From the NCBI RefSeq assembly GCF_000832985.1, contig NZ_CP009920.1:4210501-4274500 (forward strand): DNA of 64,000 bases, written 5' to 3'. The stretch comes from Priestia megaterium NBRC 15308 = ATCC 14581 (GTDB lineage: Bacteria > Bacillota > Bacilli > Bacillales > Bacillaceae_H). The translations under genes were made by a program, and so were the position numbers. The notes beneath the pieces were generated by a model. The model made no database searches. It was given only the letters and a program-made list of their open reading frames with translations, and was not told the DNA's origin. This document shows, piece after piece, positions 1 to 64,000 of this stretch (its first letter is position 1; every line of letters starts with the position of its first letter).

Positions 1-692
1 GCTTCTTCTACGGTATCCGCTACGATGACGGAAAGGGCAACGACAAGCGAGCGTGCGCGAGATGAAACGTGCTGATTATAGACAGAAATCGCTTCTTTCA
101 GCACTTTTTGATCGCCATTAATAAATTGAGCAAATACATAAGGAAGGTTTAATGAACCCGCAAGCTCTGCGCTTGAAGCACTTGCTCCCAGTAAAAATAT
201 ATCTGCCGATTTTTTGGGCCTTGGATAGGCTTTTAAACCGTAAAGAGGGTGATCTTCCGGCAGCGTATCGTTTAGGTATTGTTTAAGTTCTATCAGTTTG
301 TCTGTTAAGGACTTAGTGGGCTGAGAGTTTTGTTGCAAGGCTTGAGTAGAATGAGGTAGTCCTCCTGGTGCTCTACCGATTCCAAGATCGATGCGATTTG
401 GAGATAATGAGGCTAAAACATTAAAATTTTCTGCTACTTTATAAGGGCTGTAGTGCTGAAGCATAACACCACCTGAGCCGATACGGATATGATGCGTTTT
501 AGCGAGCAGGTGAGAAATTAACACTTCAGGTGATGATCCTACAACATGTTCAGAGTCGTGATGCTCGGCTACCCAAAAGCGATGGTAACCGAGTTCTTCT
601 GCTAGCTGAGCTAATTGTATAGTATGCTGAAATGCATCTTCAGCACGCTCACCCTCATAACGTGGGCTTTGATCTAAAATACTTAATTTCAC
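1..692 (-). CDS. LLM-class flavin-dependent monooxygenase, CmoO-like (C-terminus cut by window edge)
   Basis: I translated the minus strand from a GTG at 692, preceded by an AAGGAG site; about 230 residues are open to the window edge. The N-terminus (MKLSILDQSP), the WVAEHHDSEH block, the GGVMLQHYSPYKVAE block and GIGRAPGG are typical of bacterial luciferase-like monooxygenases of the MsnO8 type, which use FMNH2 and O2. Known family context: in B. subtilis the paralogous YtmO (CmoO) lies in the ytmI operon and takes part in breakdown of S-alkyl or S-succinyl cysteines. Here it is divergent from an FMN reductase and the other ytmI-type genes, so a role in C-S bond oxidation is likely. The substrate is inferred, and the family has many uncharacterised members. 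Confidence 0.85.
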   Translation of the reverse strand, partial: MKLSILDQSPRYEGERAEDAFQHTIQLAQLAEELGYHRFWVAEHHDSEHVVGSSPEVLISHLLAKTHHIRIGSGGVMLQHYSPYKVAENFNVLASLSPNRIDLGIGRAPGGLPHSTQALQQNSQPTKSLTDKLIELKQYLNDTLPEDHPLYGLKAYPRPKKSADIFLLGASASSAELAGSLNLPYVFAQFINGDQKVLKEAISVYNQHVSSRARSLVVALSVIVADTVEE

Positions 693-807
693 TGAAAACA
701 CTCCTTAAAGTTGATAAAAAAGGTAAGAATAATTGGGATTTATTTTAGCAAAGGATTTCCCGAATGAAAAGAGTTTTTTAAAAGAAAAATATTTTTTGAA
801 AAATAAG

Positions 808-836
808 TTGACTTTGCCATTTTGAGGCTATATAGT
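808..836 (+). promoter_or_regulatory. sigma-A promoter of the S-cysteine salvage operon
   Basis: TTGACT (808-813), a 17-bp spacer and TATAGT (831-836). The start of the predicted transcript, GAATCATCAAAT (838-849), is identical to the sequence just after the -10 box of the promoter at 5571. The NATAGG element seen after the -35 of the other sulfur promoters is absent here. Predicted by eye. Confidence 0.7.
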
Positions 837-948
837 TGAATCATCAAATAGAAAAGCCGATAAAACAACTTGGATAAATAAGAATTAAGTGAGTATGTTT
901 CAAAGACACTTCACTTCATTCTCCAGTTTTATCAAACAAACAGTTAAA

Positions 949-996
949 GCTGATTGGTCTACCAAAGGCTCCTGAGTAAACTCCAGGAGCCTTTTT
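949..996 (+). promoter_or_regulatory. Sulfur-leader hairpin plus terminator, copy 1
   Basis: A short hairpin at 949-969 (GCT-GA-TTGG-TCTA-CCAA-A-GGC) shares its last GGC with the 5' arm of an intrinsic terminator (GGCTCCTG 967-974 with CAGGAGCC 984-991, then five T). The two structures cannot form together, so this looks like an antiterminator/terminator pair in the operon leader, 24 nt upstream of the GTG of the first gene. Four further copies lie at 5620, 56406, 57057 and 57459. The sensing molecule or protein is unknown. Confidence 0.7.
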
Positions 997-1019
997 GCTA
1001 TAAAAAGGAGGGGGAGAAA

Positions 1020-1550
1020 GTGAGCGATGTATGTATTTTATATAACGGAAGCTCTCATAATTATCAACAAATAGCCTTAGTAAAAGATGAGCTAGAAGCT
1101 TGCTTAACCTCAAAAGGAGTGCACGCAGAAACTATTTTGTATCATGATGTACACGCTTTGAAGCAGGAAGCTCAGAAAGAAGTAAAGGTATTCATTTCAA
1201 AAGTGAACCAAGCTAAAAGTATTGTCGTTCTGTTATCTGGAGTAAATAAAACATACGTACAGTCTTTTGAACGGCTAACAAAAATATTGCCAGAAGATTT
1301 ATTGCATGAAAAAATACTTCTGCCAATTCTTGTTGGGGAAAATGTGAATTCTTTACTAAAAGCTAAATATGATTTAAAACTTTTAGCGTCTTTTTTAGGT
1401 AGACCTTATTGGCTCAGCAGTCTTTTTCTGCTGCATGAATACGTGTCTTTTGCAGGCATCAACAATATGAATGCTAAAAGTCGTTTAAAGGAAGCGGTGG
1501 ATGAGCTGATTTATAAAGCAGGTCTATCTCTTCAATCATTTATAAAATGA
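1020..1550 (+). CDS. NADPH-dependent FMN reductase (SsuE-like flavodoxin fold)
   Basis: A 176-residue protein. I chose the GTG at 1020 because AAGGAGGGGG lies 5 nt upstream; a longer upstream reading would run through the leader terminator. The flavodoxin-like layout fits the NADPH:FMN reductase family: an early beta strand VCILYNGSSH, a central VVLLSGVNKTYV strand-loop, then LLPILVGEN. SsuE-type enzymes supply FMNH2 to two-component monooxygenases. The divergent CmoO-like enzyme and the CmoJ-like enzyme at the end of this operon both need reduced FMN, so this reductase is probably their partner. First gene after the leader switch; the next gene starts 10 nt downstream. Sequence identity to characterised reductases looks low, so the cofactor is inferred. 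Confidence 0.7.
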   Translation: MSDVCILYNGSSHNYQQIALVKDELEACLTSKGVHAETILYHDVHALKQEAQKEVKVFISKVNQAKSIVVLLSGVNKTYVQSFERLTKILPEDLLHEKILLPILVGENVNSLLKAKYDLKLLASFLGRPYWLSSLFLLHEYVSFAGINNMNAKSRLKEAVDELIYKAGLSLQSFIK

Positions 1551-1560
1551 GGTGGAGAAA

Positions 1561-2085
1561 ATGAGTGAATTATTTCGATTAGCAACCGTAGAAGATGCTG
1601 AAGAACTGTTGAATTTAACACTTCGGGCATACGAGCCGATTCGAGAGCTAGGAATTAAGTTTCCAGCCGCAACGGCAACGATTGAACTTGTAAAAGAAAA
1701 CATTCAAAACAGCCGTTGCTACGTGCTGGAAAGTGATAAAAAAATCGTAGCTACGATTACAGCAAGAACGTATAAAGAAATAACGAACTGGCCTTTCTTA
1801 TGGTGGTTTGCGGTAGATCCTTTGGTTAAAAAGAAAGGAGTAGGTTCTAAACTCTTAACATGGGTTGAAGAAACAATTATTCGGGATCAATTGGGGGAAC
1901 CTGCCGTTACATTGGCTACTTCTGATCGACATCCGTGGTTGATTCCTATGTATGAAAGGAAAGGGTATGAACGTTTTTTTGAAGTCGATCAAGGAGAAGA
2001 AGGAAAAGGTGTATTCTTAAGAAAAATCTTACATCCTGAAAGATACGAGTTAGAAAAGCACAAGGAGTTGCAAAAAGCTAATTAA
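1561..2085 (+). CDS. snaA: GNAT N-acetyltransferase, SnaA (YtmI)-like
   Basis: A 174-residue GNAT protein starting at ATG 1561 behind GAGGTGG. The acetyl-CoA binding segment is visible as VKKKGVGSKLL (about residues 93-103), followed by the C-terminal MYERKGYE motif. In B. subtilis the ytmI operon begins with an acetyltransferase (SnaA) that N-acetylates S-substituted cysteines, for example S-methyl- or S-(2-succino)cysteine, before monooxygenase cleavage. Size and gene context match that role here: it sits between the FMN reductase and the CmoI-like glutaredoxin in one operon. Assignment to SnaA rests mainly on context; the GNAT fold itself is secure. No deacetylase (SndA type) is present in the window. 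Confidence 0.7.
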   Translation: MSELFRLATVEDAEELLNLTLRAYEPIRELGIKFPAATATIELVKENIQNSRCYVLESDKKIVATITARTYKEITNWPFLWWFAVDPLVKKKGVGSKLLTWVEETIIRDQLGEPAVTLATSDRHPWLIPMYERKGYERFFEVDQGEEGKGVFLRKILHPERYELEKHKELQKAN

Positions 2086-2111
2086 TAATTTAAAAGAAAA
2101 GAGGAAAAACC

Positions 2112-2378
2112 ATGTCAGCAAAGATTTTATTATGGAATCGAAAAGGTTGTCATCATTGCGAGGAACTAAAAGCATATTTTCATGAGAAAGGATATCAATA
2201 TGAAAGTATCGATGTAGAAGGAAAAGATTATTTGCGGGATTTACTTGAAATTAGATACGGTATTCGCCATGTACCGGTGGTTGAAATTGGAGACGAGGGG
2301 CAGTTTAAAGGAGTAATTGAAAAAGATTATGAACAAATAGAAAAATTGATTGAAGACTATTCATCAATCGTTAAATAG
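2112..2378 (+). CDS. cmoI: Glutaredoxin-like protein, CmoI (YtnI)-like
   Basis: An 88-residue thioredoxin-fold protein. A redox-type CHHC motif is at residues 13-16 (GCHHCEELKAYF), and RHVPVVEIGD provides the cis-proline region. Length and order match YtnI/CmoI, the small glutaredoxin-like member of the B. subtilis ytmI operon. It may reduce a disulfide or mixed disulfide formed while cysteine is released from its S-substituted derivatives; the exact reaction is not established to my knowledge. It starts 27 bp after the acetyltransferase with GAGGAAAAACC before the ATG. Confidence 0.75.
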   Translation: MSAKILLWNRKGCHHCEELKAYFHEKGYQYESIDVEGKDYLRDLLEIRYGIRHVPVVEIGDEGQFKGVIEKDYEQIEKLIEDYSSIVK

Positions 2379-2447
2379 CTGGAACATCTATTTTATTAAT
2401 TCATTAAAACAATAAATTATTTTGAGACATAGTGAGGGACAAAACAC

Positions 2448-3269
2448 ATGAAAAAACTACAGCTGACAGCTATCTTTTTATCACTTCTTTTATTACTAGC
2501 CGCTTGCGGAACACAAAATAAAGAAACAGCGGCTAACGCAAGTAAAGACAAAGTACAAAAAATTATTGTAGGAACAGGTACGCAATTTCCGAACATTTGC
2601 TTTCTGGACGATAAAGGAAATCTAACAGGGTATGACGTAGAACTTGTTAAAGAAATAGACAAACGTCTTCCAAACTATAAGTTCGAATTTAAGACAATGG
2701 ATTTTTCTAATTTACTTTTGAGCTTAGAATCGAACAAAATTGATTTAGTAGCCCATCAGATGGAAGTGAATGAAGAGAGAAAACAAAAGTTCCTGTTTAA
2801 TAAAGAACCTTATAATATCTTTCCGCTACATGTAGTTGTAAACGAAAAAAATACGTCTATTAAATCAATTAAAGATTTGAGCGGTAAAAAGGTAATTGTA
2901 GGAGCAACGAGTAATTCTGCTAACTTAATCGATAAGTATAACAAAGAACATGGAAATAAAATTAATATCGTCTATTCAGGCCAAGGATCTGATGATACAA
3001 AAACGCAGCTGAAAACAGGGCGTGCCGATGCCACGATTAGTACGCCGTTTGCAGTTGACTTTGTCAATAAACAAGCGGACGCAGAGCAAAAAGTTGTAGG
3101 GCCTGCTATTTCAAATTCAAAAGTATATTTTATGCTTCGCAAAAATGAAACAGGTTTACAAAAAGATGTGGATAAAGTGCTAAAAGAAATAAAAGAAGAC
3201 GGAACATTGACAAAATTAAGTAAAAAATGGCTGGGAGAAGACTATACAAAAGCAGCTGGAAATAACTAA
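2448..3269 (+). CDS. tcyK: Amino-acid ABC transporter substrate-binding lipoprotein, TcyK/TcyJ-like
   Basis: 273 residues. An N-terminal lipoprotein signal ends in LLLAAC, so Cys20 is the probable lipidated residue. The rest is a family-3 solute-binding protein: GTGTQFPNICFLDDKGNLTGYDVELVKEI, then DLSGKKVIVGATSNSA and the terminal LSKKWLGEDYT. In B. subtilis TcyJ and TcyK are cystine/S-cysteine binding proteins of the TcyJKLMN importer; here only one binding-protein gene is present. Followed by two permeases and one ATPase, it forms a complete importer. A hairpin at 3282-3304 separates it from the permease gene and may allow higher expression of the binding protein. Ligand is inferred from context. 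Confidence 0.82.
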   Translation: MKKLQLTAIFLSLLLLLAACGTQNKETAANASKDKVQKIIVGTGTQFPNICFLDDKGNLTGYDVELVKEIDKRLPNYKFEFKTMDFSNLLLSLESNKIDLVAHQMEVNEERKQKFLFNKEPYNIFPLHVVVNEKNTSIKSIKDLSGKKVIVGATSNSANLIDKYNKEHGNKINIVYSGQGSDDTKTQLKTGRADATISTPFAVDFVNKQADAEQKVVGPAISNSKVYFMLRKNETGLQKDVDKVLKEIKEDGTLTKLSKKWLGEDYTKAAGNN

Positions 3270-3281
3270 AGCACTTACTGT

Positions 3282-3304
3282 GACCCAAGCCTTGAACTTG
3301 GGTC
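3282..3304 (+). terminator. Intra-operon stem-loop after the binding-protein gene
   Basis: GACCCAAG (3282-3289) pairs perfectly with CTTGGGTC (3297-3304) around a 7-nt loop. Only a poor T-run follows (CTTTCG), so it is more likely a partial terminator or 3' mRNA stabiliser than a full stop, as is common after binding-protein genes. Confidence 0.55.
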
Positions 3305-3343
3305 CTTTCGCTACCTGTAGAGGGAAACAAAGGAGAGAAAAAG

Positions 3344-4042
3344 ATGGGAAAAGCATTTGATATAGAGCTGATTTTCACCTCTATTCCTCAATTATTATCT
3401 TATTTGCATATTACAATTTGGATTTTGATTGCTTCACTTGTGATTGGCAGTACCTTGGGATTGTTTATTGCCCTGCCTCGTATTTATAAAGTACCGGTGT
3501 TAAGTCAAATAGCAGCAGTTTATATTTCTTTTATGAGGGGAACCCCTATTTTAATTCAATTATTTTTAGTTTTTTACGGGATACCTGCTCTTTTACAATT
3601 GATTCATATTGACGTTTCAAGAATGGCCCCGCTTGTATTTGTTATTATCACGTATTCACTGAGCACAGCGGCGTCTTTTTCTGAAATGATGCGCGGTGCC
3701 ATTAATAGTGTAGATAAAGGGCAAACTGAAGCAGCTTATAGTATAGGAATGAGCGGAAAACAAACGTTCACTCGAATTGTGCTGCCGCAAGCTCTCGTTG
3801 TAGCCTTTCCTAACTTTGGAAATCTTGTGATTGGGTCCTTAAAAGATACGTCTTTAGCCTTTACCATTGGTGTGATGGATATGATGGGAAGAGGAGATAC
3901 CATTATCGCTGCAACGGCTCATGCAGTGGAGGTATATATCGCACTTGCCATTATTTATTATTTGGTGGCGATTATATTAGAGAAATTTTTTGTGAAATCA
4001 GAACAGAAGCTGCAAAAACATGATCAGCCTGTTCATGTATAA
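3344..4042 (+). CDS. tcyL: Amino-acid ABC transporter permease, TcyL-like
   Basis: 232 residues with about five hydrophobic segments. The HisM-type permease motif is seen as YISFMRGTPILIQLFL near the N-terminal third, and the EAA loop as EAAYSIGMSGKQTFTRIVLPQA, the contact site for the ATPase. ATG follows AAAGGAGAGAAAAAG. With the next gene it forms the heterodimeric membrane channel for the cystine/S-substituted-cysteine importer. Substrate is inferred from the operon. Confidence 0.82.
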   Translation: MGKAFDIELIFTSIPQLLSYLHITIWILIASLVIGSTLGLFIALPRIYKVPVLSQIAAVYISFMRGTPILIQLFLVFYGIPALLQLIHIDVSRMAPLVFVIITYSLSTAASFSEMMRGAINSVDKGQTEAAYSIGMSGKQTFTRIVLPQALVVAFPNFGNLVIGSLKDTSLAFTIGVMDMMGRGDTIIAATAHAVEVYIALAIIYYLVAIILEKFFVKSEQKLQKHDQPVHV

Positions 4043-4069
4043 AACGAGCTTACTAAAAGAGGTGTAAAC

Positions 4070-4780
4070 ATGATTATTGATGTACCGTTTATATGGACAG
4101 CGTTTGTAGAAATTTTAAAGGCATTACCTTTAACGCTCCTTATTACCATCGGTCCGTTACTAGGCGGGTTGCTTATTGGTATTGCTGTTGCGGCTGTGAG
4201 AATCAATTCAGTGAAAATAATAACGCCAATTGCCAACGTATACGTATCATTTTTCCGAGGAACGCCTGCTATTCTTCATATTATGGTTATTTACCTAGGG
4301 TTCCCGCTATTTATTAATAAACTATCGAGTTACTATGGATGGGGCTTCAATGCAAACAGCATTCCTATTGTCGTATTTGTATTAATCGCTTTGTCTTTTA
4401 CAGCGGGAGCTTATATGTCAGAGATTATTCGCTCCGGTTTGTTAGCTGTAGAAAAAGGACAAATTGAGGCTGCGTATGCCATTGGGATGAATCGTTTTCA
4501 ATCAATGAAACGAATTGTTTTTCCACAGGCGTTTGCTTTGTCTTTACCGAATTTATGTAATATTTTCATCGGCTTTTTGCATACGTCTTCTATCGCATTC
4601 ATCGTATCGCAAAAAGAGCTAAACGGTGCTGCTAATATCGTAGCTTCGAATAATCTCAAGTTTTTAGAAGCCTATATTGCTGCTGCTCTTATTTATTGGA
4701 TGCTGACGATGTTAATAGAAGGGATAACAGCGCTGCTTGAACGAAAATTAACTGTTTATAATCGAGGAGGGGTTGTATGA
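4070..4780 (+). CDS. tcyM: Amino-acid ABC transporter permease, TcyM-like
   Basis: 236 residues, a paralogue of the preceding permease. The [18 protein letters not shown] segment and the EAA loop [20 protein letters not shown] are visible. RBS AAAGAGGTG precedes the ATG. The stop overlaps the start of the ATPase gene by 4 nt (ATGA), which points to translational coupling. Second transmembrane subunit of the importer. Confidence 0.82.
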
Positions 4781-5550
4781 TTGCACTAACAAATATAAAA
4801 AAAACATTTGGTGATAATACAGTATTGGACGGTATTGATTTAATTGTTAAAAAAGGCGACGTTGTGACCATTTTAGGACCGAGTGGTTCTGGAAAGACTA
4901 CGTTTTTACGCTGCATTAATTTCTTAGAAAAAGCAGATGAAGGAGAAGTTTCGATTAATCAATTTACGGTTCAGTGCCAAAAGCCAAACCGCAAAGACAT
5001 TTTAACTCTTCGACAAAAAACAACGATGGTTTTTCAGCAATACAATTTGTTCAAACACAAAACCGTTATTGAAAATATTATGGAGGGGCTAGTTATTGTT
5101 CAAAAGCTGCCAAAGGAAGAAGCGAAACAACGCAGTTTAGACGTCCTTGAAAAAGTTGGGCTTGCTGAAAAAGCAAATGCTTATCCAAGTCAGTTATCAG
5201 GAGGTCAACAGCAGCGAGTGGGCATTGCTAGAGCGCTTGCTTTAAATCCTGAAGTCATTTTATTTGATGAGCCGACGTCTGCTTTGGACCCTGAACTGGT
5301 GGGTGAAGTACTGTCTGTTATTCGTAAAATTGCTGAAGAAGGAATTACAATGATCATTGTTACGCACGAAATGAGTTTTGCCCGTGAAGTTTCTAATCAC
5401 GTGGTATTTATGGACGGAGGAAAGATTGTTGAACAAGGTCATCCTGAAGACATATTTTTAAACCCAAAAGAAGATCGAACAAAGCAATTTTTCAAGCGTA
5501 TTAACCCAACGCATTCTCCTTACTCTTATATTTATGAAAAAACAATCTAA
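4777..5550 (+). CDS. tcyN: Amino-acid ABC transporter ATP-binding protein, TcyN-like
   Basis: 257 residues. Walker A GPSGSGKT at 34-41, Q-loop Gln near 87-88, ABC signature LSGGQQQR at 140-147, Walker B ILFDEP at 161-166 and the H-loop (VTHEMSF) are all intact. It belongs to the polar amino-acid transporter ATPases. Overlaps the permease gene by 4 nt. It ends shortly before an internal promoter (5571) that drives the next two genes. Confidence 0.87.
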
Positions 5551-5570
5551 TATTTTAATTAAAAACCAAC

Positions 5571-5599
5571 TTGACTCATAGGAATAATAAGTATATGAT
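5571..5599 (+). promoter_or_regulatory. Internal sulfur promoter before ribR
   Basis: TTGACT (5571-5576), 17-bp spacer, TATGAT (5594-5599). The spacer begins with CATAGG, the same position-fixed NATAGG element found after the -35-type boxes at 56335, 56953 and 57343. The sequence after the -10 box, GAATCATCAAAT (5601-5612), is identical to that at 838-849. CATAGGAATAATAA may be an operator of a sulfur repressor such as CymR; that is inference. Confidence 0.72.
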
Positions 5600-5619
5600 G
5601 GAATCATCAAATTAAACAA

Positions 5620-5678
5620 ACCGACTAGATCACTAGAGGTTCTTTGCACAATGTGTGACATTGTGCAAAGAACCTTTT
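5620..5678 (+). promoter_or_regulatory. Sulfur-leader hairpin plus terminator, copy 2
   Basis: Hairpin 5620-5640: ACC-GA-CTAG-ATCA-CTAG-A-GGT. The final GGT begins a perfect 17-bp terminator stem (5638-5654 with 5658-5674) followed by TTTT. The outer ACC/GGT pair replaces GCT/GGC of the other copies, a compensatory change. The predicted transcript starts only about 14 nt before this hairpin, so little else can act as sensor in this leader. Confidence 0.72.
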
Positions 5679-5715
5679 ATTTTTTACTAGACTTAAGGGA
5701 AGAAGGGTGAACGTA

Positions 5716-6438
5716 GTGAATAGAGGAGCATTAAAAGCTAAAACAAGCAAAAAACTTATTATAAAAGGGCAGGTTGTACCTGGAAGGCAGCAAGGAAGAC
5801 ACTTAGGGTTTCCAACAGCTAATATAGATACTCAGCATGAGGAATTAAAAAATGGCGTGTATGGTGTCCTCGTTCATCTGCGGGGACTTGAACATTTAGG
5901 AGTTATGAATGTAGGGGTTAAGCCGACATTTGGATCGAAATTATCTAAAACATTTGAGGTTCATATTCTGGATTTTAACGACGTTATTTATGGAGAGACA
6001 GTTCAATGCGACGTGATCTTTCGGGTGCGAGGAGAGAAAAAATTCCCTTCTATTGAGTTTTTAAAGCATCAAATTAAAGCTGATACGCTACAAGCAAAGC
6101 AAAGATTTCAACATATGGGCTATGTATCTAGTGAAGCTACAGCTTCCAAGCTAGGGCAAGCGAGATATTTAAATCTGCCTGATCTCCAGTTTTTTAATTG
6201 GTGCCACAGTCAATTCAGAGTCAATAAAGGGATTTACAATACAATTGATCAATGGTTTTATGACGAAGGAATTGAAAATATTCATCCTAGAAGAGTTCAC
6301 GTGATCGCTTTTTTACAATTTGCACAAGAAGGAAATGGAAGAAAGACAGAAAAAGAAAGAGTCCTTCGCTTTGGAGCAGGTGGTTTAACCAATCAATTAC
6401 GAGAATTTATGAATGGGTATGAAAAAGGAGAATGGTAA
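5716..6438 (+). CDS. ribR: RibR-like flavokinase and putative RNA-binding regulator
   Basis: 240 residues from GTG 5716, 8 nt after GAAGAAGGG; the in-frame GTG at 5707 lies inside that site. The N-terminal half is a riboflavin kinase domain with the GFPTAN motif at 31-36 and GVKPTFG and FEVHILDF blocks. The C-terminal half (from about residue 140) resembles the extra domain of B. subtilis RibR. Known: RibR lies in the ytmI operon, has flavokinase activity, and binds FMN riboswitch RNA so that riboflavin genes stay on when sulfur salvage raises FMN demand. That fits the FMN-dependent enzymes around it. RNA binding here is inferred by homology. Confidence 0.82.
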
Positions 6439-6439
6439 T

Positions 6440-7762
6440 ATGACACATCAAAGACAATTAAAGCTAGGGGCTATTATTCATGGAGTCGGAGGAAATATGG
6501 GGGCGTGGAGACACCCTGAAATTTTGTCAGATGCCAGCGTTAATTTAGGTTTTTACAAGCAGCAGGCTCAAAAAGCGGAAGAAGGAAAATTTGATTTAGT
6601 GTTCATTGCCGATGGGTTATATATCAATGAAAAATCGCTTCCGCATTTTTTGAATCGTTTTGAACCTCTTACTATTCTATCAGCACTTGCTTCTGTCACT
6701 TCTCATATTGGTTTAGTCGGCACTCTATCGACTTCGTATAGCGAGCCGTTTACGGTGGCTAGACAATTCGCTTCACTTGATCATATTAGCAGCGGCCGAG
6801 CGGGATGGAATGTTGTAACATCTCCATTAGAAGGATCTGCGCTTAACTATGGAAAAGAGCACCCGACTCATGACAAACGCTATAGAATAGCTGAAGAGTT
6901 TCTAGAAGTAACAAAGGGATTATGGGATTCTTGGGAAGATGATGCATTTATTCGAAATAAAGAAACCGGACAATTTTTTGAGGAGAAAAAGCTGCACCGA
7001 TTGCATCATAAAGGCGAATTTTTCTCTGTAGAAGGTCCGTTAAACATTGGGCGCTCAGCTCAGGGGCAGCCCGTAGTGTTTCAAGCAGGATCTTCTGAAA
7101 GCGGAAAAGATTTAGCAGCAAAAACGGCTGACGCAGTGTTTACGGGACAAGACAATTTAGAAGAAGCAAAAGCTTTTTACCAAGATGTAAAATTGAGAGC
7201 TGCAGCGCAAGGACGCAATGAAAACGAACTTTTAATTTTTCCGGGAATTGGTCCTATAATTGGTAGTACAAACGAAGAAGCCGAAAGAAAATATGAAGAA
7301 CTTTCTCAATTGGTGACAATTGAACATGCGCTAAACTACTTAGGACGCTTTTTCGATCATTTTGATTTTTCACAGTTTCCATTAGATGATGCATTTCCTG
7401 ACTTAGGAGATATAGGAAGTAATAGTTTCCGCAGTACAACCGAAAAAATTAAAGAAAACGCCAAAAAATATAAGTGGACACTGCGAGAAGCAGCGCTGCG
7501 AATTGCTACACCTAAAACACAATTTATTGGGACGCCAGAGCATATCGCTAATTTGATGGAACAGTGGTTCGAAGAAAAAGGAGCTGACGGCTTTATTATT
7601 CATTCCAGCGTTCCGCATGGTTTAGATGACTTTGTTGAATATGTTGTACCGATACTGCAAGAAAGAGGCCTGTATCGTACAAAATACGAAGGGAGTACGT
7701 TAAGAAGTAACTTGCAGTTGAATATTCCTAAAAATCGCTACACACAGGTAAAAGTTAACTGA
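6440..7762 (+). CDS. cmoJ: NtaA/SnaA/DszA-family FMNH2-dependent monooxygenase, CmoJ (YtnJ)-like
   Basis: 440 residues from ATG 6440, 9 nt after AAAGGAG; the start overlaps the ribR stop region. The luciferase-like fold is clear: the N-terminal strand [19 protein letters not shown], then FVIADGLY-type and [10 protein letters not shown] motifs, and the [19 protein letters not shown] segment. The family oxidises S- or N-containing substrates with FMNH2 from a separate reductase. In B. subtilis CmoJ oxidises N-acetylated S-alkylcysteines, giving cysteine back after deacetylation. Last gene of the operon, ended by the terminator at 7774. Substrate is inferred by synteny. Confidence 0.82.
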
Positions 7763-7773
7763 AGCGGATTCAA

Positions 7774-7798
7774 AGAGACTCGAAGGAGTCTCTTTTTT
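7774..7798 (+). terminator. Terminator after cmoJ
   Basis: AGAGACTC (7774-7781) pairs with GAGTCTCT (7786-7793) around GAAG, followed by a T-run. Confidence 0.85.
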
Positions 7799-7897
7799 AA
7801 TATTTTTAATATTGAAAATATGGTAAAATTCTTTTTGTAGGTTATTCGTTTCAGTTCATAAGACCTAAAGGGTTTTGAATACCCGGAAAGGAGTCAA

Positions 7898-8434
7898 ATG
7901 GAAAAAAGACATAAAAGTAAGAAGAAGCGTATGATCATTTCGATATCTTTATCCGTTTTTTTAGTCGGGGGAGGAGCGATAGGGTGGATATTGTACCAAA
8001 ACGGAAAAATTCCTTTTTTATCACAGCAAAGTATAAAGGCAAGTGCCATTAAAGTGGATCAACAAAAAGTTGATAAGCTGGAAAGCAGCGATCAGCAGGC
8101 AAAAGACTTTATTGCTGAACATCATGACGTACTAAATGATTTGACGGGGTGGAGTGCCATTGAGCATCCAGACTGGCCTGCCGTACAAGAAGAAGCCACA
8201 GCCATTAACAATACGATTGGCACGATTGAAGTAAAAGATTCTGTTTTAAAGAAAGACTTTCAGCATATGGAGAAGCTCGCTGGACAGCTAGAGCAGACGG
8301 AAGATCAAGCACTGTTAAAAGAGCTTCATCGTTATTTTCATGACTTAGATGTTGTGATCAATGAAGACGATGGATCAAATACATATTTTGATGTTACCAG
8401 CTATGGTAAATCAGTTGTAAAGACTTCTAAATGA
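7898..8434 (+). CDS. Membrane-anchored hypothetical protein
   Basis: 178 residues; not recognised. A basic N-terminus (about ten Lys/Arg in the first 12 residues) precedes one hydrophobic segment at about 12-33, giving an N-in, C-out single-pass anchor. The remaining part is hydrophilic, Asp/Lys-rich and probably mostly helical, with no cysteines. GGAAAGGAG lies just upstream of the ATG. Monocistronic by position, between the cmoJ terminator and an amidase gene; an envelope role is possible. Confidence 0.6.
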   Translation: MEKRHKSKKKRMIISISLSVFLVGGGAIGWILYQNGKIPFLSQQSIKASAIKVDQQKVDKLESSDQQAKDFIAEHHDVLNDLTGWSAIEHPDWPAVQEEATAINNTIGTIEVKDSVLKKDFQHMEKLAGQLEQTEDQALLKELHRYFHDLDVVINEDDGSNTYFDVTSYGKSVVKTSK

Positions 8435-8530
8435 GCCATAGCAAAAAGCTTTATACATAAAAGTAGTTTTATATAACAAACGTCTTCGCTTATTCATGCA
8501 TATGCTACGGATAAGGAGGAGACAGGTTAT

Positions 8531-9529
8531 ATGAAAAAAATTTATTTAGATGCAGGTCACGGAGGGGCAGATCTAGGGGCTGTCGCCAGCGGGTTATATG
8601 AAAAAGACTTAGTGTTAGCTGTTCAACAGTACATCATCTCTTTTCTTTCTACTCACTATGAAGGATTTTCTCTTTGTACAACCCGTACAACCGATGTGTT
8701 TTTGTCATTAAATGAACGGGTTAACAAAGCCAATGCGTGGGGTGCTGATGTATACTTATCTATTCATATAAATTTGGGCGGCGAAACGGGATATGAAGAT
8801 TTTATTTATAGCAAAAATATAAATAACCAAACCATTGTGTTACGAAACGATATTCACGATCATGTGAAATTTGTTCTCACTAAATACAATCACTCTAACC
8901 GAGGCAGGAAATTAGCTAATCATAGTGTGTTAAGGCATTCATATATGCCGTCTGTACTAACTGAAATTGGGTTTATTGATACAGAACACGATGCAAAGCT
9001 TTTAAAAAATCCTCAATTTCTAAAAGATATGGGGGTGGCATATGCAAAAGGGATTGCGCAGTTTTTAAACTTGGAGCCTAAATCTACAAATCCTGTGGGA
9101 GATTCTGACGAGGAAGGTTTTCCAAAGCCGGCTTTTTTATATAAACCTTTATGGATAAAAACAACCGAGGATACGGAGACGTATAAGGATGCAAATATGT
9201 CAGAGAGAACAGGTTATTTAAAAAAGAATACCTTCTTTCAAGTTTATGGTGAAACGCGTGCAGCCTGGGTGATGGATGGACAACATTTTATTGAAAAAAA
9301 AGATACAATCATTGAAGGAGAAACCATTACAACTGCGGAATTAACAAAAGAGAATATGGAAACATTAAAAGTGTTTGTGACAAAAGAGAAATTAGAAACA
9401 GCCGTAACCTTTTCCAAAGAAGGAGCCGCGGCAGCCATCATTACCCTTCGCGATAAAAAAATACTGAATGTAAAAGCATTTTTAGATAGAGAAAATTGGT
9501 GGTACAAAGCTGAACGGATAAAAAAATAG
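8531..9529 (+). CDS. N-acetylmuramoyl-L-alanine amidase (Amidase_3) without signal peptide
   Basis: 332 residues. The Amidase_3 zinc ligands are present: His10 (DAGHGG), Glu24 (YEKDL) and His79 (SIHIN), with catalytic Glu145 (TEIGF). The domain ends near residue 180. A linker and a roughly 130-residue C-terminal region follow, containing two SH3-like stretches that may bind wall. There is no signal peptide, so the enzyme would act after lysis or in the mother cell, as CwlC does. RBS AAGGAGG precedes the ATG. Cleaves the MurNAc-L-Ala bond of peptidoglycan. Confidence 0.82.
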   Translation: MKKIYLDAGHGGADLGAVASGLYEKDLVLAVQQYIISFLSTHYEGFSLCTTRTTDVFLSLNERVNKANAWGADVYLSIHINLGGETGYEDFIYSKNINNQTIVLRNDIHDHVKFVLTKYNHSNRGRKLANHSVLRHSYMPSVLTEIGFIDTEHDAKLLKNPQFLKDMGVAYAKGIAQFLNLEPKSTNPVGDSDEEGFPKPAFLYKPLWIKTTEDTETYKDANMSERTGYLKKNTFFQVYGETRAAWVMDGQHFIEKKDTIIEGETITTAELTKENMETLKVFVTKEKLETAVTFSKEGAAAAIITLRDKKILNVKAFLDRENWWYKAERIKK

Positions 9530-9634
9530 TGAAAAAACCTGCTTGTTTTTTGAAGCTTTCACCCTAGTAATTTTACTTATTTTTGATAGAATATAAAGAG
9601 CTGAATCGTAAAGATGCATAAAGGTGTGATGAAA

Positions 9635-9808
9635 ATGGAAGAGCAACAAGAAGCGATTGATTTAACAAAAGTATATGTATATGAGGAGTTTCCGGATAAA
9701 GTTGCAGGCAGATGCGATAACTGTGGACATGTGAAATTTAAAAGCTTAGTAAAAGACTTTATTTTTATCCGTACATGCGCAAAGTGCGGCATGAAAAAAA
9801 GCATTTAA
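9635..9808 (+). CDS. Small zinc-ribbon-type protein
   Basis: 57 residues from ATG 9635, 8 nt after AAGGTG. Two CxxC pairs (CDNC and CAKC), about 21 residues apart, form a likely treble-clef or zinc-ribbon site. The spacer is rich in Lys and Phe. No further homology recognised. Ends at a bidirectional terminator. Confidence 0.65.
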   Translation: MEEQQEAIDLTKVYVYEEFPDKVAGRCDNCGHVKFKSLVKDFIFIRTCAKCGMKKSI

Positions 9809-9824
9809 ATCCCTACTTCTTTAT

Positions 9825-9862
9825 AAAAAACGCTCTTTTCTGAAATGAAAAGAGCGTTTTTT
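9825..9862. terminator. Bidirectional terminator
   Basis: The 16-nt arms 9825-9840 and 9847-9862 (core ACGCTCTTTT) are perfect complements around a 6-nt loop, with an A-tract on one side and a T-tract on the other. Serves the convergent small gene and the MobC-like gene. Confidence 0.9.
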
Positions 9863-9864
9863 CT

Positions 9865-10245
9865 CTATTTAACGTATAAATGATCGCTAAGCTGCTCTGA
9901 AATAGTCTCTACATCTTCTTGTACATGTTTTTGTTTTTTCATCATTTCTAGTAGGATTTCTTCAAGATTCTGTGAATGGTTTTGCTTATCTTTTGGTTTA
10001 TGTAAGTACTTTGCAATTTGATGCATATTATTGCTTAGCCGGCTTAGTTCAGACTCAATCTTTCGCAGGTTAACCAATAGTTCCACACCTGCTTCTTTGC
10101 CGATTAAAGGAGGCTTAACTTTTCCATCCATAATAAATTTTCGAATGAGAGACGTTCGTTTTAAATTATAGTGTTCAATAAGTTCCTCTAATTTTTCTTT
10201 TTCTTCTTCATTCAACTTAATTGCTGGAATGCTGTGTCCTCTCAT
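9865..10245 (-). CDS. MobC-like ribbon-helix-helix protein, solitary
   Basis: 126 residues from ATG 10245, 6-7 nt after AAAGGAG. The N-terminal part (IPAIKLNEEEKEKLEELIEH then TSLIRKFIM) has the pattern of a ribbon-helix-helix DNA-binding domain. The middle (LRKIESELSRLSNNMHQIAKYLH) resembles the MobC motif in which NxxQIA follows a helix. The C-terminus is a charged coiled coil. MobC proteins are accessory relaxosome factors on mobilisable plasmids, yet no relaxase, oriT or plasmid gene is nearby. It could be a domesticated regulator or a remnant of a mobile element. Confidence 0.6.
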   Translation of the reverse strand: MRGHSIPAIKLNEEEKEKLEELIEHYNLKRTSLIRKFIMDGKVKPPLIGKEAGVELLVNLRKIESELSRLSNNMHQIAKYLHKPKDKQNHSQNLEEILLEMMKKQKHVQEDVETISEQLSDHLYVK

Positions 10246-10717
10246 AAGGTATCTCCTTTCAAGAGCAGTTCTTGCTGCGTTCAATCATATGTAAACATTC
10301 TCTTGTCTTTAATAATAGCAACCTTTTCCATGGTTAACTATGGTGAAAAGTTACTAAAATGTCGAACGTACAGTCTGTTAAAAAACTGGTAAATTAAGAA
10401 ATTTGGTTTAGTAATAGTTGAATTATAGAAGGAATGTCATTATCTACAATATTGCTGCTTTATTAAAAAGGCAGCAAAAGGGATGAATGGACCGCTGCTG
10501 TACTCAACCATTTTTGAGAGCGCAGCTTTAAAGAAGAGGGGTGATTTTTATGATTTTTTCCTCATACCACATCTTTCCTCCTAGTAACTCTGTCGAATCT
10601 TCTAGACTATTGTCTCAAGGGAATAGAAAGAAAGAAGACGAAATGGTTGAGAACGAGGTAAAGTCATATTATGTCTTTATTGACCTCATTTACATACTTT
10701 ACGGGGGAGGAATACGT
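10246..10717 (+). promoter_or_regulatory. Long leader of the exported amidase with alternative hairpins
   Basis: 472 bp without a confident gene. It holds a 16-bp near-palindrome centred on GTTAAC (10329-10344). It also has two hairpins, 10452-10477 (TTGCTGC/GCAGCAA) and 10494-10526 (GCTGC and CTCAA nested with TTGAG and GCAGC). Because both hairpins use GCTGC/GCAGC arms, the 3' arm of the first (10471-10475) can pair instead with the 5' arm of the second (10494-10498). An RBS-like AGAGGGGTG occurs near 10535, in frame with the main gene. It looks like a regulated leader; the class is unknown. Confidence 0.45.
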
Positions 10718-12577
10718 TTGAAACTAAAAAAAAGATTAAAACTAAATAAGATAGGGGTAGCCATGCTTACGGCTGGTGTCATATGTACAGCTTATATGCC
10801 CCTTCATTCGCTGCAAAAGCCTGTAGTCGCTTTGGCGGCAGAGAATCAGTCAGATTCTTTAGAGCGAGCATTTGCACAAGCATCTAAAGAATTTGGTGTG
10901 CCGGCTTCGCTTTTAAAAGCAATTTCCTACAACAAGTCGCGCTGGGAAAGTCATAATGGAAAACCTAGTGCAGCCGGGGGATACGGTCTTATGCATTTAA
11001 CAGACATCCCTTCTTTAGAAGATGGAAAAGGAAACGGAGCTGTGCCTTCAAAACCAGCATATGATAAACAGCAAACTCTCTCCTTAGCTGCTAAGCTGCT
11101 TAACTCAGATAAAGAAAGATTAAAAAAAGATCCTGTGCAAAATATTCGCGGTGGCGCTGCTGTGCTGGCTTTTATCGCAAAAGACAAAAATGGAAACATA
11201 CCGTCCACTGATCAAAAATGGTACGATGCAGTCGCCGCTTACGGTGCTTCTCAGGATAAAAAAAACGCTCAAGTATTTGCCGATGATGTATATGAAACGT
11301 TGGAAAAAGGAGCAGAGCATACAACGTCAGACGGACAGCATCTTAAAATTTCCCCTCAAAATATAGATAAGTCGATTCCTCGTGCTGAAAATTCCAATAC
11401 GAATAAAGCGGATTGTCCGGCATCTTTAAAATGTGAATACATCCCTGCTTTTTACGGGAAATTCAGCGAAAGTCCTTCAGATTACGGAAACTATGATATT
11501 GCAAACCGCCAAAAATCAGATGTTCGCTATATTGTTATTCATGATACAGAAGTAAGTTATGATGGAACGATTGATTTGTTTGCTAACCCTAATAGAGCCG
11601 CTGCAAACTATGTAATCCGTTCAAGTGATGGCCATATCGCACAGATGATCCATAACAAAGACGTAGCATGGCATGCAGGAAACTGGTATTTTAATACACA
11701 CAGTATTGGAATTGAACATGAAGGATTCGCCCTTGAAGGATCTACTTGGTTTACGGAAGAAATGTACCGTTCTTCGGCAAGACTCGTACGCCACCTTGCC
11801 AAAGAATATAATATTCCCTTAGACCGAGCTCATATTATTGGTCATGATGAGGTGCCGGGTTTGTCTCCTAAGGCTCAATCAGGTATGCATTCAGATCCCG
11901 GGCCGTTTTGGGATTGGGGGCACTACATGGATTTAGTAGGAAGCCCAGTCGAGCGCCAGCATACAAACAAACTAGCCGTTACGATTAATCCAGTCTTTCA
12001 AAACAATCAGCCAGAAGTATCAGATGCACCAAAGCAGCCGGCCAACTTTGTGTATTTGCATCAAGCTCCCAGCAATGATTCACCGCTGCTGAATGAGCCT
12101 GCAGCTTCAGGGCCTGGAACGAAACAAACGTTAGACTGGGGAAGCAAAGCAGTAACTGGACAAACGTATGCAGTAGCTGAGACAAAAGGAGAATGGACAG
12201 CGATTTGGTACGGAGGACAAAAAGCGTGGTTTTATAATCCTCATAATAAAAATACAAGTAAAGGTACAGGCATATTATTAACGCCAAAACCAGGGAAAGA
12301 AAGCATTCAAGTGTACGGAGGAGCTTTCCCGGAGGCTTCAGCCTATCCTTCTGATATACCAGTTAAAGCTATGGTGCCACTTCAGTATAAAATTTCTCCA
12401 GACCAGGTGTACGTGGGGGTAGAGAAAGTAAGGAGTGACTATTACTATGCCCCAACTTTTACAACAAACCCAAACGATCACAAAATGATTGTTGGAAAAG
12501 ACGAATATTATCAAATTTATTTTAATCACCGCTATGCGTTTGTGAAAGCGTCGGATGTAGAGGTTAAAAGACAATAG
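10718..12577 (+). CDS. Secreted N-acetylmuramoyl-L-alanine amidase (Amidase_2) with degenerate transglycosylase-like domain
   Basis: 619 residues. TTG 10718 is preferred: GGGGGAGG is 7-8 nt upstream and the protein then begins with a clean signal peptide cleaved near ALA/AEN (40/41). Residues about 45-195 resemble a lysozyme/SLT-like domain (GVPASLLKAISYNKSRW, then GGYGLMHLTD), but the position usually held by catalytic Glu (ESRW) is Lys73. Amidase_2 follows (about 245-410), with candidate zinc ligands His275, His376 and Asp393. The C-terminal 200 residues look like repeated SH3-type wall-binding modules. Expected to cut peptidoglycan outside the cell. An in-frame upstream start at 10541 would bury the signal peptide and is less likely. 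Confidence 0.8.
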   Translation: MKLKKRLKLNKIGVAMLTAGVICTAYMPLHSLQKPVVALAAENQSDSLERAFAQASKEFGVPASLLKAISYNKSRWESHNGKPSAAGGYGLMHLTDIPSLEDGKGNGAVPSKPAYDKQQTLSLAAKLLNSDKERLKKDPVQNIRGGAAVLAFIAKDKNGNIPSTDQKWYDAVAAYGASQDKKNAQVFADDVYETLEKGAEHTTSDGQHLKISPQNIDKSIPRAENSNTNKADCPASLKCEYIPAFYGKFSESPSDYGNYDIANRQKSDVRYIVIHDTEVSYDGTIDLFANPNRAAANYVIRSSDGHIAQMIHNKDVAWHAGNWYFNTHSIGIEHEGFALEGSTWFTEEMYRSSARLVRHLAKEYNIPLDRAHIIGHDEVPGLSPKAQSGMHSDPGPFWDWGHYMDLVGSPVERQHTNKLAVTINPVFQNNQPEVSDAPKQPANFVYLHQAPSNDSPLLNEPAASGPGTKQTLDWGSKAVTGQTYAVAETKGEWTAIWYGGQKAWFYNPHNKNTSKGTGILLTPKPGKESIQVYGGAFPEASAYPSDIPVKAMVPLQYKISPDQVYVGVEKVRSDYYYAPTFTTNPNDHKMIVGKDEYYQIYFNHRYAFVKASDVEVKRQ

Positions 12578-12590
12578 AATAGAGTGTTAA

Positions 12591-12640
12591 AAGAAAGGAA
12601 GAGACAGGGTGTTCAAACGGTATGTCTCTTTCTTTTCTTT
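12591..12640 (+). terminator. Terminator after the exported amidase
   Basis: AAGAAAGGAAGAGACA (12591-12606) pairs, with one bulge, with a downstream TGTCTCTT and C/T-rich arm, followed by T-rich sequence. Confidence 0.7.
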
Positions 12641-12732
12641 TAAAAACCACAAAAATTCAGAAGGTTATTGATGATGTTTTCTTATAATGATTTTCTAGCT
12701 TATTATCTTTTTAAAAAAGGAAGGAATGTCCT

Positions 12733-13635
12733 GTGATTATAATTAAGCCTTTAAGCCAGTGTTCTTTTTCTGATGCGCTAGAAGCATTCAATAAGGGTTT
12801 TGAAGATTATTACATTCCGATTGAGCTGTCGCTAGATCAATTCACTTGTAGATTTGGTTTCGATCAGCTATCTGTCGACCATTCTTTTATGGCTTTTTAT
12901 AATAATACACCAGCCGGAATTATGTTAAATGGAATAAAAAAGGTCAAGGGAAAAAAACATGCTTGGAATGGAGGCACAAGTGTAGCCCTACCTTACCGAA
13001 AAATAGGAATTGGAGAAGCCTTACTAAAAGCTACACTTGAGAGATATCAGCAGCAAGGAGTAGTGGAAGCCAGTCTGGAAGCATTTAAAGTGAATGAAAA
13101 AGCCATTCACCTTTATCAGAAATATGGATATGAAATTGTAGATACGCTTTTATTTCTAAAGCATAGAGGTAGTTTTCACGCTTCTCTACTTAAAAAGAAG
13201 AATCAGCTTACGTATTCGTTCAAGCGAAGGCTTGCAAAAGATATTCAAAACCTACCCTTTTATACATACGACGTTCCGTGGAAAAATCAATTTGATTGTA
13301 TTCATGATGGAGAAGCGTTTATTGCGTTGGATGAAAAAAACGAAGAAGTTGGCTATCTATTATTTCAAAAGAATTTTTCTTCCATAGGCATCGTGAATTC
13401 CGTTACTTTTTATCTAGGAAGCGTTAAGGAACATATCTCAAATTCAGAGGACGTTCTGGACTTTTTATTAGCAACCATTTTTAATATGTATGGACCAATT
13501 GCTTATAATACATATAATGTACCTGAAAAAAGAAATAGCTTACTCGTGAAAAAGTTAAAATCATTTGGTTTTCAAGATTTATATACAGATGAAGGAATCA
13601 AACTTGAGCAGGTGTTTATGAAAAAACAACTTTAA
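12733..13635 (+). CDS. GNAT acetyltransferase with C-terminal extension
   Basis: 300 residues from GTG 12733 behind AAGGAAGG. The N-terminal half is a GNAT domain: the acetyl-CoA loop is YRKIGIGEALLKATLERY and the terminal motif is VNEKAIHLYQKYGYEIV (about 125-141). The C-terminal half (about 150-300) is a second, more divergent GNAT-like or substrate-recognition domain. Substrate unknown. It shares a convergent terminator with the lipoprotein gene. Confidence 0.75.
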   Translation: MIIIKPLSQCSFSDALEAFNKGFEDYYIPIELSLDQFTCRFGFDQLSVDHSFMAFYNNTPAGIMLNGIKKVKGKKHAWNGGTSVALPYRKIGIGEALLKATLERYQQQGVVEASLEAFKVNEKAIHLYQKYGYEIVDTLLFLKHRGSFHASLLKKKNQLTYSFKRRLAKDIQNLPFYTYDVPWKNQFDCIHDGEAFIALDEKNEEVGYLLFQKNFSSIGIVNSVTFYLGSVKEHISNSEDVLDFLLATIFNMYGPIAYNTYNVPEKRNSLLVKKLKSFGFQDLYTDEGIKLEQVFMKKQL

Positions 13636-13657
13636 AAAGCGGCCATGAGCCGCTTTT
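13635..13657. terminator. Bidirectional terminator
   Basis: AAAAGCGGC (13635-13643) and GCCGCTTTT (13649-13657) around a 5-nt loop, between convergent genes. Confidence 0.85.
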
Positions 13658-14201
13658 ACTGCATTTCCGTAATTGGATGTGCATCATAAAATTCCTCGAT
13701 TTTTTCTTGCTGTCCTTCGAATTTTTCTTTCCATACTTGTTTCACGTCATTATAATTTCGAAGATCTATTCCGTAGAAGTCTGTTAACTCTTTTCGAGTA
13801 ATAGTGATTGTCTGAGGAACAGTCGTATTAATAGTAAAGTGAACGCTGTCAGCATTTTGTACGGCAGAAAGTAAAATGGTTGCGTTATGTAAAAGTATGC
13901 GTTTGGTCTTAACAGACGTCCAGCTTTTTTCAAACGTATGCTGATTAGTTATTGCAGCGTAATTAATTGCTAAGTAATAAGGTTTTTGCGTATCTTGAAA
14001 GGCTATACCTTTTAAATAAACGTGTCCTGGAAGTTTATTTGTAATTTCCTCTACTGAAGCCTCATGTTTTGAAGAAGAAGTATATTGAATAGAAGAAGCA
14101 GAGACTCTTTCGGCAGACAGATTATTATGAGGTGCATAGGCACACCCTGATAGCCAAGTGAACACTGTACAAAGTGTAAGAGAAGTATATATTTTTTTCA
14201 T
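13656..14201 (-). CDS. Hypothetical lipoprotein (possibly DUF4825-type)
   Basis: 181 residues. The signal ends in WLSGC, giving a lipobox with Cys20. The mature part contains a beta-rich pattern and the ending ITRKELTDFYGIDLRNY, which reminds me of DUF4825 proteins; that is a weak match from memory. Ser-rich linker after the lipidated Cys. Upstream neighbour is the ZIP transporter on the same strand. Confidence 0.6.
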   Translation of the reverse strand: MKKIYTSLTLCTVFTWLSGCAYAPHNNLSAERVSASSIQYTSSSKHEASVEEITNKLPGHVYLKGIAFQDTQKPYYLAINYAAITNQHTFEKSWTSVKTKRILLHNATILLSAVQNADSVHFTINTTVPQTITITRKELTDFYGIDLRNYNDVKQVWKEKFEGQQEKIEEFYDAHPITEMQ

Positions 14202-14284
14202 AATGGTAACTCCTTTTGTTTATATCTACTTGTAAAGACGAAAGACCTATATATTTTGTTTCATACAAAATATAAGTTTATTCA

Positions 14285-15016
14285 TTAAAAAGACAGATAA
14301 TCCAAAATAATAGAAGTTAATAACCCTAATGAGGCAATAAAACCAATAACAGGACCACCTTCTTCAAAAGCTTCCGGCAACATCGTAGAAGCAACCATTG
14401 CCACAATTCCACCCCCGGCGAATGAGGCAATAAAACCCATCATCTTTGAGGTAGCGTCTTGAAGAAATAAGTATCCAATCCAAGAGCAAAGAGCTGATAT
14501 AAAAAAAACTGAAAGCCATAATGAAAAAATTTTCTTTTGGCTGTATTGGCTTTTTAGTAGTCCGCTTGTCCCGGAGATTCCTTCCGGTATATTGCTGATA
14601 AAAATAGAGACAACAAGCAGCCAGCTAACGTGGTGCTGTTCAATCAAACTTGCGCCAATCATAAGTGACTCAGGTATAGCATCCATAATAGTACCAATAA
14701 AAATGGCTAGTCCCGAGCTAGCGGGGACAAGGTGGTCCGAACGTTTTCTTTTGTGAGCGCCTTTTTTAGCTAAGGTCATGTCAAGAAGAGTAAAGAGTCC
14801 TGCACCTGTTAAGAAGCCTAAAGAAGAAGGAATAATTCCCGCTTCTTTTACCGAATCTTGAATAAGCTCGTAAGCGGCAGCTCCTAACAAAACGCCCGTG
14901 CCAAAAGCCATAATATAAGCAGTCAACTGTTTTTTTAAAGGTACAAAAATAGCTATAATAGCGCCAATTAATACAGCTGAGCCTGAGACACCACCCCACA
15001 TAAGGGCATCCATCAC
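14285..15016 (-). CDS. ZIP-family metal transporter
   Basis: 243 residues, about eight hydrophobic segments. The ZIP metal-binding helices are recognisable: MDAIPESLMIGASLIE (helix 4, xxxPESxxxG) and SNIPEGISG (helix 5, NxPEG). A basic His/Lys-rich loop (KKGAHKRKRSDH) lies between the third and fourth helices, as in ZIP proteins. Imports zinc or another divalent ion across the cytoplasmic membrane; metal specificity cannot be read. ATG codons occur at residues 1 and 2, so the exact start is uncertain by one residue. Confidence 0.85.
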   Translation of the reverse strand: MMDALMWGGVSGSAVLIGAIIAIFVPLKKQLTAYIMAFGTGVLLGAAAYELIQDSVKEAGIIPSSLGFLTGAGLFTLLDMTLAKKGAHKRKRSDHLVPASSGLAIFIGTIMDAIPESLMIGASLIEQHHVSWLLVVSIFISNIPEGISGTSGLLKSQYSQKKIFSLWLSVFFISALCSWIGYLFLQDATSKMMGFIASFAGGGIVAMVASTMLPEAFEEGGPVIGFIASLGLLTSIILDYLSF

Positions 15017-15109
15017 ATGAGATCCCTACTTTCTTACGTACTTACTTGTAGTGTAACCATCTCTATGATTATTATGAAACAAGATAAAAGAACTAAAAAA
15101 ATGGGAAAA

Positions 15110-15153
15110 AATCACTTATTTAGACCTTAAATAAAATAAGTCTTCGGTATAAT
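15110..15153 (+). promoter_or_regulatory. P450 promoter region with inverted repeat
   Basis: A TATAAT box at 15148-15153 follows an imperfect inverted repeat (ACTTATTTA near 15114 with TAAATAAAATAAGT near 15128). The repeat would overlap a -35 region, so it may be a repressor site for the P450 gene. Predicted by eye. Confidence 0.4.
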
Positions 15154-15301
15154 TGACAAAATTTTCTGATTATGTCCGTTGAAAGTGAAAAAACCTTGTG
15201 ATAGGCTTATCAAAAGATAAAAGATGGAAAAAAATTCTTTTATCTATAGTCGATTAAAAACCTTACCAAGTTTTACTTTTAAACGAAAGAAGGAAGACGA
15301 G

Positions 15302-16513
15302 ATGAATCCAAAAGCAGTGAAAAGAGAAAATCGTTATGCTAATTTAATTCCTATGCAAGAAATTAAATCCGTTGAACAGCAGCTTTACCCATTTGATATT
15401 TATAATAGCCTGCGTCAAGAGGCACCTATTCGTTACGATGAAAGCCGAAACTGCTGGGATGTATTTGATTATGAAACAGTAAAGTATATTTTAAAAAACC
15501 CGTCGCTTTTTTCATCCAAACGAGCAATGGAAGAACGCCAAGAAAGTATTTTAATGATGGATCCTCCAAAACATACAAAGTTACGAAATTTAGTAAACAA
15601 AGCTTTTACGCCAAGAGCTATTCAGCACTTGGAGGGTCATATTGAAGAGATTGCAGATTATTTATTAGATGAAGTAAGCAGCAAAGAAAAGTTTGATATA
15701 GTAGAAGACTTTGCTGGACCACTGCCGATTATTGTAATAGCAGAGCTGCTAGGAGTACCAATACAAGACCGAGCACTGTTTAAAAAGTACTCCGATGACT
15801 TAGTGAGCGGTGCCGAAAATAATTCAGACGAAGCTTTTGCGAAAATGATGCAAAAGCGTAATGAAGGCGTGATTTTTTTACAAGGGTATTTTAAAGAAAT
15901 TATCGCGGAGCGTCAGCAAAATAAACAAGAAGATCTCATTTCGCTTCTTTTAGAAGCAGAAATCGACGGCGAGCATTTAACAGAAGAGGAAGTGCTGGGG
16001 TTTTGTATTTTATTGCTAGTAGCAGGTAATGAGACAACAACAAACTTAATTACGAACGGAGTTCGGTATATGACAGAAGATGTAGACGTGCAGAATGAAG
16101 TTCGTCGAGACATATCGCTAGTTCCGAACCTGGTAGAAGAAACGCTTCGCTATTATCCTCCTATTCAAGCGATTGGACGCATAGCTGCTGAAGATGTAGA
16201 ACTTGGAGAGTGTAAGATTAAAAGAGGACAGCAGGTAATTAGCTGGGCAGCGAGTGCAAATAGAGATTCAGCTAAGTTTGAATGGCCTGACACTTTTGTC
16301 GTGCATCGTAAAACAAATCCTCACGTGAGCTTTGGATTTGGCATCCATTTTTGCTTAGGAGCACCACTAGCAAGAATGGAAGGGAAAATTGCTTTTACTA
16401 AGTTACTAGAAAAAGGGGGATTTTCCAAAGTTCAGAATCAGTCTTTAAAGCCAATAGATAGCCCTTTTGTTTTTGGTGTAAAAAAATATGAAATTGCTTT
16501 TAATAACGCCTGA
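15302..16513 (+). CDS. Cytochrome P450, CYP109 family
   Basis: 403 residues from ATG 15302 behind GAAGGAAGACGAG; the length equals that of CYP109 proteins. P450 motifs: I-helix AGNETT (241-246), EETLR (279-283), and the heme loop FGFGIHFCLG with Cys351 as thiolate ligand. The sequence closely resembles P. megaterium CYP109 enzymes (for example the shared LYPF..Y..LRQEAP..Y and LLVAGNETTTNLITN blocks), which hydroxylate steroids, terpenoids, fatty acids or vitamin D-type substrates. No ferredoxin or reductase gene adjoins, so electrons must come from elsewhere. Substrate unknown. Confidence 0.9.
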   Translation: MNPKAVKRENRYANLIPMQEIKSVEQQLYPFDIYNSLRQEAPIRYDESRNCWDVFDYETVKYILKNPSLFSSKRAMEERQESILMMDPPKHTKLRNLVNKAFTPRAIQHLEGHIEEIADYLLDEVSSKEKFDIVEDFAGPLPIIVIAELLGVPIQDRALFKKYSDDLVSGAENNSDEAFAKMMQKRNEGVIFLQGYFKEIIAERQQNKQEDLISLLLEAEIDGEHLTEEEVLGFCILLLVAGNETTTNLITNGVRYMTEDVDVQNEVRRDISLVPNLVEETLRYYPPIQAIGRIAAEDVELGECKIKRGQQVISWAASANRDSAKFEWPDTFVVHRKTNPHVSFGFGIHFCLGAPLARMEGKIAFTKLLEKGGFSKVQNQSLKPIDSPFVFGVKKYEIAFNNA

Positions 16514-16543
16514 AAAGCGAGCGCAAATGATGCGCTTGCTTTT
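16513..16543. terminator. Bidirectional terminator
   Basis: AAAAGCGAGCGCA pairs with TGCGCTTGCTTTT around AATGA, with one G-T pair; between the convergent P450 and LOG genes. Confidence 0.8.
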
Positions 16544-17130
16544 TAGCTTTCAGTGTTCCATTTTTGGTCCTCTGAAGGAGACGTGTAGGTGTCCATTGAA
16601 GAGATGAGCTGTTCGGGAGTATCAGAAATGTTGATTAGACGAATAGCAGAATCCGTAGAAAATCCTTCATCTACGGCATGCTGAACCATTTGCATAAGCG
16701 GGTTGTAGTAGCCGTTCACATTTAATAACCCTACTGGTTTTTTATGTATACCAATTTGAGCCCAGCAAAGAGCTTCAAACAACTCTTCAAATGTTCCGAA
16801 ACCTCCAGGAAGTGCAATATAAGCATCAGCTAACTCGTGCATAGTTGCTTTTCGCTCGTGCATGCTCTCTACTTCGATAAGTTCTGTCAGCGCGGTATGA
16901 ACAATTTCACCGCTAAACAAACCGCGGGGCATAATGCCAATGACTTCGCCTCCGTGCTGAAGCATTTCATTTGCAACTTCTCCCATCAGACCCATTCGTG
17001 AGCCTCCGTAAATCAGCCGGTAGTTTTTTTGGGCCATATAGCGTCCTAGCGAGACGGCGGCCTCTTTATATTCTGTTTTTATTCCAGCGCTTGATCCTGC
17101 AAACACACAAATTGATTTCAACTGCTTCAC
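16543..17130 (-). CDS. LOG-family nucleoside 5'-monophosphate phosphoribohydrolase
   Basis: 195 residues. The two LOG signatures are intact: GGSRMGLMGEVA (about 42-53) and PGGFGTFEE (about 107-115). Plant and bacterial LOG enzymes split cytokinin riboside monophosphates or, more generally, AMP-like nucleotides into base and ribose 5-phosphate. The B. subtilis homologue is YvdD. Alone on the minus strand with its own RBS (GGAGTGAAG). Confidence 0.87.
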   Translation of the reverse strand: MKQLKSICVFAGSSAGIKTEYKEAAVSLGRYMAQKNYRLIYGGSRMGLMGEVANEMLQHGGEVIGIMPRGLFSGEIVHTALTELIEVESMHERKATMHELADAYIALPGGFGTFEELFEALCWAQIGIHKKPVGLLNVNGYYNPLMQMVQHAVDEGFSTDSAIRLINISDTPEQLISSMDTYTSPSEDQKWNTES

Positions 17131-17218
17131 TCCTTTGTTTCTTCTCTATATAAGTCTTTTCTGTTTATGAAGAACAAATTCCTTCTTAATAATTTATGAA
17201 TTTTCACAATGTCATCGC

Positions 17219-17279
17219 TTGATTATTCTAAAAACTTTGCTTATAATCAAAGCGAAACGTCTGTTTGAAAGCGTTATCT
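17219..17279 (+). promoter_or_regulatory. Promoter with CcpA (cre) site before malic enzyme
   Basis: TTGATT (17219-17224), 17-bp spacer, TATAAT (17242-17247). A sequence matching the cre consensus exactly, TGAAAGCGTTATCT, is at 17266-17279, shortly after the expected start point. A cre at this position normally blocks transcription when glucose is present. The rest of the gap to 17430 contains an inverted repeat, ATCTACTT/AAGTAGAT (17317-17339). Confidence 0.7.
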
Positions 17280-17316
17280 ATTTCTTTTCCTTTGGTGAAA
17301 AAGATAGTATGTATAG

Positions 17317-17339
17317 ATCTACTTGTAAGATAAGTAGAT
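17317..17339 (+). repeat. 8-bp perfect inverted repeat in the malic enzyme leader
   Basis: ATCTACTT and AAGTAGAT with a 7-nt spacer, 92 nt before the start codon. No T-run follows, so it is a candidate operator or RNA stem. Confidence 0.5.
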
Positions 17340-17430
17340 AACATGAACTTATGGGGAATTCGACCGTTTTAAACGCTTCATTTAGTAAGCGTACGTACTT
17401 GCAGGATTAGGACAAGGGGGATATGGGGAT

Positions 17431-18762
17431 ATGATGAATAATTTAATACGCACGTTAATGGTACAAACACCGACTGTACCCGGAAACTTAGGAAGAGTAG
17501 CAACAGCTATCGGAAATGTTGGAGGAGACATTGGCGAGGTTGAAACCGTTAAAGTAGGACATAACTACACCATGAGAAGCATTACGGTTCAAGTAGAAAG
17601 TGAAGACCAGCTTGAGGAATTGCTTGAAGCGGTTCGTAGTTTAGAAGGAATTATTTTACATACAGTATCAGATGAAGTCCTTCATGCGCATGAAGGCGGT
17701 AAAATTCAAATGAAAAGCAAAATGAAAATTGAGTCGATCGCTGACTTAAGAAGAGTGTATACACCAGGCGTAGCAAACGTTTGCCGTGCTATTCAAGAAC
17801 AGCCGGACAAAGCGAAGATTTATACGAGCATTGGAAACACGGTTGCAATTGTAACAGATGGCACCGCTATACTAGGATTAGGAAATATTGGTCCAGTTGC
17901 AGGAATGCCCGTTATGGAAGGAAAAGCCGCGTTATTTGATCAGCTTGCCAATGTAAACGCTATCCCTATTTTATTGAATGTAAATGAGCCGGAAGAAATC
18001 ATTCAAACGGTTAAAAATATTTCACCGGGATTCGGCGGCATTTTACTAGAAGATATAGGGTCGCCTCACTGCTTTGAAATTGAAGAACGTTTAAAAGAAG
18101 AGCTCGATATTCCAGTTATGCATGATGATCAGCACGGAACAGCAGTTGTGACGCTAGCAGCAGCTATCTCAGCTTGTCGCAGCACAGGTGTGAATTTGAA
18201 AGAAGCAAAAGTAGGGCAGATTGGCTTAGGAGCTGCCGGTATCGCTACTTGCAGAATGTTCATGGCTTACGGTGTCAAACAGGTGATAGGAGCTGATAAG
18301 TCTCCTGAAGCGAATGAACGCTTAGTCAGCTACGGTGGAAAAGTAGCGGATTCATTAGAAGAGCTTATGGAGAACTGTGATATTGTTATTGCGACAACGG
18401 GTGTACCTGGCTTAATACAAAAAGAATGGATCCGAAAAGGGCAAATTATTCTAGCACTTTCTAATCCAAAGCCAGAAATTGAACCTGAAGATGCTCTTGA
18501 AGCAGGAGCTATTTACGCTACTGACGGAAGGTCAGTGAATAATGTGCTTGGCTTCCCAGGTATTTTCAGAGGAGTGTTAAATGCAGGGGTGCGCGATATT
18601 ACGCATACGATGCTTGTAGCTGCAGCTGAAGCCATTGCGAATTCAACGCGTCCAGGCGATTTAGTTCCTCACCCTCTTAATCTAGCTGTACATGAAGCAG
18701 TATCTGAAGCAGTTGAAAGAGCGGCTGTTGTACACGGAGAGAAAGACGGAGTTTATCGATAA
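17431..18762 (+). CDS. NAD(P)-dependent malic enzyme with N-terminal ACT domain
   Basis: 443 residues. Residues about 5-80 form an ACT-type regulatory domain ([22 protein letters not shown]), then the malic enzyme core: RRVYTPGVA (catalytic Tyr), EGKAALF (catalytic Lys), [11 protein letters not shown] and [11 protein letters not shown] (metal ligands), and the Rossmann GLGAAGIA. Converts malate to pyruvate and CO2. The ACT domain may give allosteric control by a small metabolite. Single-gene unit between a cre-controlled promoter and a strong terminator, which fits a role in gluconeogenic or overflow carbon use. Confidence 0.9.
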
Positions 18763-18803
18763 CAAACAAGGTTGCCTCGAAATAGGCAGCCTTGTTTGTT
18801 TTT
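18762..18803 (+). terminator. Terminator after malic enzyme
   Basis: ACAAACAAGG (18762-18771) pairs with CCTTGTTTGT (18790-18799), with an inner TGCCT/AGGCA stem; T-run follows. Confidence 0.88.
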
Positions 18804-18834
18804 CATCAAAAAGTAATAAAAAAATAGCAAACTA

Positions 18835-18860
18835 TGAAACTTTTTTCCTTTTTTAACGTA
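18835..18860 (+). promoter_or_regulatory. Sigma-W-type promoter of ydbST
   Basis: TGAAAC (18835-18840), 16-bp T-rich spacer, CGTA (18857-18860). This is the canonical sigma-W pattern. In B. subtilis ydbST belongs to the sigma-W regulon, which supports the match. Confidence 0.82.
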
Positions 18861-18904
18861 ATATAGTAATAGAAATAGTGAAAAAGGTAGAGAAAGGAGT
18901 TTTT

Positions 18905-19387
18905 ATGGAGTTTGAACATTTAAAGGGCAAATTGCCCCTCGAGGCTAAAAAAGCGATGCGCTGGCAATCCATTTTTACGCATAGCCTTTGGCTTCTAGCA
19001 ACAGCGGGTTATTTTCTACTCGTTCATTTTTTTGATTGGTGGTCAATTATTGGATGGATATCAGCTGGACTATTAGTCGTGAGCTTTATCATATATACAA
19101 TTATAGCTCCAAATGTATATATGAATGTATATTCATATGAAGTAACAGATACTCAAATTGATGTACAAAGAGGGCTATTCATCTGGTATCATACGAAAAT
19201 CCCGCTTATGAAAGTGCAGCACGTTGAAACATTGACAGGGCCGATTTTTCGAAAATTTGACTTGGCATCTGTTAAAATCATCACAGCCGCTGGAAGTGTT
19301 GAAATTCCTGCACTTGGACAAAGAAATGCTGAAGCACTGCGGGAGTATATTGCTAGACTAGCAGAGGTAGATGATGAAGATGAGTAA
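18905..19387 (+). CDS. ydbS: Bacterial PH-domain membrane protein, YdbS-like
   Basis: 160 residues from ATG 18905 behind AAAGGAG. Two hydrophobic helices (about 23-62) are followed by a bacterial PH (DUF304) domain, with the typical YSYEVTDTQIDVQRGLF and RKFDLASVKIITAAG blocks. In B. subtilis YdbS and YdbT act together, are induced by envelope stress through sigma-W, and protect against some antimicrobial peptides such as amylocyclicin. Overlaps the next gene by 17 bp. Confidence 0.85.
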   Translation: MEFEHLKGKLPLEAKKAMRWQSIFTHSLWLLATAGYFLLVHFFDWWSIIGWISAGLLVVSFIIYTIIAPNVYMNVYSYEVTDTQIDVQRGLFIWYHTKIPLMKVQHVETLTGPIFRKFDLASVKIITAAGSVEIPALGQRNAEALREYIARLAEVDDEDE

Positions 19388-20762
19388 GCGGCTGCATCCG
19401 CTATATATTGCAATAGCATTTATAGAACATATAAAAAATAATATCCTGCCTTTTGTGTTTGTATTTATTGTCAATCGGCACCTGTTGTTTACATATTGGT
19501 GGGCAACGCTATTAGCAGGAGGCGTAGTCGCTTTATTTGCTTTTTTTACTTGGAGGGAATTTCGTTATGAAGTAACGGAAACGGAAGTGCGTCTGCATAA
19601 AGGGATTTTAAAAAAAGAAAAACGATTTATTCAACGAAATCGCATTCAATCGATTCAGTTAGATCAGCCGTTTGTTTTTAGAATTCTTCGCTTAGCCCGG
19701 CTTCGTATTGACACGGCCAGCAGCGGTAAGGATGCTGAAATTGATTTATCTGGTATTTCACTAAAAGAAGCGCACCATCTTAAAGATACGTTAAAGCTGT
19801 CGGGAAGTCAGCCGGAAATAAGAGAAAAAAGTCCTGAACATATGATGAAAGTGTCGGTGAAACAGCTGGCGTTAGCTGCTGCGTTTTCCGGGAATTTTGG
19901 CTATATATTTGCTGCTCTTGGTTTTCTCTATCAGTATATTGATACGTATATCAACCGCTGGGTGAAGACAGCTTACGAAGAAATGATTCATCAATCGATG
20001 CTTGGTTTATTTGTATTAGTGGCTGTAATTGTGGTGCTTGCTTATGTGCTGTCTATCGTTTTATATGTGATACGATTTGGCGGTTTTACAGTAGAACGCT
20101 ACGATCATTATCTACATATTAAATACGGACTGTTAAATAAGAAATCCCTTACGATTCCTTTTCATAAAATACAGGCTGTTACGATAGAGGAAGGGTTGCT
20201 TCGACGCTTATTTGGATGGTCTTCCGTTTCGTTAAACGTCGTAACCTCTGATTTAAAAGAAAAGGTTTATTTACACCCGTTTATCCAGCAAAAAGAGATT
20301 TCAGCATTAATGAACGTATATGTCCCGCACTATGAATATATAAAGTGTCCAAGAAATACAGCGATTCAATATGCATGGTACCCATTACTATTACCGCTCT
20401 TGTTATTTGCAGCGGCAGGGATTGGCACCAGCTTTTGGAAATCAATGTTCGTGTGGGTTATTGCCGTGCTATGCCTTGCGTACGTATTTATTCACTGGTT
20501 AGGGTATCGCCAAGGCGGCTTAATGATGGACGAGGTATTTGTCAGTATTCGCTCGCAGTTTTTAACACGAAAAACAACGATTATAAGAAGAAAGAAAGTG
20601 GAACAAATTGAGGTGTTTGCAGGAACCTTTTTATGGAAAAAAGGATACAGGAAAATAAAAATTTCAACTATGGGTACAAGCGGCAGCTATAAGTCGGGAT
20701 ATTTTCCATTTGAAATTTGGCATCCTATCTTTCTGCAAGCTACTTCTTCTAAAAAGGCATGA
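19371..20762 (+). CDS. ydbT: Multi-PH-domain membrane protein, YdbT-like
   Basis: 463 residues. Paired transmembrane helices alternate with DUF304/PH-type domains: about 17-60 TM then PH; about 170-235 TM then PH (FTVERYDHYLHIKYGLLNKKS); about 330-370 TM then a third domain (DEVFVSIRSQFLTRKTTI). Forms the partner of YdbS. The start overlaps ydbS; ATGs at 19371 and 19374 are both possible. Its stop lies in the bidirectional terminator. Confidence 0.85.
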   Translation: MMKMSKRLHPLYIAIAFIEHIKNNILPFVFVFIVNRHLLFTYWWATLLAGGVVALFAFFTWREFRYEVTETEVRLHKGILKKEKRFIQRNRIQSIQLDQPFVFRILRLARLRIDTASSGKDAEIDLSGISLKEAHHLKDTLKLSGSQPEIREKSPEHMMKVSVKQLALAAAFSGNFGYIFAALGFLYQYIDTYINRWVKTAYEEMIHQSMLGLFVLVAVIVVLAYVLSIVLYVIRFGGFTVERYDHYLHIKYGLLNKKSLTIPFHKIQAVTIEEGLLRRLFGWSSVSLNVVTSDLKEKVYLHPFIQQKEISALMNVYVPHYEYIKCPRNTAIQYAWYPLLLPLLLFAAAGIGTSFWKSMFVWVIAVLCLAYVFIHWLGYRQGGLMMDEVFVSIRSQFLTRKTTIIRRKKVEQIEVFAGTFLWKKGYRKIKISTMGTSGSYKSGYFPFEIWHPIFLQATSSKKA

Positions 20763-20789
20763 AGAACATCATTGTTCTCCATGCCTTTT
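20752..20789. terminator. Bidirectional terminator
   Basis: AAAAGGCATG and CATGCCTTTT arms with an inner GAACA/TGTTC stem, overlapping the ydbT stop; serves the convergent dsdA gene too. Confidence 0.85.
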
Positions 20790-20793
20790 GACG

Positions 20794-22152
20794 TTATCCA
20801 TTCATTAAATTTTTTCCTTGCTCGTAATAGCTATTCATCACCTCAGCTGGCACCATACTGCCTCCAGTTGACCATATAAGGTGAGTAGCTTTTGACATAT
20901 CGTTTTCTAGTGCTTGCGCTTGTATATATGAAGACCCGCTTTCCATCAGGTGAAGAGGTCCTTGTAAACCAGCCGCTGCTGAAGGTTCTATATACATATT
21001 TTCACGATTGGCTAGCTCATAAATAAATCGGAAAAGCTGATCATCTTCTACAGTATAAATTCCGCTAATAAGCGATTTTATCGTTTCGCCTACAAAGCTA
21101 GATGGCCTTCCTACGGCTAGTCCATCGGCAGCTGTTACGTTATCAAGTCCAATATCCGTAACGGAAATGCCATCATGCAGCTCGGTCATTAATCCAAGCA
21201 GCATGCAAGGGGAGTGGGTAGGTTCAGCAAAAAAGCAGTGAACGTGATCACCGTATATTGCTTTTAATCCAAACGTAATACCGCCAGGACCTCCGCCTAC
21301 TCCGCAAGGTAAATAGACAAATAAAGGGTGTTCGGCGTCTACTTGAATCTGCAGCTCGGCTAGCTGCTTTTTCAAACGTAAAGCCGCAACGGAATAACCA
21401 AGAAATAAATCTCTAGACTGCTCATCGTCGATAAAATGACAGGCGGGGTCTGCTTCGGCTTGCTTTCGTCCTTCTTCCACGGCTTTTCCGTAGTCAGACT
21501 GATATTCAATAACGGTTACGCCTTTCGAACGAAGCAGATCTTTTTTCCATTTCTTCGCATCGGCTGACATATGGACGGTGACGTTAAAGCCGAGAGCGGC
21601 GCTTATAATACCAATGCTTAAACCTAAATTACCGGTAGATCCTACTGCAATAGAATAAGAAGAAAATAACTTTTTACATCGTTCTTCAGCTAGAAGAGCG
21701 TAGCTGTCTTCCTCGGTAAGCAGTCCTTCTTTGATAGCAAGACTTTCAGCAAATTTTAATACTTCATAAATACCACCTCTTGCTTTAATAGAACCTGATA
21801 TGGGAAGATCATGATCGCATTTCATCAGCAATGTCCCTTGCAGCTTGTTAGTCATTTGTTGATTTAAATAGTCTTTCATGTGCGTAATTTCTTGAAGAGG
21901 TGATTCAATGATTCCTTTTGATGCTTTTAGCTCTGGAAAAGCGATTTGAAGAAAAGAAGAAAAGCGAGAAAGTCGCTCTTTTGCATCTTTTATATCTTTG
22001 GTATGTAAAGAAAGAGATGAAAGTGCTTCTTGAGCAGGTTTTAAATAAGGATTTATCCAAAGTGTTTCCTGCTTATTGATTAAAGGTGTTAATAAAGGAT
22101 ATTCACGCATCCATGTAGCAAGGGGTTTTTGGTGAAATAAATGTGTCGTCAT
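20794..22152 (-). CDS. dsdA: D-serine dehydratase
   Basis: 452 residues, the usual length for DsdA. PLP lysine Lys123 lies in SGSIKARGG, the substrate/PLP loop in GSTGNLG, and the phosphate-binding glycines in [10 protein letters not shown]. Converts D-serine to pyruvate and ammonia, detoxifying D-serine. Isolated gene: no DsdC regulator or DsdX permease nearby. RBS GAAAGGAGCC precedes the ATG. Confidence 0.92.
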
Positions 22153-22314
22153 AAAGGCTCCTTTCTCAATATGTTATTTCCTTTATATGTATAGTATCAA
22201 GAATAAGAGAAGTTGAAAATGAAAATATCAAAAAGTAGAAAGCGCATTTTAACTACCTCTTGTATACTAATAAACATAACCTATACAACTGCATAGAAAA
22301 AAGGAGAGGAATTT

Positions 22315-22524
22315 ATGGCATTTTCAGGCGATGATAGCAGATGTCCTATCTGCGGAGAGAAAAATAACTGTGCTTCTGTGCAAGGCAGAGAAATAGAAAA
22401 GTGTTGGTGCATGCAGAAAGTTTTTACTTCTGATCTGTTTAAACAAATTCCTTTAGAAAGCAGAGGAAAAGCGTGTGTATGCGTCAAATGCGTTGGGAGA
22501 CAGAAGAAAGAAGGTGAGGATTAA
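22315..22524 (+). CDS. Cysteine-rich CWC-family small protein
   Basis: 69 residues with seven cysteines: CPIC, NNC, KCWC near the middle and CVCVKCV at the end. CPICGEKNNC and the CWC triplet fit the Cys_rich_CWC family, probably metal-binding and of unknown function. RBS GGAGAGG. The downstream kinase starts within 2 nt of its stop, so the two are likely co-transcribed. Confidence 0.78.
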   Translation: MAFSGDDSRCPICGEKNNCASVQGREIEKCWCMQKVFTSDLFKQIPLESRGKACVCVKCVGRQKKEGED

Positions 22525-22525
22525 C

Positions 22526-23464
22526 GTGAAAAAAGGAGTTATTTCATACGGTGAGGCATTTATTGATTATATTGCTAAAAACGAATTTAACACCAGCTTT
22601 GACCCTTTTTTAGGAGGCACAACGGTTAATATAGCAGTCGGAGTTCAGAAGTTAGGAGCAAAAGCATATTATATCTGCAAGTTAGGCAGTGATGAAACAA
22701 GTGATTTTGTAAGAAAGAAGCTTTTAATTGAAAGAGTGAATCAAAGCGGCTGTGTAATATCGGAGATTAAAAAAGTTTGTGAAGTGTATGTACATAAAAG
22801 TAAAGAAGGAGATCGTTACTTCCATTCCTACATAGATTCTACACCTCATGAGCAAGTGTACAAACATGAGCTGCAGGAAGCTTTATTTGAGCAGGCAGCG
22901 ATTTTTTATTTTGGATCAGGGACGTTGTTTCATCCGATTTCCCAGGAAACTACAAAAGAAGCTGTGAAGCTCGCAAAAAAACATCGTATGCTTGTAGCGT
23001 TTGATCCAAATATTCGAATGAAAAGATGGGAAAGTGAAGTAGCATGTAGAAATATCGTGACACCGTTTTTGTCCGAAACAGACATTTTGAAAATCTCTCA
23101 AGAGGAGCTCCTATTTTTGATGAATTCAACAGATCTGACAGAAAGCCTAGAAAAACTGAGAGCGTATCATATTCCGTACGTATGGGTCACTCAAGGAGAA
23201 AATGGCGCAGTAGCCGTTACTGCAAATCAAGCGCTTCATGTAAGTGCAAATGAAGTGCAGGCGATAGACACGACGGGAGCGGGTGATGCATTTATGGCAG
23301 GAATTCTCTGGTGTATTCATGAAAAAGGATTACCTGAAAGTGAGGAGTCACGGAAGCAGTACACAAGGTTTGCCAACGCGTTAGGTGGAGCAGTTTCGGC
23401 GAGATACGGAGGAATGATTTCACTGAAAGCAAAAGATGTATCTAGTATAAAAGCAGGTAGCTGA
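22526..23464 (+). CDS. PfkB-family carbohydrate kinase
   Basis: 312 residues from GTG 22526 behind AAGGTGAGG. PfkB signatures: the N-terminal GGTTVNIAVGVQKLGAKAYYICKLG, and the C-terminal DTTGAGDAFMAGIL with the catalytic Asp of GAGD. The family includes fructokinase, ribokinase and 2-keto-3-deoxygluconate kinase; fructokinase-like is my best guess. No sugar transporter is next to it. Ends on a terminator that overlaps the stop codon. Confidence 0.82.
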   Translation: MKKGVISYGEAFIDYIAKNEFNTSFDPFLGGTTVNIAVGVQKLGAKAYYICKLGSDETSDFVRKKLLIERVNQSGCVISEIKKVCEVYVHKSKEGDRYFHSYIDSTPHEQVYKHELQEALFEQAAIFYFGSGTLFHPISQETTKEAVKLAKKHRMLVAFDPNIRMKRWESEVACRNIVTPFLSETDILKISQEELLFLMNSTDLTESLEKLRAYHIPYVWVTQGENGAVAVTANQALHVSANEVQAIDTTGAGDAFMAGILWCIHEKGLPESEESRKQYTRFANALGGAVSARYGGMISLKAKDVSSIKAGS

Positions 23465-23480
23465 TAGCTACCTGCTTTTG
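23451..23480 (+). terminator. Terminator after the sugar kinase
   Basis: AAGCAGGTAGCT pairs with AGCTACCTGCTT (23466-23477), T-run to 23479; overlaps the stop codon of the kinase. Confidence 0.85.
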
Positions 23481-23488
23481 AACGTTTA

Positions 23489-24406
23489 TTATTTAAAAAA
23501 TGACAGTATAATCATCAGGGCAAAAATAATCGTAAGATGGTTCAATGAGAACACAAACATTAAAGTAGCCCATTTTGTATCTTCTAATTTTTTAAATCCA
23601 ACAATCCCAAGAAGCATCCACACTAGTGTTAAACCGAACATTGTAAATGCGATAATTTTACTAAACGATAAAAATAAGAAAGATGACGCTAGTAAAATCA
23701 CTAGGTATACAAGCGTTTGGACTTTGGAACGACGGATACCTTTTACTACAGGAAGCATTGGTACACCTGCGGCTTTATATTCCTCAAGTCTTCTAATCGC
23801 AATAGCGTAGAAGTGAGGAGGCTGCCATAAAAACATAAATACAAACAATCCAATTGCTACCGGATGAAATAAGTCTGGTGAAATAGCGGCCCAGCCAATG
23901 ATTGGAGGCATAGCTCCAGAAATACTTCCGACTTCGGTATTATAAATGGTTGTACGTTTTGTAAGCATAGTATAAGGCACTACATAAAAGAAAAATCCTA
24001 AAATACCCATAATGGCGGCCATGTTAGAAACTAAAAATAAAATACCTACACCGATAACAAATAAAGCCAGTCCTAACCATAGAGCAAATTTAGGGTTGAC
24101 CGCTCCTGTTACCGTCGGTCTGTCTTTCGTACGTTTCATGATTGCATCAATATCACGGTCATAGAAGTTATTAACTGCCCCAGCTCCTCCTACGACAAAG
24201 GATGTCCCAATTAAAGCCAAAATAATGATAGGAATTTGTGTCACAAAGCTTAAGTCATTAACAGCAATTGCGAGACAAAGCCCAGCAACCATTCCTAGTG
24301 AGTTCGATTTAATAATCCCAGTTTTTATAATAGCACTGATTACTTCCCGGGAAAAATACTGATTGATAGGAAGTGATTCCTTTGTGATAACTTCGGTATT
24401 TTTCAC
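23489..24406 (-). CDS. ctaB: Protoheme IX farnesyltransferase (heme O synthase)
   Basis: 305 residues, about nine transmembrane helices. The UbiA-family prenyl-diphosphate site is NNFYDRDIDAIMKRTKDRP, and the second Asp-rich region is present in the later loop near YAIAIRRLEEYKAAGVPMLP. Adds a farnesyl group to heme B to make heme O for terminal oxidases. In B. subtilis ctaB lies beside ctaA and the cta oxidase operon; here neither is adjacent in the window. Confidence 0.93.
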   Translation of the reverse strand: MKNTEVITKESLPINQYFSREVISAIIKTGIIKSNSLGMVAGLCLAIAVNDLSFVTQIPIIILALIGTSFVVGGAGAVNNFYDRDIDAIMKRTKDRPTVTGAVNPKFALWLGLALFVIGVGILFLVSNMAAIMGILGFFFYVVPYTMLTKRTTIYNTEVGSISGAMPPIIGWAAISPDLFHPVAIGLFVFMFLWQPPHFYAIAIRRLEEYKAAGVPMLPVVKGIRRSKVQTLVYLVILLASSFLFLSFSKIIAFTMFGLTLVWMLLGIVGFKKLEDTKWATLMFVFSLNHLTIIFALMIILSFFK

Positions 24407-24797
24407 AGCAATTCTCCTTTTTGAGCTTATTCCTACATGAATAAACCTAATCTTTATTAATCAACTAAACTATTTTAACAAAAAAATATCGTAATTACAT
24501 CAAGGTTGCTCGTAAAATTTGTTAACATTCCTTGAACTTTTTAAAAAAACAAAGAAAAATGTCGAATTACCAATTAAAAATAAGTACATCCTTTATTATA
24601 AGATAAAAATGGAATGCTTAAAAATGAAAATTTTGACTATCTGGTGAACTTTTAACGAGCAAGAAACTCGAACTTAATCGTACCATATTTATTGGTAATT
24701 GCAATCACATAGTATGTGATGAAAGAAAAGATGTGGTACATTAAAGAAAGAACTAATAAGTTTGTTTACTATGTCTTATTCACAAGGAGGATATATG
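24407..24797. other. Divergent intergenic region, ctaB / pghP-like gene
   Basis: 391 bp, very AT-rich. It holds the ctaB RBS (complement near 24412) and, at 24704-24720, a perfect palindrome ATCACATA-G-TATGTGAT that could be a repressor site for the rightward gene. No coding potential seen. Confidence 0.5.
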
Positions 24798-25412
24798 ATG
24801 CCAGATAAATATGCTAGCTTCTCTGAACTTGCCTCTCATGAAGTATACAACCAAGACTACAAAATTCAATTCGAAATCAGACCTTCTAACATTATTATGC
24901 TTGCGATACACGGCGGAGGTATCGAAACTGGAACATCCGAACTTGCTGTTGGGCTAGCAGGAAACGAATACTCGTATTATATATTTGAAGGGTTAAAGAA
25001 AGCAGGAAATGCCGATCTTCATATCACATCCACTCATTTTGATGAACCTCATGCGCTAACTATTATATCGAAAGAAGACTATGCCGTATCTTTTCATGGG
25101 TACAATGATAAAAATAAAAAACACACTAAAATCGGCGGTGCTGACAAGGCATTAAGATCCAAAGTGTATGAAGCGCTTGTTTCTAAAGGTTTTAGTACAG
25201 AAATTTTATCAGATCAAGACCCTTTTTCCGGTACAAGCCCTAGAAATATAACCAATAAAACAGCTAGGCGGATGGGTGTGCAAATTGAGATAAGTAAAGC
25301 GCAAAGAGAAGCTTTTTTTGCAACTAACACGAGAAATGAACGTAAAAATTCGAAAACCCAAGAATTTTTTGAGTATATATCAGCTATTAGAAGTGCATTT
25401 CCTCTTAGATAA
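24798..25412 (+). CDS. Poly-gamma-glutamate hydrolase family protein (PghP-like)
   Basis: 204 residues; ATG 24798 sits 7 nt after AAGGAGG (an ATG at 24795 is also possible). Zinc-peptidase-like motifs of the PghP/YmaC family are visible: IHGGGIETGTSEL, SFHGYND and VQIEISKAQREAFF. Known phage PghP cleaves poly-gamma-glutamate capsule; bacterial homologues include B. subtilis YmaC, YjqB and YndL. There is no signal peptide, so release is unclear. P. megaterium can make PGA, so turnover of its own polymer or defence is plausible. Confidence 0.82.
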   Translation: MPDKYASFSELASHEVYNQDYKIQFEIRPSNIIMLAIHGGGIETGTSELAVGLAGNEYSYYIFEGLKKAGNADLHITSTHFDEPHALTIISKEDYAVSFHGYNDKNKKHTKIGGADKALRSKVYEALVSKGFSTEILSDQDPFSGTSPRNITNKTARRMGVQIEISKAQREAFFATNTRNERKNSKTQEFFEYISAIRSAFPLR

Positions 25413-25508
25413 ATCAGATACGTTATAGTATTTATTAAACAGGTTAGATTTATTACGGACATGTTTGTGGTATACATATAGTAACTACATATACTGGAGG
25501 AGATAATG

Positions 25509-25685
25509 ATGAAAACATTTGACCAAGAGGATACCTTAGAACGTCTTAAAGCCTCTTATCGATATTTAAAAAGCGTAGACGTACGGGGAATCAGCATATT
25601 AGATGATCAAAAGCGAGCGGAAGCTGTGCAGTTAATCGAAGAGATTGGTCTTAAAATATCAGAAATGCGTGTGAAAGTAGAGTGA
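25509..25685 (+). CDS. Small hypothetical protein, 58 residues
   Basis: ATG 25509 lies 8 nt after GGAGG. Highly charged and predicted helical, with no cysteine; begins MKTFDQEDTLERLK and ends ISEMRVKVE. The strong RBS and high codon regularity support a real gene. Not recognised. Located between the PghP-like gene and a methyltransferase gene, 59 nt before the latter. Confidence 0.6.
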   Translation: MKTFDQEDTLERLKASYRYLKSVDVRGISILDDQKRAEAVQLIEEIGLKISEMRVKVE

Positions 25686-25744
25686 GAAAGAAGGGCATCT
25701 GTCCTTCTTTCTCTTTTTCAACAACTATAAACAGGAGATTGGCC

Positions 25745-26353
25745 ATGAATGAGCAATATTATGACGCTTTATTAAATATAAAAACAACGGGAGAACAAAA
25801 GGGATTCAACGATTCATTTCATTACCATCGTTATGAACCCACGCCTTATAGTGCATTAGAAACACTTTTCACTCAGTATGAGCTAACAAGCAGTGATAGA
25901 ATTGTCGACTTCGGATGTGGAAAAGGAAGGCTGAATTTTTATGTGAACTACCTGTGCAATGCCACCGCTGTAGGGATAGAAATGAATGAACATTTTTATG
26001 AGCAGGCCATAGATAACCAGAGGCGCTATTTGAAAAAAGCCAAGGGCCGCAAACATCCTATTCATTTTCAGTGTTGTTTAGCCCAGGAATATAAGATTCA
26101 TCCACTAGACAACTGCTTCTATTTTTTTAATCCTTTTTCAGTTCAAATCTTTATCCAAGTAGTGAACAATATTTTGCTTTCGTGGGAAGAGAATAAGCGC
26201 GAGATTGATTTGATTTTATATTATAGTTCGGAGGATTATCTTCATCATCTCGAAAAACACCCTTCTTTTATTTTAAAAGAAGACGTAATGCTGCCAGAGT
26301 TGGATCGTAAAAACCCATATGAACGGTTTTTGATTTATAAAGTAGCTTATTAG
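25745..26353 (+). CDS. Class I SAM-dependent methyltransferase
   Basis: 202 residues from ATG 25745 behind AGGAG. SAM motif I is RIVDFGCGKGRLNFYV (about 53-68), followed by AVGIEMNEHFYEQA (motif II acidic residue). NPFS near the middle replaces the usual DPPY-type motif. Substrate unknown; similar single-gene methyltransferases occur in many Bacillus genomes. Confidence 0.75.
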   Translation: MNEQYYDALLNIKTTGEQKGFNDSFHYHRYEPTPYSALETLFTQYELTSSDRIVDFGCGKGRLNFYVNYLCNATAVGIEMNEHFYEQAIDNQRRYLKKAKGRKHPIHFQCCLAQEYKIHPLDNCFYFFNPFSVQIFIQVVNNILLSWEENKREIDLILYYSSEDYLHHLEKHPSFILKEDVMLPELDRKNPYERFLIYKVAY

Positions 26354-26404
26354 GACGACTTATTTACTGTTTGATAAAGCTGTATCTTGACGGTTCTATT
26401 TAAC

Positions 26405-26439
26405 AAATCAGCAGGAGGTGGAAAAAGACCTGCTGATTT
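26405..26439 (+). terminator. Terminator after the methyltransferase gene
   Basis: AAATCAGCAGG (26405-26415) and CCTGCTGATTT (26429-26439) are exact complements. Confidence 0.75.
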
Positions 26440-26480
26440 CATTTATAACTTTTTAGAAATTAAAGCATAACACTTTATTA

Positions 26481-26502
26481 TGTAAGCGCTTTCTGTTATA
26501 AT
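26481..26502 (+). promoter_or_regulatory. CcpA (cre) site overlapping a TATAAT promoter
   Basis: TGTAAGCGCTTTCT (26481-26494) matches the cre consensus exactly and lies directly before TATAAT (26497-26502). The -35 region is covered by the cre, so CcpA would repress. No annotated gene follows; see the transcript entry. Confidence 0.65.
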
Positions 26503-26508
26503 GAAATT

Positions 26509-26775
26509 AGGTTGGATAGCATGCGTGGCTATCGGTGTACTCAGCGCAGGCGGGGCTAGTACAGAAAGAGAAGGCTACATACAAGTTAATAAACATTTAG
26601 TGGATAGAAATAAGAACTCTCAAAAACAAATTTATTAATTTGTATGCTAAATCGTAAATTAACAAAAACGGCCCTTATGATAAGGTTTTAGAGAAAAGAA
26701 TCCAGCATAATATACTGTATAAGCAATTTTTTTACTCTAAAAAAGGGTAAAGAAATTGCTTATTTATTTTTAAAT
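26509..26775 (+). ncRNA. Candidate CcpA-controlled small RNA or small-ORF transcript
   Basis: Between the promoter at 26497 and a strong terminator (AAGCAATTTTTTTAC 26721-26735 with its complement 26747-26761, one G-T pair, then T-rich sequence) lies about 270 nt without a confident gene. A reading frame from 26501 encodes 45 residues with a hydrophobic start, but its ATG falls inside the -10 box and it has no RBS. The arrangement recalls CcpA-repressed sRNAs such as B. subtilis SR1, without visible sequence similarity. Confidence 0.4.
26721..26775 (+). terminator. Terminator of the candidate small transcript
   Basis: 15-bp stem (26721-26735 / 26747-26761) with an 11-nt loop followed by TATTTATTTTT. 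Confidence 0.75.
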
Positions 26776-26879
26776 AAGTGCACAGCTGTTCAGATTTGTT
26801 TTGAGATATCTAGCGTTAGTGTATAATAGTAACAAGTATGAAAAGTTGACATTGTTAATTGATTAAAGGGGATTTAAAA

Positions 26880-27314
26880 ATGAGTGAACTAAAAATAGAT
26901 GATGTAGCGAAGCAAAGCGGTTTAACAAAACGTACAATTCGTTATTATGAACAAATTGGACTGATGCCAGCACCTCCAAGAAGTGAAGGTGGATTTCGTC
27001 TGTACACCGAAGAACATGTAGAATTTTTAAAGAAGATTACGAATGCCAAAGAAGTCATGGGTTTTTCACTTCAAGAATTACAGGAATTTCTTGCTTTAAG
27101 TGATACTCTTGAAATACAAAAGATGGATTATAGGCAAGTGAAAGGAACAAGTCAACAAAAAGAAAAGTTAGAGCAAGTGTTACATACGGTAGAAGAGCAG
27201 CTCAAGCTGATTGAACAGAAAAAGAAGAATATCTTAAAAGTAGAGTCTGACCTTTTGTCACTGAGAGATCGTGCTAAGACTGCAATTGTAAAATTTGAGC
27301 AGGAAGAATCATAA
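26880..27314 (+). CDS. MerR-family transcriptional regulator
   Basis: 144 residues from ATG 26880 behind AAAGGGG. The N-terminal MerR winged helix is clear (IDDVAKQSGLTKRTIRYYEQIGLMPAPPR and GFRLYTEEHVEFLKKI), followed by a long coiled-coil dimerisation helix (about 85-140). No metal- or drug-binding C-terminal domain or cysteine is present, so the effector cannot be guessed. A TATAAT box lies upstream at about 26822. Monocistronic; no obvious target next to it. Confidence 0.88.
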   Translation: MSELKIDDVAKQSGLTKRTIRYYEQIGLMPAPPRSEGGFRLYTEEHVEFLKKITNAKEVMGFSLQELQEFLALSDTLEIQKMDYRQVKGTSQQKEKLEQVLHTVEEQLKLIEQKKKNILKVESDLLSLRDRAKTAIVKFEQEES

Positions 27315-27352
27315 AAAGCAGGCGCATTCACCAGAAGAGTGCGTCTGCTTTT
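27314..27352 (+). terminator. Terminator after the MerR gene
   Basis: AAAAGCAGGCGCA pairs with TGCGTCTGCTTTT (27340-27352), with one G-T pair. Confidence 0.8.
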
Positions 27353-27374
27353 ACGGTTTTTATAGCGCATTCAT

Positions 27375-27587
27375 TTATGATTGTGAAGTGTTTTCTTCTA
27401 GCTGTACCCCTAAAAGAAGTAAAATAGCCTGTATCCCATCGGCTTTTCCACTGTGAAAGCTTCTTGTTTCAGCATCCAAAGCTTCATTTACAGATTCCAT
27501 CATATTTGATTCGTACAAGTCTAAAATTAATTGTTTTCCTTCGGGACTCAAATGCAGCTGCCCGCGTTCCTTCATTTTAAACTTCAA
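27375..27587 (-). CDS. Small hypothetical protein
   Basis: About 70 residues. AAAGGGAG lies 9 nt before a TTG at 27587, which I take as start; a TTG at 27596 and an ATG at 27575 are alternatives. Basic N-terminus, then LSPEGKQLILDLYESNMMESVNEALDAE and a hydrophobic ILLLLGVQL end. Not recognised. Convergent with the MerR gene. Confidence 0.55.
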   Translation of the reverse strand: MKFKMKERGQLHLSPEGKQLILDLYESNMMESVNEALDAETRSFHSGKADGIQAILLLLGVQLEENTSQS

Positions 27588-27716
27588 CTTCTTCAACTCC
27601 CTTTCCCATAATACTATCAGTATACAAAATTAATAACATTTACGTAAACGTTAATTTTTGTATATGGACAGAAGAACGTATTGAGTATAGGTACTAAGTG
27701 AGGTGAGAGATACTGA

Positions 27717-27863
27717 TTATCCTTTGCTTGTTTTAATGTTTGTCAGCTTATAGCCGCAAGCTGAGCATGTATAGATAACGTTTTGATTGGACTGAGCAGT
27801 TAAAACGGTAGCAAGCTCTTTTTGAGAATGACAGTTAGGACAAATAACAACAGGGGATTTCAT
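27717..27863 (-). CDS. Small zinc-ribbon protein, 48 residues
   Basis: ATG 27863 lies 8 nt after AAAGGAG. Two CxxC knuckles, CPNC at residues 8-11 and CSAC near 35, form a zinc ribbon. Basic C-terminus. Function unknown; typical of the many tiny zinc-ribbon proteins of Bacillus. Confidence 0.68.
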   Translation of the reverse strand: MKSPVVICPNCHSQKELATVLTAQSNQNVIYTCSACGYKLTNIKTSKG

Positions 27864-27956
27864 GTGATTTTCTCCTTTTCTTTTTCATAGTCAAATTTTA
27901 TTTTATGTAAAGTTTAATCAAATATCCTTTGTGCTATCAAAAATGACGGAAGACAT

Positions 27957-27997
27957 GTAAAAAAGCATTCTCGCTCAAAAGAAACGGGAATGCTTAA
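27957..27997 (-). terminator. Terminator for the coiled-coil protein gene
   Basis: Read on the minus strand: AAGCATTCCCG pairs with CGAGAATGCTT and a run of T follows. Confidence 0.8.
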
Positions 27998-28004
27998 GGT
28001 GAGT

Positions 28005-28313
28005 TTAAAATCCGTCCTGGCTTGCTGTAAATGGAATGTTAAGTCTTCTTTCTACATTGCGTAAGCGCTGATTTAATCTGTTTATACGATCAGTATGTCG
28101 CTCCACAACTCGATTTAAACGAGTAATTTCTCTGACTTGCTCCTCATTTTGTCTCTCAAGGGCACGAATTCTTCGTTCAAATCCTCCAAGATTTTGAAGC
28201 TGCTGTCTTTCATCGTATTCTTCATGCTGTGGTACGTAAGGGGGATAGTATTGTTGAACTGAGTAATCAACTTGCTGAGGAATGTATCCAGGGTTGAAAT
28301 AATAAGGGTTCAT
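28005..28313 (-). CDS. Tyr/Pro-rich coiled-coil protein, possible spore coat component
   Basis: 102 residues from ATG 28313, downstream of AAAGGAG. The first 35 residues are rich in Tyr, Pro and Gln (NPYYFNPGYIPQQ), as in coat proteins; residues 45-90 are an Arg/Glu-rich heptad coiled coil. On the minus strand CATACGTTA (28360-28368) fits a sigma-K -10 box, but the -35 is poor. Coat function is inference. Confidence 0.6.
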   Translation of the reverse strand: MNPYYFNPGYIPQQVDYSVQQYYPPYVPQHEEYDERQQLQNLGGFERRIRALERQNEEQVREITRLNRVVERHTDRINRLNQRLRNVERRLNIPFTASQDGF

Positions 28314-28533
28314 TAGGGCACCGCTCCTTTTAGATAGTAATTTCAAATCAAACACGATATAACGTATGCGAAGATAAGAAAAATGCTATAGGCACATACC
28401 TAAAGACATTCTGTATTTAAAAAAGGAAAGTATTTTTAAAAGTCAAAAGGAGATAGCCGGTTCTTTCTTGAATATGCAAAATAGAAAAGCTTCTTTTTTA
28501 GACACTTTATTTAAGAAAGAGGGAAAGTGACCG

Positions 28534-28893
28534 ATGGCTCAAGGAAAACAAAAACCAGCACCTAAAATAGAAGAATCAAAAGCTCCGCCTGCAAAGAAAC
28601 AAAAGTCGAAGAGCCGAAGCACTAAAAAAGCGGAGCCTCCTACATCGCCCTGGGTAAAAGCTGCTTCCATTTTATCTAACATTGATTTCATTCGTTTGTT
28701 TCGAGTGCTGTTTCTTGCTTTAGTGGTTGCTTTTATTGTGTATCAATATATTTTACTTACAAAGGGAATCTTCATCAAAACATATGCGGCCCTTTGGCAT
28801 CATCACAAAATGCTCTTGCTGGCTGGAGCTGCATTCATTACCTATACTTCTTTCGTTTTTTACCTTGGCTACTGCACCGCTAAAAAACGGTAG
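28534..28893 (+). CDS. Hypothetical membrane protein with basic cytoplasmic tail
   Basis: 119 residues. The first 40 residues are Lys/Pro-rich (AQGKQKPAPKIEESKAPPAK), then two hydrophobic helices at about 57-75 and 93-113 with a short loop containing HHH. RBS AAGAGGGAAAG before the ATG. Not recognised; upstream of sspH, possibly a sporulation-time membrane protein. Confidence 0.6.
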   Translation: MAQGKQKPAPKIEESKAPPAKKQKSKSRSTKKAEPPTSPWVKAASILSNIDFIRLFRVLFLALVVAFIVYQYILLTKGIFIKTYAALWHHHKMLLLAGAAFITYTSFVFYLGYCTAKKR

Positions 28894-28970
28894 AACTGCT
28901 CTAGGGGGCGAATAGCATCTATTCTTTGAGCAAACCTTATATGTATATCAGCATAGAGGGGGGAAGAAAC

Positions 28971-29150
28971 ATGGACAAGCAGCGAGCAAAACAAATTGCT
29001 GATTCACCCGTTATGGCTAACGTTACGTATAACGATACGGCCGTTTATATTCAACATGTAAGCGAAGAAAATGATACGGTAAGAATTTATCCGCTAGGTA
29101 AGCCGGAAAATGAACAAAATGTTTCCGTGAGCCAATTAGTAGAGAATTAA
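28971..29150 (+). CDS. sspH: Small acid-soluble spore protein, H type
   Basis: 59 residues from ATG 28971. The family pattern is clear: an N-terminal QRAKQIADSPVMANVTYN segment, VYIQHV, then RIYPLGKPENEQ and a Val-rich end, as in SspH of B. subtilis. Minor SASP made in the forespore under sigma-G-type control. Marks the host as a spore former. Ends at a bidirectional terminator. Confidence 0.9.
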   Translation: MDKQRAKQIADSPVMANVTYNDTAVYIQHVSEENDTVRIYPLGKPENEQNVSVSQLVEN

Positions 29151-29183
29151 GGTGGATAAATAGAGCTGGTTTTTCAGTTAAAT

Positions 29184-29219
29184 AAAAGCCAGAGAGCTAT
29201 GTTGTACTCTCTGGCTTTT
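29184..29219. terminator. Bidirectional terminator
   Basis: AAAAGCCAGAGAG (29184-29196) and CTCTCTGGCTTTT (29207-29219) are exact complements; between sspH and the DUF3900 gene. Confidence 0.9.
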
Positions 29220-29221
29220 AT

Positions 29222-30292
29222 TTATTCTTCCCATTTCTTACTGTTGATTTTCTCAATAATCCCGTGCAAATCACCCGGCTTATGAAACTCAATCGGAGAC
29301 GCGCCTTTTTCAAACAGAATCGATTCGGCTTCAATTAACGCCACGTAGCGTCCGTTCACTTTCGCTAAGTGAATATTTTCCCCGAAATCAGCTAACAGTC
29401 CTTTAATCTCTGTTTCGCCAAGCTTCATTTTAAGCTCCGCATCAGGCGTATGCTCGACGATATGAGCGGTCGCTTCCATGACTTGATGCGTATCTAAGCG
29501 TTCTTGAAGCTCGCGCTTTTCACTTGTTGCCCACAGTTCCATGTCTGATTCAAACTGTTCGAGTTCTATGCTTTCTGCTTCAAACGTTTCGCTGACGTGT
29601 TCACGCACCATATCCATCACTTGTGTTTTCATAATCTCGGGCATCGGCTCGTTGTAGTCAATGAATTTCAAGAAATCTTCAAAGTAACGAGCGTGAGACG
29701 CTTGGTGGATGACAAGTTCACTTTCTTCGACCATTCCTTCTTCAGGCATGTATGGGTATTGAATAGATTTCATGTTTTTAGTAGTAATCGCCATTTCTAC
29801 GTGACGAATAAGGGTTGATTCATCTGAAATTGAAGCCACTTTTGGTTCGAAGTCACATTTTAAAATAAACACAAAAGCATGATCAAAATATTTTCTTGGA
29901 ACAGCAGATACAACTAAAAATGCTCCTCCTCGAACGGCTGCAGTATCAAGGTATGCATTGATAAACTGTTCGCTATTTTCTTCAAATTCTTCTTTGGTTG
30001 TGGCAAAACGAGTGCGGTGAAATAAATTATAATTAGGGTTTGAGTCGAGAGCGTGTCCTGGTTCAACTATAAAATACCCGAGCTTTGTAGGCACTTGTTC
30101 TGCTTTGGGGTGTCGCTCTACTTTACGTTTTACAATTTTTTTAAATTCACCATCTAAAAAATCTTTAATGGAACTTTCGTCATATTCTTCTGTATCAAGC
30201 GTTTGAAAATGCTTATATTGTTTAGAAGCCTGTTCTTCTTTTCCTTCTACTTGTATTACGTAAAATGATAAAAAATTAATTTTAAAATCCAT
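29222..30292 (-). CDS. DUF3900 family protein
   Basis: 356 residues from ATG 30292 behind AAGGTG. The start MDFKINFLSFYVIQVEG and the acidic, soluble character without membrane segments or cysteine-rich sites fit DUF3900 proteins of Bacillus, whose function is unknown. The later part (ETEIKGLLADFGENIHLAKVNGRYVALIEAE) looks like a beta-rich domain. Monocistronic. Identity by recall only. Confidence 0.65.
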   Translation of the reverse strand: MDFKINFLSFYVIQVEGKEEQASKQYKHFQTLDTEEYDESSIKDFLDGEFKKIVKRKVERHPKAEQVPTKLGYFIVEPGHALDSNPNYNLFHRTRFATTKEEFEENSEQFINAYLDTAAVRGGAFLVVSAVPRKYFDHAFVFILKCDFEPKVASISDESTLIRHVEMAITTKNMKSIQYPYMPEEGMVEESELVIHQASHARYFEDFLKFIDYNEPMPEIMKTQVMDMVREHVSETFEAESIELEQFESDMELWATSEKRELQERLDTHQVMEATAHIVEHTPDAELKMKLGETEIKGLLADFGENIHLAKVNGRYVALIEAESILFEKGASPIEFHKPGDLHGIIEKINSKKWEE

Positions 30293-30452
30293 AGCAGTCA
30301 CCTTGTTTCTTTTTAGTCAGTTACTTCAGTATAAGAAAGAGTCCGGTAAGCGTCAATGCCTGTTAGCTTTAGGGGAAGAAGAGCTACTTATACAATTGAT
30401 CAGCTGAGGAATAGTGTATAAAGCAAAGAATAAGAGAGGCAGGGAGCCTCTC

Positions 30453-31355
30453 TTATTTATACTGCTCCAGTCGTTCAAAAAAGGTTTTGACAAACTTATA
30501 AAAAATTTTATCAGAAGGTGCTAAATCACGATTTCGAGGAATAATCATTCCGACTGTACGCTGAAGCTGCGGCGTATGAATAGGGAGTTTAGTCGTAAAA
30601 CGAGGAGTCGTTTCAGACACTGTGCTTTCAGGAAGAAGCGTGACGCCGATTCCTGCGGATACAAGACCTTTAATCGCATCTAAATCTTCTCCTTCAGATG
30701 AAATATTGGGCATGAATCCTGCTTGTTTGCAAGCGTCGAAGGCCATTTTATGTAAAATGAATCCTTTTGGAAATAGCACAAAATCTTCATTTCTTAAATC
30801 TCGCAGCCGAATGTTATCCCGTTCAGCGAGCGGATGATGAGAAGGAACAAGGGCTAAAAGATTTTCAGTGAATAGAATATGGCCTTCTATACTCTGGTCC
30901 TCTACAGGTACAGGGCCTAAAAAAGCAATATTAATATCTCTTTTTTTAACCGATTCAATTAAAAATTTATACGAACCTTGTCTAAGATGAAAAGCAACAT
31001 TTGGGTGTTCTTCTTTAAAGGCTGATATAATAGTAGGAAGAAGGTGACTGGCAAGGCTTGTGGGAAATCCGATTTTAATCGTTCCTCTTTCGGGATCCAG
31101 GTATTCATCAATTTGTTCTTTTGCATAGTCAATAGCTTTCATAGCCGTTTCTGTATGCTCAAGAAAGACTTTTCCTATTGCTGTTAACTTGACATTTCTT
31201 CCTTCGCGTTTGAATAAACTAACACCTAGCTCAGATTCCAGGTTCGCGATTTGACGGCTGATCGCTGATTGAGCTACATGCAGATATTCTGCCGCCTCAG
31301 ATACGTGTTCTCTTTTTGCAACTTCCATAAAATAGCGTAATTGACGCAGTTCCAT
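30453..31355 (-). CDS. gltC: LysR-type regulator of glutamate synthase
   Basis: 300 residues, the same length as B. subtilis GltC, from ATG 31355 (6 nt after GGAGG). MELRQLRYFMEVAKREHVSEAAEYLHVAQSAISRQIANLE is the winged HTH, and the effector domain carries GFPTSLASHLLPTIISAFKEEHP. GltC activates gltAB and represses itself; it responds to glutamate-linked metabolites and to glutamate dehydrogenase. Divergent from gltA, with the operator in the shared gap. Confidence 0.93.
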   Translation of the reverse strand: MELRQLRYFMEVAKREHVSEAAEYLHVAQSAISRQIANLESELGVSLFKREGRNVKLTAIGKVFLEHTETAMKAIDYAKEQIDEYLDPERGTIKIGFPTSLASHLLPTIISAFKEEHPNVAFHLRQGSYKFLIESVKKRDINIAFLGPVPVEDQSIEGHILFTENLLALVPSHHPLAERDNIRLRDLRNEDFVLFPKGFILHKMAFDACKQAGFMPNISSEGEDLDAIKGLVSAGIGVTLLPESTVSETTPRFTTKLPIHTPQLQRTVGMIIPRNRDLAPSDKIFYKFVKTFFERLEQYK

Positions 31356-31381
31356 AGGCATCCTCCATCTATATATATCAA

Positions 31382-31439
31382 AATTAGATTAGTTTTATCT
31401 AAATTATATATTGTTTATATTGATTTGAAAACTTACAAT
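31382..31439 (+). promoter_or_regulatory. gltA promoter and GltC-type operator
   Basis: TTGTTT (31411-31416), 17-bp spacer and TACAAT (31434-31439) form the gltA promoter. Just upstream, AATTAGAT (31382-31389) and ATCTAAATT (31397-31405) make an inverted repeat of the TTAGAT/ATCTAA type, at the usual place for a LysR activator site. Confidence 0.7.
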
Positions 31440-31489
31440 GTAAACAGGTGATCTTAAAAAGATAAAGAAAACGAACGGGGGAGAAGAAG

Positions 31490-34400
31490 ATGACATACAA
31501 TCAAATGCCAAAAGCTCAAGGTCTCTACCGTCCTGAATTTGAGCACGATGCATGTGGAATCGGACTATACGCTCAATTGAAAGGCGTAGCGTCACATGAT
31601 ATCGTTAAAAAAGGACTAAATATGCTTTGCCAGCTTGACCATCGAGGCGGACAGGGAAGCGATCCGCTAACAGGAGATGGAGCTGGATTAATGGTACAAA
31701 TTCCACACGCGTTCTTTAAAAAGACATGCGGTGAATTGAACTTGCCAGAAAAAGGTCGTTATGGAGTTGGAATGATCTTTTTCTCAAATAACGAAGACGA
31801 GCGTCGAGAAATCGAAGCTTATATTAATAAATTAATTGAAGAAGAGGGACAAACGTTACTAGGTTGGAGAACTGTACCTGTAAATGTCGGAAAAATCGGA
31901 AAAGTTGCAAAAGAAAGCTGTCCGTACGTACGACAAGTATTTATTGGGGCAAATGACAGTATTCAAGATGACTTAGCGTTTGAACGCAAGCTATATGTTA
32001 TTCGTAAGCAAGCGGAAAATTGGGCGCAGGCGCGTCAAAACCGTTTTTATTTTACGAGTCTTTCAAGTAGAACAATTGTGTACAAAGGGTTATTAACGCC
32101 TGAACAAGTTGATGCTTTTTATCTTGACCTACAAGATGAAGATTTTACTTCAGCGTTCGCTTTAGTGCATTCTCGCTTTAGCACAAACACGTTCCCAAGC
32201 TGGGAAAGAGCACATCCAAACCGTTATTTAATTCATAACGGTGAAATCAATACGCTTCGCGGTAATCAAAACTGGATGAGAGCACGTGAACAACAGTTTG
32301 TTTCGGACGCATTTGGTAAGGATTTGCCGAAGGTTCTTCCGATTTTAGATGCTGAAGGAAGCGACTCCTCCATGTTAGATAATGCGCTAGAGTTCTTTGT
32401 ATTGGCCGGCCGTAAGCCAGCGCATGCAGCGATGATGCTTATTCCAGAGCCTTGGTCTGAGAATCCGCACATGTCAAAAGAAAAACGTGCTTTCTATGAG
32501 TATCATAGCGCATTAATGGAGCCATGGGATGGTCCGACTGCTATTTCGTTTACGGATGGAAAGCAAATCGGTGCTATTTTAGACCGTAACGGTCTACGTC
32601 CAGCTCGCTACTATGTTACAAAAGATGATTACATCATACTTTCATCAGAAGTAGGCGTCATTGATGTTGAAGATGAAAATGTATTATATAAAGATCGTTT
32701 AAGCCCAGGTAAAATGCTTCTAATCGATTTAGAGGAGGGCCGAATTATTTCAGACGAAGAAATTAAATCTGAAATGGCACAGGCTGAGCCTTATCAAGAG
32801 TGGTTAGATGAACAGCTGGTAACGTTGCCAGAAGTACAAGGAGAAAAATCTGAATACTTCGATGATTTGGTCATCCGCCAGAAGTCATTTGGCTACACGT
32901 ATGAAGATATTCATAAATATTTAGTTCCAGTTATTACAGAAGGAAAAGATCCGCTTGGTTCAATGGGTAACGATACTCCATTAGCCGTGTTGTCTGATCT
33001 TCCTCAATCGCTGTTCAATTACTTTAAGCAGCTATTTGCTCAAGTAACGAATCCACCGATTGATGCTATTCGTGAACAGTTGGTTACATCGACAATGACA
33101 TTGCTTGGTGCAGAAGGGAATTTACTGCATCCAACCAAAGAAAACATTCATCGAATTCAGCTTGAGACGCCGGTTTTAACAAACGATCAAACTGATCAGC
33201 TGAAGTCTGCCATTCATCCGGATTTCAAAAGTGCCGTTATATCTGCTGTATTTACAAATGATTTAAAAGCAGATCTTGATCGCGTATTTGCTGAAGCTGA
33301 AGCGGCAATTAACGCAGGTGCTAGCATCCTTGTTCTGACAGACCGTGAAGCGGGAGCTCAATCCGTAGCTATTCCAGCTTTATTAGCGGTCAGCGGGCTG
33401 CACCAGCACCTAGTGCGAAAAGGAAACCGTACAAAGGCGAGCATTGTAGTGGAAACGGGAGAAGCGCGTGAAGTGCACCATTTTGCAGCGCTGATTGGTT
33501 ACGGCGCAGACGCAATTAATCCATATCTTACTTTTGCAACATATCAAAATGAAATTAACGCAGGTACGTTAAACGTATCGTATGATTATGCTGTTGAGAA
33601 ATACGTAAAAGCCGTTACTGAAGGTGTCGTAAAAGTAATGTCTAAAATGGGTATTTCAACGGTGCAAAGTTATCGGGGCGCACAAATTTTTGAAGCAGTT
33701 GGAATCAGTGCAGAGGTTATCGAGCAATATTTTACAGGTACTGCCTCGCAGCTTGGCGGTATCGGTTTAGATGTTATCGCAAAAGAAGCAAAAACGCGTC
33801 ATGACAATGCTTATGTTGAAACAATTGAGCAAACGTTAGAATCAGGAAGTGACTTCCAGTGGAGACACACGGGCGAGCATCATGCGTTTAATCCAAAAAC
33901 AATTCACACGCTGCAATGGGCTTGCCGTAAGGGAGATTACAGCTTATTTAAAAAATTCTCTGAATCGGCTAATGAAGAACGCATCGGTTTCTTGCGCAAT
34001 CTGTTCTCGTTTAATGGATCGCGTTCATCTATCTCCATTGATGAAGTGGAATCAGTTGATTCGATTGTAAAACGTTTTAAATCAGGTGCTATGTCGTTTG
34101 GATCTTTAAGTCAAGAAGCTCATGAAACATTAGCGATTGCGATGAACCGTTTAGGGGCACGCAGCAACAGTGGAGAAGGCGGCGAGCATCCTAGCCGCTA
34201 CACTCTGGATGAGAATGGAGATAATCGCCGCAGTGCGATTAAACAAATCGCTTCTGGGCGTTTTGGGGTGAAAAGTCACTACCTTGTGAATGCAGATGAG
34301 CTTCAAATTAAAATGGCACAAGGTGCAAAACCTGGAGAAGGTGGTCAGCTTCCAGGAAACAAAGTATATCCATGGGTAGCAGATGTGCGTGGATCAACGC

Positions 34401-36043
34401 CAGGAGTAGGCTTAATTTCACCTCCTCCACACCACGATATTTATTCGATTGAAGATTTAGCGCAGCTTATTCACGACTTGAAAAATATAAACCGTGATGC
34501 ACGAATCAGCGTCAAGCTCGTTTCAAAAGCAGGTGTAGGAACGATTGCTGCCGGAGTAGCAAAAGGAGTAGCGGATGTTATTGTCATTAGCGGTTACGAC
34601 GGAGGTACGGGAGCATCTCCAAAAACAAGTATTAAACATACTGGACTACCGTGGGAACTTGGCTTAGCAGAAGCTCATCAAACACTTATGTTAAATGGTC
34701 TTCGTGAAAAAGTAGTGCTTGAAACAGACGGGAAATTAATGACGGGTAAAGATGTAGTCATGGCAGCACTTCTAGGAGCAGAAGAGTTTGGTTTTGCTAC
34801 GGCGCCTTTAATTGTTTTAGGCTGTATCATGATGCGTGCGTGTCACTTAGATACATGCCCAGTTGGAGTGGCGACGCAAAATCCAGAGCTTCGTAAAAAG
34901 TTCCTCGGAGAAGCGGACCACATCGTTAACTATATGAAATTTGTTGCACAAGAAGTGCGCGAAATTATGGCTGAACTTGGATTTAAAACAGTGGATGAAA
35001 TGGTTGGACGTACAGACGTATTAAGCGTTAGCGAACGTGCAAAAAATCACTGGAAGGCTCAGCACTTAGACTTAACAACTCTTTTATATCAAGCTGAAGG
35101 TGTACGTACCTTTAAAACACCTCAAAATCATAAAATTGACGAATCTCTTGATATGCAAAAGATTTTGCCTGCGGTACAGCAAGCAATCGAGCATAAGTAT
35201 CAAGTCGAGTTAGAACTTCCAATTTCTAATATTAACCGTGTAGCTGGAACAATTGTGGGAAGTGAAGTTACAAAACGTTACGGTGAGAAAGGTCTGCCAG
35301 AAGATACGATTACTCTTCGATTCACTGGCTCAGCAGGACAAAGTTTTGGTGCGTTTGTTCCAAAAGGAATGTCTATGTATCTAACTGGAGATGCAAATGA
35401 TTATATCGGAAAAGGTTTATCAGGAGGTAAAATCATTGTTGCTCCACCTAAGGAAACAACAGCTGTGTCAGGCGAGAATGTTATCGTTGGGAACGTTGCA
35501 TTTTACGGTGCAACAAGCGGTGAAGCCTATGTTAGCGGTCTAGCAGGGGAACGTTTTGCAGTTCGTAACAGCGGTGTGAACGTAGTGGTTGAAGGAATTG
35601 GCGATCACGGCTGTGAATATATGACTGGCGGACGTGTTGTCGTATTAGGCGATGTAGGTAAAAACTTTGGTGCAGGAATGTCAGGCGGTATTGCTTACGT
35701 ATTTGCTGATGATCAAGAAGCATTCAAAAACCTTTGCAATAAAGACATGATTGGGTTTGAGGGCTTAAAAGGCGAAGAAGCAGAAGAAGTAAAAGAGATG
35801 GTTTCAAATCATCTGAAATATACGAACAGTCATAAAGCAGCATTTGTCTTGGAAAATTGGGAACAATCACTTTCAAAATTTGTAAAAGTGATTCCGAATG
35901 ATTATAAACGCATGATGAATCGCATTGAAGAGCAAAAGGCAGCTGGACTAACGGAAGAAGAAGCAGCTATGAGTGCGTTTGAGGAAAATGCAAAACAAGA
36001 AAAGAAAGCATCGGCAAAACAACAAGAAGCGGTAGCTCAGTAA
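31490..36043 (+). CDS. gltA: Glutamate synthase (NADPH) large subunit
   Basis: 1517 residues. After a 21-residue propeptide the glutaminase nucleophile is Cys22 (HDACGIG). The central and FMN-binding domains follow, with the 3Fe-4S motif in CIMMRACHLDTCPVGVATQ, and the C-terminal GXGXG beta-helix (GKGLSGGKIIV, GVNVVVEGIGDHGCEYMTGG). Transfers the amide of glutamine to 2-oxoglutarate to give two glutamates. Co-transcribed with gltB, 16 nt downstream. Acidic, Lys/Gln-rich C-terminal tail. Confidence 0.97.
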   Translation: MTYNQMPKAQGLYRPEFEHDACGIGLYAQLKGVASHDIVKKGLNMLCQLDHRGGQGSDPLTGDGAGLMVQIPHAFFKKTCGELNLPEKGRYGVGMIFFSNNEDERREIEAYINKLIEEEGQTLLGWRTVPVNVGKIGKVAKESCPYVRQVFIGANDSIQDDLAFERKLYVIRKQAENWAQARQNRFYFTSLSSRTIVYKGLLTPEQVDAFYLDLQDEDFTSAFALVHSRFSTNTFPSWERAHPNRYLIHNGEINTLRGNQNWMRAREQQFVSDAFGKDLPKVLPILDAEGSDSSMLDNALEFFVLAGRKPAHAAMMLIPEPWSENPHMSKEKRAFYEYHSALMEPWDGPTAISFTDGKQIGAILDRNGLRPARYYVTKDDYIILSSEVGVIDVEDENVLYKDRLSPGKMLLIDLEEGRIISDEEIKSEMAQAEPYQEWLDEQLVTLPEVQGEKSEYFDDLVIRQKSFGYTYEDIHKYLVPVITEGKDPLGSMGNDTPLAVLSDLPQSLFNYFKQLFAQVTNPPIDAIREQLVTSTMTLLGAEGNLLHPTKENIHRIQLETPVLTNDQTDQLKSAIHPDFKSAVISAVFTNDLKADLDRVFAEAEAAINAGASILVLTDREAGAQSVAIPALLAVSGLHQHLVRKGNRTKASIVVETGEAREVHHFAALIGYGADAINPYLTFATYQNEINAGTLNVSYDYAVEKYVKAVTEGVVKVMSKMGISTVQSYRGAQIFEAVGISAEVIEQYFTGTASQLGGIGLDVIAKEAKTRHDNAYVETIEQTLESGSDFQWRHTGEHHAFNPKTIHTLQWACRKGDYSLFKKFSESANEERIGFLRNLFSFNGSRSSISIDEVESVDSIVKRFKSGAMSFGSLSQEAHETLAIAMNRLGARSNSGEGGEHPSRYTLDENGDNRRSAIKQIASGRFGVKSHYLVNADELQIKMAQGAKPGEGGQLPGNKVYPWVADVRGSTPGVGLISPPPHHDIYSIEDLAQLIHDLKNINRDARISVKLVSKAGVGTIAAGVAKGVADVIVISGYDGGTGASPKTSIKHTGLPWELGLAEAHQTLMLNGLREKVVLETDGKLMTGKDVVMAALLGAEEFGFATAPLIVLGCIMMRACHLDTCPVGVATQNPELRKKFLGEADHIVNYMKFVAQEVREIMAELGFKTVDEMVGRTDVLSVSERAKNHWKAQHLDLTTLLYQAEGVRTFKTPQNHKIDESLDMQKILPAVQQAIEHKYQVELELPISNINRVAGTIVGSEVTKRYGEKGLPEDTITLRFTGSAGQSFGAFVPKGMSMYLTGDANDYIGKGLSGGKIIVAPPKETTAVSGENVIVGNVAFYGATSGEAYVSGLAGERFAVRNSGVNVVVEGIGDHGCEYMTGGRVVVLGDVGKNFGAGMSGGIAYVFADDQEAFKNLCNKDMIGFEGLKGEEAEEVKEMVSNHLKYTNSHKAAFVLENWEQSLSKFVKVIPNDYKRMMNRIEEQKAAGLTEEEAAMSAFEENAKQEKKASAKQQEAVAQ

Positions 36044-36059
36044 GAAAGGGGAGAGTACG

Positions 36060-37541
36060 ATGGGAAAACCAACAGGATTTATGGAAATCAAACGTGAAAA
36101 AGGGAAGGAACGTGACCCGTTAAAACGTTTAGGTGATTGGAAAGAGTATGCTGCTCCTTTATCTGATGAAGCGCTAAGCCGTCAAGGGGCACGATGTATG
36201 GATTGTGGCACACCTTTTTGCCACATGGGAATGGATATTAATGCTTTTACTTCTGGATGTCCAATCTATAACTTAATTCCAGAGTGGAATGATTTAGTTT
36301 ATAAAGGACGCTGGAAAGAAGCTTTAGAGCGTTTAATGAAAACGAACAACTTCCCGGAGTTTACAGGACGAGTTTGTCCTGCTCCGTGTGAAGGTTCTTG
36401 TACGCTTGCTATTTCAGATCCAGCCGTTTCGATTAAGAATATCGAACGCGCTATTATTGATAAAGGCTTTGAGAATGGGTGGATTACTCCGCGTATTCCG
36501 GAGAAGAGAACAGGCAAAAAAATTGCTGTTATTGGCTCTGGGCCAGCAGGCTTAGCAAGCGCAGATCAGCTGAACCAAGCGGGTCATTCAGTAACGGTAT
36601 ATGAAAGAGCAGATCGTGCTGGCGGTTTATTAACATATGGAATCCCGAATATGAAGCTAGATAAAGAAGTAGTGGAAAGACGTGTTCGCTTATTGACGCA
36701 AGAAGGTATTGATTTTGTAACGAATACGGAAGTTGGAAAAGACATTACTGCTGAAGAGTTAAAAGAACAATATGATGCTGTAATTTTGTGTACAGGGGCT
36801 CAGAAGCAAAGAGATCTAGTACTAGAAGGTCGTGAAGCAAAAGGAGTTCACTTTGCAATGGACTACTTAACAACTTCAACAAAAAGCCTTTTAGACTCTA
36901 ACTTCAAAGATGGTCAATTTATTGATGCTGAAGGAAAAGACGTTATTGTTATTGGAGGAGGAGACACTGGAGCTGACTGTGTAGCTACTGCTCTTCGTCA
37001 AAAATGCCGCAGCGTTGTTCAGTTTGGTAAACATCCTCAGCTTCCTGCTGAGCGTACGGCAGATAATATGTGGCCTGAATATCCACATGTATTTAATCTT
37101 GAATATGCTTATGAAGAAGCACAGGCGAAATTTGGGGACGATCCACGTGAATATTCAATTCAAACGAAAAAAATCGTGGCAGATGAGCAAGGCAATCTAA
37201 AGGAACTTCATACGGTGCAAATGGAAAAGGTAAAAGGTGAAAATGGACAGTACATCTTTACCGAAATTCCAGGAACAGAAAAAGTATGGCCAGCTCAGCT
37301 TGTCTTTATTGCGATTGGGTTTGAAGGTCCAGAGCATCCGGTTCTATCAGCGTTTGGTGTTGAAACGAAAAATCGTCGCGTAGATGCAGCGTATGGAAAT
37401 TACAAAACAAATGTTGAAGGTGTTTTTGCTGCTGGTGACGCTCGTCGTGGGCAAAGTTTAATCGTATGGGCTATTCATGAAGGTCGTGAAGTAGCTAAAC
37501 AAGTTGATAGCCATCTAATGGGAGCAACTGTATTACCATAA
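36060..37541 (+). CDS. gltB: Glutamate synthase (NADPH) small subunit
   Basis: 493 residues. N-terminal cysteine clusters (CMDCGTPFC, CPIYNLIPEW, CPAPCEGSC) bind 4Fe-4S centres. Two dinucleotide sites follow: IAVIGSGPAGLASA for FAD and VIVIGGGDTGADC for NADPH. Passes electrons from NADPH to GltA. RBS AAAGGGGAGAG. Ends at a strong terminator. Confidence 0.96.
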   Translation: MGKPTGFMEIKREKGKERDPLKRLGDWKEYAAPLSDEALSRQGARCMDCGTPFCHMGMDINAFTSGCPIYNLIPEWNDLVYKGRWKEALERLMKTNNFPEFTGRVCPAPCEGSCTLAISDPAVSIKNIERAIIDKGFENGWITPRIPEKRTGKKIAVIGSGPAGLASADQLNQAGHSVTVYERADRAGGLLTYGIPNMKLDKEVVERRVRLLTQEGIDFVTNTEVGKDITAEELKEQYDAVILCTGAQKQRDLVLEGREAKGVHFAMDYLTTSTKSLLDSNFKDGQFIDAEGKDVIVIGGGDTGADCVATALRQKCRSVVQFGKHPQLPAERTADNMWPEYPHVFNLEYAYEEAQAKFGDDPREYSIQTKKIVADEQGNLKELHTVQMEKVKGENGQYIFTEIPGTEKVWPAQLVFIAIGFEGPEHPVLSAFGVETKNRRVDAAYGNYKTNVEGVFAAGDARRGQSLIVWAIHEGREVAKQVDSHLMGATVLP

Positions 37542-37542
37542 C

Positions 37543-37573
37543 AAAAAACCGTCACAATTGTGGCGGTTTTTTG
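37543..37573. terminator. Terminator after gltB (also usable from the right)
   Basis: AAAAAACCG and CGGTTTTTT arms with an inner CAC/GTG stem; overlaps the convergent gene end. Confidence 0.85.
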
Positions 37574-37574
37574 T

Positions 37575-38054
37575 TTATCTAGGATTTGGAACTTCATTTC
37601 CTCTACGTAAATTCTCAAACGAAACGGTTAAAATCGTGTTGGTAATTCGAACCTGTGAAGCGGGGGAGACGCTGTATAAGTTAAAAAGTTCAAATATCCA
37701 GGGGTCACGTTTTTTTAACTGTCGCGCGGCTTTTTCAACGCGTTCGTTAATAGATCCGCTGTAATTGTTATAGTTATCATCAACAAATCTTACAATGGAA
37801 CGAAATAAGTATTCTGTTAGTTTGCTATCCATCCCGCCTCGTTGAGCATCTCTGTAGATGGACTGATACTGTCGTTTTAAAATTTTCATCACTCTGTCTA
37901 TATCGCGTGTAGATCTAACTTCCTCTTCTTCATGCAGGATATAAGAAAATAAGTCTTCATTGTATCTATAAGGTTCTAAATAATTTTCATTCGTAGTAGG
38001 AACTACTGGATGGTAGTAGCGCGGCATATAGGGGTAAACCCATTGACTGTACAT
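37575..38054 (-). CDS. Hypothetical protein, possible spore coat-associated
   Basis: 159 residues from ATG 38054, 10 nt after AAGGTG. The start is Tyr/Pro-rich (MYSQWVYPYMPRYYHPVVP), then a charged helical region and the ending LRRGNEVPNPR. The aromatic, proline-rich start resembles coat proteins such as the gene at 28005. Function unknown. Next gene upstream on the same strand is the staygreen homologue, 52 bp away. Confidence 0.55.
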   Translation of the reverse strand: MYSQWVYPYMPRYYHPVVPTTNENYLEPYRYNEDLFSYILHEEEEVRSTRDIDRVMKILKRQYQSIYRDAQRGGMDSKLTEYLFRSIVRFVDDNYNNYSGSINERVEKAARQLKKRDPWIFELFNLYSVSPASQVRITNTILTVSFENLRRGNEVPNPR

Positions 38055-38106
38055 GAAACATTCACACCTTCCTCGTTCATTTCCCATTAGTTTATGCACG
38101 AACGTG

Positions 38107-38583
38107 CTAGCTGCTGCATGTTTGTTTTAAATAAAATTTAGGAGTTTGATAATAGGACCATCCTCTAAACTCTTGATAAGTCGATATAAAATAAATGTAA
38201 ATCGGTGTATTTAGCAAGTCGGGATAATGTTGAAAAAACGCTTGGTCTCCGTAAAATATTGCTTCTAAAGCAAGGGGGAGTTCACGACGGAAAATCTGAT
38301 AACGAAGCTGCGCTTGCTCGCGGCTGAACTCGCCTCCGCTAACAAAAACTTCGCCTTGAATAACTGCTTGTCGGTCTGTTACGTGAAGAGCAGCTAGTAC
38401 TTCATCACGCATATTTTTATCTATCGCCTTGTTGTTATATGAGCATCCGATGCTTAAAAAAAGCTGACCGGTTGTATCAGAATGAGTAAGAGTATATTTT
38501 CTTCCGGAAACCGGATAGGAGGAAGTAGCAGGTGGAATAAGAGTCGTAGAAAGTTTTGAAGAATTAAACGAACTCATAGTCAT
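38107..38583 (-). CDS. Staygreen (SGR) family protein
   Basis: 158 residues from ATG 38583 behind AAAGGAG. The staygreen core is clear: RKYTLTHSDTTGQLFLSIG, MRDEVLA, FVSGGEFSREQAQLRYQIFRRELPLALEAIFYGD and TPIYIYF. Plant SGR removes magnesium from chlorophyll a, and some bacterial homologues also dechelate chlorophylls in vitro. The conserved His34, Asp36 and Asp60 are kept. This organism makes no chlorophyll, so the native substrate must be something else. The plant C-terminal Cys-rich motif is absent. Confidence 0.82.
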   Translation of the reverse strand: MTMSSFNSSKLSTTLIPPATSSYPVSGRKYTLTHSDTTGQLFLSIGCSYNNKAIDKNMRDEVLAALHVTDRQAVIQGEVFVSGGEFSREQAQLRYQIFRRELPLALEAIFYGDQAFFQHYPDLLNTPIYIYFISTYQEFRGWSYYQTPKFYLKQTCSS

Positions 38584-38778
38584 TGACACTCCTTTTTTTG
38601 AATAAATTTCAATATTATACGGCGCTATGGGCTAAGTTGTGATAAATGTCTACTTTCTTTCTGTAAGAAAGGCGTTTTGATGTACTTTTTGAGAAAAGGA
38701 TGGTAATATTTAACTAAAATTATGCATGTATAGTCCCCAAGAGTGTCTTCAAAAGCAAATGTGAATGGAGGTTATCAC

Positions 38779-40179
38779 TTGAATATCACAACGTTTGACG
38801 GTAAGTATGGAAACTGGCTAACGACTAAAAATCCTCTTCAATTTCAAGCAGCGACTGCCTATGGGAACATTGGGCTGGCTCCTATCTATTGGGGAACAAA
38901 AGAAGAAAAAAATGGATGGTATTACATGTATCAGCCTGAAGAAATAACGGGCGTTCAAGTAGAAGGTGAAGTTGATGGTGGTAAATTTCTCATTCGAATT
39001 CCTGATGATTGGAATGGAAAGTTAGTTATGTCAGGAGTCCCAGCTACCCGAGATGAGAAATCAACGGATTTACTATTCAGCGACTATGTGTTGGCAAAAG
39101 GGTTTGCGTTTGCTGCTTCTGATAAAGGAACTCAGGGAGAAGAAGTGATAGATGATCCATTTGCTAAAGCAAAGAACGCTCTAGTGAAAGAAGAAGACTC
39201 CATTAGAAAATGGCATATTCAATACCGAGAAGTGGCAAAAATAGCTCAGAGATTTTTGTTTGAAAATTATCGTCACAAACTTCAAAAAGAAGTGACAGAA
39301 TATTTCGATATAAAAACGTATGCGTTAGGTATTTCTAACGGGGGTTATGTTGTTCGCTATGCTTTGGAAAACGATGGAAAAAATGGAGAGCCTCAGCTTT
39401 TTAATGGAGGCGTTGAATGGGAAGGGGTTATGTGGCGAGCTGATCACGATAACTTGATTACTTCCTTAACACCTGTTGTAAATCATGCCGAAGAAGCACT
39501 GTACACCGTAGGTGAATCGCAAAAAGAAGCTTTGCACCGTTTGTATCAAGCAGGGTTGCCAAAAGGATCTGAGTTTTTATGGCCATATCATGACCAGTAT
39601 TATTGGTTTTTAACGCTTAATATATATAGAGATGAGTTTGACAGTCAAGCACCTGAAAGCATTCCATGGCAAAAATACTTGACTCTTTTTGAAAACGGAG
39701 TTAGAGATCGTTCGTTAGATTCTATTTTTGAAAAGTATGATTATCAAGAAAGACCGCAAGATGTAAAGCAAAGAGTTCGTGAAATTGAAAATACAGGTGA
39801 TATTTCCGTTCCGTTGATAAGTATTACAGGGTCGTTAGATGCTCTTATTTTTCCGGATATTCATGCTTATCCTTATGAACAACTGGTAAAAGATTCTGGT
39901 AAGCAACACCTTCATCGTCACTATGTAATTGAAAATGGCAACCACATTGATAGCTTAGTATGGAATCATCAAATTGACCCAGATCGAAAGCTTCAGCCTC
40001 TCCTCCCTTATGTGTATCAAGGATTTGAACTGCTATGTGATTGGGTGGAGAATTTTGAAGAACCTCCGAAAAATAAGAAAATAAGTGCGCCTCTCAAGGA
40101 AATGCATGTAAAAGATCTAAAAACAGAGGAAGACGTGCTGCCGTTGACTACAAAGAAAAGCATATCAACAGAAAAATAA
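38779..40179 (+). CDS. Alpha/beta hydrolase (tannase/oligomer-hydrolase-like)
   Basis: 466 residues; TTG 38779 lies 7 nt after GGAGG (an in-frame GTG at 38743 has no site). Nucleophile elbow GISNGG (Ser near residue 194), acid GSLDAL and GNHID histidine complete a triad. Large size, a KGTQGE segment and a lid region rich in Trp and Tyr suggest a tannase/feruloyl-esterase or 3-hydroxybutyrate-oligomer hydrolase relative. No signal peptide, so it is intracellular; a role in PHB oligomer breakdown would suit this genus but is inference. Confidence 0.65.
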
Positions 40180-40186
40180 ATCGTTC

Positions 40187-40212
40187 AAAACCGTGCCGAA
40201 GGTGCGGTTTTT
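40187..40212 (+). terminator. Terminator after the hydrolase gene
   Basis: AAAACCG and CGGTTTT arms with an inner G-T-containing TGCC/GGTG stem; T-run follows. Confidence 0.75.
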
Positions 40213-40345
40213 AATTTGGAAAAGCAATGTTTGAATAAAAACACCTTTGGTGAATACAAAATATTATAGTACGATAAGAATGGAATATACGTTATTTGTT
40301 ATTTATTTTCATCTATTTAAAATAAAAATAATAAAAACATTGAAC

Positions 40346-40381
40346 AAAACCGAACTTTTGTGTTAGATTAATAACTATAAT
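40346..40381 (+). promoter_or_regulatory. folD promoter with PurR box
   Basis: AAAACCGAACTTT (40346-40358) fits the PurR-box consensus (AWWWCCGAACWWT). A TATAAT box follows at 40376-40381. In B. subtilis folD belongs to the PurR regulon, which supports the call; a second inverted box upstream is less clear. Confidence 0.7.
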
Positions 40382-40427
40382 TCGTACATTTATTAAATGG
40401 CTACAGTTGAAAGGAGCAAAAAACATC

Positions 40428-41282
40428 ATGACAGCGAAAGTAATTAAAGGAAAAGAAGTAGCGCAAGAACTGCGCGCCGCATTAAAAGAAGAGGTAGCTC
40501 AATTAAAAACAAAAGGTATCGTTCCTGGTTTAACCGTGATTTTAGTAGGAGAAAATCCTGCTTCGCAATCATATGTAAAAGCAAAAGCAAAGGCTTGTGA
40601 AGAAATCGGTGTTGCGTCTGAAATTATCAAACGTGACGTATCGATTACTGAAGAAGAGCTTTTAAACGAAATCCATCACTTGAATGGAAATCCATCTGTT
40701 CATGGTATTCTTATTCAACTTCCATTACCAAAACATATTGATGAAAAAGCAGTATTAAATGCTGTATCTCCTAAAAAAGATGTAGATGGCTTCCACCCAG
40801 TAAGCGTAGGGAATATGGTTATTGGCGATGAGTGCTATTTACCATGTACACCACACGGTATCGTTGAGTTAATTAAACGTTCAGGTGAAGAAATTTCAGG
40901 TAAACATGCGGTAGTAATTGGACGAAGCAATATTGTTGGTAAACCAGTATCCATGCTGTTACTTCAAGAAAGTGCAACGGTAACAATTGCTCACTCTCGC
41001 ACAAAAGATTTATCTGCTTTAACAAAACAAGCTGATATTCTTGTGTCAGCTGTAGGACAACCTAGACTTATCAAAGCAGATGATATTAAGCCGGGTGCCA
41101 TTGTAATTGATGTAGGTAACACAATGGAAAATGGTAAACTCGTTGGTGATGTTGATTACGAAGCGGCTTTAGAAGTTGCAGGTTATATCACACCAGTACC
41201 AGGGGGAGTTGGTCCGATGACCATCACAATGTTATTAAAAAATACGGTAGACGCTGCTAAAACAATTAACAACGTAAAATAA
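40428..41282 (+). CDS. folD: Bifunctional methylene-THF dehydrogenase/cyclohydrolase
   Basis: 284 residues from ATG 40428 behind AAAGGAG. FolD signatures: SYVKAKAKACEEIG (with the catalytic Lys in the YxxxK motif) and PGGVGPMTITMLLKNT near the end. The Rossmann GRSNIVGKP binds NADP. Interconverts 5,10-methylene-THF and 10-formyl-THF, supplying one-carbon units for purines. Single gene with its own PurR-type control. Confidence 0.97.
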   Translation: MTAKVIKGKEVAQELRAALKEEVAQLKTKGIVPGLTVILVGENPASQSYVKAKAKACEEIGVASEIIKRDVSITEEELLNEIHHLNGNPSVHGILIQLPLPKHIDEKAVLNAVSPKKDVDGFHPVSVGNMVIGDECYLPCTPHGIVELIKRSGEEISGKHAVVIGRSNIVGKPVSMLLLQESATVTIAHSRTKDLSALTKQADILVSAVGQPRLIKADDIKPGAIVIDVGNTMENGKLVGDVDYEAALEVAGYITPVPGGVGPMTITMLLKNTVDAAKTINNVK

Positions 41283-41625
41283 TAAAAAGTAAAAAAGAGG
41301 CTGAGACAAAGGTATTTTCGTTGAATGAAGATCCGAACGAGTTTGATTCTTGATTGAGAATCAAACTCGTTCGGATTTTTTCATTGATAAAGTCAACATA
41401 GGTTTCATGTATGGAGGTGCTTCTAGCTGGTGATTGGAGGGCAAGGCGAAAACTTCCGCGGAAATCAATAGCGGTGTTACAAGCGACAATACTAGAGAAT
41501 TTATCCAGTTTGTTCGTCTTTAGGTTGGATTGATTTCGTTATGTCTGAATCTTTTTTTGCTTCAGTAATGGAATGGAGGCTAACAGAATAGAATGTAACA
41601 ACCTGTATACAAAGAGGGGGAAGCC
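41283..41625. repeat. Intergenic repeat-like element with long hairpin
   Basis: 343 bp without a gene. The segment GAGGCTGAGACAAAGG (41298-41313) and the strong hairpin at 41331-41376 (20-bp perfect stem, 6-nt loop, T-run) look like a Firmicute intergenic repeat that also ends folD transcripts. The following 41430-41475 (GGAGGGCAAGGCGAAAACT and CCGCGGAAATC) is a decayed form of the GC-rich Bacillaceae repeat with GGAG..GGAAGGCG..ACTCC..CGGG. Recognition is from memory. Confidence 0.5.
41331..41381 (+). terminator. Terminator after folD
   Basis: 20-bp perfect stem, 41331-41350 with 41357-41376, followed by TTTTTT. Confidence 0.88.
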
Positions 41626-42225
41626 ATGGTTACGTTACCTGCAACCGTATATTCTCAACAAATGGTGAAGAAAAAGTTAAACGTTTACTATCCAGTTGTA
41701 CATTTGACTAATCAAGCTGTTCAGCACAGCATGAACAGTAAAATTTTGCAGCGCACGAATGAATTAATTCGTCAGCAGGGATATGGAGAAAATCCGGATA
41801 CAGAAGAAACGGGTTATTATGAGTTGAAAACAAACGAGCGAAATGTGCTCAGCTTAACACTTGTCAATTTTGCTTATTCCGGGGGAGCGCATGGATTGAC
41901 CGTGGTCGTCCCGTTAACGTTTAATGTGCTGACTGGAAAAACGTATCAACTCAAAGATCTATTTAAAAAAGACAGTAATTACGTGAGCATTCTTTCTAAA
42001 ATAGTAGGAGAGCAAATAAAAGAGCGCGATATTATGGTTCTTGGAGAATATAAAGGAATTAAACCAGATCAAGATTTTTATATCGCCGATAAATCACTTG
42101 TACTCTTTTATCAGCTGTATGACCTGGCTCCTTACGTATATGGAATTCCTTACTTTCCTATTTCTATCTACGCTATTCAAGATATTATTGAAGATGAAAG
42201 TCCACTTGGTCAAATGTTTGGATAA
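41626..42225 (+). CDS. DUF4163/DUF3298 domain protein
   Basis: 199 residues. An N-terminal PdaC-type DUF4163 part (KKKLNVYYPVVHLTNQAVQ) and a C-terminal DUF3298 part (FAYSGGAHGLTVVVPLTFNVLTGKTYQLKDLFK) are visible; the same pair occurs outside RsiV and in PdaC. Here there is no signal peptide and no deacetylase domain, so it is a minimal version, perhaps a lysozyme-binding-type or scaffolding domain. GGGGGAAGCC precedes the ATG. Confidence 0.75.
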   Translation: MVTLPATVYSQQMVKKKLNVYYPVVHLTNQAVQHSMNSKILQRTNELIRQQGYGENPDTEETGYYELKTNERNVLSLTLVNFAYSGGAHGLTVVVPLTFNVLTGKTYQLKDLFKKDSNYVSILSKIVGEQIKERDIMVLGEYKGIKPDQDFYIADKSLVLFYQLYDLAPYVYGIPYFPISIYAIQDIIEDESPLGQMFG

Positions 42226-42227
42226 AG

Positions 42228-42494
42228 TTATAAAAAATTGCGGTGCGGCCGTACGTATCTTTTTAATTCGGCCGCTAACTGCTGACGAAGCGAACGAACG
42301 CCAATCGCTTCAGCAATATCTTTTGCTACAGGAAATACCCCAATATTAGTGATATGAACACGAAGGTAACCCTCATACAAGCATCCTCGGTCCGCATGCT
42401 TGATTTTGGTGCGTACAACAGCTTCTATTTTATCGTTTTCATTTTGCAAAGGGTAAGAGTCTGTAATATGAAAACGAAAAGAATATTCCTCCAT
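42228..42494 (-). CDS. Small hypothetical protein
   Basis: 88 residues from ATG 42494, 9 nt after AAGAAGG. Beta-rich with one cysteine: EEYSFRFHITDSYPLQ, then GYLRVHITNIGVFPVAKDIAEAIG. Not recognised. The reading frame continues upstream as hydrophobic sequence, but that part overlaps the promoter region of the convergently spaced PLD gene and lacks an RBS. Confidence 0.5.
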   Translation of the reverse strand: MEEYSFRFHITDSYPLQNENDKIEAVVRTKIKHADRGCLYEGYLRVHITNIGVFPVAKDIAEAIGVRSLRQQLAAELKRYVRPHRNFL

Positions 42495-42666
42495 CACCAT
42501 CATCCTTCTTTCTATGATATGTACTAGCATACTATACAAATAGTGAATCAGAAAAAATAAATGTGTCAAAAAGACAAAGCGCAAAGCAATCAAGGAAGCA
42601 GTTTCCTGTATGTAATGATCCTTATTTGTGAACGATAACAGAAAAAGACAAAAAGCTGGAGTTGCG

Positions 42667-44091
42667 ATGATAAAAATAGCAGTCAAAGGATTACTTATTA
42701 TTTTATCTCTATATATTCTGTATGTGGTTATAACCGCGGTGGTTCTCTTTTATGTACCTTTAAAAAAAGGAGAGGAAACGACCTCAATTAAACCGGCTAG
42801 CTTTTTTGGTCACAGGGAGTCTACGGATCGAGTGAGACTTCTTGAAGATGGTTATGAGGCAGGAAGAGTTCGTATTCAAATGATTCAAGAAGCTGAGAAA
42901 TCGATTGATATTACTTATTACTCAATAGGAAAAGGAGAGTCAACTGATTTAATTATGGCCGCTCTTTTTAAAGCAGCTGATCGAGGCGTCCATACTCGCG
43001 TTCTTTTAGATGGGATAGCTAACGGCTTACGAGGAAATCGAAGAGGCGTACTCTATGCATTAGCTTCACATCCTAATATTGAAGTGAAGTATTACGAACC
43101 TCTTCAATTGTTTAAACCTTGGGCGTGGCAAAATCGTATGCATGACAAAATAATGATTGTAGACGGAGAGTTAGGCATAATAGGAGGACGGAATATAGGG
43201 GACAAATATTTGGCTAAAAAGCCTCCTCCAGATTTCGTCTATGATCGTGATGTCTTTATTACAAACAGCAAACATAAACAAGATAGCGTTATCACTCAAA
43301 TGCAAAATTATATAAATGAATTATGGGCTCATCCTTACACTAAAAAAGCTTTTCATCATCTCACACAGTACCAGGTCGATCAGGGAAAGAGAATGAAAGC
43401 TTTGCTGCTGCAGCAATATGATAAAGCTAAGCAAGTAGGAGAAACGTTTGCGACGCCTAAGATTGATTGGAATGCTTCCACCGTTCCTACAAAGCGTGTT
43501 TCTTTTATTCATAATCCAATTGAACGCTTTAATAAAAGACCTTTTATGTGGAAAACGTTTATTAACCTGGCAGAAGGAGCTAACCGCTCTGTTCTTATTC
43601 AAAGTCCTTATGTGGTGCCAACCAATGCGATGAGAAAGTATATAGCAATGAAAAAGAATCCAGCTGTTCAATGGACGCTACTCACAAATTCAGTTACATC
43701 TACGCCCAATGTGTTGGCTTTTTCCGGGTATATAAGTATGCGTGATAAGATTATGAAGACAGGTGTAAAGCTTTACGAATACCAAGGACCTTATTCCATC
43801 CATGCAAAGTCTGTGATTTATGATCAAAGACTGAGCGCCGTAGGCTCTTTTAATTTAGATTCTCGTTCTACATTTTTGAATAATGAATCAATGGTCATTA
43901 TCGATAGTCAAGAATTTGCAAAAAAGTTGACGATGGCGATGGAAAACAAAATGGATAAAAGTATCCTTATTGCCAACCATAAGCGATGGATTAAATCTCC
44001 TGACATCCAAAAGAAAGAAGAACCTGTTATGAAGCGAACCTTCCTATACGCCCTTGCAAAAGTGACGAGGTTTTTTAAGGAATTTATTTAA
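42667..44091 (+). CDS. Phospholipase D / cardiolipin synthase family protein
   Basis: 474 residues from ATG 42667. One N-terminal transmembrane helix (about 5-30). Two HKD motifs are intact: HDKIMIVDGELGIIGGRN and HAKSVIYDQRLSAVGSFNLD. This matches cardiolipin synthase or PLD-type phosphatidyltransferases; the N-terminal half also resembles proteins of Gram-negative YmdC/ClsC type. Acts at the membrane on phospholipids. RBS AAAAGCTGGAG is modest. Followed by a strong terminator. Confidence 0.85.
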   Translation: MIKIAVKGLLIILSLYILYVVITAVVLFYVPLKKGEETTSIKPASFFGHRESTDRVRLLEDGYEAGRVRIQMIQEAEKSIDITYYSIGKGESTDLIMAALFKAADRGVHTRVLLDGIANGLRGNRRGVLYALASHPNIEVKYYEPLQLFKPWAWQNRMHDKIMIVDGELGIIGGRNIGDKYLAKKPPPDFVYDRDVFITNSKHKQDSVITQMQNYINELWAHPYTKKAFHHLTQYQVDQGKRMKALLLQQYDKAKQVGETFATPKIDWNASTVPTKRVSFIHNPIERFNKRPFMWKTFINLAEGANRSVLIQSPYVVPTNAMRKYIAMKKNPAVQWTLLTNSVTSTPNVLAFSGYISMRDKIMKTGVKLYEYQGPYSIHAKSVIYDQRLSAVGSFNLDSRSTFLNNESMVIIDSQEFAKKLTMAMENKMDKSILIANHKRWIKSPDIQKKEEPVMKRTFLYALAKVTRFFKEFI

Positions 44092-44108
44092 ACAATCGGC
44101 AGTAAAAC

Positions 44109-44145
44109 AAAAAGCACTCAATGGTATATCCATTGAGTGCTTTTT
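44109..44145. terminator. Bidirectional terminator after the PLD gene
   Basis: AAAAAGCACTCAATGG and CCATTGAGTGCTTTTT arms with a 5-nt loop. Confidence 0.9.
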
Positions 44146-44148
44146 GTG

Positions 44149-44192
44149 ACATATCTTATAAATAAGTGAATAAACACATTTATAAGATATGT
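44149..44192 (+). repeat. 15-bp perfect inverted repeat before an acetyltransferase gene
   Basis: ACATATCTTATAAAT (44149-44163) and ATTTATAAGATATGT (44178-44192), 14-nt spacer. No T-run, so not a terminator; a candidate operator or attenuating stem for the gene at 44263. Confidence 0.55.
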
Positions 44193-44262
44193 AAATTATC
44201 CCCTTTTATTTACTGGAGAAAATCGGTAGTATAAACATAATAAATAAAAAGGAGGAAGGTAC

Positions 44263-44793
44263 ATGGAAACCGCCGTTTTAATGAAACCAGATGTAGCTTA
44301 TAAAAAGGCTTATATGAGCTTTTATCATGAATGGAAAGCAAGCGGAGAAAAAATGATTCCGTGGGTAATTGCTAAAGATCCTGCTTACTTTGAAAAAATG
44401 GTTCAAGAGTTGTTAGATGCAGAAAAAGGGATCGGATTAAAAAAAGGATATGTACCCGATTCCACCTACTGGCTAATGCATCACGAAAAAGTAATAGGCG
44501 TAGTTAATATCCGCCATGAGCTAAGTGAAATACTGCGAAACAGCGGAGGACATATAGGTTATGGTATTCGGCCAAGCGAAAGACAAAAAGGATATGCGAA
44601 GCTGCTACTGAAGTTATCTCTTCAAGAAATTAAAAAGCTGGGAGTTCAACGTGCATTAGTTGTGTGTGATGATTGGAACACGGCTTCTCGTCGAACTATT
44701 CTGGCAAACGGTGGTATACAAGACGAGGATTATATAGAAGAGAACGGAGCTGTTGTTCAACGCTTTTGGATTCATACGGATAAAATGGCATAA
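44263..44793 (+). CDS. GNAT acetyltransferase
   Basis: 176 residues behind AAGGAGGAAG. Pattern of YjdJ/RimJ-like GNATs: HIGYGIRPSERQKGYAKLLLKLSL is the acetyl-CoA loop, and NTASRRTILANGG is the C-terminal motif. Substrate unknown. Downstream of a 15-bp inverted repeat and followed by a terminator. Confidence 0.82.
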   Translation: METAVLMKPDVAYKKAYMSFYHEWKASGEKMIPWVIAKDPAYFEKMVQELLDAEKGIGLKKGYVPDSTYWLMHHEKVIGVVNIRHELSEILRNSGGHIGYGIRPSERQKGYAKLLLKLSLQEIKKLGVQRALVVCDDWNTASRRTILANGGIQDEDYIEENGAVVQRFWIHTDKMA

Positions 44794-44826
44794 AAAAGAG
44801 ATGAATTTTTTAATTCACCTCTTTTC
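44794..44826. terminator. Bidirectional terminator
   Basis: AAAAGAG-TGAATT and AATTCA-CTCTTTT arms; shared with the convergent PLA2-like gene. Confidence 0.8.
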
Positions 44827-44829
44827 TGT

Positions 44830-45111
44830 TTAGTCATATTGTTTTAAAGCTAACTTCAGCCGCATATAGGTATACATAGCGTATGCCTGTCTTCCTTTTA
44901 AACTGTACGGATTTGCTTTGGAGCAAAGACAGTCAAGGAATTGCTCATCACATGAGCGGCATGATCCGTAATCTTCATAGCATAAATCATGGTATTTACA
45001 GCAGCAGTCTACATCATTTACAGGACAGCCGGGCCCACTGCAGCCGGGACCACACCATTTATAGCCGGGGAAGAGGCAGGGCGTGGCTTTCCGTTTGTTC
45101 GGAACAGACAT
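44830..45111 (-). CDS. Small phospholipase A2-like Cys-rich protein
   Basis: 93 residues from ATG 45111 (9 nt after AAAAGGA; ATG 45117 is an alternative). The sPLA2 pattern is present: a calcium-loop-like WCGPGCSGPGC (xCGxG), then DCCCKYHDLCYEDYG with the His-Asp pair, then further cysteines (SCRSCDEQFLDCLC). Twelve cysteines in all. No signal peptide. Similar Bacillus proteins have been labelled parvovirus VP1/PLA2-like. Could hydrolyse phospholipids or act as a coat protein. Confidence 0.72.
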   Translation of the reverse strand: MSVPNKRKATPCLFPGYKWCGPGCSGPGCPVNDVDCCCKYHDLCYEDYGSCRSCDEQFLDCLCSKANPYSLKGRQAYAMYTYMRLKLALKQYD

Positions 45112-45216
45112 AATCATACATCCTTTTCAATAGTCTCTTTACATTAAATGCAAGAAAGAGAAAAGAGACAGGGACAAACACCTTGCAGCAGCAGCCTAAT
45201 TTTTATAAATTTCTAT

Positions 45217-45648
45217 TTAATCGATAAATGCGTCATTCATCCGCATTAGTAGTTTGCCAAACAGCTCCTTTTCTTCACTTGACCATTTTTTTAACATACT
45301 ATGATAGCGTTCAAGGCGCATTTGTTTATCAGTTTGCAGCATGCGTTTTCCACGTGGTGTGATGTCAAATAGGCTGACGCGTCCATCCGAAGGATCAGAA
45401 GAGCGGGAAATAAGCTTTTTGTTTTCTAAAGCAGCAGCTTGTCTAGACAGAGTTGAAATGTCGAGTTTAAATGCTTCTGCTAGCTCTTTTACACGAGCTG
45501 GTCCAAATTCATCTAATTGCCGCAATAATAAATAAGCTGATCTTTCTAGATTTCCTATTTTATTTTCAGAATTATCAAGATAGACGGCTCGTCTAATAAA
45601 GGTAGTAAGTTCATATTCAATCAATTCAATTGAATTTTTTTCTTGCAT
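45217..45648 (-). CDS. MarR-family regulator
   Basis: 143 residues. Winged helix: ARVKELAEAFKLDISTLSRQAAALENKKLISRSSDPSDGRVSLFDITPRGKRML, with the MarR wing DPSDGR. No conserved cysteine at the OhrR sensing position, so it is unlikely to be an OhrR-type peroxide sensor. It is divergent from the lrgA/lrgB-type pair, and two palindromes lie between them, so it most likely represses that pair and itself. Confidence 0.88.
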   Translation of the reverse strand: MQEKNSIELIEYELTTFIRRAVYLDNSENKIGNLERSAYLLLRQLDEFGPARVKELAEAFKLDISTLSRQAAALENKKLISRSSDPSDGRVSLFDITPRGKRMLQTDKQMRLERYHSMLKKWSSEEKELFGKLLMRMNDAFID

Positions 45649-45675
45649 TATAATCTCTCCTTACAAAATCATTCA

Positions 45676-45732
45676 TTGACAAAGAAATATATACTTGTAT
45701 AATACAAATGTATATATAGTTGTATAGTACAA
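45676..45732 (+). promoter_or_regulatory. Promoter with two MarR-type operators
   Basis: TTGACA (45676-45681), 16-bp spacer, TATAAT (45698-45703). The -10 box lies inside palindrome TTGTATAATACAA (45695-45707); a second copy, TTGTATAGTACAA, is at 45720-45732. The 25-bp spacing puts both on the same helix face approximately. Repression by the divergent MarR protein is inferred. Confidence 0.72.
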
Positions 45733-45839
45733 GTAAAAGTAAGTAAAGTAAAGGATGTTTATATAGTTAAATGTTAGACAACATGACAAAGTAAAGAGAG
45801 GAGGACAACTGTTCTTTATCTATAGGACAGTGACCTATA

Positions 45840-46244
45840 ATGAAAGTGATACGAATCATTTTACAAATCGCGATTCTTTATGCTTTTTCTATGATTGGCG
45901 AAGCTGTTCACCACATACTTCACCTGCCTATCCCAGGCAGTATTATAGGCTTAATTTTAATGCTCATTTGCTTAACGTGCAAAATTGTTCCCATCAAAGT
46001 GATCGAAGACGGAGCAAGCTTCTTGTTATCTTTTTTACCTTTATTATTCATACCAGCTATGGCAGGAGTGATGAATTATCCTTCGCTTCTTTCAAGCAGC
46101 GGAGCGATTTTGTTTTTAATTATTGTGCTTAGTACAATCATTACGATGGCTGCCGCGGGGGCTGCCAGCCAACTTTTAGAAAAGAAAGCGAACAAACGAA
46201 AGGAGAAACAACAGTGCAAGAATTCTTTATCGCGCTCTTTATAA
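45840..46244 (+). CDS. lrgA: CidA/LrgA-family membrane protein
   Basis: 134 residues with about four hydrophobic helices. LRGA signature: LPIPGSIIGLILML near the middle, and FLPLLFIPAMAGVM. CidA/LrgA proteins are holin-like and act with LrgB partners in control of murein hydrolases, cell death or pyruvate transport (B. subtilis PftAB, formerly YsbAB, imports pyruvate). The Cid versus Lrg choice cannot be made from sequence alone. RBS is weak. Overlaps the next gene by 31 bp. Confidence 0.87.
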   Translation: MKVIRIILQIAILYAFSMIGEAVHHILHLPIPGSIIGLILMLICLTCKIVPIKVIEDGASFLLSFLPLLFIPAMAGVMNYPSLLSSSGAILFLIIVLSTIITMAAAGAASQLLEKKANKRKEKQQCKNSLSRSL

Positions 46245-46906
46245 TCATAGCTACAGTTGCTTTGTATCTAGTCATGGCGAAAGTATACGTACGGTTCTCC
46301 TACCCAATTCTTATTCCAGTGTTAACTACAACCGTATTCGTTATTCTTCTTTTGCTTGCTTTTCATATTTCTTATGACGAGTATATGATTGGAGGCAAAT
46401 GGATTAATTCACTTCTGGGGCCAGCGGTTGTTGCATTAGCGTATCCACTTTATAAACAGCGTGAGATGCTAGTGAAATACAGCATTCCTATTATTGGAGG
46501 AGTGTTTGTAGGATTATTTGCAGGCATGATTAGCGGACTTGTGTTCGCTGAAGTATTCGGCATTGACCGAAGCCTGATTTTATCCATTGTTCCTAAGTCT
46601 ATTACCACTCCCGTTGCAATTCAAATTGCTACGGGACTAGGAGGGGTGCCATCCATGACTGTGGTATTTGTTATGATTGCAGGCTTTTCGGGAGTAATTC
46701 TTGGACCTTTACTTTTAAAGTGGATTCGTATTAAAAGTTCTTTAGGAAAAGGAATTGCCCTAGGCAGCGCTTCTCATGCGCTAGGAACTTCTAAAGCATT
46801 TGAATACGGTGAACTAACGGTATCGATGAGCTCGGTATCAATGACGTTAAGCGCTGTACTGGGCTCGGTTTTTGGGCCGATTGTTGTCTGGCTATTCCAA
46901 GTGTAA
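46214..46906 (+). CDS. lrgB: LrgB/CidB-family membrane protein
   Basis: 230 residues starting with GTG 46214 behind AAAGGAG. Seven or so hydrophobic helices; LrgB hallmarks IVPKSITTPVAIQIATGLGG and HALGTSKAFEYGE are present. Partner of the preceding LrgA-type protein. B. subtilis PftB, of the same family, transports pyruvate with PftA, so pyruvate uptake or efflux is one possible role. Ends at a strong terminator. Confidence 0.88.
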   Translation: MQEFFIALFIIIATVALYLVMAKVYVRFSYPILIPVLTTTVFVILLLLAFHISYDEYMIGGKWINSLLGPAVVALAYPLYKQREMLVKYSIPIIGGVFVGLFAGMISGLVFAEVFGIDRSLILSIVPKSITTPVAIQIATGLGGVPSMTVVFVMIAGFSGVILGPLLLKWIRIKSSLGKGIALGSASHALGTSKAFEYGELTVSMSSVSMTLSAVLGSVFGPIVVWLFQV

Positions 46907-46925
46907 AGTGAGATAAGTAAATACA

Positions 46926-46963
46926 GAAAACAACCCTGTTTGAGTTCAAACAGGGTTGTTTTC
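46926..46963. terminator. Terminator after lrgB
   Basis: Two 18-nt arms (46926-46943 and 46946-46963) are perfect complements with a 2-nt loop; core ACAACCCTGTTTG. Confidence 0.85.
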
Positions 46964-47169
46964 TATGTCAAATTACGAATTTTATTCGCAGCAAACTTTC
47001 AGTTGTGCGGCTCTTACTCTGGTACTATAATAAAAAGAAAGAAAATTCATAAAATAACCGCTTTTTTGTTATTTTTAGGAAGGCTAGTCAATTGTCAGTT
47101 GGGTAAGTAGGCTTAGTCAAGGTTATATACGCAGTAAAAATAGCAGAAAAGAGGAGCTGAACATATTTT

Positions 47170-48042
47170 ATGAAAGAGGAGCTCGTGTATATAGGAAAAA
47201 AGATTCTTGAACATAAATATAGCTTGTCAGAAAAATTAGCCGAACGTTTAGATTCTACACATACGCTAAGTATAGAGGAATTAAAAGAAAAGAAAATTTT
47301 GAAATGGCGAGTGTCAATTATGGAGTACTTTGGAAGAGCGCTATTTGAAGAACAAGAGGATGTACTTAAACTTGTTAAAGAATGGGCACTTGACACGGGA
47401 AAATATGCAGTGGAAAAAAATATTCCTTTAGAAAAAGCACTCGGTATCCTCCCAATCTATCGCAGCGTTATTTGGGATGTATTTACAAGAGAACTAGAGG
47501 AGCATCAGTTTGCTGCAATTACCATGCTGCATGTCAGTGAGCGAATTGATCCGCTTTTAGATACGGTAACATATGTTTTTGGTCAAATTTATGATGAGCA
47601 TAATCGATATATGATGAATTTAGCTTACACGTCACTAGAAGAACTGTCAGTTCCGCTCGTACCTGTCACAAAAGGTATCGCTATTATGCCGATTATTGGA
47701 GAAATTGATACTCATCGCTCGCAAGTTATTATGGAAACTTGCTTGAAAAAAGGGACAAGCCTTCAATTATCCTATCTTATTTTGGATATTTCAGGTGTCG
47801 TGATTATTGATACAATGGTAGCAGACAATCTGTTCAAAATTCATCGATCTCTCAAATTAGTAGGAGTGGAAGCCATTATAACAGGGATACGACCGGAAAT
47901 TGCCCAAACGGTAGTGAAACTGGGAATTAATTTTAATCAAATTAAAACAGAAGCAAATTTAGAAGCAGCGCTTTTAAAAATTGGGTTTAGACGTCCTGAA
48001 GAACATAGCCGTGCGCATGTATCATCACAACGCATAAAATGA
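47170..48042 (+). CDS. RsbR-type STAS domain protein
   Basis: 290 residues. The C-terminal STAS domain (about 165-275) has GIAIMPIIGEIDTHRSQ, then ILDISGVVIIDTMVADNLFK. The Thr-Met pair in DTMVA matches the phosphorylated threonine site of RsbR paralogues. The N-terminal 160 residues are helical, like the globin-type sensor of RsbR. RsbR paralogues with RsbS form the stressosome that controls sigma-B, but no RsbS, RsbT or RsbU gene is nearby. Stand-alone, as with other B. subtilis Rsb paralogues. Confidence 0.82.
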   Translation: MKEELVYIGKKILEHKYSLSEKLAERLDSTHTLSIEELKEKKILKWRVSIMEYFGRALFEEQEDVLKLVKEWALDTGKYAVEKNIPLEKALGILPIYRSVIWDVFTRELEEHQFAAITMLHVSERIDPLLDTVTYVFGQIYDEHNRYMMNLAYTSLEELSVPLVPVTKGIAIMPIIGEIDTHRSQVIMETCLKKGTSLQLSYLILDISGVVIIDTMVADNLFKIHRSLKLVGVEAIITGIRPEIAQTVVKLGINFNQIKTEANLEAALLKIGFRRPEEHSRAHVSSQRIK

Positions 48043-48130
48043 CCTGTTATGAACATACAATGGAGATATTCCTTCTTCTAAACGTCGGTATGAAATATGG
48101 ATTTCAGCAGATAGAAAGTAAGCGCATAGT

Positions 48131-48164
48131 AAAAAAGCGGATGTTAATCAACATCCGCTTTTTT
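48131..48164. terminator. Bidirectional terminator
   Basis: AAAAAAGCGGATGTT and AACATCCGCTTTTTT arms, 4-nt loop; overlaps the end of the convergent gene. Confidence 0.9.
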
Positions 48165-48639
48165 ACTTAATAAATGCCATATGCCATGGTAGCACAAAAG
48201 CATAAACGAGGAAGTATAGCACTATTGAATAGATAAAAAACCAGCCGTTTAAATGCATATAGCCACTTTTAATCATTCCGTATTCTATGAGTAGTGAACC
48301 AGCGCAAAAGAGAAGTGATAAAACCCATTTATTTTTAGCTGTTAAGTAAGTCAAAAATAAAATGGAAAGAGAAGGTGGAATAAATGTATAGCTTAGAATA
48401 TCTCCAAGTCCTGTAACTTTTGGATCTCCCAAATCAATCATGTTAAAAACACGCGTAATGATAACATCACAAAGCCATCCGACAAATCCAACTACGCAAA
48501 ACGTGATATAAAAATCTCGCCAAGTTAGCTGTCGTTTAAATAAAACAAGGGCAAGAATAAATAAACATAAACTAACGGTAATCGGAAACCACAAACCATG
48601 TGCAGATAAGTCTAAATGCTGAATTGCTTGCTTCAACAT
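48163..48639 (-). CDS. CBO0543-type multipass membrane protein
   Basis: 158 residues, about five hydrophobic helices. LTWRDFYITFCVVGFVGWLCDVIITR and YTFIPPSLSILFLTYLT fit the CBO0543 family of Firmicute membrane proteins of unknown function (recall only). Ends on the shared terminator. Confidence 0.55.
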   Translation of the reverse strand: MLKQAIQHLDLSAHGLWFPITVSLCLFILALVLFKRQLTWRDFYITFCVVGFVGWLCDVIITRVFNMIDLGDPKVTGLGDILSYTFIPPSLSILFLTYLTAKNKWVLSLLFCAGSLLIEYGMIKSGYMHLNGWFFIYSIVLYFLVYAFVLPWHMAFIK

Positions 48640-48707
48640 TGTTCACCTCAAAAGAAAGAGTTAGTGTTGAAGTTAGCCTATGTTATGGAAGGTATTTTAT
48701 ACATTTT

Positions 48708-49280
48708 CTACGCGTTGCGTGTATATTCTTCTCGCAAGATTGAATATAACTTTAAGTCTTGATGAGTTCCTTTAATAAACATGGCTTTTCGAATCGTTCC
48801 TTCATAAGACATACCGATTTTTTTCATTACTTTCTCAGATGCAGCATTTTCAACAAAGCACCTTGCCTGAATGCGCACTAAATCCATTTCTTCAAATCCA
48901 AACGCAATTACTTTTTCAGCTGCTTCCGTAACAAATCCCTTATTCCAATATTCTTCAGAAATCGCATAGCCAATTTCCGCAATGCGATGAGTAGGGTTCC
49001 AAGTGACAAAGTCAATGGTGCCAATACATTTTTTTAAGGCTTTGATTTCCATAGCCCAAGGAGAAATGGATTGGTTGCTGTACTGCTTTAAAACGAAGGA
49101 AACAAACTCTTTTGTATCTTGAAGCTTTCGGTGCTTTTCCCAATTTACATATCTGCTTACCTTTTCATTTGAGGCATATTCAAACATGTCACGCACATCT
49201 TTTTTTGTAACTTTCCGCAAGCGGAGTCTTTCGGTTTCTAGCGTGGGTAAATTTCCGTATATATCTTTTACTTGAATCAT
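48708..49280 (-). CDS. GNAT acetyltransferase, RimJ/RimL type
   Basis: 190 residues. Begins with the RimJ pattern LETERLRLRKVTKKDVRDMFEYAS, then AEIGYAISEEYWNKGFVTEAAEKVIAFGF and VENAASEKVMKKIGMSYEGTIRKAM. This type usually acetylates the N-terminus of ribosomal or other proteins, or small amines. RBS GAAAGGAG. Substrate unknown. Confidence 0.85.
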   Translation of the reverse strand: MIQVKDIYGNLPTLETERLRLRKVTKKDVRDMFEYASNEKVSRYVNWEKHRKLQDTKEFVSFVLKQYSNQSISPWAMEIKALKKCIGTIDFVTWNPTHRIAEIGYAISEEYWNKGFVTEAAEKVIAFGFEEMDLVRIQARCFVENAASEKVMKKIGMSYEGTIRKAMFIKGTHQDLKLYSILREEYTRNA

Positions 49281-49461
49281 AAAGTTGTCTCCTTTCTCAC
49301 CAAGAAGTGGATGAAGTGTGGATAATAATGTTTCTTAGAAGCTGCAGCATTCCAAAAATGCGCTTTCTATTTCATGTGCTTGATTCTTTAATTGTAAAAT
49401 ATTTCATTGGTGAGCGTAAGAGGTCAAATGGGTTTTTGAAAAATAAAAAATTATTTTTTCT

Positions 49462-49480
49462 GTTCATAATCAGTTCACAT
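49462..49480 (+). promoter_or_regulatory. Direct-repeat operator before the glycosylation operon
   Basis: GTTCATAATCAGTTCACAT: two GTTCAyAw half-sites 11 bp apart. It matches 17 of 19 positions with 54072-54090 before the two-component genes. The half-site TTCATA also fits the TTHAYA pattern of PhoP-type response regulators. Confidence 0.68.
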
Positions 49481-49520
49481 ATGCTTGTTAGACTAAAGTC
49501 AGAAATTACGAAGGAGTGAA

Positions 49521-51794
49521 ATGAAACACATGAACAGTGAAGTGAAAGAAGAACGAACTTCAAATGAAAAAAGAATAGACTTATTTTTAGTTCCCATTGT
49601 TTTAATTGGAGCGTTTTTGAACTTATTTAAAATTTGGACAGATGAATACGCCAACGCTTATTACACGGCAGCTGTCAAAAGTATGCTTCAAAGTTTTCAT
49701 AATTTCTTTTACGCATCTTTTGATCCAGGAGGCTATGTAACGATTGATAAGCCGCCGGTTGTATTTTGGATTCAGACAATTAGTGCCAAAATATTTGGAT
49801 TTCACGGATGGAGCGTCATTCTACCGCAAGCATTAGCAGGCATCGGTTCAGTCCTTTTACTATACGTACTCGTAAAACGTACGTTTGGTGTATGGGCTGG
49901 GAGATTTGCTGCTCTTGCGATGGCTTTGACGCCAATTGTACCGGCGGTAAGCCGAACAAATAATATCGATAGTATGCTTGTGTTTACATTATTAGTAGCG
50001 ACGTGGATGTTATTTCGTGCTGTGCGCACAGCTAAATTTGGATGGGTGTTAGCTGCTTTTGCGATGATTGGTGTTGCCTTTAATATGAAAATGCTTCAAG
50101 CATACATGGTTTTACCAGCATTTTATGTTTTTTATGTAGTGGCAACCAAAATCACGTGGAAAAAGAAAATTTCTTTTTTAACAACAGCAACTGTACTGAT
50201 GCTTGCAGTTTCTGTATCGTGGGCTGTTGTAGTAGATTCAACTTCTGCTGATAAGCGACCTTACATGGGAAGCAGTCAGACAAATTCAGTTCTAGAGCTT
50301 GCTTTTGGATATAACGGTATTAATCGTTTAACCGGAAATACAAGCGTGACGGGAAGCAGTCATAAGCAGTCTGCTCAAACTGAGCAGCAAACAGCAAGCA
50401 GTGAAACAAAACAAAATAGCAATTCAAGTGCTGATTCTTCACAAAGCTCAAATCAAAGAAAAAGCAGCTCTTCCCAAAAGATGCAGGCTCCAGGCGGAGG
50501 GAATCAAAACGGAATGTTCAACACGGGTAATCCTGGTCCCTTCCGACTATTCCAAAAAGGGTTATCAGATCAAATCAGCTGGTTACTACCATTTGTAATC
50601 TTTTCAATCGTGGGTTTATTTGCCGGAGTAAAATTTAAAGGACCTTACACAACAAAACAAAAAGAAAGTTTATTTTGGTTAGCGTGGCTGCTACCAGTAG
50701 CTATCTTCTTTAGTATCGCAGGATTTTTCCATCAGTATTATTTAATTATGCTGGCACCTCCAATCGCTGCATTTGCCGGAGCGGGAGCAGTAGCTTTATG
50801 GAGCATGTACAAACAGCATAATGGCTGGAAATCATGGCTGCTGCCAGGTGGTATTTTAACAACAGCAGCACTTCAAGTATATATTATGTCTCCTTATGTC
50901 AGCTCAATCGGCGTAGCGCCAATTGCAGGTGTAGGAGCACTGGGCGTCATTTTAGCTCTTGTTTTAGCTGTTCGTAAACAGCGTAAAAATTCGTTGACGA
51001 ACTACCTAGGAGCCGCAGCGATGGTTGTCTTACTTGCGATGCCGGCGTACTGGGCGATGACACCAATTATTTATGGTGGAAATAGCATGCTTCCATCAGC
51101 AGGTCCTGATTCTTCAAGCGGTATGGGAGGACCTCCAAGCCCAGCAACGAATAGCAAACAGTCTGGCTTTAACGGCATGCAGCCTCCAGGAAGCTCTAGC
51201 GGCAATTCATCTTCAAACAATCAAATGCAGCCGCCAAGCGGTTCATCGAACGGCGGTCAAATGCCGGGTGGTTCGTCCAATAATGGTCAAATGCAGCCGC
51301 CAAGCGGTTCTTCAAACAGTGGTGAAATGCAAATGCCAGGCGGTTCATCCAATAATAGTCAAATGCCAAATAGCTCTTCAAGCAAATCATCATCTTCAAA
51401 ACGAAAAAGTGGAGGGATGAACGCAGAAGTAAACAAAAAGCTACTAAACTATTTAACAAAAAATAATACAGGTGAAAAATATTTATTTGCCACAACGGAT
51501 TCAACTTCAGCTGCACCTTACATTATCAAAACGGGCGAGCCAGTAATGGCAATGGGTGGATTTAGCGGTTCAGATCCAATTTTAACGGTAAGTAAATTAA
51601 AAGCCATGATTAAAAAAGGTGAAGTGAAATATTTCTACTTGTCTGGAATGGGCAAGGGAGGTCAATCTGACGTTATCACGTGGATTAAAGAAAATAGTAA
51701 GGAGATTCCTTCTTCCAAGTGGCAGTCTACTTCATCAAGTGCTCAGCAAGGGCCATCTGGAAACGGAACACTATACGAAATAACGCTTAAATAA
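49521..51794 (+). CDS. ykcB: GT39-type membrane glycosyltransferase, YkcB-like
   Basis: 757 residues from ATG 49521 behind AAGGAG. An N-terminal block of about 10 helices with the GT39/ArnT pattern DEYANAYYTAAVKSM (acidic pair in the first outer loop) and GGYVTIDKPPVVFWIQ. Two low-complexity Ser/Gln/Asn/Pro-rich insertions, about 275-330 and about 525-635, are likely extracytoplasmic; the second contains 22-residue tandem repeats. A soluble domain closes the protein. It probably moves a sugar from a polyprenyl phosphate made by the next gene to an envelope acceptor. Confidence 0.82.
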   Translation: MKHMNSEVKEERTSNEKRIDLFLVPIVLIGAFLNLFKIWTDEYANAYYTAAVKSMLQSFHNFFYASFDPGGYVTIDKPPVVFWIQTISAKIFGFHGWSVILPQALAGIGSVLLLYVLVKRTFGVWAGRFAALAMALTPIVPAVSRTNNIDSMLVFTLLVATWMLFRAVRTAKFGWVLAAFAMIGVAFNMKMLQAYMVLPAFYVFYVVATKITWKKKISFLTTATVLMLAVSVSWAVVVDSTSADKRPYMGSSQTNSVLELAFGYNGINRLTGNTSVTGSSHKQSAQTEQQTASSETKQNSNSSADSSQSSNQRKSSSSQKMQAPGGGNQNGMFNTGNPGPFRLFQKGLSDQISWLLPFVIFSIVGLFAGVKFKGPYTTKQKESLFWLAWLLPVAIFFSIAGFFHQYYLIMLAPPIAAFAGAGAVALWSMYKQHNGWKSWLLPGGILTTAALQVYIMSPYVSSIGVAPIAGVGALGVILALVLAVRKQRKNSLTNYLGAAAMVVLLAMPAYWAMTPIIYGGNSMLPSAGPDSSSGMGGPPSPATNSKQSGFNGMQPPGSSSGNSSSNNQMQPPSGSSNGGQMPGGSSNNGQMQPPSGSSNSGEMQMPGGSSNNSQMPNSSSSKSSSSKRKSGGMNAEVNKKLLNYLTKNNTGEKYLFATTDSTSAAPYIIKTGEPVMAMGGFSGSDPILTVSKLKAMIKKGEVKYFYLSGMGKGGQSDVITWIKENSKEIPSSKWQSTSSSAQQGPSGNGTLYEITLK
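51221..51370 (+). repeat. In-frame tandem repeats in ykcB
   Basis: A 24-bp block starting TCAAATGCAGCCGCCAAGCG at 51221 recurs exactly at 51287, 66 bp (22 codons) later; further decayed units follow. They encode Gln-Met-Gln-Pro-Pro-Ser-Gly-Ser-Ser-type units in the outer loop and could vary in copy number. Confidence 0.75.
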
Positions 51795-51807
51795 GGAGGG
51801 CATAAAC

Positions 51808-52773
51808 ATGAGTTCCATTGTTAAATATTCTATTGTTGTTCCTGTCTATAACGAAGAAGAAGTGATTCATGAAACCTACCGCCGTCTCACAGAAGTGATG
51901 CATTCAACGAAAGAAGCTTACGAGCTTCTTTTCGTGAACGACGGCAGTAGAGATCGAACAGCAGAAATGATTAAAGAGTACAGTGAGCAAGACCCAGCGG
52001 TTGTTTTATTAGACTTTGCCCGTAACTTTGGTCATCAAATTGCTATTACAGCTGGTATGGATTATGCAAGAGGAGAGGCGGTCGTTGTGATTGATGCTGA
52101 TTTGCAAGACCCGCCCGAATTGATTTTAGAGATGATTGAAAAATGGAAGCAAGGGTTTGACGTTGTATACGCTAAGCGTACAAAGAGAAAAGGAGAAACA
52201 TACTTTAAAAAACAAACGGCTGCTATGTTTTATCGCTTCTTACGTGCGATGACCGATATTGATATTCCGCTTGATACAGGGGATTTCCGTTTGCTAGATC
52301 GCAAAGTGTGCAATCAAATGAATAGCATTCAAGAAAAAAATCGCTTTGTTCGCGGATTAGTAAGCTGGGTGGGCTTTAAGCAAATAGCAGTAGAATATGA
52401 GCGAGACGAGCGTTTGGCGGGTGAGTCGAAATATCCTTTGAAAAAGATGCTGAAGCTTTCAATGGATGGCATTACGTCTTTCTCTTATAAACCGTTGAAG
52501 CTAGCTAGCTATGCTGGTGTAACGCTATCTGGTATCGGTTTTATTTATCTTTTAGTGGTGCTGTATTTGAAGTTATTTACAGACAGCACCATCACAGGGT
52601 GGTCGTCATTAATTGTCATTCAGCTATTCTTTAGCGGCATCATTTTAATTATTCTTGGTATGATTGGAGAATATATTGGCCGCATCTACGATGAAACAAA
52701 AAATCGTCCACTCTATATCGTCCGGGAAAAGTATCAGCTTGAACCACGCAAGGAAGTATCACTTCGTGACTAA
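51808..52773 (+). CDS. ykcC: Dolichol-phosphate-mannose-synthase-like glycosyltransferase (GT2), YkcC-like
   Basis: 321 residues behind AAGGAGGG. GT2 motifs: IVVPVYNEEEVI, FVNDGSRDRT, DADLQDPPELI (DxD-type) and DTGDFRLLDRKV; two C-terminal transmembrane helices (about 231-255 and 265-292). Makes polyprenyl-phosphate-linked sugar for the preceding GT39 enzyme. Overlaps the GtrA gene by 8 bp. Confidence 0.92.
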   Translation: MSSIVKYSIVVPVYNEEEVIHETYRRLTEVMHSTKEAYELLFVNDGSRDRTAEMIKEYSEQDPAVVLLDFARNFGHQIAITAGMDYARGEAVVVIDADLQDPPELILEMIEKWKQGFDVVYAKRTKRKGETYFKKQTAAMFYRFLRAMTDIDIPLDTGDFRLLDRKVCNQMNSIQEKNRFVRGLVSWVGFKQIAVEYERDERLAGESKYPLKKMLKLSMDGITSFSYKPLKLASYAGVTLSGIGFIYLLVVLYLKLFTDSTITGWSSLIVIQLFFSGIILIILGMIGEYIGRIYDETKNRPLYIVREKYQLEPRKEVSLRD

Positions 52774-53170
52774 CAAATGGATATCTTTTATTAAATTTGC
52801 GTTAGTAGGAGTTTTAAATACACTGATTGATTTTGTAGTGTACGCACTTTTAACAACAATTGGTGTTAACTATATACTAGCGCAGTGGATTTCATACAGT
52901 GCGGGCATTTTAAACAGTTATGTCATGAATCGCAAATGGACGTTTGAGAGAAAAGAAAAAAGCAGTAAGCGTGAAGTGATTTCATTTGTGATCGTAAATT
53001 TGATCACTTTATCTCTAACATCATTTCTATTGACTGTTCTATATAATAAATGGGGGGTAGCGCTGCTACTCAGTAAACTTTTAATTACAATCGTAAGTGT
53101 CGGTATCAACTTTATTGGTACTAAATTATTTGTATTTACTACTAAAAAAGAAAGAGGGATTCATATATGA
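52766..53170 (+). CDS. GtrA-family membrane protein
   Basis: 134 residues from GTG 52766, 9 nt after AGGAAG. Four hydrophobic helices; GtrA pattern IKFALVGVLNTLIDFVVYALL and SYVMNRKWTF. GtrA-like proteins are thought to flip polyprenyl-phosphate sugars across the membrane. Between the GT2 gene (8-bp overlap) and galU (4-bp overlap), which fits that job. Confidence 0.87.
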   Translation: MTNKWISFIKFALVGVLNTLIDFVVYALLTTIGVNYILAQWISYSAGILNSYVMNRKWTFERKEKSSKREVISFVIVNLITLSLTSFLLTVLYNKWGVALLLSKLLITIVSVGINFIGTKLFVFTTKKERGIHI

Positions 53171-54054
53171 CGATAAAAAAAGCAGTTATTCCAGTAGGCG
53201 GTTTAGGAACTCGATTTTTGCCAGCGACAAAAGCGCAGCCCAAAGAAATGCTGCCAATTGTCGATAAGCCTGCTGTACAATATATTGTAGAAGAAGCTGT
53301 GAAATCAGGTATTGAAAGTATTATTTTTATTACAGGACGAAACAAAAAATCAATTGAAGACCATTTTGATAAATCAATTGAGTTAGAGCAAATGCTTGAA
53401 GAAAAACACAAGTTCCAAATGCTAAAAGAAGTACAAATGATCTCGTCAATGGCCAGCATTCACTATATTCGTCAAAAAGAGCCGTTAGGACTTGGTCATG
53501 CTATTCTTTGTGCCGAACAGTTTATTGGAGATGAGCCGTTTGCCGTTCTTCTTGGAGACGATATTATGACTTCTGAAGAACCTGCGCTCAAACAGATGAT
53601 CCAAGCGTATGAAACGACTAATCAATCAGTTATCGGAGTTCAAAAAGTGGATGTTGAAGAGGTATCAAAATACGGAATCATTCAGCCGAAAAATAAATCT
53701 GGCAGCCTTCATGAAGTGAATGACTTGATTGAAAAACCATCGATAGAACAAGCTCCGTCAACTATTGCCGTTATGGGCCGCTATATTTTAAATCCTTCTA
53801 TTTTTTCTTATCTAAAAACGATTGAAAGAGGGGTAGGAAATGAATTACAATTAACAGATGCACTGGGTGTGGTATGTGAAAAAGAGCGATTGTTTGCTCT
53901 TGAACTGGAAGGACAGCGCTTTGATATTGGAGATAAGGTAGGCTATATGAAAGCGATGGTAGAAGTTGCGTTAAAGCGCAGAGATTTACGTCAAACGTTT
54001 TTATCGTATTTGGAGGGAATTGTAGAAAAAGAACGAGCAAACAACTTCAGCTAA
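53167..54054 (+). CDS. galU: UTP-glucose-1-phosphate uridylyltransferase
   Basis: 295 residues. N-terminal nucleotidyltransferase loop GGLGTRFLPATKAQPKEMLPIVDKPAVQYIVEEA; VLLGDDIM, and EKPS with the substrate Lys; typical length. Makes UDP-glucose for wall and lipid glycosylation and thus feeds the operon's glycosyltransferases. B. subtilis homologues are GtaB and YngB. The ATG overlaps the GtrA stop. Confidence 0.94.
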   Translation: MTIKKAVIPVGGLGTRFLPATKAQPKEMLPIVDKPAVQYIVEEAVKSGIESIIFITGRNKKSIEDHFDKSIELEQMLEEKHKFQMLKEVQMISSMASIHYIRQKEPLGLGHAILCAEQFIGDEPFAVLLGDDIMTSEEPALKQMIQAYETTNQSVIGVQKVDVEEVSKYGIIQPKNKSGSLHEVNDLIEKPSIEQAPSTIAVMGRYILNPSIFSYLKTIERGVGNELQLTDALGVVCEKERLFALELEGQRFDIGDKVGYMKAMVEVALKRRDLRQTFLSYLEGIVEKERANNFS

Positions 54055-54071
54055 TAAGAGTTAATCAGTTT

Positions 54072-54090
54072 GTTCATATTCAGTTCATAT
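54072..54090 (+). promoter_or_regulatory. Direct-repeat operator before the two-component genes
   Basis: GTTCATATTCAGTTCATAT, two half-sites 11 bp apart; 17 of 19 match the site at 49462. A TATGAT box is 20 bp downstream (54110-54115). Suggests that the response regulator controls its own gene and the glycosylation operon. Confidence 0.68.
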
Positions 54091-54125
54091 TTGAAGTCTA
54101 AAATCATTGTATGATCTTATGCGGC

Positions 54126-54150
54126 TCTCTGTTTACTATAAACAGAGAGC
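54126..54150 (+). terminator. Hairpin in the leader of the two-component operon
   Basis: GCTCTCTGTTTA and TAAACAGAGAGC around CTA: 12-bp perfect stem. No T-run, so it may be an RNA stabiliser or processing signal rather than a terminator of galU. Confidence 0.45.
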
Positions 54151-54198
54151 TTACTGTGCGTAAAAGCTGGACAAACTTAGGAATAGGGAGAGACATGT

Positions 54199-54873
54199 AT
54201 GATTCAAATATTAGTTGCAGATGATGATCAACACATTCGAGAGCTGATATCATTATATTTAGAAAATCAAGGATTCAAAATTATAAAAGCAGCAGATGGT
54301 GAAGAAGCGTGGGCGAAAATGGAAGAGTTTCGAATTGATCTAGCGGTCGTTGATATCATGATGCCATTTAAAGACGGATGGGAACTAACAAAGGAAATTA
54401 AGGAGTATTTTGATATACCGGTTTTAATGGTAACAGCTAGAGGCGAATCGCATGATAAGCTAAAAGGATTTGATATCGGAACAGACGACTATGTTGTGAA
54501 GCCTTTTGATCCTCAGGAAATGGTTGCTCGTGTAAAGGCTCTTTTACGCAGGTACCAAGTAGAAGCTAACAATGTAATCTATATGGGGAATATAAAACTA
54601 GACCGTACCAAATTGGAGATGAGTGCAGGAGAAACAAGCGAACAGCTGCCGTTAAAAGAGTTTGAATTACTGTTCACGTTAGTTAGTTCTCCAGGAAAGA
54701 TTTTTACTCGTGATCAGCTTATTCAATTAATTTGGGGATATGATTATGAAGGCGATGAGCGCACGGTAGACGTTCACATAAAACGTCTGCGAGAGAGGCT
54801 TAATCATATGAAAAATGTCGGTATGGAAATCAAAACAATTCGCGGACTAGGCTATAGAGCAGAAGGGTGTTAA
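54199..54873 (+). CDS. OmpR-family response regulator
   Basis: 224 residues. Receiver with acidic pocket DDD (8-10), phosphoacceptor Asp52 (VVDIMMP), Thr of VTARG and Lys of VVKPFDP. Winged-helix DNA-binding domain to the end (GDERTVDVHIKRLRERLN and TIRGLGYRAEG). Next gene is its kinase, 1 nt downstream. The direct repeats upstream of itself and of ykcB fit OmpR-family sites. Confidence 0.92.
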   Translation: MIQILVADDDQHIRELISLYLENQGFKIIKAADGEEAWAKMEEFRIDLAVVDIMMPFKDGWELTKEIKEYFDIPVLMVTARGESHDKLKGFDIGTDDYVVKPFDPQEMVARVKALLRRYQVEANNVIYMGNIKLDRTKLEMSAGETSEQLPLKEFELLFTLVSSPGKIFTRDQLIQLIWGYDYEGDERTVDVHIKRLRERLNHMKNVGMEIKTIRGLGYRAEGC

Positions 54874-54874
54874 T

Positions 54875-56254
54875 GTGAAATCAATTTATGTAAAGCTGGT
54901 TCTGTCGTTCATCATTACAATTTTATTGAGCGTTGTGATTACCGTTGTCGTCACGACATTTCTTAGCAAGCAGAAGCTCGAAATGCGATTAGGTCAGGAT
55001 ATGGTGAAGATGGGAGAAGATTTTATCGATTTGTACGGAGCAGAAGACTCCGACAAAGCTGCAAGGTTTTTATCTAATTCATCATTCATTCATTTTTCGT
55101 TTATTATTATTGATGATGAGCATAAAGAAAAAGTATTAGGACAGCCAGGACCCCCTATTCCAATTACACCGAAAGAAGTAGGTCAAGTATTAGACGGGGA
55201 GCGTTATTCTAATTTAAACGAGGAAAAAGATGATCGTCCACAGCCAAACGTAGTGGGTCTTCCTTTTAAAGAAAATGGACGGTCGTATGCTCTATTTATT
55301 CAGTCTCATCCACAGCGGCAATTTTCAGTTATTCAAGATGTTCAAAATATCCAGCTTATTACGATTTTATTAGTAGGTATTGTATTATTTGCATATGTTT
55401 CAATGATTATTATTAAACCGATTAAGCGTCTCAGTACAGCGATGAAAGTTGTTGGACAAGGCGAATACAATGTGCAAGTCGAGCACGCAGCGAATGATGA
55501 AATCGGTCTGTTAACTAAAAATTTTAATCAAATGACTAAAGAATTAAACAAAATAGAAACAATGAGGCAAGAGTTTATTGCTAGCGTTTCGCATGAGATT
55601 CAATCACCGCTGACCTCTATTCGCGGTTTTTCAGCGGCACTTAAAGATGATATCGTCAGTGAAGATAAAAAGATACAATATTTAACCATTATTGAAAAAG
55701 AAAGTACAAGACTTTCTCAGCTTAGTTCCAATTTGCTAAAGCTTGCTTCTCTAGACTCTGAACATCAAACGCTAATGCTGCAGCAATACCGGTTAGATGA
55801 ACAAATCAGGCATGTGGTCATGGCTTTAGAACCTCAGTGGACAAAAAAGAACATAGAAATTGACCTTGATTTATCCAATGTTCAAATAGAAGCAGATAAA
55901 GATTTGTTAGAGCAAGTTTGGCTGAATTTAGTAACAAATGCTATTAAATATACGCCTGAAAATGGATTTGTGAAAATATCTATTCATCAAAAAAACGAGG
56001 AAATAGACGTGAAAATAAAGGATAATGGAATTGGTATTGCCGAAGAAGATCAAAAATATATTTTTGAAAGCTTTTATAAAGTAGATAAATCGAGAACGTT
56101 AAAAGGAAGCGGCCTCGGTCTAGCCATTACAAAAAAAATTGTTCGGCTGCATGAGGGCGCAGTACGTGTTGAAAGCAAAAAAGAACAAGGAAGCATTTTT
56201 ACGGTAACCTTGCCTATCCAAAAAAATAGGGCTAAAAAAGACTCGTCTGTGTAA
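54875..56254 (+). CDS. Sensor histidine kinase
   Basis: 459 residues from GTG 54875. Transmembrane helices at about 7-29 and 161-181 bound an outer sensor of some 130 residues; HAMP follows. The phosphoaccepting His240 lies in SVSHEIQSPLTSIRGF (an S in place of T after the usual R/Q). N-box LVTNAIKYTPENG, G1 DNGIGIAEED and G2 GSGLGLAI are intact. Partner of the preceding regulator. The signal is unknown; the neighbours suggest envelope stress or polymer status. Confidence 0.92.
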   Translation: MKSIYVKLVLSFIITILLSVVITVVVTTFLSKQKLEMRLGQDMVKMGEDFIDLYGAEDSDKAARFLSNSSFIHFSFIIIDDEHKEKVLGQPGPPIPITPKEVGQVLDGERYSNLNEEKDDRPQPNVVGLPFKENGRSYALFIQSHPQRQFSVIQDVQNIQLITILLVGIVLFAYVSMIIIKPIKRLSTAMKVVGQGEYNVQVEHAANDEIGLLTKNFNQMTKELNKIETMRQEFIASVSHEIQSPLTSIRGFSAALKDDIVSEDKKIQYLTIIEKESTRLSQLSSNLLKLASLDSEHQTLMLQQYRLDEQIRHVVMALEPQWTKKNIEIDLDLSNVQIEADKDLLEQVWLNLVTNAIKYTPENGFVKISIHQKNEEIDVKIKDNGIGIAEEDQKYIFESFYKVDKSRTLKGSGLGLAITKKIVRLHEGAVRVESKKEQGSIFTVTLPIQKNRAKKDSSV

Positions 56255-56277
56255 GTTCATGCAGATGAGTCTTTTTT
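56234..56277 (+). terminator. Terminator after the kinase
   Basis: AAAAAAGACTCGTCTG and CAGATGAGTCTTTTTT arms; the 5' arm overlaps the gene end. Confidence 0.85.
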
Positions 56278-56334
56278 ATTAGGTCAAAGATATAAAAAAA
56301 ATTAATAATATCTATTTATTTTTTTAATCCCTAC

Positions 56335-56363
56335 TTGACATATAGGTAAAGTGTAAATAATAT
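56335..56363 (+). promoter_or_regulatory. Sulfur promoter before the Cys-rich mini-ORF and yezD
   Basis: TTGACA (56335-56340), 17-bp spacer starting TATAGGTAAAGTGT, TAATAT (56358-56363). ATAGGTAAAGTGT also occurs at the same position in the promoter at 57343. Likely target of a sulfur-responsive repressor. Confidence 0.78.
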
Positions 56364-56405
56364 AGATAGTATAAATCTTTTGAAAAAATTGGGATGCTAA
56401 AGAAG

Positions 56406-56458
56406 CTGATCGGTCAACCGAAGGCTCATACTTGTTCGCTACTAGTGTGGGCCTTTTC
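56406..56458 (+). promoter_or_regulatory. Sulfur-leader hairpin plus terminator, copy 3
   Basis: Hairpin 56406-56426: GCT-GA-TCGG-TCAA-CCGA-A-GGC. Terminator stem GGCTCATACT (56424-56433) with AGTGTGGGCC (56445-56454), then TTTT. The inner stem TCGG/CCGA covaries with TTGG/CCAA of copy 1. Confidence 0.72.
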
Positions 56459-56519
56459 TGTACATTAGTTGTGGTCATTAAAATCTCAATCTTCAACTGA
56501 ACATATGGGGAGGATTACC

Positions 56520-56591
56520 ATGTATTTATCTTCTGCACATTATACAAGTACTTATAGATGTTGTTCGCTTTGTTTATTCAACTGCAACTAA
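56520..56591 (+). CDS. Cysteine-rich 23-residue mini-ORF, possible leader peptide
   Basis: ATG 56520 lies 6-7 nt after GGGGAGG, a strong site. The peptide begins MYLSSAHYTSTYRCCSLC and contains four cysteines in its last ten residues, including a CC pair. It ends 35 nt before yezD, in the leader of a sulfur-controlled operon. Ribosome stalling at Cys codons when cysteine is short would be a way to couple translation to cysteine supply; no alternative terminator is seen between it and yezD, so the effect may be translational. It could also be a small metal- or sulfide-binding peptide. Confidence 0.55.
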   Translation: MYLSSAHYTSTYRCCSLCLFNCN

Positions 56592-56626
56592 AATATAAAT
56601 TTATCTATGAATAGGAGAATGATAAA

Positions 56627-56791
56627 ATGGCTTCAATTACACAAGAAAAATTAGATTATATTGTTAAATTACTAACTGAAATCAACTATGGATCTGTACT
56701 AATTACTCTTCACGATGGACAAATTACTCAAGTGGACAGCACGGAAAAAAACCGCTTTTTAGCTAAAAGCAAAGTAGCAAGCCACAAATAA
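56627..56791 (+). CDS. yezD: YezD-family (DUF2292) small protein
   Basis: 54 residues behind AGGAG. Family pattern INYGSVLITLHDGQITQVDSTEKNR is clear (G-S-hydrophobic, then HDGxxxQxDxTEK). YezD-like proteins are small, and often lie beside sulfate or sulfonate transport genes in Firmicutes; their role is unknown. Third element of the unit after the leader switch and the Cys-rich mini-ORF. Confidence 0.82.
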   Translation: MASITQEKLDYIVKLLTEINYGSVLITLHDGQITQVDSTEKNRFLAKSKVASHK

Positions 56792-56806
56792 GCCTAATTA
56801 AATACG

Positions 56807-56880
56807 TATTTAGAGAAACTGAAGGGCCAGCCTAGCTAGCGAATGCTTGACGGCGGGGCAAGCAAGTACTGTGCTAAATA
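56807..56880 (+). other. GC-rich structured stretch between yezD and the FbpA-like gene
   Basis: TATTTAG (56807-56813) can pair with CTAAATA (56874-56880), closing about 60 nt that is GC-rich compared with its AT-rich surroundings. Inside is hairpin TGCTTG/CAAGCA (56844-56864). Junction-like purine-rich segments (GAAACTGAAGGG, GGCGGGG) give it a riboswitch-like look, but I cannot place it in a known class. A 20-codon frame from 56843 has no good RBS. Confidence 0.35.
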
Positions 56881-56895
56881 TAGAAAACGTGCGTA

Positions 56896-56956
56896 TTCGA
56901 ATTAAAATTGACTTTCTTTCCGGTAGAATATTTAGAATTTTTCGAATTAAAATTGA
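56896..56956 (+). repeat. 16-bp direct repeat with -35-like boxes
   Basis: TTCGAATTAAAATTGA occurs at 56896-56911 and 56941-56956. Each copy ends in the start of a -35-like box (TTGACT and TTGAGT). The second is followed by TATAGG, the element common to the sulfur promoters, so it is the likely promoter of copy 4. Confidence 0.6.
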
Positions 56957-56985
56957 GTTATAGGTTGTATGAGTATGACGATGAG

Positions 56986-57023
56986 AAGTATAAAGCTTCT
57001 AAAGCAGCAGCTTTATACTTTTT
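56986..57023 (+). terminator. First leader terminator before the FbpA-like gene
   Basis: AAGTATAAAGC (56986-56996) and GCTTTATACTT (57010-57020) form an 11-bp stem followed by T-rich sequence; it precedes the copy 4 switch, so this leader has two terminators in series. Confidence 0.7.
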
Positions 57024-57056
57024 AAAATTATGAAAATCTGACAGTTTCATTCCTGT

Positions 57057-57107
57057 GCTGACCGGATTACCGAAGGCTTCTGACCTGTGTTAGGAGTCTT
57101 TTTTTAT
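57057..57107 (+). promoter_or_regulatory. Sulfur-leader hairpin plus terminator, copy 4
   Basis: Hairpin 57057-57077: GCT-GA-CCGG-ATTA-CCGA-A-GGC (three inner pairs, CGG/CCG). Terminator stem GGCTTCTGAC (57075-57084) with GTTAGGAGTC (57089-57098), three G-T pairs, then nine or so T. The least perfect copy but with the same layout. Confidence 0.68.
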
Positions 57108-57137
57108 TCTTAAATTAATATAATAGGAGGAGAAAAG

Positions 57138-57290
57138 ATGGAAAATTTATTACGAGCAGCGGTGCGGCAAAGAAAACAATACCTCATTGAAGAGTTACTG
57201 AAAAAAGGGATTTACAAAAAAGAAAACCATCATCTTTTTGAACTTACACTCTCTGACTTAGAAAAAGAGTATCTGGCACGCAGTAAGTAA
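57138..57290 (+). CDS. FbpA-family (Fur-regulated basic protein A type) small protein
   Basis: 50 residues from ATG 57138 behind AGGAGGAG. The family pattern LLRAAVRQRKQYLIEELLKKG, then HLFELTLSDLEKEYL is clear. B. subtilis FbpA is a small basic protein of the Fur iron-sparing response. Here the gene sits among sulfur leader switches and I see no Fur box, so it may be an adaptor for sulfur limitation rather than iron. Function inferred only by family. Confidence 0.78.
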   Translation: MENLLRAAVRQRKQYLIEELLKKGIYKKENHHLFELTLSDLEKEYLARSK

Positions 57291-57342
57291 GGAAAGTACG
57301 TAAAAAGAACTAAAATAAGTGTAAAAAAGATTAAAAACCCAG

Positions 57343-57371
57343 TTGACTAATAGGTAAAGTGTGTTTATTAT
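57343..57371 (+). promoter_or_regulatory. Sulfur promoter before the sulfate transporter operon
   Basis: TTGACT (57343-57348), 17-bp spacer starting AATAGGTAAAGTGT, TATTAT (57366-57371). Shares ATAGGTAAAGTGT with the promoter at 56335. Confidence 0.78.
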
Positions 57372-57458
57372 AAAAACAAGAATAAATTGTCTTTTCAGAA
57401 AGTATCTTCTTTTTATTCTTACGAATAAATTTAATAAGAATAATTTAAGAGCATATAC

Positions 57459-57513
57459 GCTGATCAGACTAACTGAAGGCTGCTTCTCTTTTCAAAGAGA
57501 TAGCGGCCTTTTT
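57459..57513 (+). promoter_or_regulatory. Sulfur-leader hairpin plus terminator, copy 5
   Basis: Hairpin 57459-57480: GCT-GA-TCAG-ACTAA-CTGA-A-GGC (5-nt loop). Terminator stem 57478-57491 with 57494-57508 (14 pairs, one bulged T), then TTTTT. TCAG/CTGA is a further compensatory version of the inner stem. 30 nt before the sulfate-binding protein ATG. Confidence 0.75.
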
Positions 57514-57542
57514 GTATTTTTTTATAAAAAGGGGAGTAAAAC

Positions 57543-58607
57543 ATGAAGAAAAAAGCAGTTCAGTTTTTAATGGTGCTAACGGCACTGCTGGTCGTGCTAG
57601 CAGGTTGCGGCAATGGGAAATCTACTGAAACAGCAGGGAAAGATAGTTCTGCGAGTAAAAACGATTCAAAAAAACCAGTAGAGCTTTTAAACGTTTCATA
57701 TGATCCTACACGTGAGCTTTATCAGGAGTTCAATAAGAGCTTTGCATCTTATTGGAAAGATAAAACAGGGCAAGACGTTACTATCAAGCAATCACACGGT
57801 GGCTCTGGTAAGCAAGGCCGGGCAGTTATTGACGGTTTAGAAGCGGATGTCGTAACGCTTGCGCTTGCATACGATATTGATGAAATTGCTCAAACTCGCC
57901 AATTATTAAACAAAGACTGGGAAAAAGAATTGGCTCATAATTCTACACCATACACATCAACAATTGTTTTTTTAGTTCGTAAAGGAAATCCAAAGGGAAT
58001 TAAAGATTGGGATGATTTAACGAAAAAAGGTACATCCGTTATTACACCAAATCCAAAAACGTCTGGAGGCGCACGCTGGAATTATTTAGCGGCTTGGGCA
58101 TACGCGAAGAATAAATATAACGGAGATAACAAAAAGGTTGAAGACTTCATGGGTAAACTTTATGGAAATGTCGAAGTGTTAGACTCAGGCGCACGCGGAG
58201 CGACAACTACGTTTGTAGAACGGGGCATTGGAGACGTGTTAATTGCATGGGAAAATGAAGCTTACTTATCGTTAAATGAGCTAGGAAAAGATAAATTTGA
58301 AATTGTAACACCGTCATTGAGTATTTTAGCAGAACCGCCTGTTGCTGTAGTAGATAAAGTAGCTGAAAAGAAAGGCACAACAAAGGTAGCAAAAGCATAC
58401 TTAAAATATCTATATACAGAAAAAGGTCAGGAAATCGCAGCGGAAAATTACTATCGTCCTCGAAATGAAAAAGTATTAGAGAAACACAAAGATCAATTTC
58501 CTTCTCTTAACCTAGTCACCATTAAAGATTTTGGCGGCTGGAAAAAAGCTCAAGAAACTCATTTTAACGATGGAGGAACATTCGATCAGATTTATCAGCC
58601 AAAGTAA
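57543..58607 (+). CDS. Sulfate-binding lipoprotein of ABC transporter
   Basis: 354 residues. Lipoprotein signal ending in VLAGC (Cys22). Sulfate-binding protein family: [51 protein letters not shown], and [19 protein letters not shown]. Similar to Sbp/CysP, which bind sulfate or thiosulfate outside the membrane. RBS AAAAAGGGGAG. First gene of the four-gene importer behind the sulfur switch; B. subtilis itself uses the unrelated CysP permease. Confidence 0.94.
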
Positions 58608-58701
58608 TATGATGCATTAAAAAAAATAAATGAGGAAGATACGAATGGTAATTCGTATCTTCTGTGTACATGTATCTTGAAAGCAGAGAGAGGTGTAAGA
58701 C

Positions 58702-59538
58702 GTGAGCGTGTTACAACGACAGAAGAAAAAGGAAAGTATCTTACCTGGATTTGGGCTTTCTTTAGGTTTTACGGTGTTTTATGCAAGTATCCTTGTGCTT
58801 TTTCCGTTAGCGATGATTTTTCTAAATACGGCATCTATGGGATGGAGCGACTTTATTAAAACTGTTACAGACTCTAGAGTAGTAGCATCATATAAATTAA
58901 GTTTTGGAGCAGCATTTGCAGCAGGGATTATTAATGTTATTTTTGGAACTATTATTGCATGGGTATTAGTGAGATATCATTTTCCCGGAAAGAGGTTTAT
59001 TGATGGACTTGTAGATTTGCCGTTTGCTTTACCAACGGCTGTTGCCGGCATTGCCTTGACCACTCTTTACGTTCCGAAAGGATGGATTGGTCAATTATTT
59101 ACGTTTAAAATCGCATTTACGCCTATCGGAATTATTATCGCTCTGACGTTTATTGGTCTGCCGTTTGTTGTCCGAATGGTGCAGCCAGTATTGCAAAACT
59201 TTAATGCAGAGATCGAAGAAGCATCGGCTAGTTTAGGAGCCAGCCGAATGCAAACATTCAGAAAAGTTATTTTTCCAGAGCTGGTGCCTGCTATTTTAAC
59301 AGGCTTTTCTCTTTCATTCGCAAGAGCGCTTGGAGAATACGGGTCAGTTGTTTTTATTGCTGGAAATATGCCGATGAAAACTGAAATTACGCCGCTTATT
59401 ATTATGACAAAACTCGAGCAGTACGATTATGCGGGCGCTACTGCTATTGCATCAGTCATGCTCGTTGTATCATTTTTTCTGTTATTACTTATTAATATTA
59501 TTCAATGGTGGACAAATCGTAAATTTGTACATAGTTAA
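58702..59538 (+). CDS. cysT: Sulfate ABC transporter permease
   Basis: 278 residues from GTG 58702. Six hydrophobic helices; sulfate permease pattern [21 protein letters not shown] and EAA loop [22 protein letters not shown]. CysT (CysU) pairs with CysW to form the channel. Confidence 0.92.
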
Positions 59539-59550
59539 GGAGGGATGACA

Positions 59551-60417
59551 TTGGCAGGACATGTTCCAATGCAGCATGCAAAAACGACTGTTAAACTTAA
59601 TCATTCTAGTTTAAAAGAGCCCAAAGTCGTCCAGTGGCTGCTTACATTTATTGCACTGGCTTTTTTAGCTCTATTCTTAGTGCTCCCGCTCATCACCATT
59701 TTTATGACAGCTTTTCAAAAAGGGTTGGAAACGTATCTCGCTGCGATTACAAATCCGGATGCTTTGGCTGCTATTAAACTAACGCTAATTGTGGTGCTTA
59801 TTACTGTTCCTTTAAATGCCGTTTTCGGCGTGGTAGCCGCATGGTTAATTACAAAGTTTGATTTTAAAGGAAAGAATATTTTAATTACGCTTATTGATTT
59901 GCCGTTTGCTGTTTCACCTATTATTGCTGGATTGGTTTTTATTTTATTATTTGGTGCACAAGGGTTATTCGGAGAATGGTTGTTTAATCACGACATCAAA
60001 ATTGTATTTGCTATTCCCGGTATTATATTAGCTACGCTTTTTGTAACGCTTCCGTTTGTTGCCAAAGAATTGATTCCACTCATGCAAGCTCAAGGGTCAG
60101 CCGAAGAAGAAGCGTCGTTAACGTTAGGAGCCAGCGGTTTCAAAACTTTTTTTCTAGTGACGTTACCTAATATTAAATGGGGCTTATTATATGGCATTAT
60201 TTTATGTAATGCGCGGGCGATTGGGGAGTTTGGAGCTGTTTCCGTTGTGTCTGGGCACATTCGAGGAATGACAAATACGATGCCTCTTCATATTGAAATT
60301 CTCTACAATGAATATCAATTTGCAGCAGCGTTTGCGGTAGCATCTTTAATGTCAATTTTAGCTATTTTTACATTAATTATAAAAAATATTATTGAGTGGA
60401 AAGTCAAACATATTTAA
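59551..60417 (+). CDS. cysW: Sulfate ABC transporter permease
   Basis: 288 residues from TTG 59551, 6-7 nt after AAGGAGGG; the ATG at 59545 lies right against that site. Pattern [23 protein letters not shown] and EAA loop [23 protein letters not shown]. Paralogue of CysT, with a slightly longer hydrophilic N-terminus. Confidence 0.92.
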
Positions 60418-60436
60418 AAAGGAAGGAGCTTATGAA

Positions 60437-61510
60437 ATGAGTATCCATATTAAGCACGTATCAAAGAACTTTGGTGATTTTAAAGCGCTGGATTCTATTA
60501 ACATTGATATTCAAACGGGTGAATTAGTAGCTTTACTCGGTCCGTCCGGTTCTGGAAAAACATCTTTGCTTCGTATCATTGCCGGTCTTGAACATCTTGA
60601 TCAAGGAGCTGTTTTATTTGATGGAAAGGAAATTACGCGCATAAATCCAAAAGAGCGGAATGTAGGGTTTGTTTTTCAACACTATGCTTTGTTCAGGCAT
60701 ATGACTGTGTTTGATAACATTGCGTATGGTTTAAAAGTACGACCTAAAAAAACAAGGCCTTCTAAAACAGACATTACCAAGAAAGTAACCGAGCTGCTGC
60801 AGCTTGTTAAACTAGAGCTGCTTGCAAATCGCTATCCCTCTCAATTATCGGGCGGACAGCGCCAGCGAGTAGCTCTTGCTCGAGCGTTAGCAGTAGAACC
60901 GAAAGTACTGCTATTAGATGAACCTTTTGGCGCTCTGGATGCAAAAGTTCGCAAGGATTTGCGCAGATGGCTGCGTAAATTGCATAATGATTTTCATATT
61001 ACGAGTATTTTCGTTACGCATGATCAAGAAGAAGCCTTGGATGTAGCTGATCGTATTGTTGTGATGAACAACGGGAAAATTGAGCAGATTGGAAGTCCTG
61101 AAGAAGTATATGATCATCCTAACAGTCCATTTGTGTACGATTTTTTAGGAAACGTCAATTTATTCAAGGGCCGCATTCATAAAGGCAGACTAAAACAAGG
61201 AAGCTTTGAAATGGATGTTCCAGAATTTAACGGAAGGAATGAAGAAGCAGCTGTTGGGTATGTACGACCTCATGATATTCACCTTGAAAAGGTAAAAACA
61301 AGCGCAGATGCTGTTTCTGCAACCGTTAGCCATATTCATGTGATAGGGGCTATCGTGCAAGTTGAATTAAAAAGAGAAGATGCAGAAGAATTTTTAGAAG
61401 CTGAATTGAGCAAAGAGCACTATAAAGTCCTCAGTCTTCAAGTGGGAGAGAAGGTGTATGTAAAGCCTAAGCAGCTAAAAGTATTTATTCCAGAAGATTA
61501 TTCTATTTAA
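60437..61510 (+). CDS. cysA: Sulfate ABC transporter ATP-binding protein
   Basis: 357 residues from ATG 60437. Walker A GPSGSGKT (35-42), signature LSGGQRQR (137-144), Walker B LLLDEP and a C-terminal TOBE-like domain (about 240-357: [26 protein letters not shown]). Energises the sulfate/thiosulfate importer. Final gene of the operon, terminated at 61512. Confidence 0.95.
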
Positions 61511-61511
61511 T

Positions 61512-61544
61512 AAAAAGCGTAAAGGTATGCCTTTGCGCTTTTTA
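61512..61544 (+). terminator. Terminator after cysA
   Basis: AAAAAGCG-AAAGG and CCTTT-CGCTTTTT arms with a TATG loop. Confidence 0.85.
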
Positions 61545-61617
61545 TCTAACAATAAATTAGTACCAGATATTAAAAGTAGGTGTTATAATTAAGTATCAAC
61601 TGATTTGAGGTGGAGAA

Positions 61618-62613
61618 ATGATGCAATCAAAAGCTAGAATCACAGGAATGGGGATATATACACCAAAGCAAAAATTAACGAACGACCATTTAAAAGAAAT
61701 GGTTGATACAAGTGACGAATGGATTGTACAGCGTACCGGAATGAAAGAACGACGAATTGCTGGTGAAGGCGAATACACGTCTACGCTTGCCATTCGAGCC
61801 GTTGAAAATTTGCTTAACCGATATGCTGTAGAAATAGAAGATGTAGATGCAATTATTGTTTCGACAACAACGCCAGATCACTTTTTTCCTAGCGTAGCAT
61901 GTCAGATTCAAGATTACTTTCATATTGATCAAGCTGCTGCATTTGATCTAGGTGCCGCATGCGCCGGTTTTACATATGGCCTTCATGTGGCGAACGGCCT
62001 AGTGACGTCGGGATTGCATAAAAAGATTTTAGTTATTGGTGCTGAAGTCATGTCGAAAATTACAGATTATACGGACCGGGCCACATGCGTGCTGTTTGGT
62101 GACGGAGCGGGAGCTATGCTTGTAGAGTACGATGAGCATAATCCGAGTTTCTTAGGATGTCACTACGGAACGGACGGAAGCGGAGGGGTGAATTTATATC
62201 GTTCTAACTTATCTAATACTCTTTCAGGAAAAGAAATTAATTCGAGCGGGAATTTAGTTCAAAACGGGCGTGAAGTATACCGCTTTGCTGTCCGAACGAT
62301 TCCAAAAGGAGTAGAAGCATTATTAAAGAATACTTCCATTTCTCTTTCTGATGTAAATTGGTTTATTCCGCATAGTGCAAACCTTCGAATGATTGAAGCT
62401 ATTTGTGCTAAAACAGGTGTTTCAATGGATAAAACGTTAACGAGTGTGCAATACTGCGGAAATACATCTTCAGCTTCTATTCCGCTTGCTTTAAACGAAG
62501 GAATAATGACAGGAAAAGTACAGGGTAATGACCTCCTTATTCTTTATGGGTTTGGAGGAGGATTAACGCACTGCGGTCTGTTAATTAAATGGACGTGTAA
62601 AGAAAAAAGCTAA
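61618..62613 (+). CDS. fabH: 3-oxoacyl-ACP synthase III (FabH type)
   Basis: 331 residues. Catalytic triad Cys115 (GAACAGF), His252 (IPHSANLR) and Asn282 (CGNTSSAS); N-terminal RITGMGIYTPKQKLTNDHL typical. Starts fatty-acid chains from an acyl-CoA and malonyl-ACP. A single serine in PHSAN replaces the more usual Gln, as in FabHB-type paralogues (B. subtilis YhfB), so this is probably a second KASIII with branched-starter preference. ATGs at 61618 and 61621 are both possible. Between the sulfate operon and a two-component system. Confidence 0.92.
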   Translation: MMQSKARITGMGIYTPKQKLTNDHLKEMVDTSDEWIVQRTGMKERRIAGEGEYTSTLAIRAVENLLNRYAVEIEDVDAIIVSTTTPDHFFPSVACQIQDYFHIDQAAAFDLGAACAGFTYGLHVANGLVTSGLHKKILVIGAEVMSKITDYTDRATCVLFGDGAGAMLVEYDEHNPSFLGCHYGTDGSGGVNLYRSNLSNTLSGKEINSSGNLVQNGREVYRFAVRTIPKGVEALLKNTSISLSDVNWFIPHSANLRMIEAICAKTGVSMDKTLTSVQYCGNTSSASIPLALNEGIMTGKVQGNDLLILYGFGGGLTHCGLLIKWTCKEKS

Positions 62614-62638
62614 AAGGCGATGCCTTTTAGCTTTTTTG
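62611..62638 (+). terminator. Terminator after fabH
   Basis: CTAAAAGGC and GCCTTTTAG arms with a GAT loop, then CTTTTTT. Confidence 0.85.
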
Positions 62639-62697
62639 TCTTTTACTGCTAAGAAGAATTCGATAAAATGGAAAAAGAAGTAAAGGGGGGTGTGCAT

Positions 62698-63366
62698 ATG
62701 AATCACGTTTTATACATTGAAGACAATGAAGAAATTGGATTAATGATTCAAAATGAGCTTAAAAAGCAAAACTATGAAGTTACTTGGTTACAATCAGGAG
62801 ATATCGCCAGTCGGTTTATTAAACAAGCGGATATTGTCATTTTAGATGTAATGCTTCCTGGGTTAGATGGATTTACAGTGGGAAAAAAGCTTAAAAAACT
62901 AGCACCTGATGTCCCAATTTTAATGCTTTCAGCTCGTACAGCTCTAGAAGATAAGATCATGGGACTAGAGTTTGCCGATGACTATGTCACAAAGCCGTTT
63001 CATCCAGAAGAGCTGCTTGCAAGGCTTGAAGTATTGTTAAGAAGATTTTCAAGAAAGAAAGAAGAGCTTATTTTAAAACATTTGCATATTTCGATGAGAG
63101 ACTATCGCGTGATGAACAGAGAGACAAGTGAAGAAATTAGTTTAACAGGTAAGCAATTTCATATTTTTACTTATTTCCTTCAGCATTTAAATCAAATTTT
63201 AACAAAAGAACAAATTTATGAAGGGGTATGGAAAGAGCGTTATATAGAAGGAGATAAAACATTAATGGTACATATTCGCTATTTGCGAGAAAAATTGGAG
63301 AAAAATGCAGCTAAGCCTGAAATTATTGAAACAATACGAGGGATTGGGTACAGGGTGAAGCAATGA
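62698..63366 (+). CDS. OmpR-family response regulator
   Basis: 222 residues from ATG 62698, 7 nt after GGGGGG. Acidic pocket ED (8-9), phosphoacceptor Asp50 (VILDVMLPG), Lys of VTKPFHPEE; winged helix to the end (GDKTLMVHIRYLREKLEK, TIRGIGYRVKQ). Overlaps its kinase by 4 nt. Confidence 0.92.
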   Translation: MNHVLYIEDNEEIGLMIQNELKKQNYEVTWLQSGDIASRFIKQADIVILDVMLPGLDGFTVGKKLKKLAPDVPILMLSARTALEDKIMGLEFADDYVTKPFHPEELLARLEVLLRRFSRKKEELILKHLHISMRDYRVMNRETSEEISLTGKQFHIFTYFLQHLNQILTKEQIYEGVWKERYIEGDKTLMVHIRYLREKLEKNAAKPEIIETIRGIGYRVKQ

Positions 63367-64000
63367 ATGTTACACAGTCTCTTATCACGAAATATATCTT
63401 AATTATGATTGCAGCTGTACTAATTATACCTGTATCATTTTTTGCAGGCTCATGGCTGATCACCGTTCCTTTTATGCATATTCAAGGATTATTAAATGAA
63501 GAGTATAAAGGAAAAAGCTACTACGAACAAATATGGAATCAAGAAGCCAAAAAGCTAGAAGGAGCAAATGAGAAAACAATTAATCAAAAGCTAAAATTAT
63601 TAAAAGAAAAATACCCTGAAGCTTCAATGTTCTGGGTAAACGAAGCTGGACAAACACAGCTTCCGCTTCCTTACCATGAATCCCTTCCGAAGCAATGGTC
63701 ATCTTCTTATACGGCTGAATTTATCAAAAAACGATACGGAAACGATCCGTATACGGTTATTACCTTTATTGGAACAGATAAAAAGCAAGGTTTTATGGTC
63801 ATTGAAGTGCCGGAAAAAGCCGTTGAGCCTCCTATTCAAAGGCTAGACCCAGCCTACTATAATATTTATTTAGGATTTGTTTTTATCATTGTGCTTTCTT
63901 TTATTGTACTTTCTCTATTCTTTTTTCTTCGAATTCGAAAAAGGCTGCGAGCGTTACAAGCTGCTATGAACAACAAAGACGAGCAAGGAATTCCTTTACC
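63363..64000 (+). CDS. Sensor histidine kinase, N-terminal part (cut by window edge)
   Basis: 212 residues read before the window ends, starting with ATG 63363 overlapping the regulator stop (ATGA). Two transmembrane segments (about 9-35 and 165-190) bound an outer region of about 130 residues rich in Lys, Glu and aromatic residues. The RIRKRLRALQAAM stretch after the second helix fits the start of a HAMP linker; the catalytic core lies beyond the window. Kinase identity rests on gene order and layout. Confidence 0.8.
   Translation, partial: MNVTQSLITKYILIMIAAVLIIPVSFFAGSWLITVPFMHIQGLLNEEYKGKSYYEQIWNQEAKKLEGANEKTINQKLKLLKEKYPEASMFWVNEAGQTQLPLPYHESLPKQWSSSYTAEFIKKRYGNDPYTVITFIGTDKKQGFMVIEVPEKAVEPPIQRLDPAYYNIYLGFVFIIVLSFIVLSLFFFLRIRKRLRALQAAMNNKDEQGIPL

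Follow-up and report, generated by a model that had tools for sequence, protein, structure and literature searches.

Results

The window (the whole stretch of Priestia megaterium DNA that was analysed, 64,000 nucleotides) carries five copies of a small hairpin, each overlapping a terminator (Table 1). Copy 1 lies upstream of an SsuE-like reductase and a cystine-type ABC cluster (best matches, below the NCBIfam cut-offs) and copy 2 upstream of a RibR-like riboflavin kinase accompanied by a monooxygenase. Copy 5 heads the genes of a sulfate ABC transporter, whose permeases and ATPase continue to 61510. The first-pass annotation had placed all five copies in front of sulfur units. Copies 3 and 4 do not precede sulfur enzymes: they lie before yezD and an FbpA-like gene, respectively, both within the sulfate-transport island.

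Table 1. Hairpins, overlapping terminators and downstream genes in the window
Feature	Position	Strand	Remarks
Hairpin copy 1	949..969	+	GCT GA TTGG TCTA CCAA A GGC
Terminator overlapping copy 1	966..996	+	
SsuE-like FMN reductase, first cluster gene	1020..1550	+	TIGR03567 best match, below cut-off
Hairpin copy 2	5620..5640	+	ACC GA CTAG ATCA CTAG A GGT
Terminator overlapping copy 2	5637..5678	+	closing arm ACC
Riboflavin kinase, RibR-like	5707..6438	+	PF01687, Pfam cut-off met
Hairpin copy 3, upstream of yezD	56405..56425	+	GCT GA TCGG TCAA CCGA A GGC
Terminator overlapping copy 3	56422..56457	+	
yezD, DUF2292 small protein, 54 aa, proposed trans-acting factor	56627..56791	+	PF10055
Hairpin copy 4	57057..57077	+	GCT GA CCGG ATTA CCGA A GGC
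Terminator overlapping copy 4	57074..57105	+	
FbpA-like small protein, 50 aa	57138..57290	+	PF13076
Hairpin copy 5	57459..57480	+	GCT GA TCAG ACTAA CTGA A GGC
Terminator overlapping copy 5	57477..57513	+	
Sulfate ABC transporter substrate-binding protein	57543..58607	+	TIGR00971, above cut-off

The five hairpins are 21-22 nt long and share the layout NNN-GA-4 bp-4/5 nt loop-A-GGN. All had been found before, copy 3 with coordinates one base off, and their layout, inner stems and arms (GCT/GGC in four copies, ACC/GGT in one) are as first described. The GA/A internal loop is invariant and the A preceding the loop-closing pair nearly so; in copy 4 the inner stem has three pairs and a C.A mismatch. 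A scan with Rfam 15 at the gathering score gave no match in the window, in keeping with the initial view that the element belongs to no described family. Among 20 further loci, the Rfam scan returned eight matches to the S-box, purine and PyrR families, and none of these covers the hairpin; in four loci (L007, L109, L125, L134) an S-box riboswitch lies upstream of it. No published report on the hairpin was found in the open-licence literature.

In all five copies the 3' arm, as originally noted, and also the A preceding it form the base of a terminator stem that ends in a T run. The same arrangement recurs beyond the window: the terminator stem begins on the 3' arm in 65 of 81 hairpins, against 16.4 expected after shuffling, in loci retrieved via DUF2292 or the hairpin model R3 and not via the terminator. 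A fold-based first pass gave 58 of the 81. Moreover, the closing arm of the terminator tracks the hairpin arms, reading GCT/GGC/GCC in the common form, ACC/GGT/ACC in window copy 2, GCT/AGC/GCT in the sulfonate-operon leader of the same genome and TCC/GGA/TCC at locus L225. Hairpin and terminator had been thought to exclude each other. When the complete leaders of the window are folded to minimum energy, the inner stem persists beside the terminator in each, so that only the outer three pairs compete; exclusion thus applies to the outer arm and not to the inner stem. At all five window copies the terminator on its own (-12.4 to -26.7 kcal/mol) is more stable than the hairpin on its own (-4.5 to -6.5 kcal/mol), so the hairpin would be expected to require assistance.

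The expectation of further copies upstream of sulfur genes in related genomes was borne out. In the same genome, three more inspected copies precede cysH, an SsuA-type sulfonate operon and a TauE/SafE gene. The pattern GCTGAN{11,13}AGGCN{10,40}GYCTTTT, which demands no base pairing, occurs at 38 places in 10 genomes of the genus; a reversed control pattern occurs at none. Four inner pairs can form in 35 of these matches, three in two (window copy 4 and an A/T-only match in G009, which we judged to be chance) and fewer in one. Many matches of the order-wide pattern search are chance, according to its control columns. In two genomes of the order (G364 and G220), inspection by eye revealed hairpin and terminator followed by an ABC ATPase and then a sulfonate-type binding protein. 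A match of model R3 at G000:C6:189882 has an E value of 0.01.

Paired positions vary on both sides, as the few window copies had suggested. Among 59 distinct hairpins, most of them chosen by a finder that itself demands pairing, two-sided changes occur in five of the seven pairs. The covariation score of this set is 0.559 against 0.290 in shuffled alignments, none of 500 shuffles scoring as high; a measure of further pair types showed no excess (9 versus 9.2 in shuffles).

The protein encoded behind copy 3 is a member of PF10055 (57.8 bits against a cut-off of 22), the only Pfam family found in its scan, and no other gene of the genome matches PF10055 at E<=0.001. Pfam describes the family as an uncharacterised small protein; titles and abstracts in the open-licence literature yielded nothing on the function of YezD or DUF2292. 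AlphaFold2 with six sequences predicts a helix (residues 6-18) and two strands (24-29 and 32-38) at modest confidence (pLDDT 72, pTM 0.44), and a Foldseek search of the model against the PDB gave no match at E<=0.001. Conserved residues in the window protein include G22, Q35, E40, K41 and R43. A relationship to Alba was considered and dropped, the sequence match (E 0.39) not being significant.

The distribution of hairpin and protein is closely correlated. Across 397 genomes of the order, 179 have both, 8 the hairpin only, 11 YezD only and 199 neither (p=3e-87); the corresponding figures for 151 genomes of the class are 53, 2, 6 and 90 (p=3e-31), the R3-only genomes of that set (G463 and G536) being called from model R3 alone. 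The association persists within 26 genera (84 co-occurrences against 62.8 permuted; none of 20000 permutations as high). Loss of sulfate assimilation as its common cause is rejected because half of the sampled genomes lacking both keep cysH (above cut-off in 36 of 72, sampled from 170 genomes without an R2 match at E<=0.1 and without PF10055). A second search with model R3, followed by inspection, covered the order's eight hairpin-only genomes. In G205, G239 and G281 no terminator overlaps the match, the matches in G101 include a leader (L232) with PyrR sites nearby, no strict hairpin was found in G342, and G070 and G349 gave no match on the R3 re-search. G304 is a true exception: it lacks a PF10055 match, and its hairpin, upstream of a TauD-family gene, is convincing. 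Conversely, G219 and G283 match PF10055 well, but no hairpin was found in either.

The two are also linked on the DNA. Loci fetched by DUF2292 alone have a same-strand hairpin nearby in 24 of 30 cases in the class set (0.36 expected) and in 8 of 27 in the phylum set (0.40 expected); as the other 19 phylum-set loci have none, the family may do other things as well. The yezD gene often lies directly upstream of the hairpin, in other classes of Bacillota too, and in 11 cysH loci its stop codon falls -5 to +6 nt from it. One B. subtilis expression table lists yezD alongside ssuABCD, tcyJ/K and rbfK (PMC3862929).

Discussion

Structure, covariation, terminator overlap, regulon content and co-occurrence are computed results; RNA binding, the direction of control and the sulfur signal are inferred. 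We propose that a sulfur-acquisition regulon is controlled by antitermination at the hairpin, that this depends on a protein and that YezD is the bound factor or part of it, a reading to which we give a probability of roughly 0.7. The first-pass annotation had already read the element as an antiterminator of sulfur genes, not described before and probably bound by a protein. The further copies, the two-sided covariation and the lack of Rfam matches in the window support this view; a concrete partner is new. YezD is the probable one because the hairpin, which precedes sulfur-uptake genes in many Bacillota, is nearly confined to genomes that carry it. In its absence, the more stable terminator would capture the 3' arm and transcription would halt in the leader. 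When present, YezD or a YezD complex would hold the full nascent hairpin as it emerges, keeping AGGC from the terminator base adjoining the T run, and RNA polymerase would then enter the sulfur operon. As yezD commonly lies just before or behind a hairpin, the protein would act on its own operon and in trans on distant copies.

YezD could be merely a co-regulated member of the regulon, since neither co-occurrence nor linkage proves that it contacts the hairpin. The antiterminator would then be real but bound by another protein, such as a small basic protein of the FbpA/FbpB type, RibR or an unseen factor, which we regard as unlikely. Small FbpA- or FbpB-like proteins do lie directly behind some copies (window copy 4, and L072 with PF13040 above cut-off), similar ORFs occur in L074 and L075, and a RibR-resembling kinase follows copy 2. 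Yet it is YezD whose presence goes along with the hairpin, both across the order and across the class. FbpA (PF13076) does not follow it, being found in 32 of 40 hairpin/YezD genomes picked from the list against 25 of the first 40 with neither, and FbpA-like proteins are for this reason rejected as the general factor.

One could also envision a minimal riboswitch sensing a small sulfur metabolite directly, without a protein. The invariant internal loop, the nearly invariant A and the metabolic regulon would fit; but the element measures just 21 nt and its internal loop is tiny, the co-occurrence with a single protein would be left unaccounted for, and four loci already have an S-box upstream. 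We consider this quite improbable. Still less credible is a protein that promotes termination from the hairpin, or works otherwise, for example on mRNA stability. The direction of control is one that we infer, but AGGC is common to hairpin and terminator and their arms change together, so that holding the hairpin should oppose termination. That the copies are chance or decorated terminators, short inverted repeats which merely happen to precede terminators, can be dismissed, the 38 genus matches against none for the control, the covariation, the regulon content and the YezD link outweighing the shortness of the motif, the matches without a fitting terminator (G205, G239, G281) and the many chance matches order-wide.

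The proposed protein-dependent antiterminator inspires analogies with the BglG/SacY/LicT family and its RAT sites. There too, a short hairpin whose internal loop is asymmetric overlaps a terminator of the leader in its 5' arm, and, as predicted here, stabilisation would come from a small RNA-binding unit. RAT hairpins are unlike the sulfur hairpin in size and sequence, and the regulon here concerns sulfur rather than PTS sugars. BglG, SacY and LicT proteins have CAT RNA-binding and PRD domains, whereas the Pfam scan of YezD gave PF10055 only, with neither CAT nor PRD. The S-box (SAM riboswitch, RF00162) similarly controls sulfur genes from the leader; in contrast, it is a large metabolite aptamer, has no match in the window and is distinct from the hairpin, which lies further downstream. 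The sulphonate (ssu) genes of B. subtilis are reported to be regulated both when transcription starts and when it terminates (van der Ploeg, Barone, Leisinger 2001, Mol Microbiol 39:1356). We take this as a precedent; in G364 and G220, hairpin and terminator stand before sulfonate-type ABC genes.

It is plausible, somewhat beyond an even chance in our estimate, that DUF2292/YezD represents a new class of RNA-binding antiterminators of about 50 residues, forming with the 21-nt hairpin an old sulfur-control system present in several classes of Bacillota and standing behind the S-box in some cysH leaders. In such stacked leaders, each transcript would carry two checkpoints in series, one for SAM and one for a second sulfur signal. 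To our knowledge, site and protein would both rank among the smallest of any antitermination system, and their small size would make them handy parts for transcription control. If the proposal is true, a protein family of no known function would gain a testable one, the termination control reported for the B. subtilis sulphonate genes would have a candidate factor, and a compact RNA regulon for sulfur uptake would be defined.

Hairpins and terminators in the window and the genome

All five short hairpins claimed for the window by the first-pass annotation are present, each fused to its own terminator through a common AGGC (AGGT in copy 2). Three further copies examined lie elsewhere in the same genome, where nine matches to R3, a model of the hairpin family (R2 is another), are found at E ≤ 0.05; the ninth, at C6:189882, is counted on its model match alone.

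Hairpin copies in the window (copies 1-5, window positions) and elsewhere in the genome (C6)
Feature	Position	Strand	Remark
Copy 1	949-969		
Copy 2	5620-5640		
Copy 3	56405-56425		before yezD (56627..56791, +)
Copy 4	57057-57077		
Copy 5	57459-57480		
Before cysH	C6:1767743	-	inspected
Before TauE/SafE gene	C6:5313607	-	inspected; ortholog in locus L004 is PF01925
Before ABC ATPase and SsuA-family binding protein	C6:1564568	-	inspected

TTGAC sites precede copies 2, 3 and 5 (window 5571-5605, 56335-56369 and 57343-57377), with ATAGG directly after the hexamer in all three; the TauE/SafE copy has the similar TTGACTTCTAGG. This element may represent a shared operator, for instance a CymR box. 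Two fetched loci (L034:11294-11545 and L081:425-581) carry a tandem pair of hairpin-terminator units ahead of a single sulfate-binding-protein gene.

The overlap was assessed in 81 hairpins from loci fetched via the YezD family (DUF2292, PF10055; order, class, phylum and plasmid sets) or via R3, none selected for a terminator. The terminator stem begins on the hairpin 3' arm in 65 of them, against 16.4 expected after shuffling; the remaining 16 include imperfect terminators and chance hairpins, and an earlier fold-based pass gave 58 of 81. The closing arm of the terminator co-varies with a changed hairpin arm in window copy 2, in the strain's own sulfonate-operon leader and in locus L225. Hairpin and terminator had been proposed to exclude each other. 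This holds for the outer arm; in the window copies the inner stem is kept beside the terminator in the whole-leader fold, so that the contest is confined to the outer arm. Compared as free structures in these copies, the terminator is by far the more stable of the two, and a complete hairpin would be expected to need help to win.

Conservation of the paired stem

A pattern that did not require base pairing matched 38 places in 10 genomes of the genus, against none for the reversed pattern; four inner pairs form in 35 of these, three in two and fewer in one. Of the 397 order genomes, 229 contain a match to this pattern, many by chance, as the control columns of the same search indicate. The claim that inner stems stay paired while their sequence changes was borne out: 39 hairpins gave a covariation score of 0.445 (0.224 shuffled) with 99.6% of cells paired, and a larger set of 59 gave 0.559 (0.290 shuffled) with 99.8% paired, percentages inflated by a finder that itself demanded pairing. 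The count of further pair types in these hairpins was no higher than in shuffles. Inner stems found include TCGG/CCGA, TTGG/CCAA, TCAG/CTGA, CTAG/CTAG, TTAG/CTAA, CTTG/CAAG, CTAT/ATAG, CCAG/CTGG, CTGG/CCAG, CCGG/CCGG, CCAT/ATGG and CCGT/ACGG. The GA and A of the internal loop are constant, both being demanded by the finder.

The hairpin and YezD

Among the 397 order genomes, 220 were positive with R2 (E ≤ 0.1) and 190 with PF10055. With R2 at E ≤ 1e-3, 179 had both, 8 the hairpin only, 11 YezD only and 199 neither (p=3e-87, ignoring kinship). When 166 genomes from 26 mostly mixed genera were permuted within each genus, the observed co-occurrence exceeded all 20000 permutations. On re-examination, one of the eight hairpin-only genomes (G304) holds up. 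Three of the 11 YezD-only genomes (G030, G363, G381) do have hairpins by R3, and six have a weak or partial PF10055 match, leaving G219 and G283; a T run follows the hairpin in L225, L226 and L229, loci from this re-search. In 151 class genomes, at least 11 of them also in the order set, R3 (E ≤ 0.01) and PF10055 were both found in 53, R3 only in two (counted on model match alone), YezD only in six and neither in 90 (p=2.8e-31, ignoring kinship). In a sample of 72 genomes lacking hairpin and YezD alike, cysH scored over its cut-off in 36, so that their absence does not merely reflect loss of the pathway. FbpA was rejected as a tracking factor, being present in 32 of 40 hairpin/YezD genomes versus 25 of 40 with neither.

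The two are also often neighbors. Around loci fetched for DUF2292 alone, a same-strand hairpin lies within -650 to +350 nt in 24 of 30 class loci, among them two from the strain's own order (0.36 expected), and in 8 of 27 phylum loci (0.40 expected), the set of 30 less two short stretches (L162, L177) and the window's own locus (L165). Beyond that range, same-strand finds numbered none (class) and three (phylum), opposite-strand finds three in each. All eight hairpin-bearing phylum loci fall outside the strain's own class; we guess them to be Clostridia. Five phylum loci (L170, L172, L173, L174, L176) encode proteins that contain the DUF2292 repeat twice or carry GDGI at the C-terminus, probably a separate branch of the family; a same-strand hairpin is near in L172 only.

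Two layouts recur. The first, seen for 11 of the 22 distinct proteins that tblastn returned, places the end of yezD at -5 to +6 nt relative to the hairpin, with cysH behind; in the other, exemplified by the window, the hairpin lies ahead of yezD. An S-box stands upstream of the hairpin in 4 of 20 scanned loci. The strain's own cysH leader (L007:1537-1815) runs from S-box through a 17-codon ORF, hairpin and terminator to cysH. This ORF resembles the beginning of a yezD of the cysH type that has been shortened; some relatives in the genus have a full-length yezD at its position. The window yezD is the sole PF10055 match in the genome, so that YezD, if it acts on cysH at all, would do so in trans. 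A further yezD lies on a Priestia plasmid (L186:4001-4198) near LysR, GNAT and MetQ-like genes; matches of this kind occur in nine plasmid records of Priestia.

YezD of the window, 54 aa with a computed pI of 8.1, matches the P. aryabhattai B8W22 protein at 100% identity and is predicted to fold into one helix and two strands. In 83 family cores, Q and E are invariant at positions 30 and 35, where the selecting motif left the residue free to differ, whereas it prescribed G17 and R38.

Genes behind the hairpin

The first ORF of at least 80 aa behind 144 hairpins with terminators gave 124 distinct ORFs (12 hairpins had none), from a non-random sample, many loci having been selected by hairpin quality or for DUF2292. 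The family scan took 106 of the 108 outside Priestia loci, two being omitted as repeats. Six families make up 56 of the 106, provided no ORF counts in two of them: cysH (20), sulfate-binding protein (17), FMN reductase (6), ATP-sulfurylase (5), NMT1/SsuA-like (5) and TauE/SafE (3). Another 10 are ABC ATPases whose substrate is uncertain; smaller groups are CitMHS (3), Amidohydro_2 (3), luciferase-like, radical SAM and MarR (2 each), and the rest scatter over families, a few being spurious. In two genomes of other classes (L160, L183) a radical SAM gene follows the hairpin, its best family NifB scoring below cut-off, hinting that sulfur-heavy cofactor synthesis belongs to the regulon. In some order genomes the first ORF encodes a small basic FbpB-family protein (L072:610-771, PF13040; similar ORFs in L074 and L075).

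Discussion

Our search of open-licence papers found none on the hairpin. By its title, van der Ploeg 2001 (cited in PMC10708946) reports that B. subtilis sulphonate genes are regulated at transcription initiation and termination. As excerpted, Table 1 of PMC3862929 lists yezD together with ssuABCD, tcyJ/K and rbfK, with values of 2.52 and -4.17; we take these to be log2 changes, the first on entry into biofilm growth and the second under serine starvation. Excerpts of other papers place yezD among genes up after 14 days of starvation, its deletion not reducing viability (PMC6385201), and next to a sulfate-transporter gene (PMC7953295), and describe a SAM element before B. methanolicus cysH (PMC4342826).

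Antitermination as a class of mechanism is already known; as far as we searched, neither this RNA family nor the proposed protein family has been described in such a role. The anatomy of hairpin and terminator fits antitermination: holding the full hairpin would deprive the terminator of its base. The phylogenetic distribution singles out YezD as the probable holder, by itself or in a complex, and YezD would thereby act as an antiterminator of sulfur operons.
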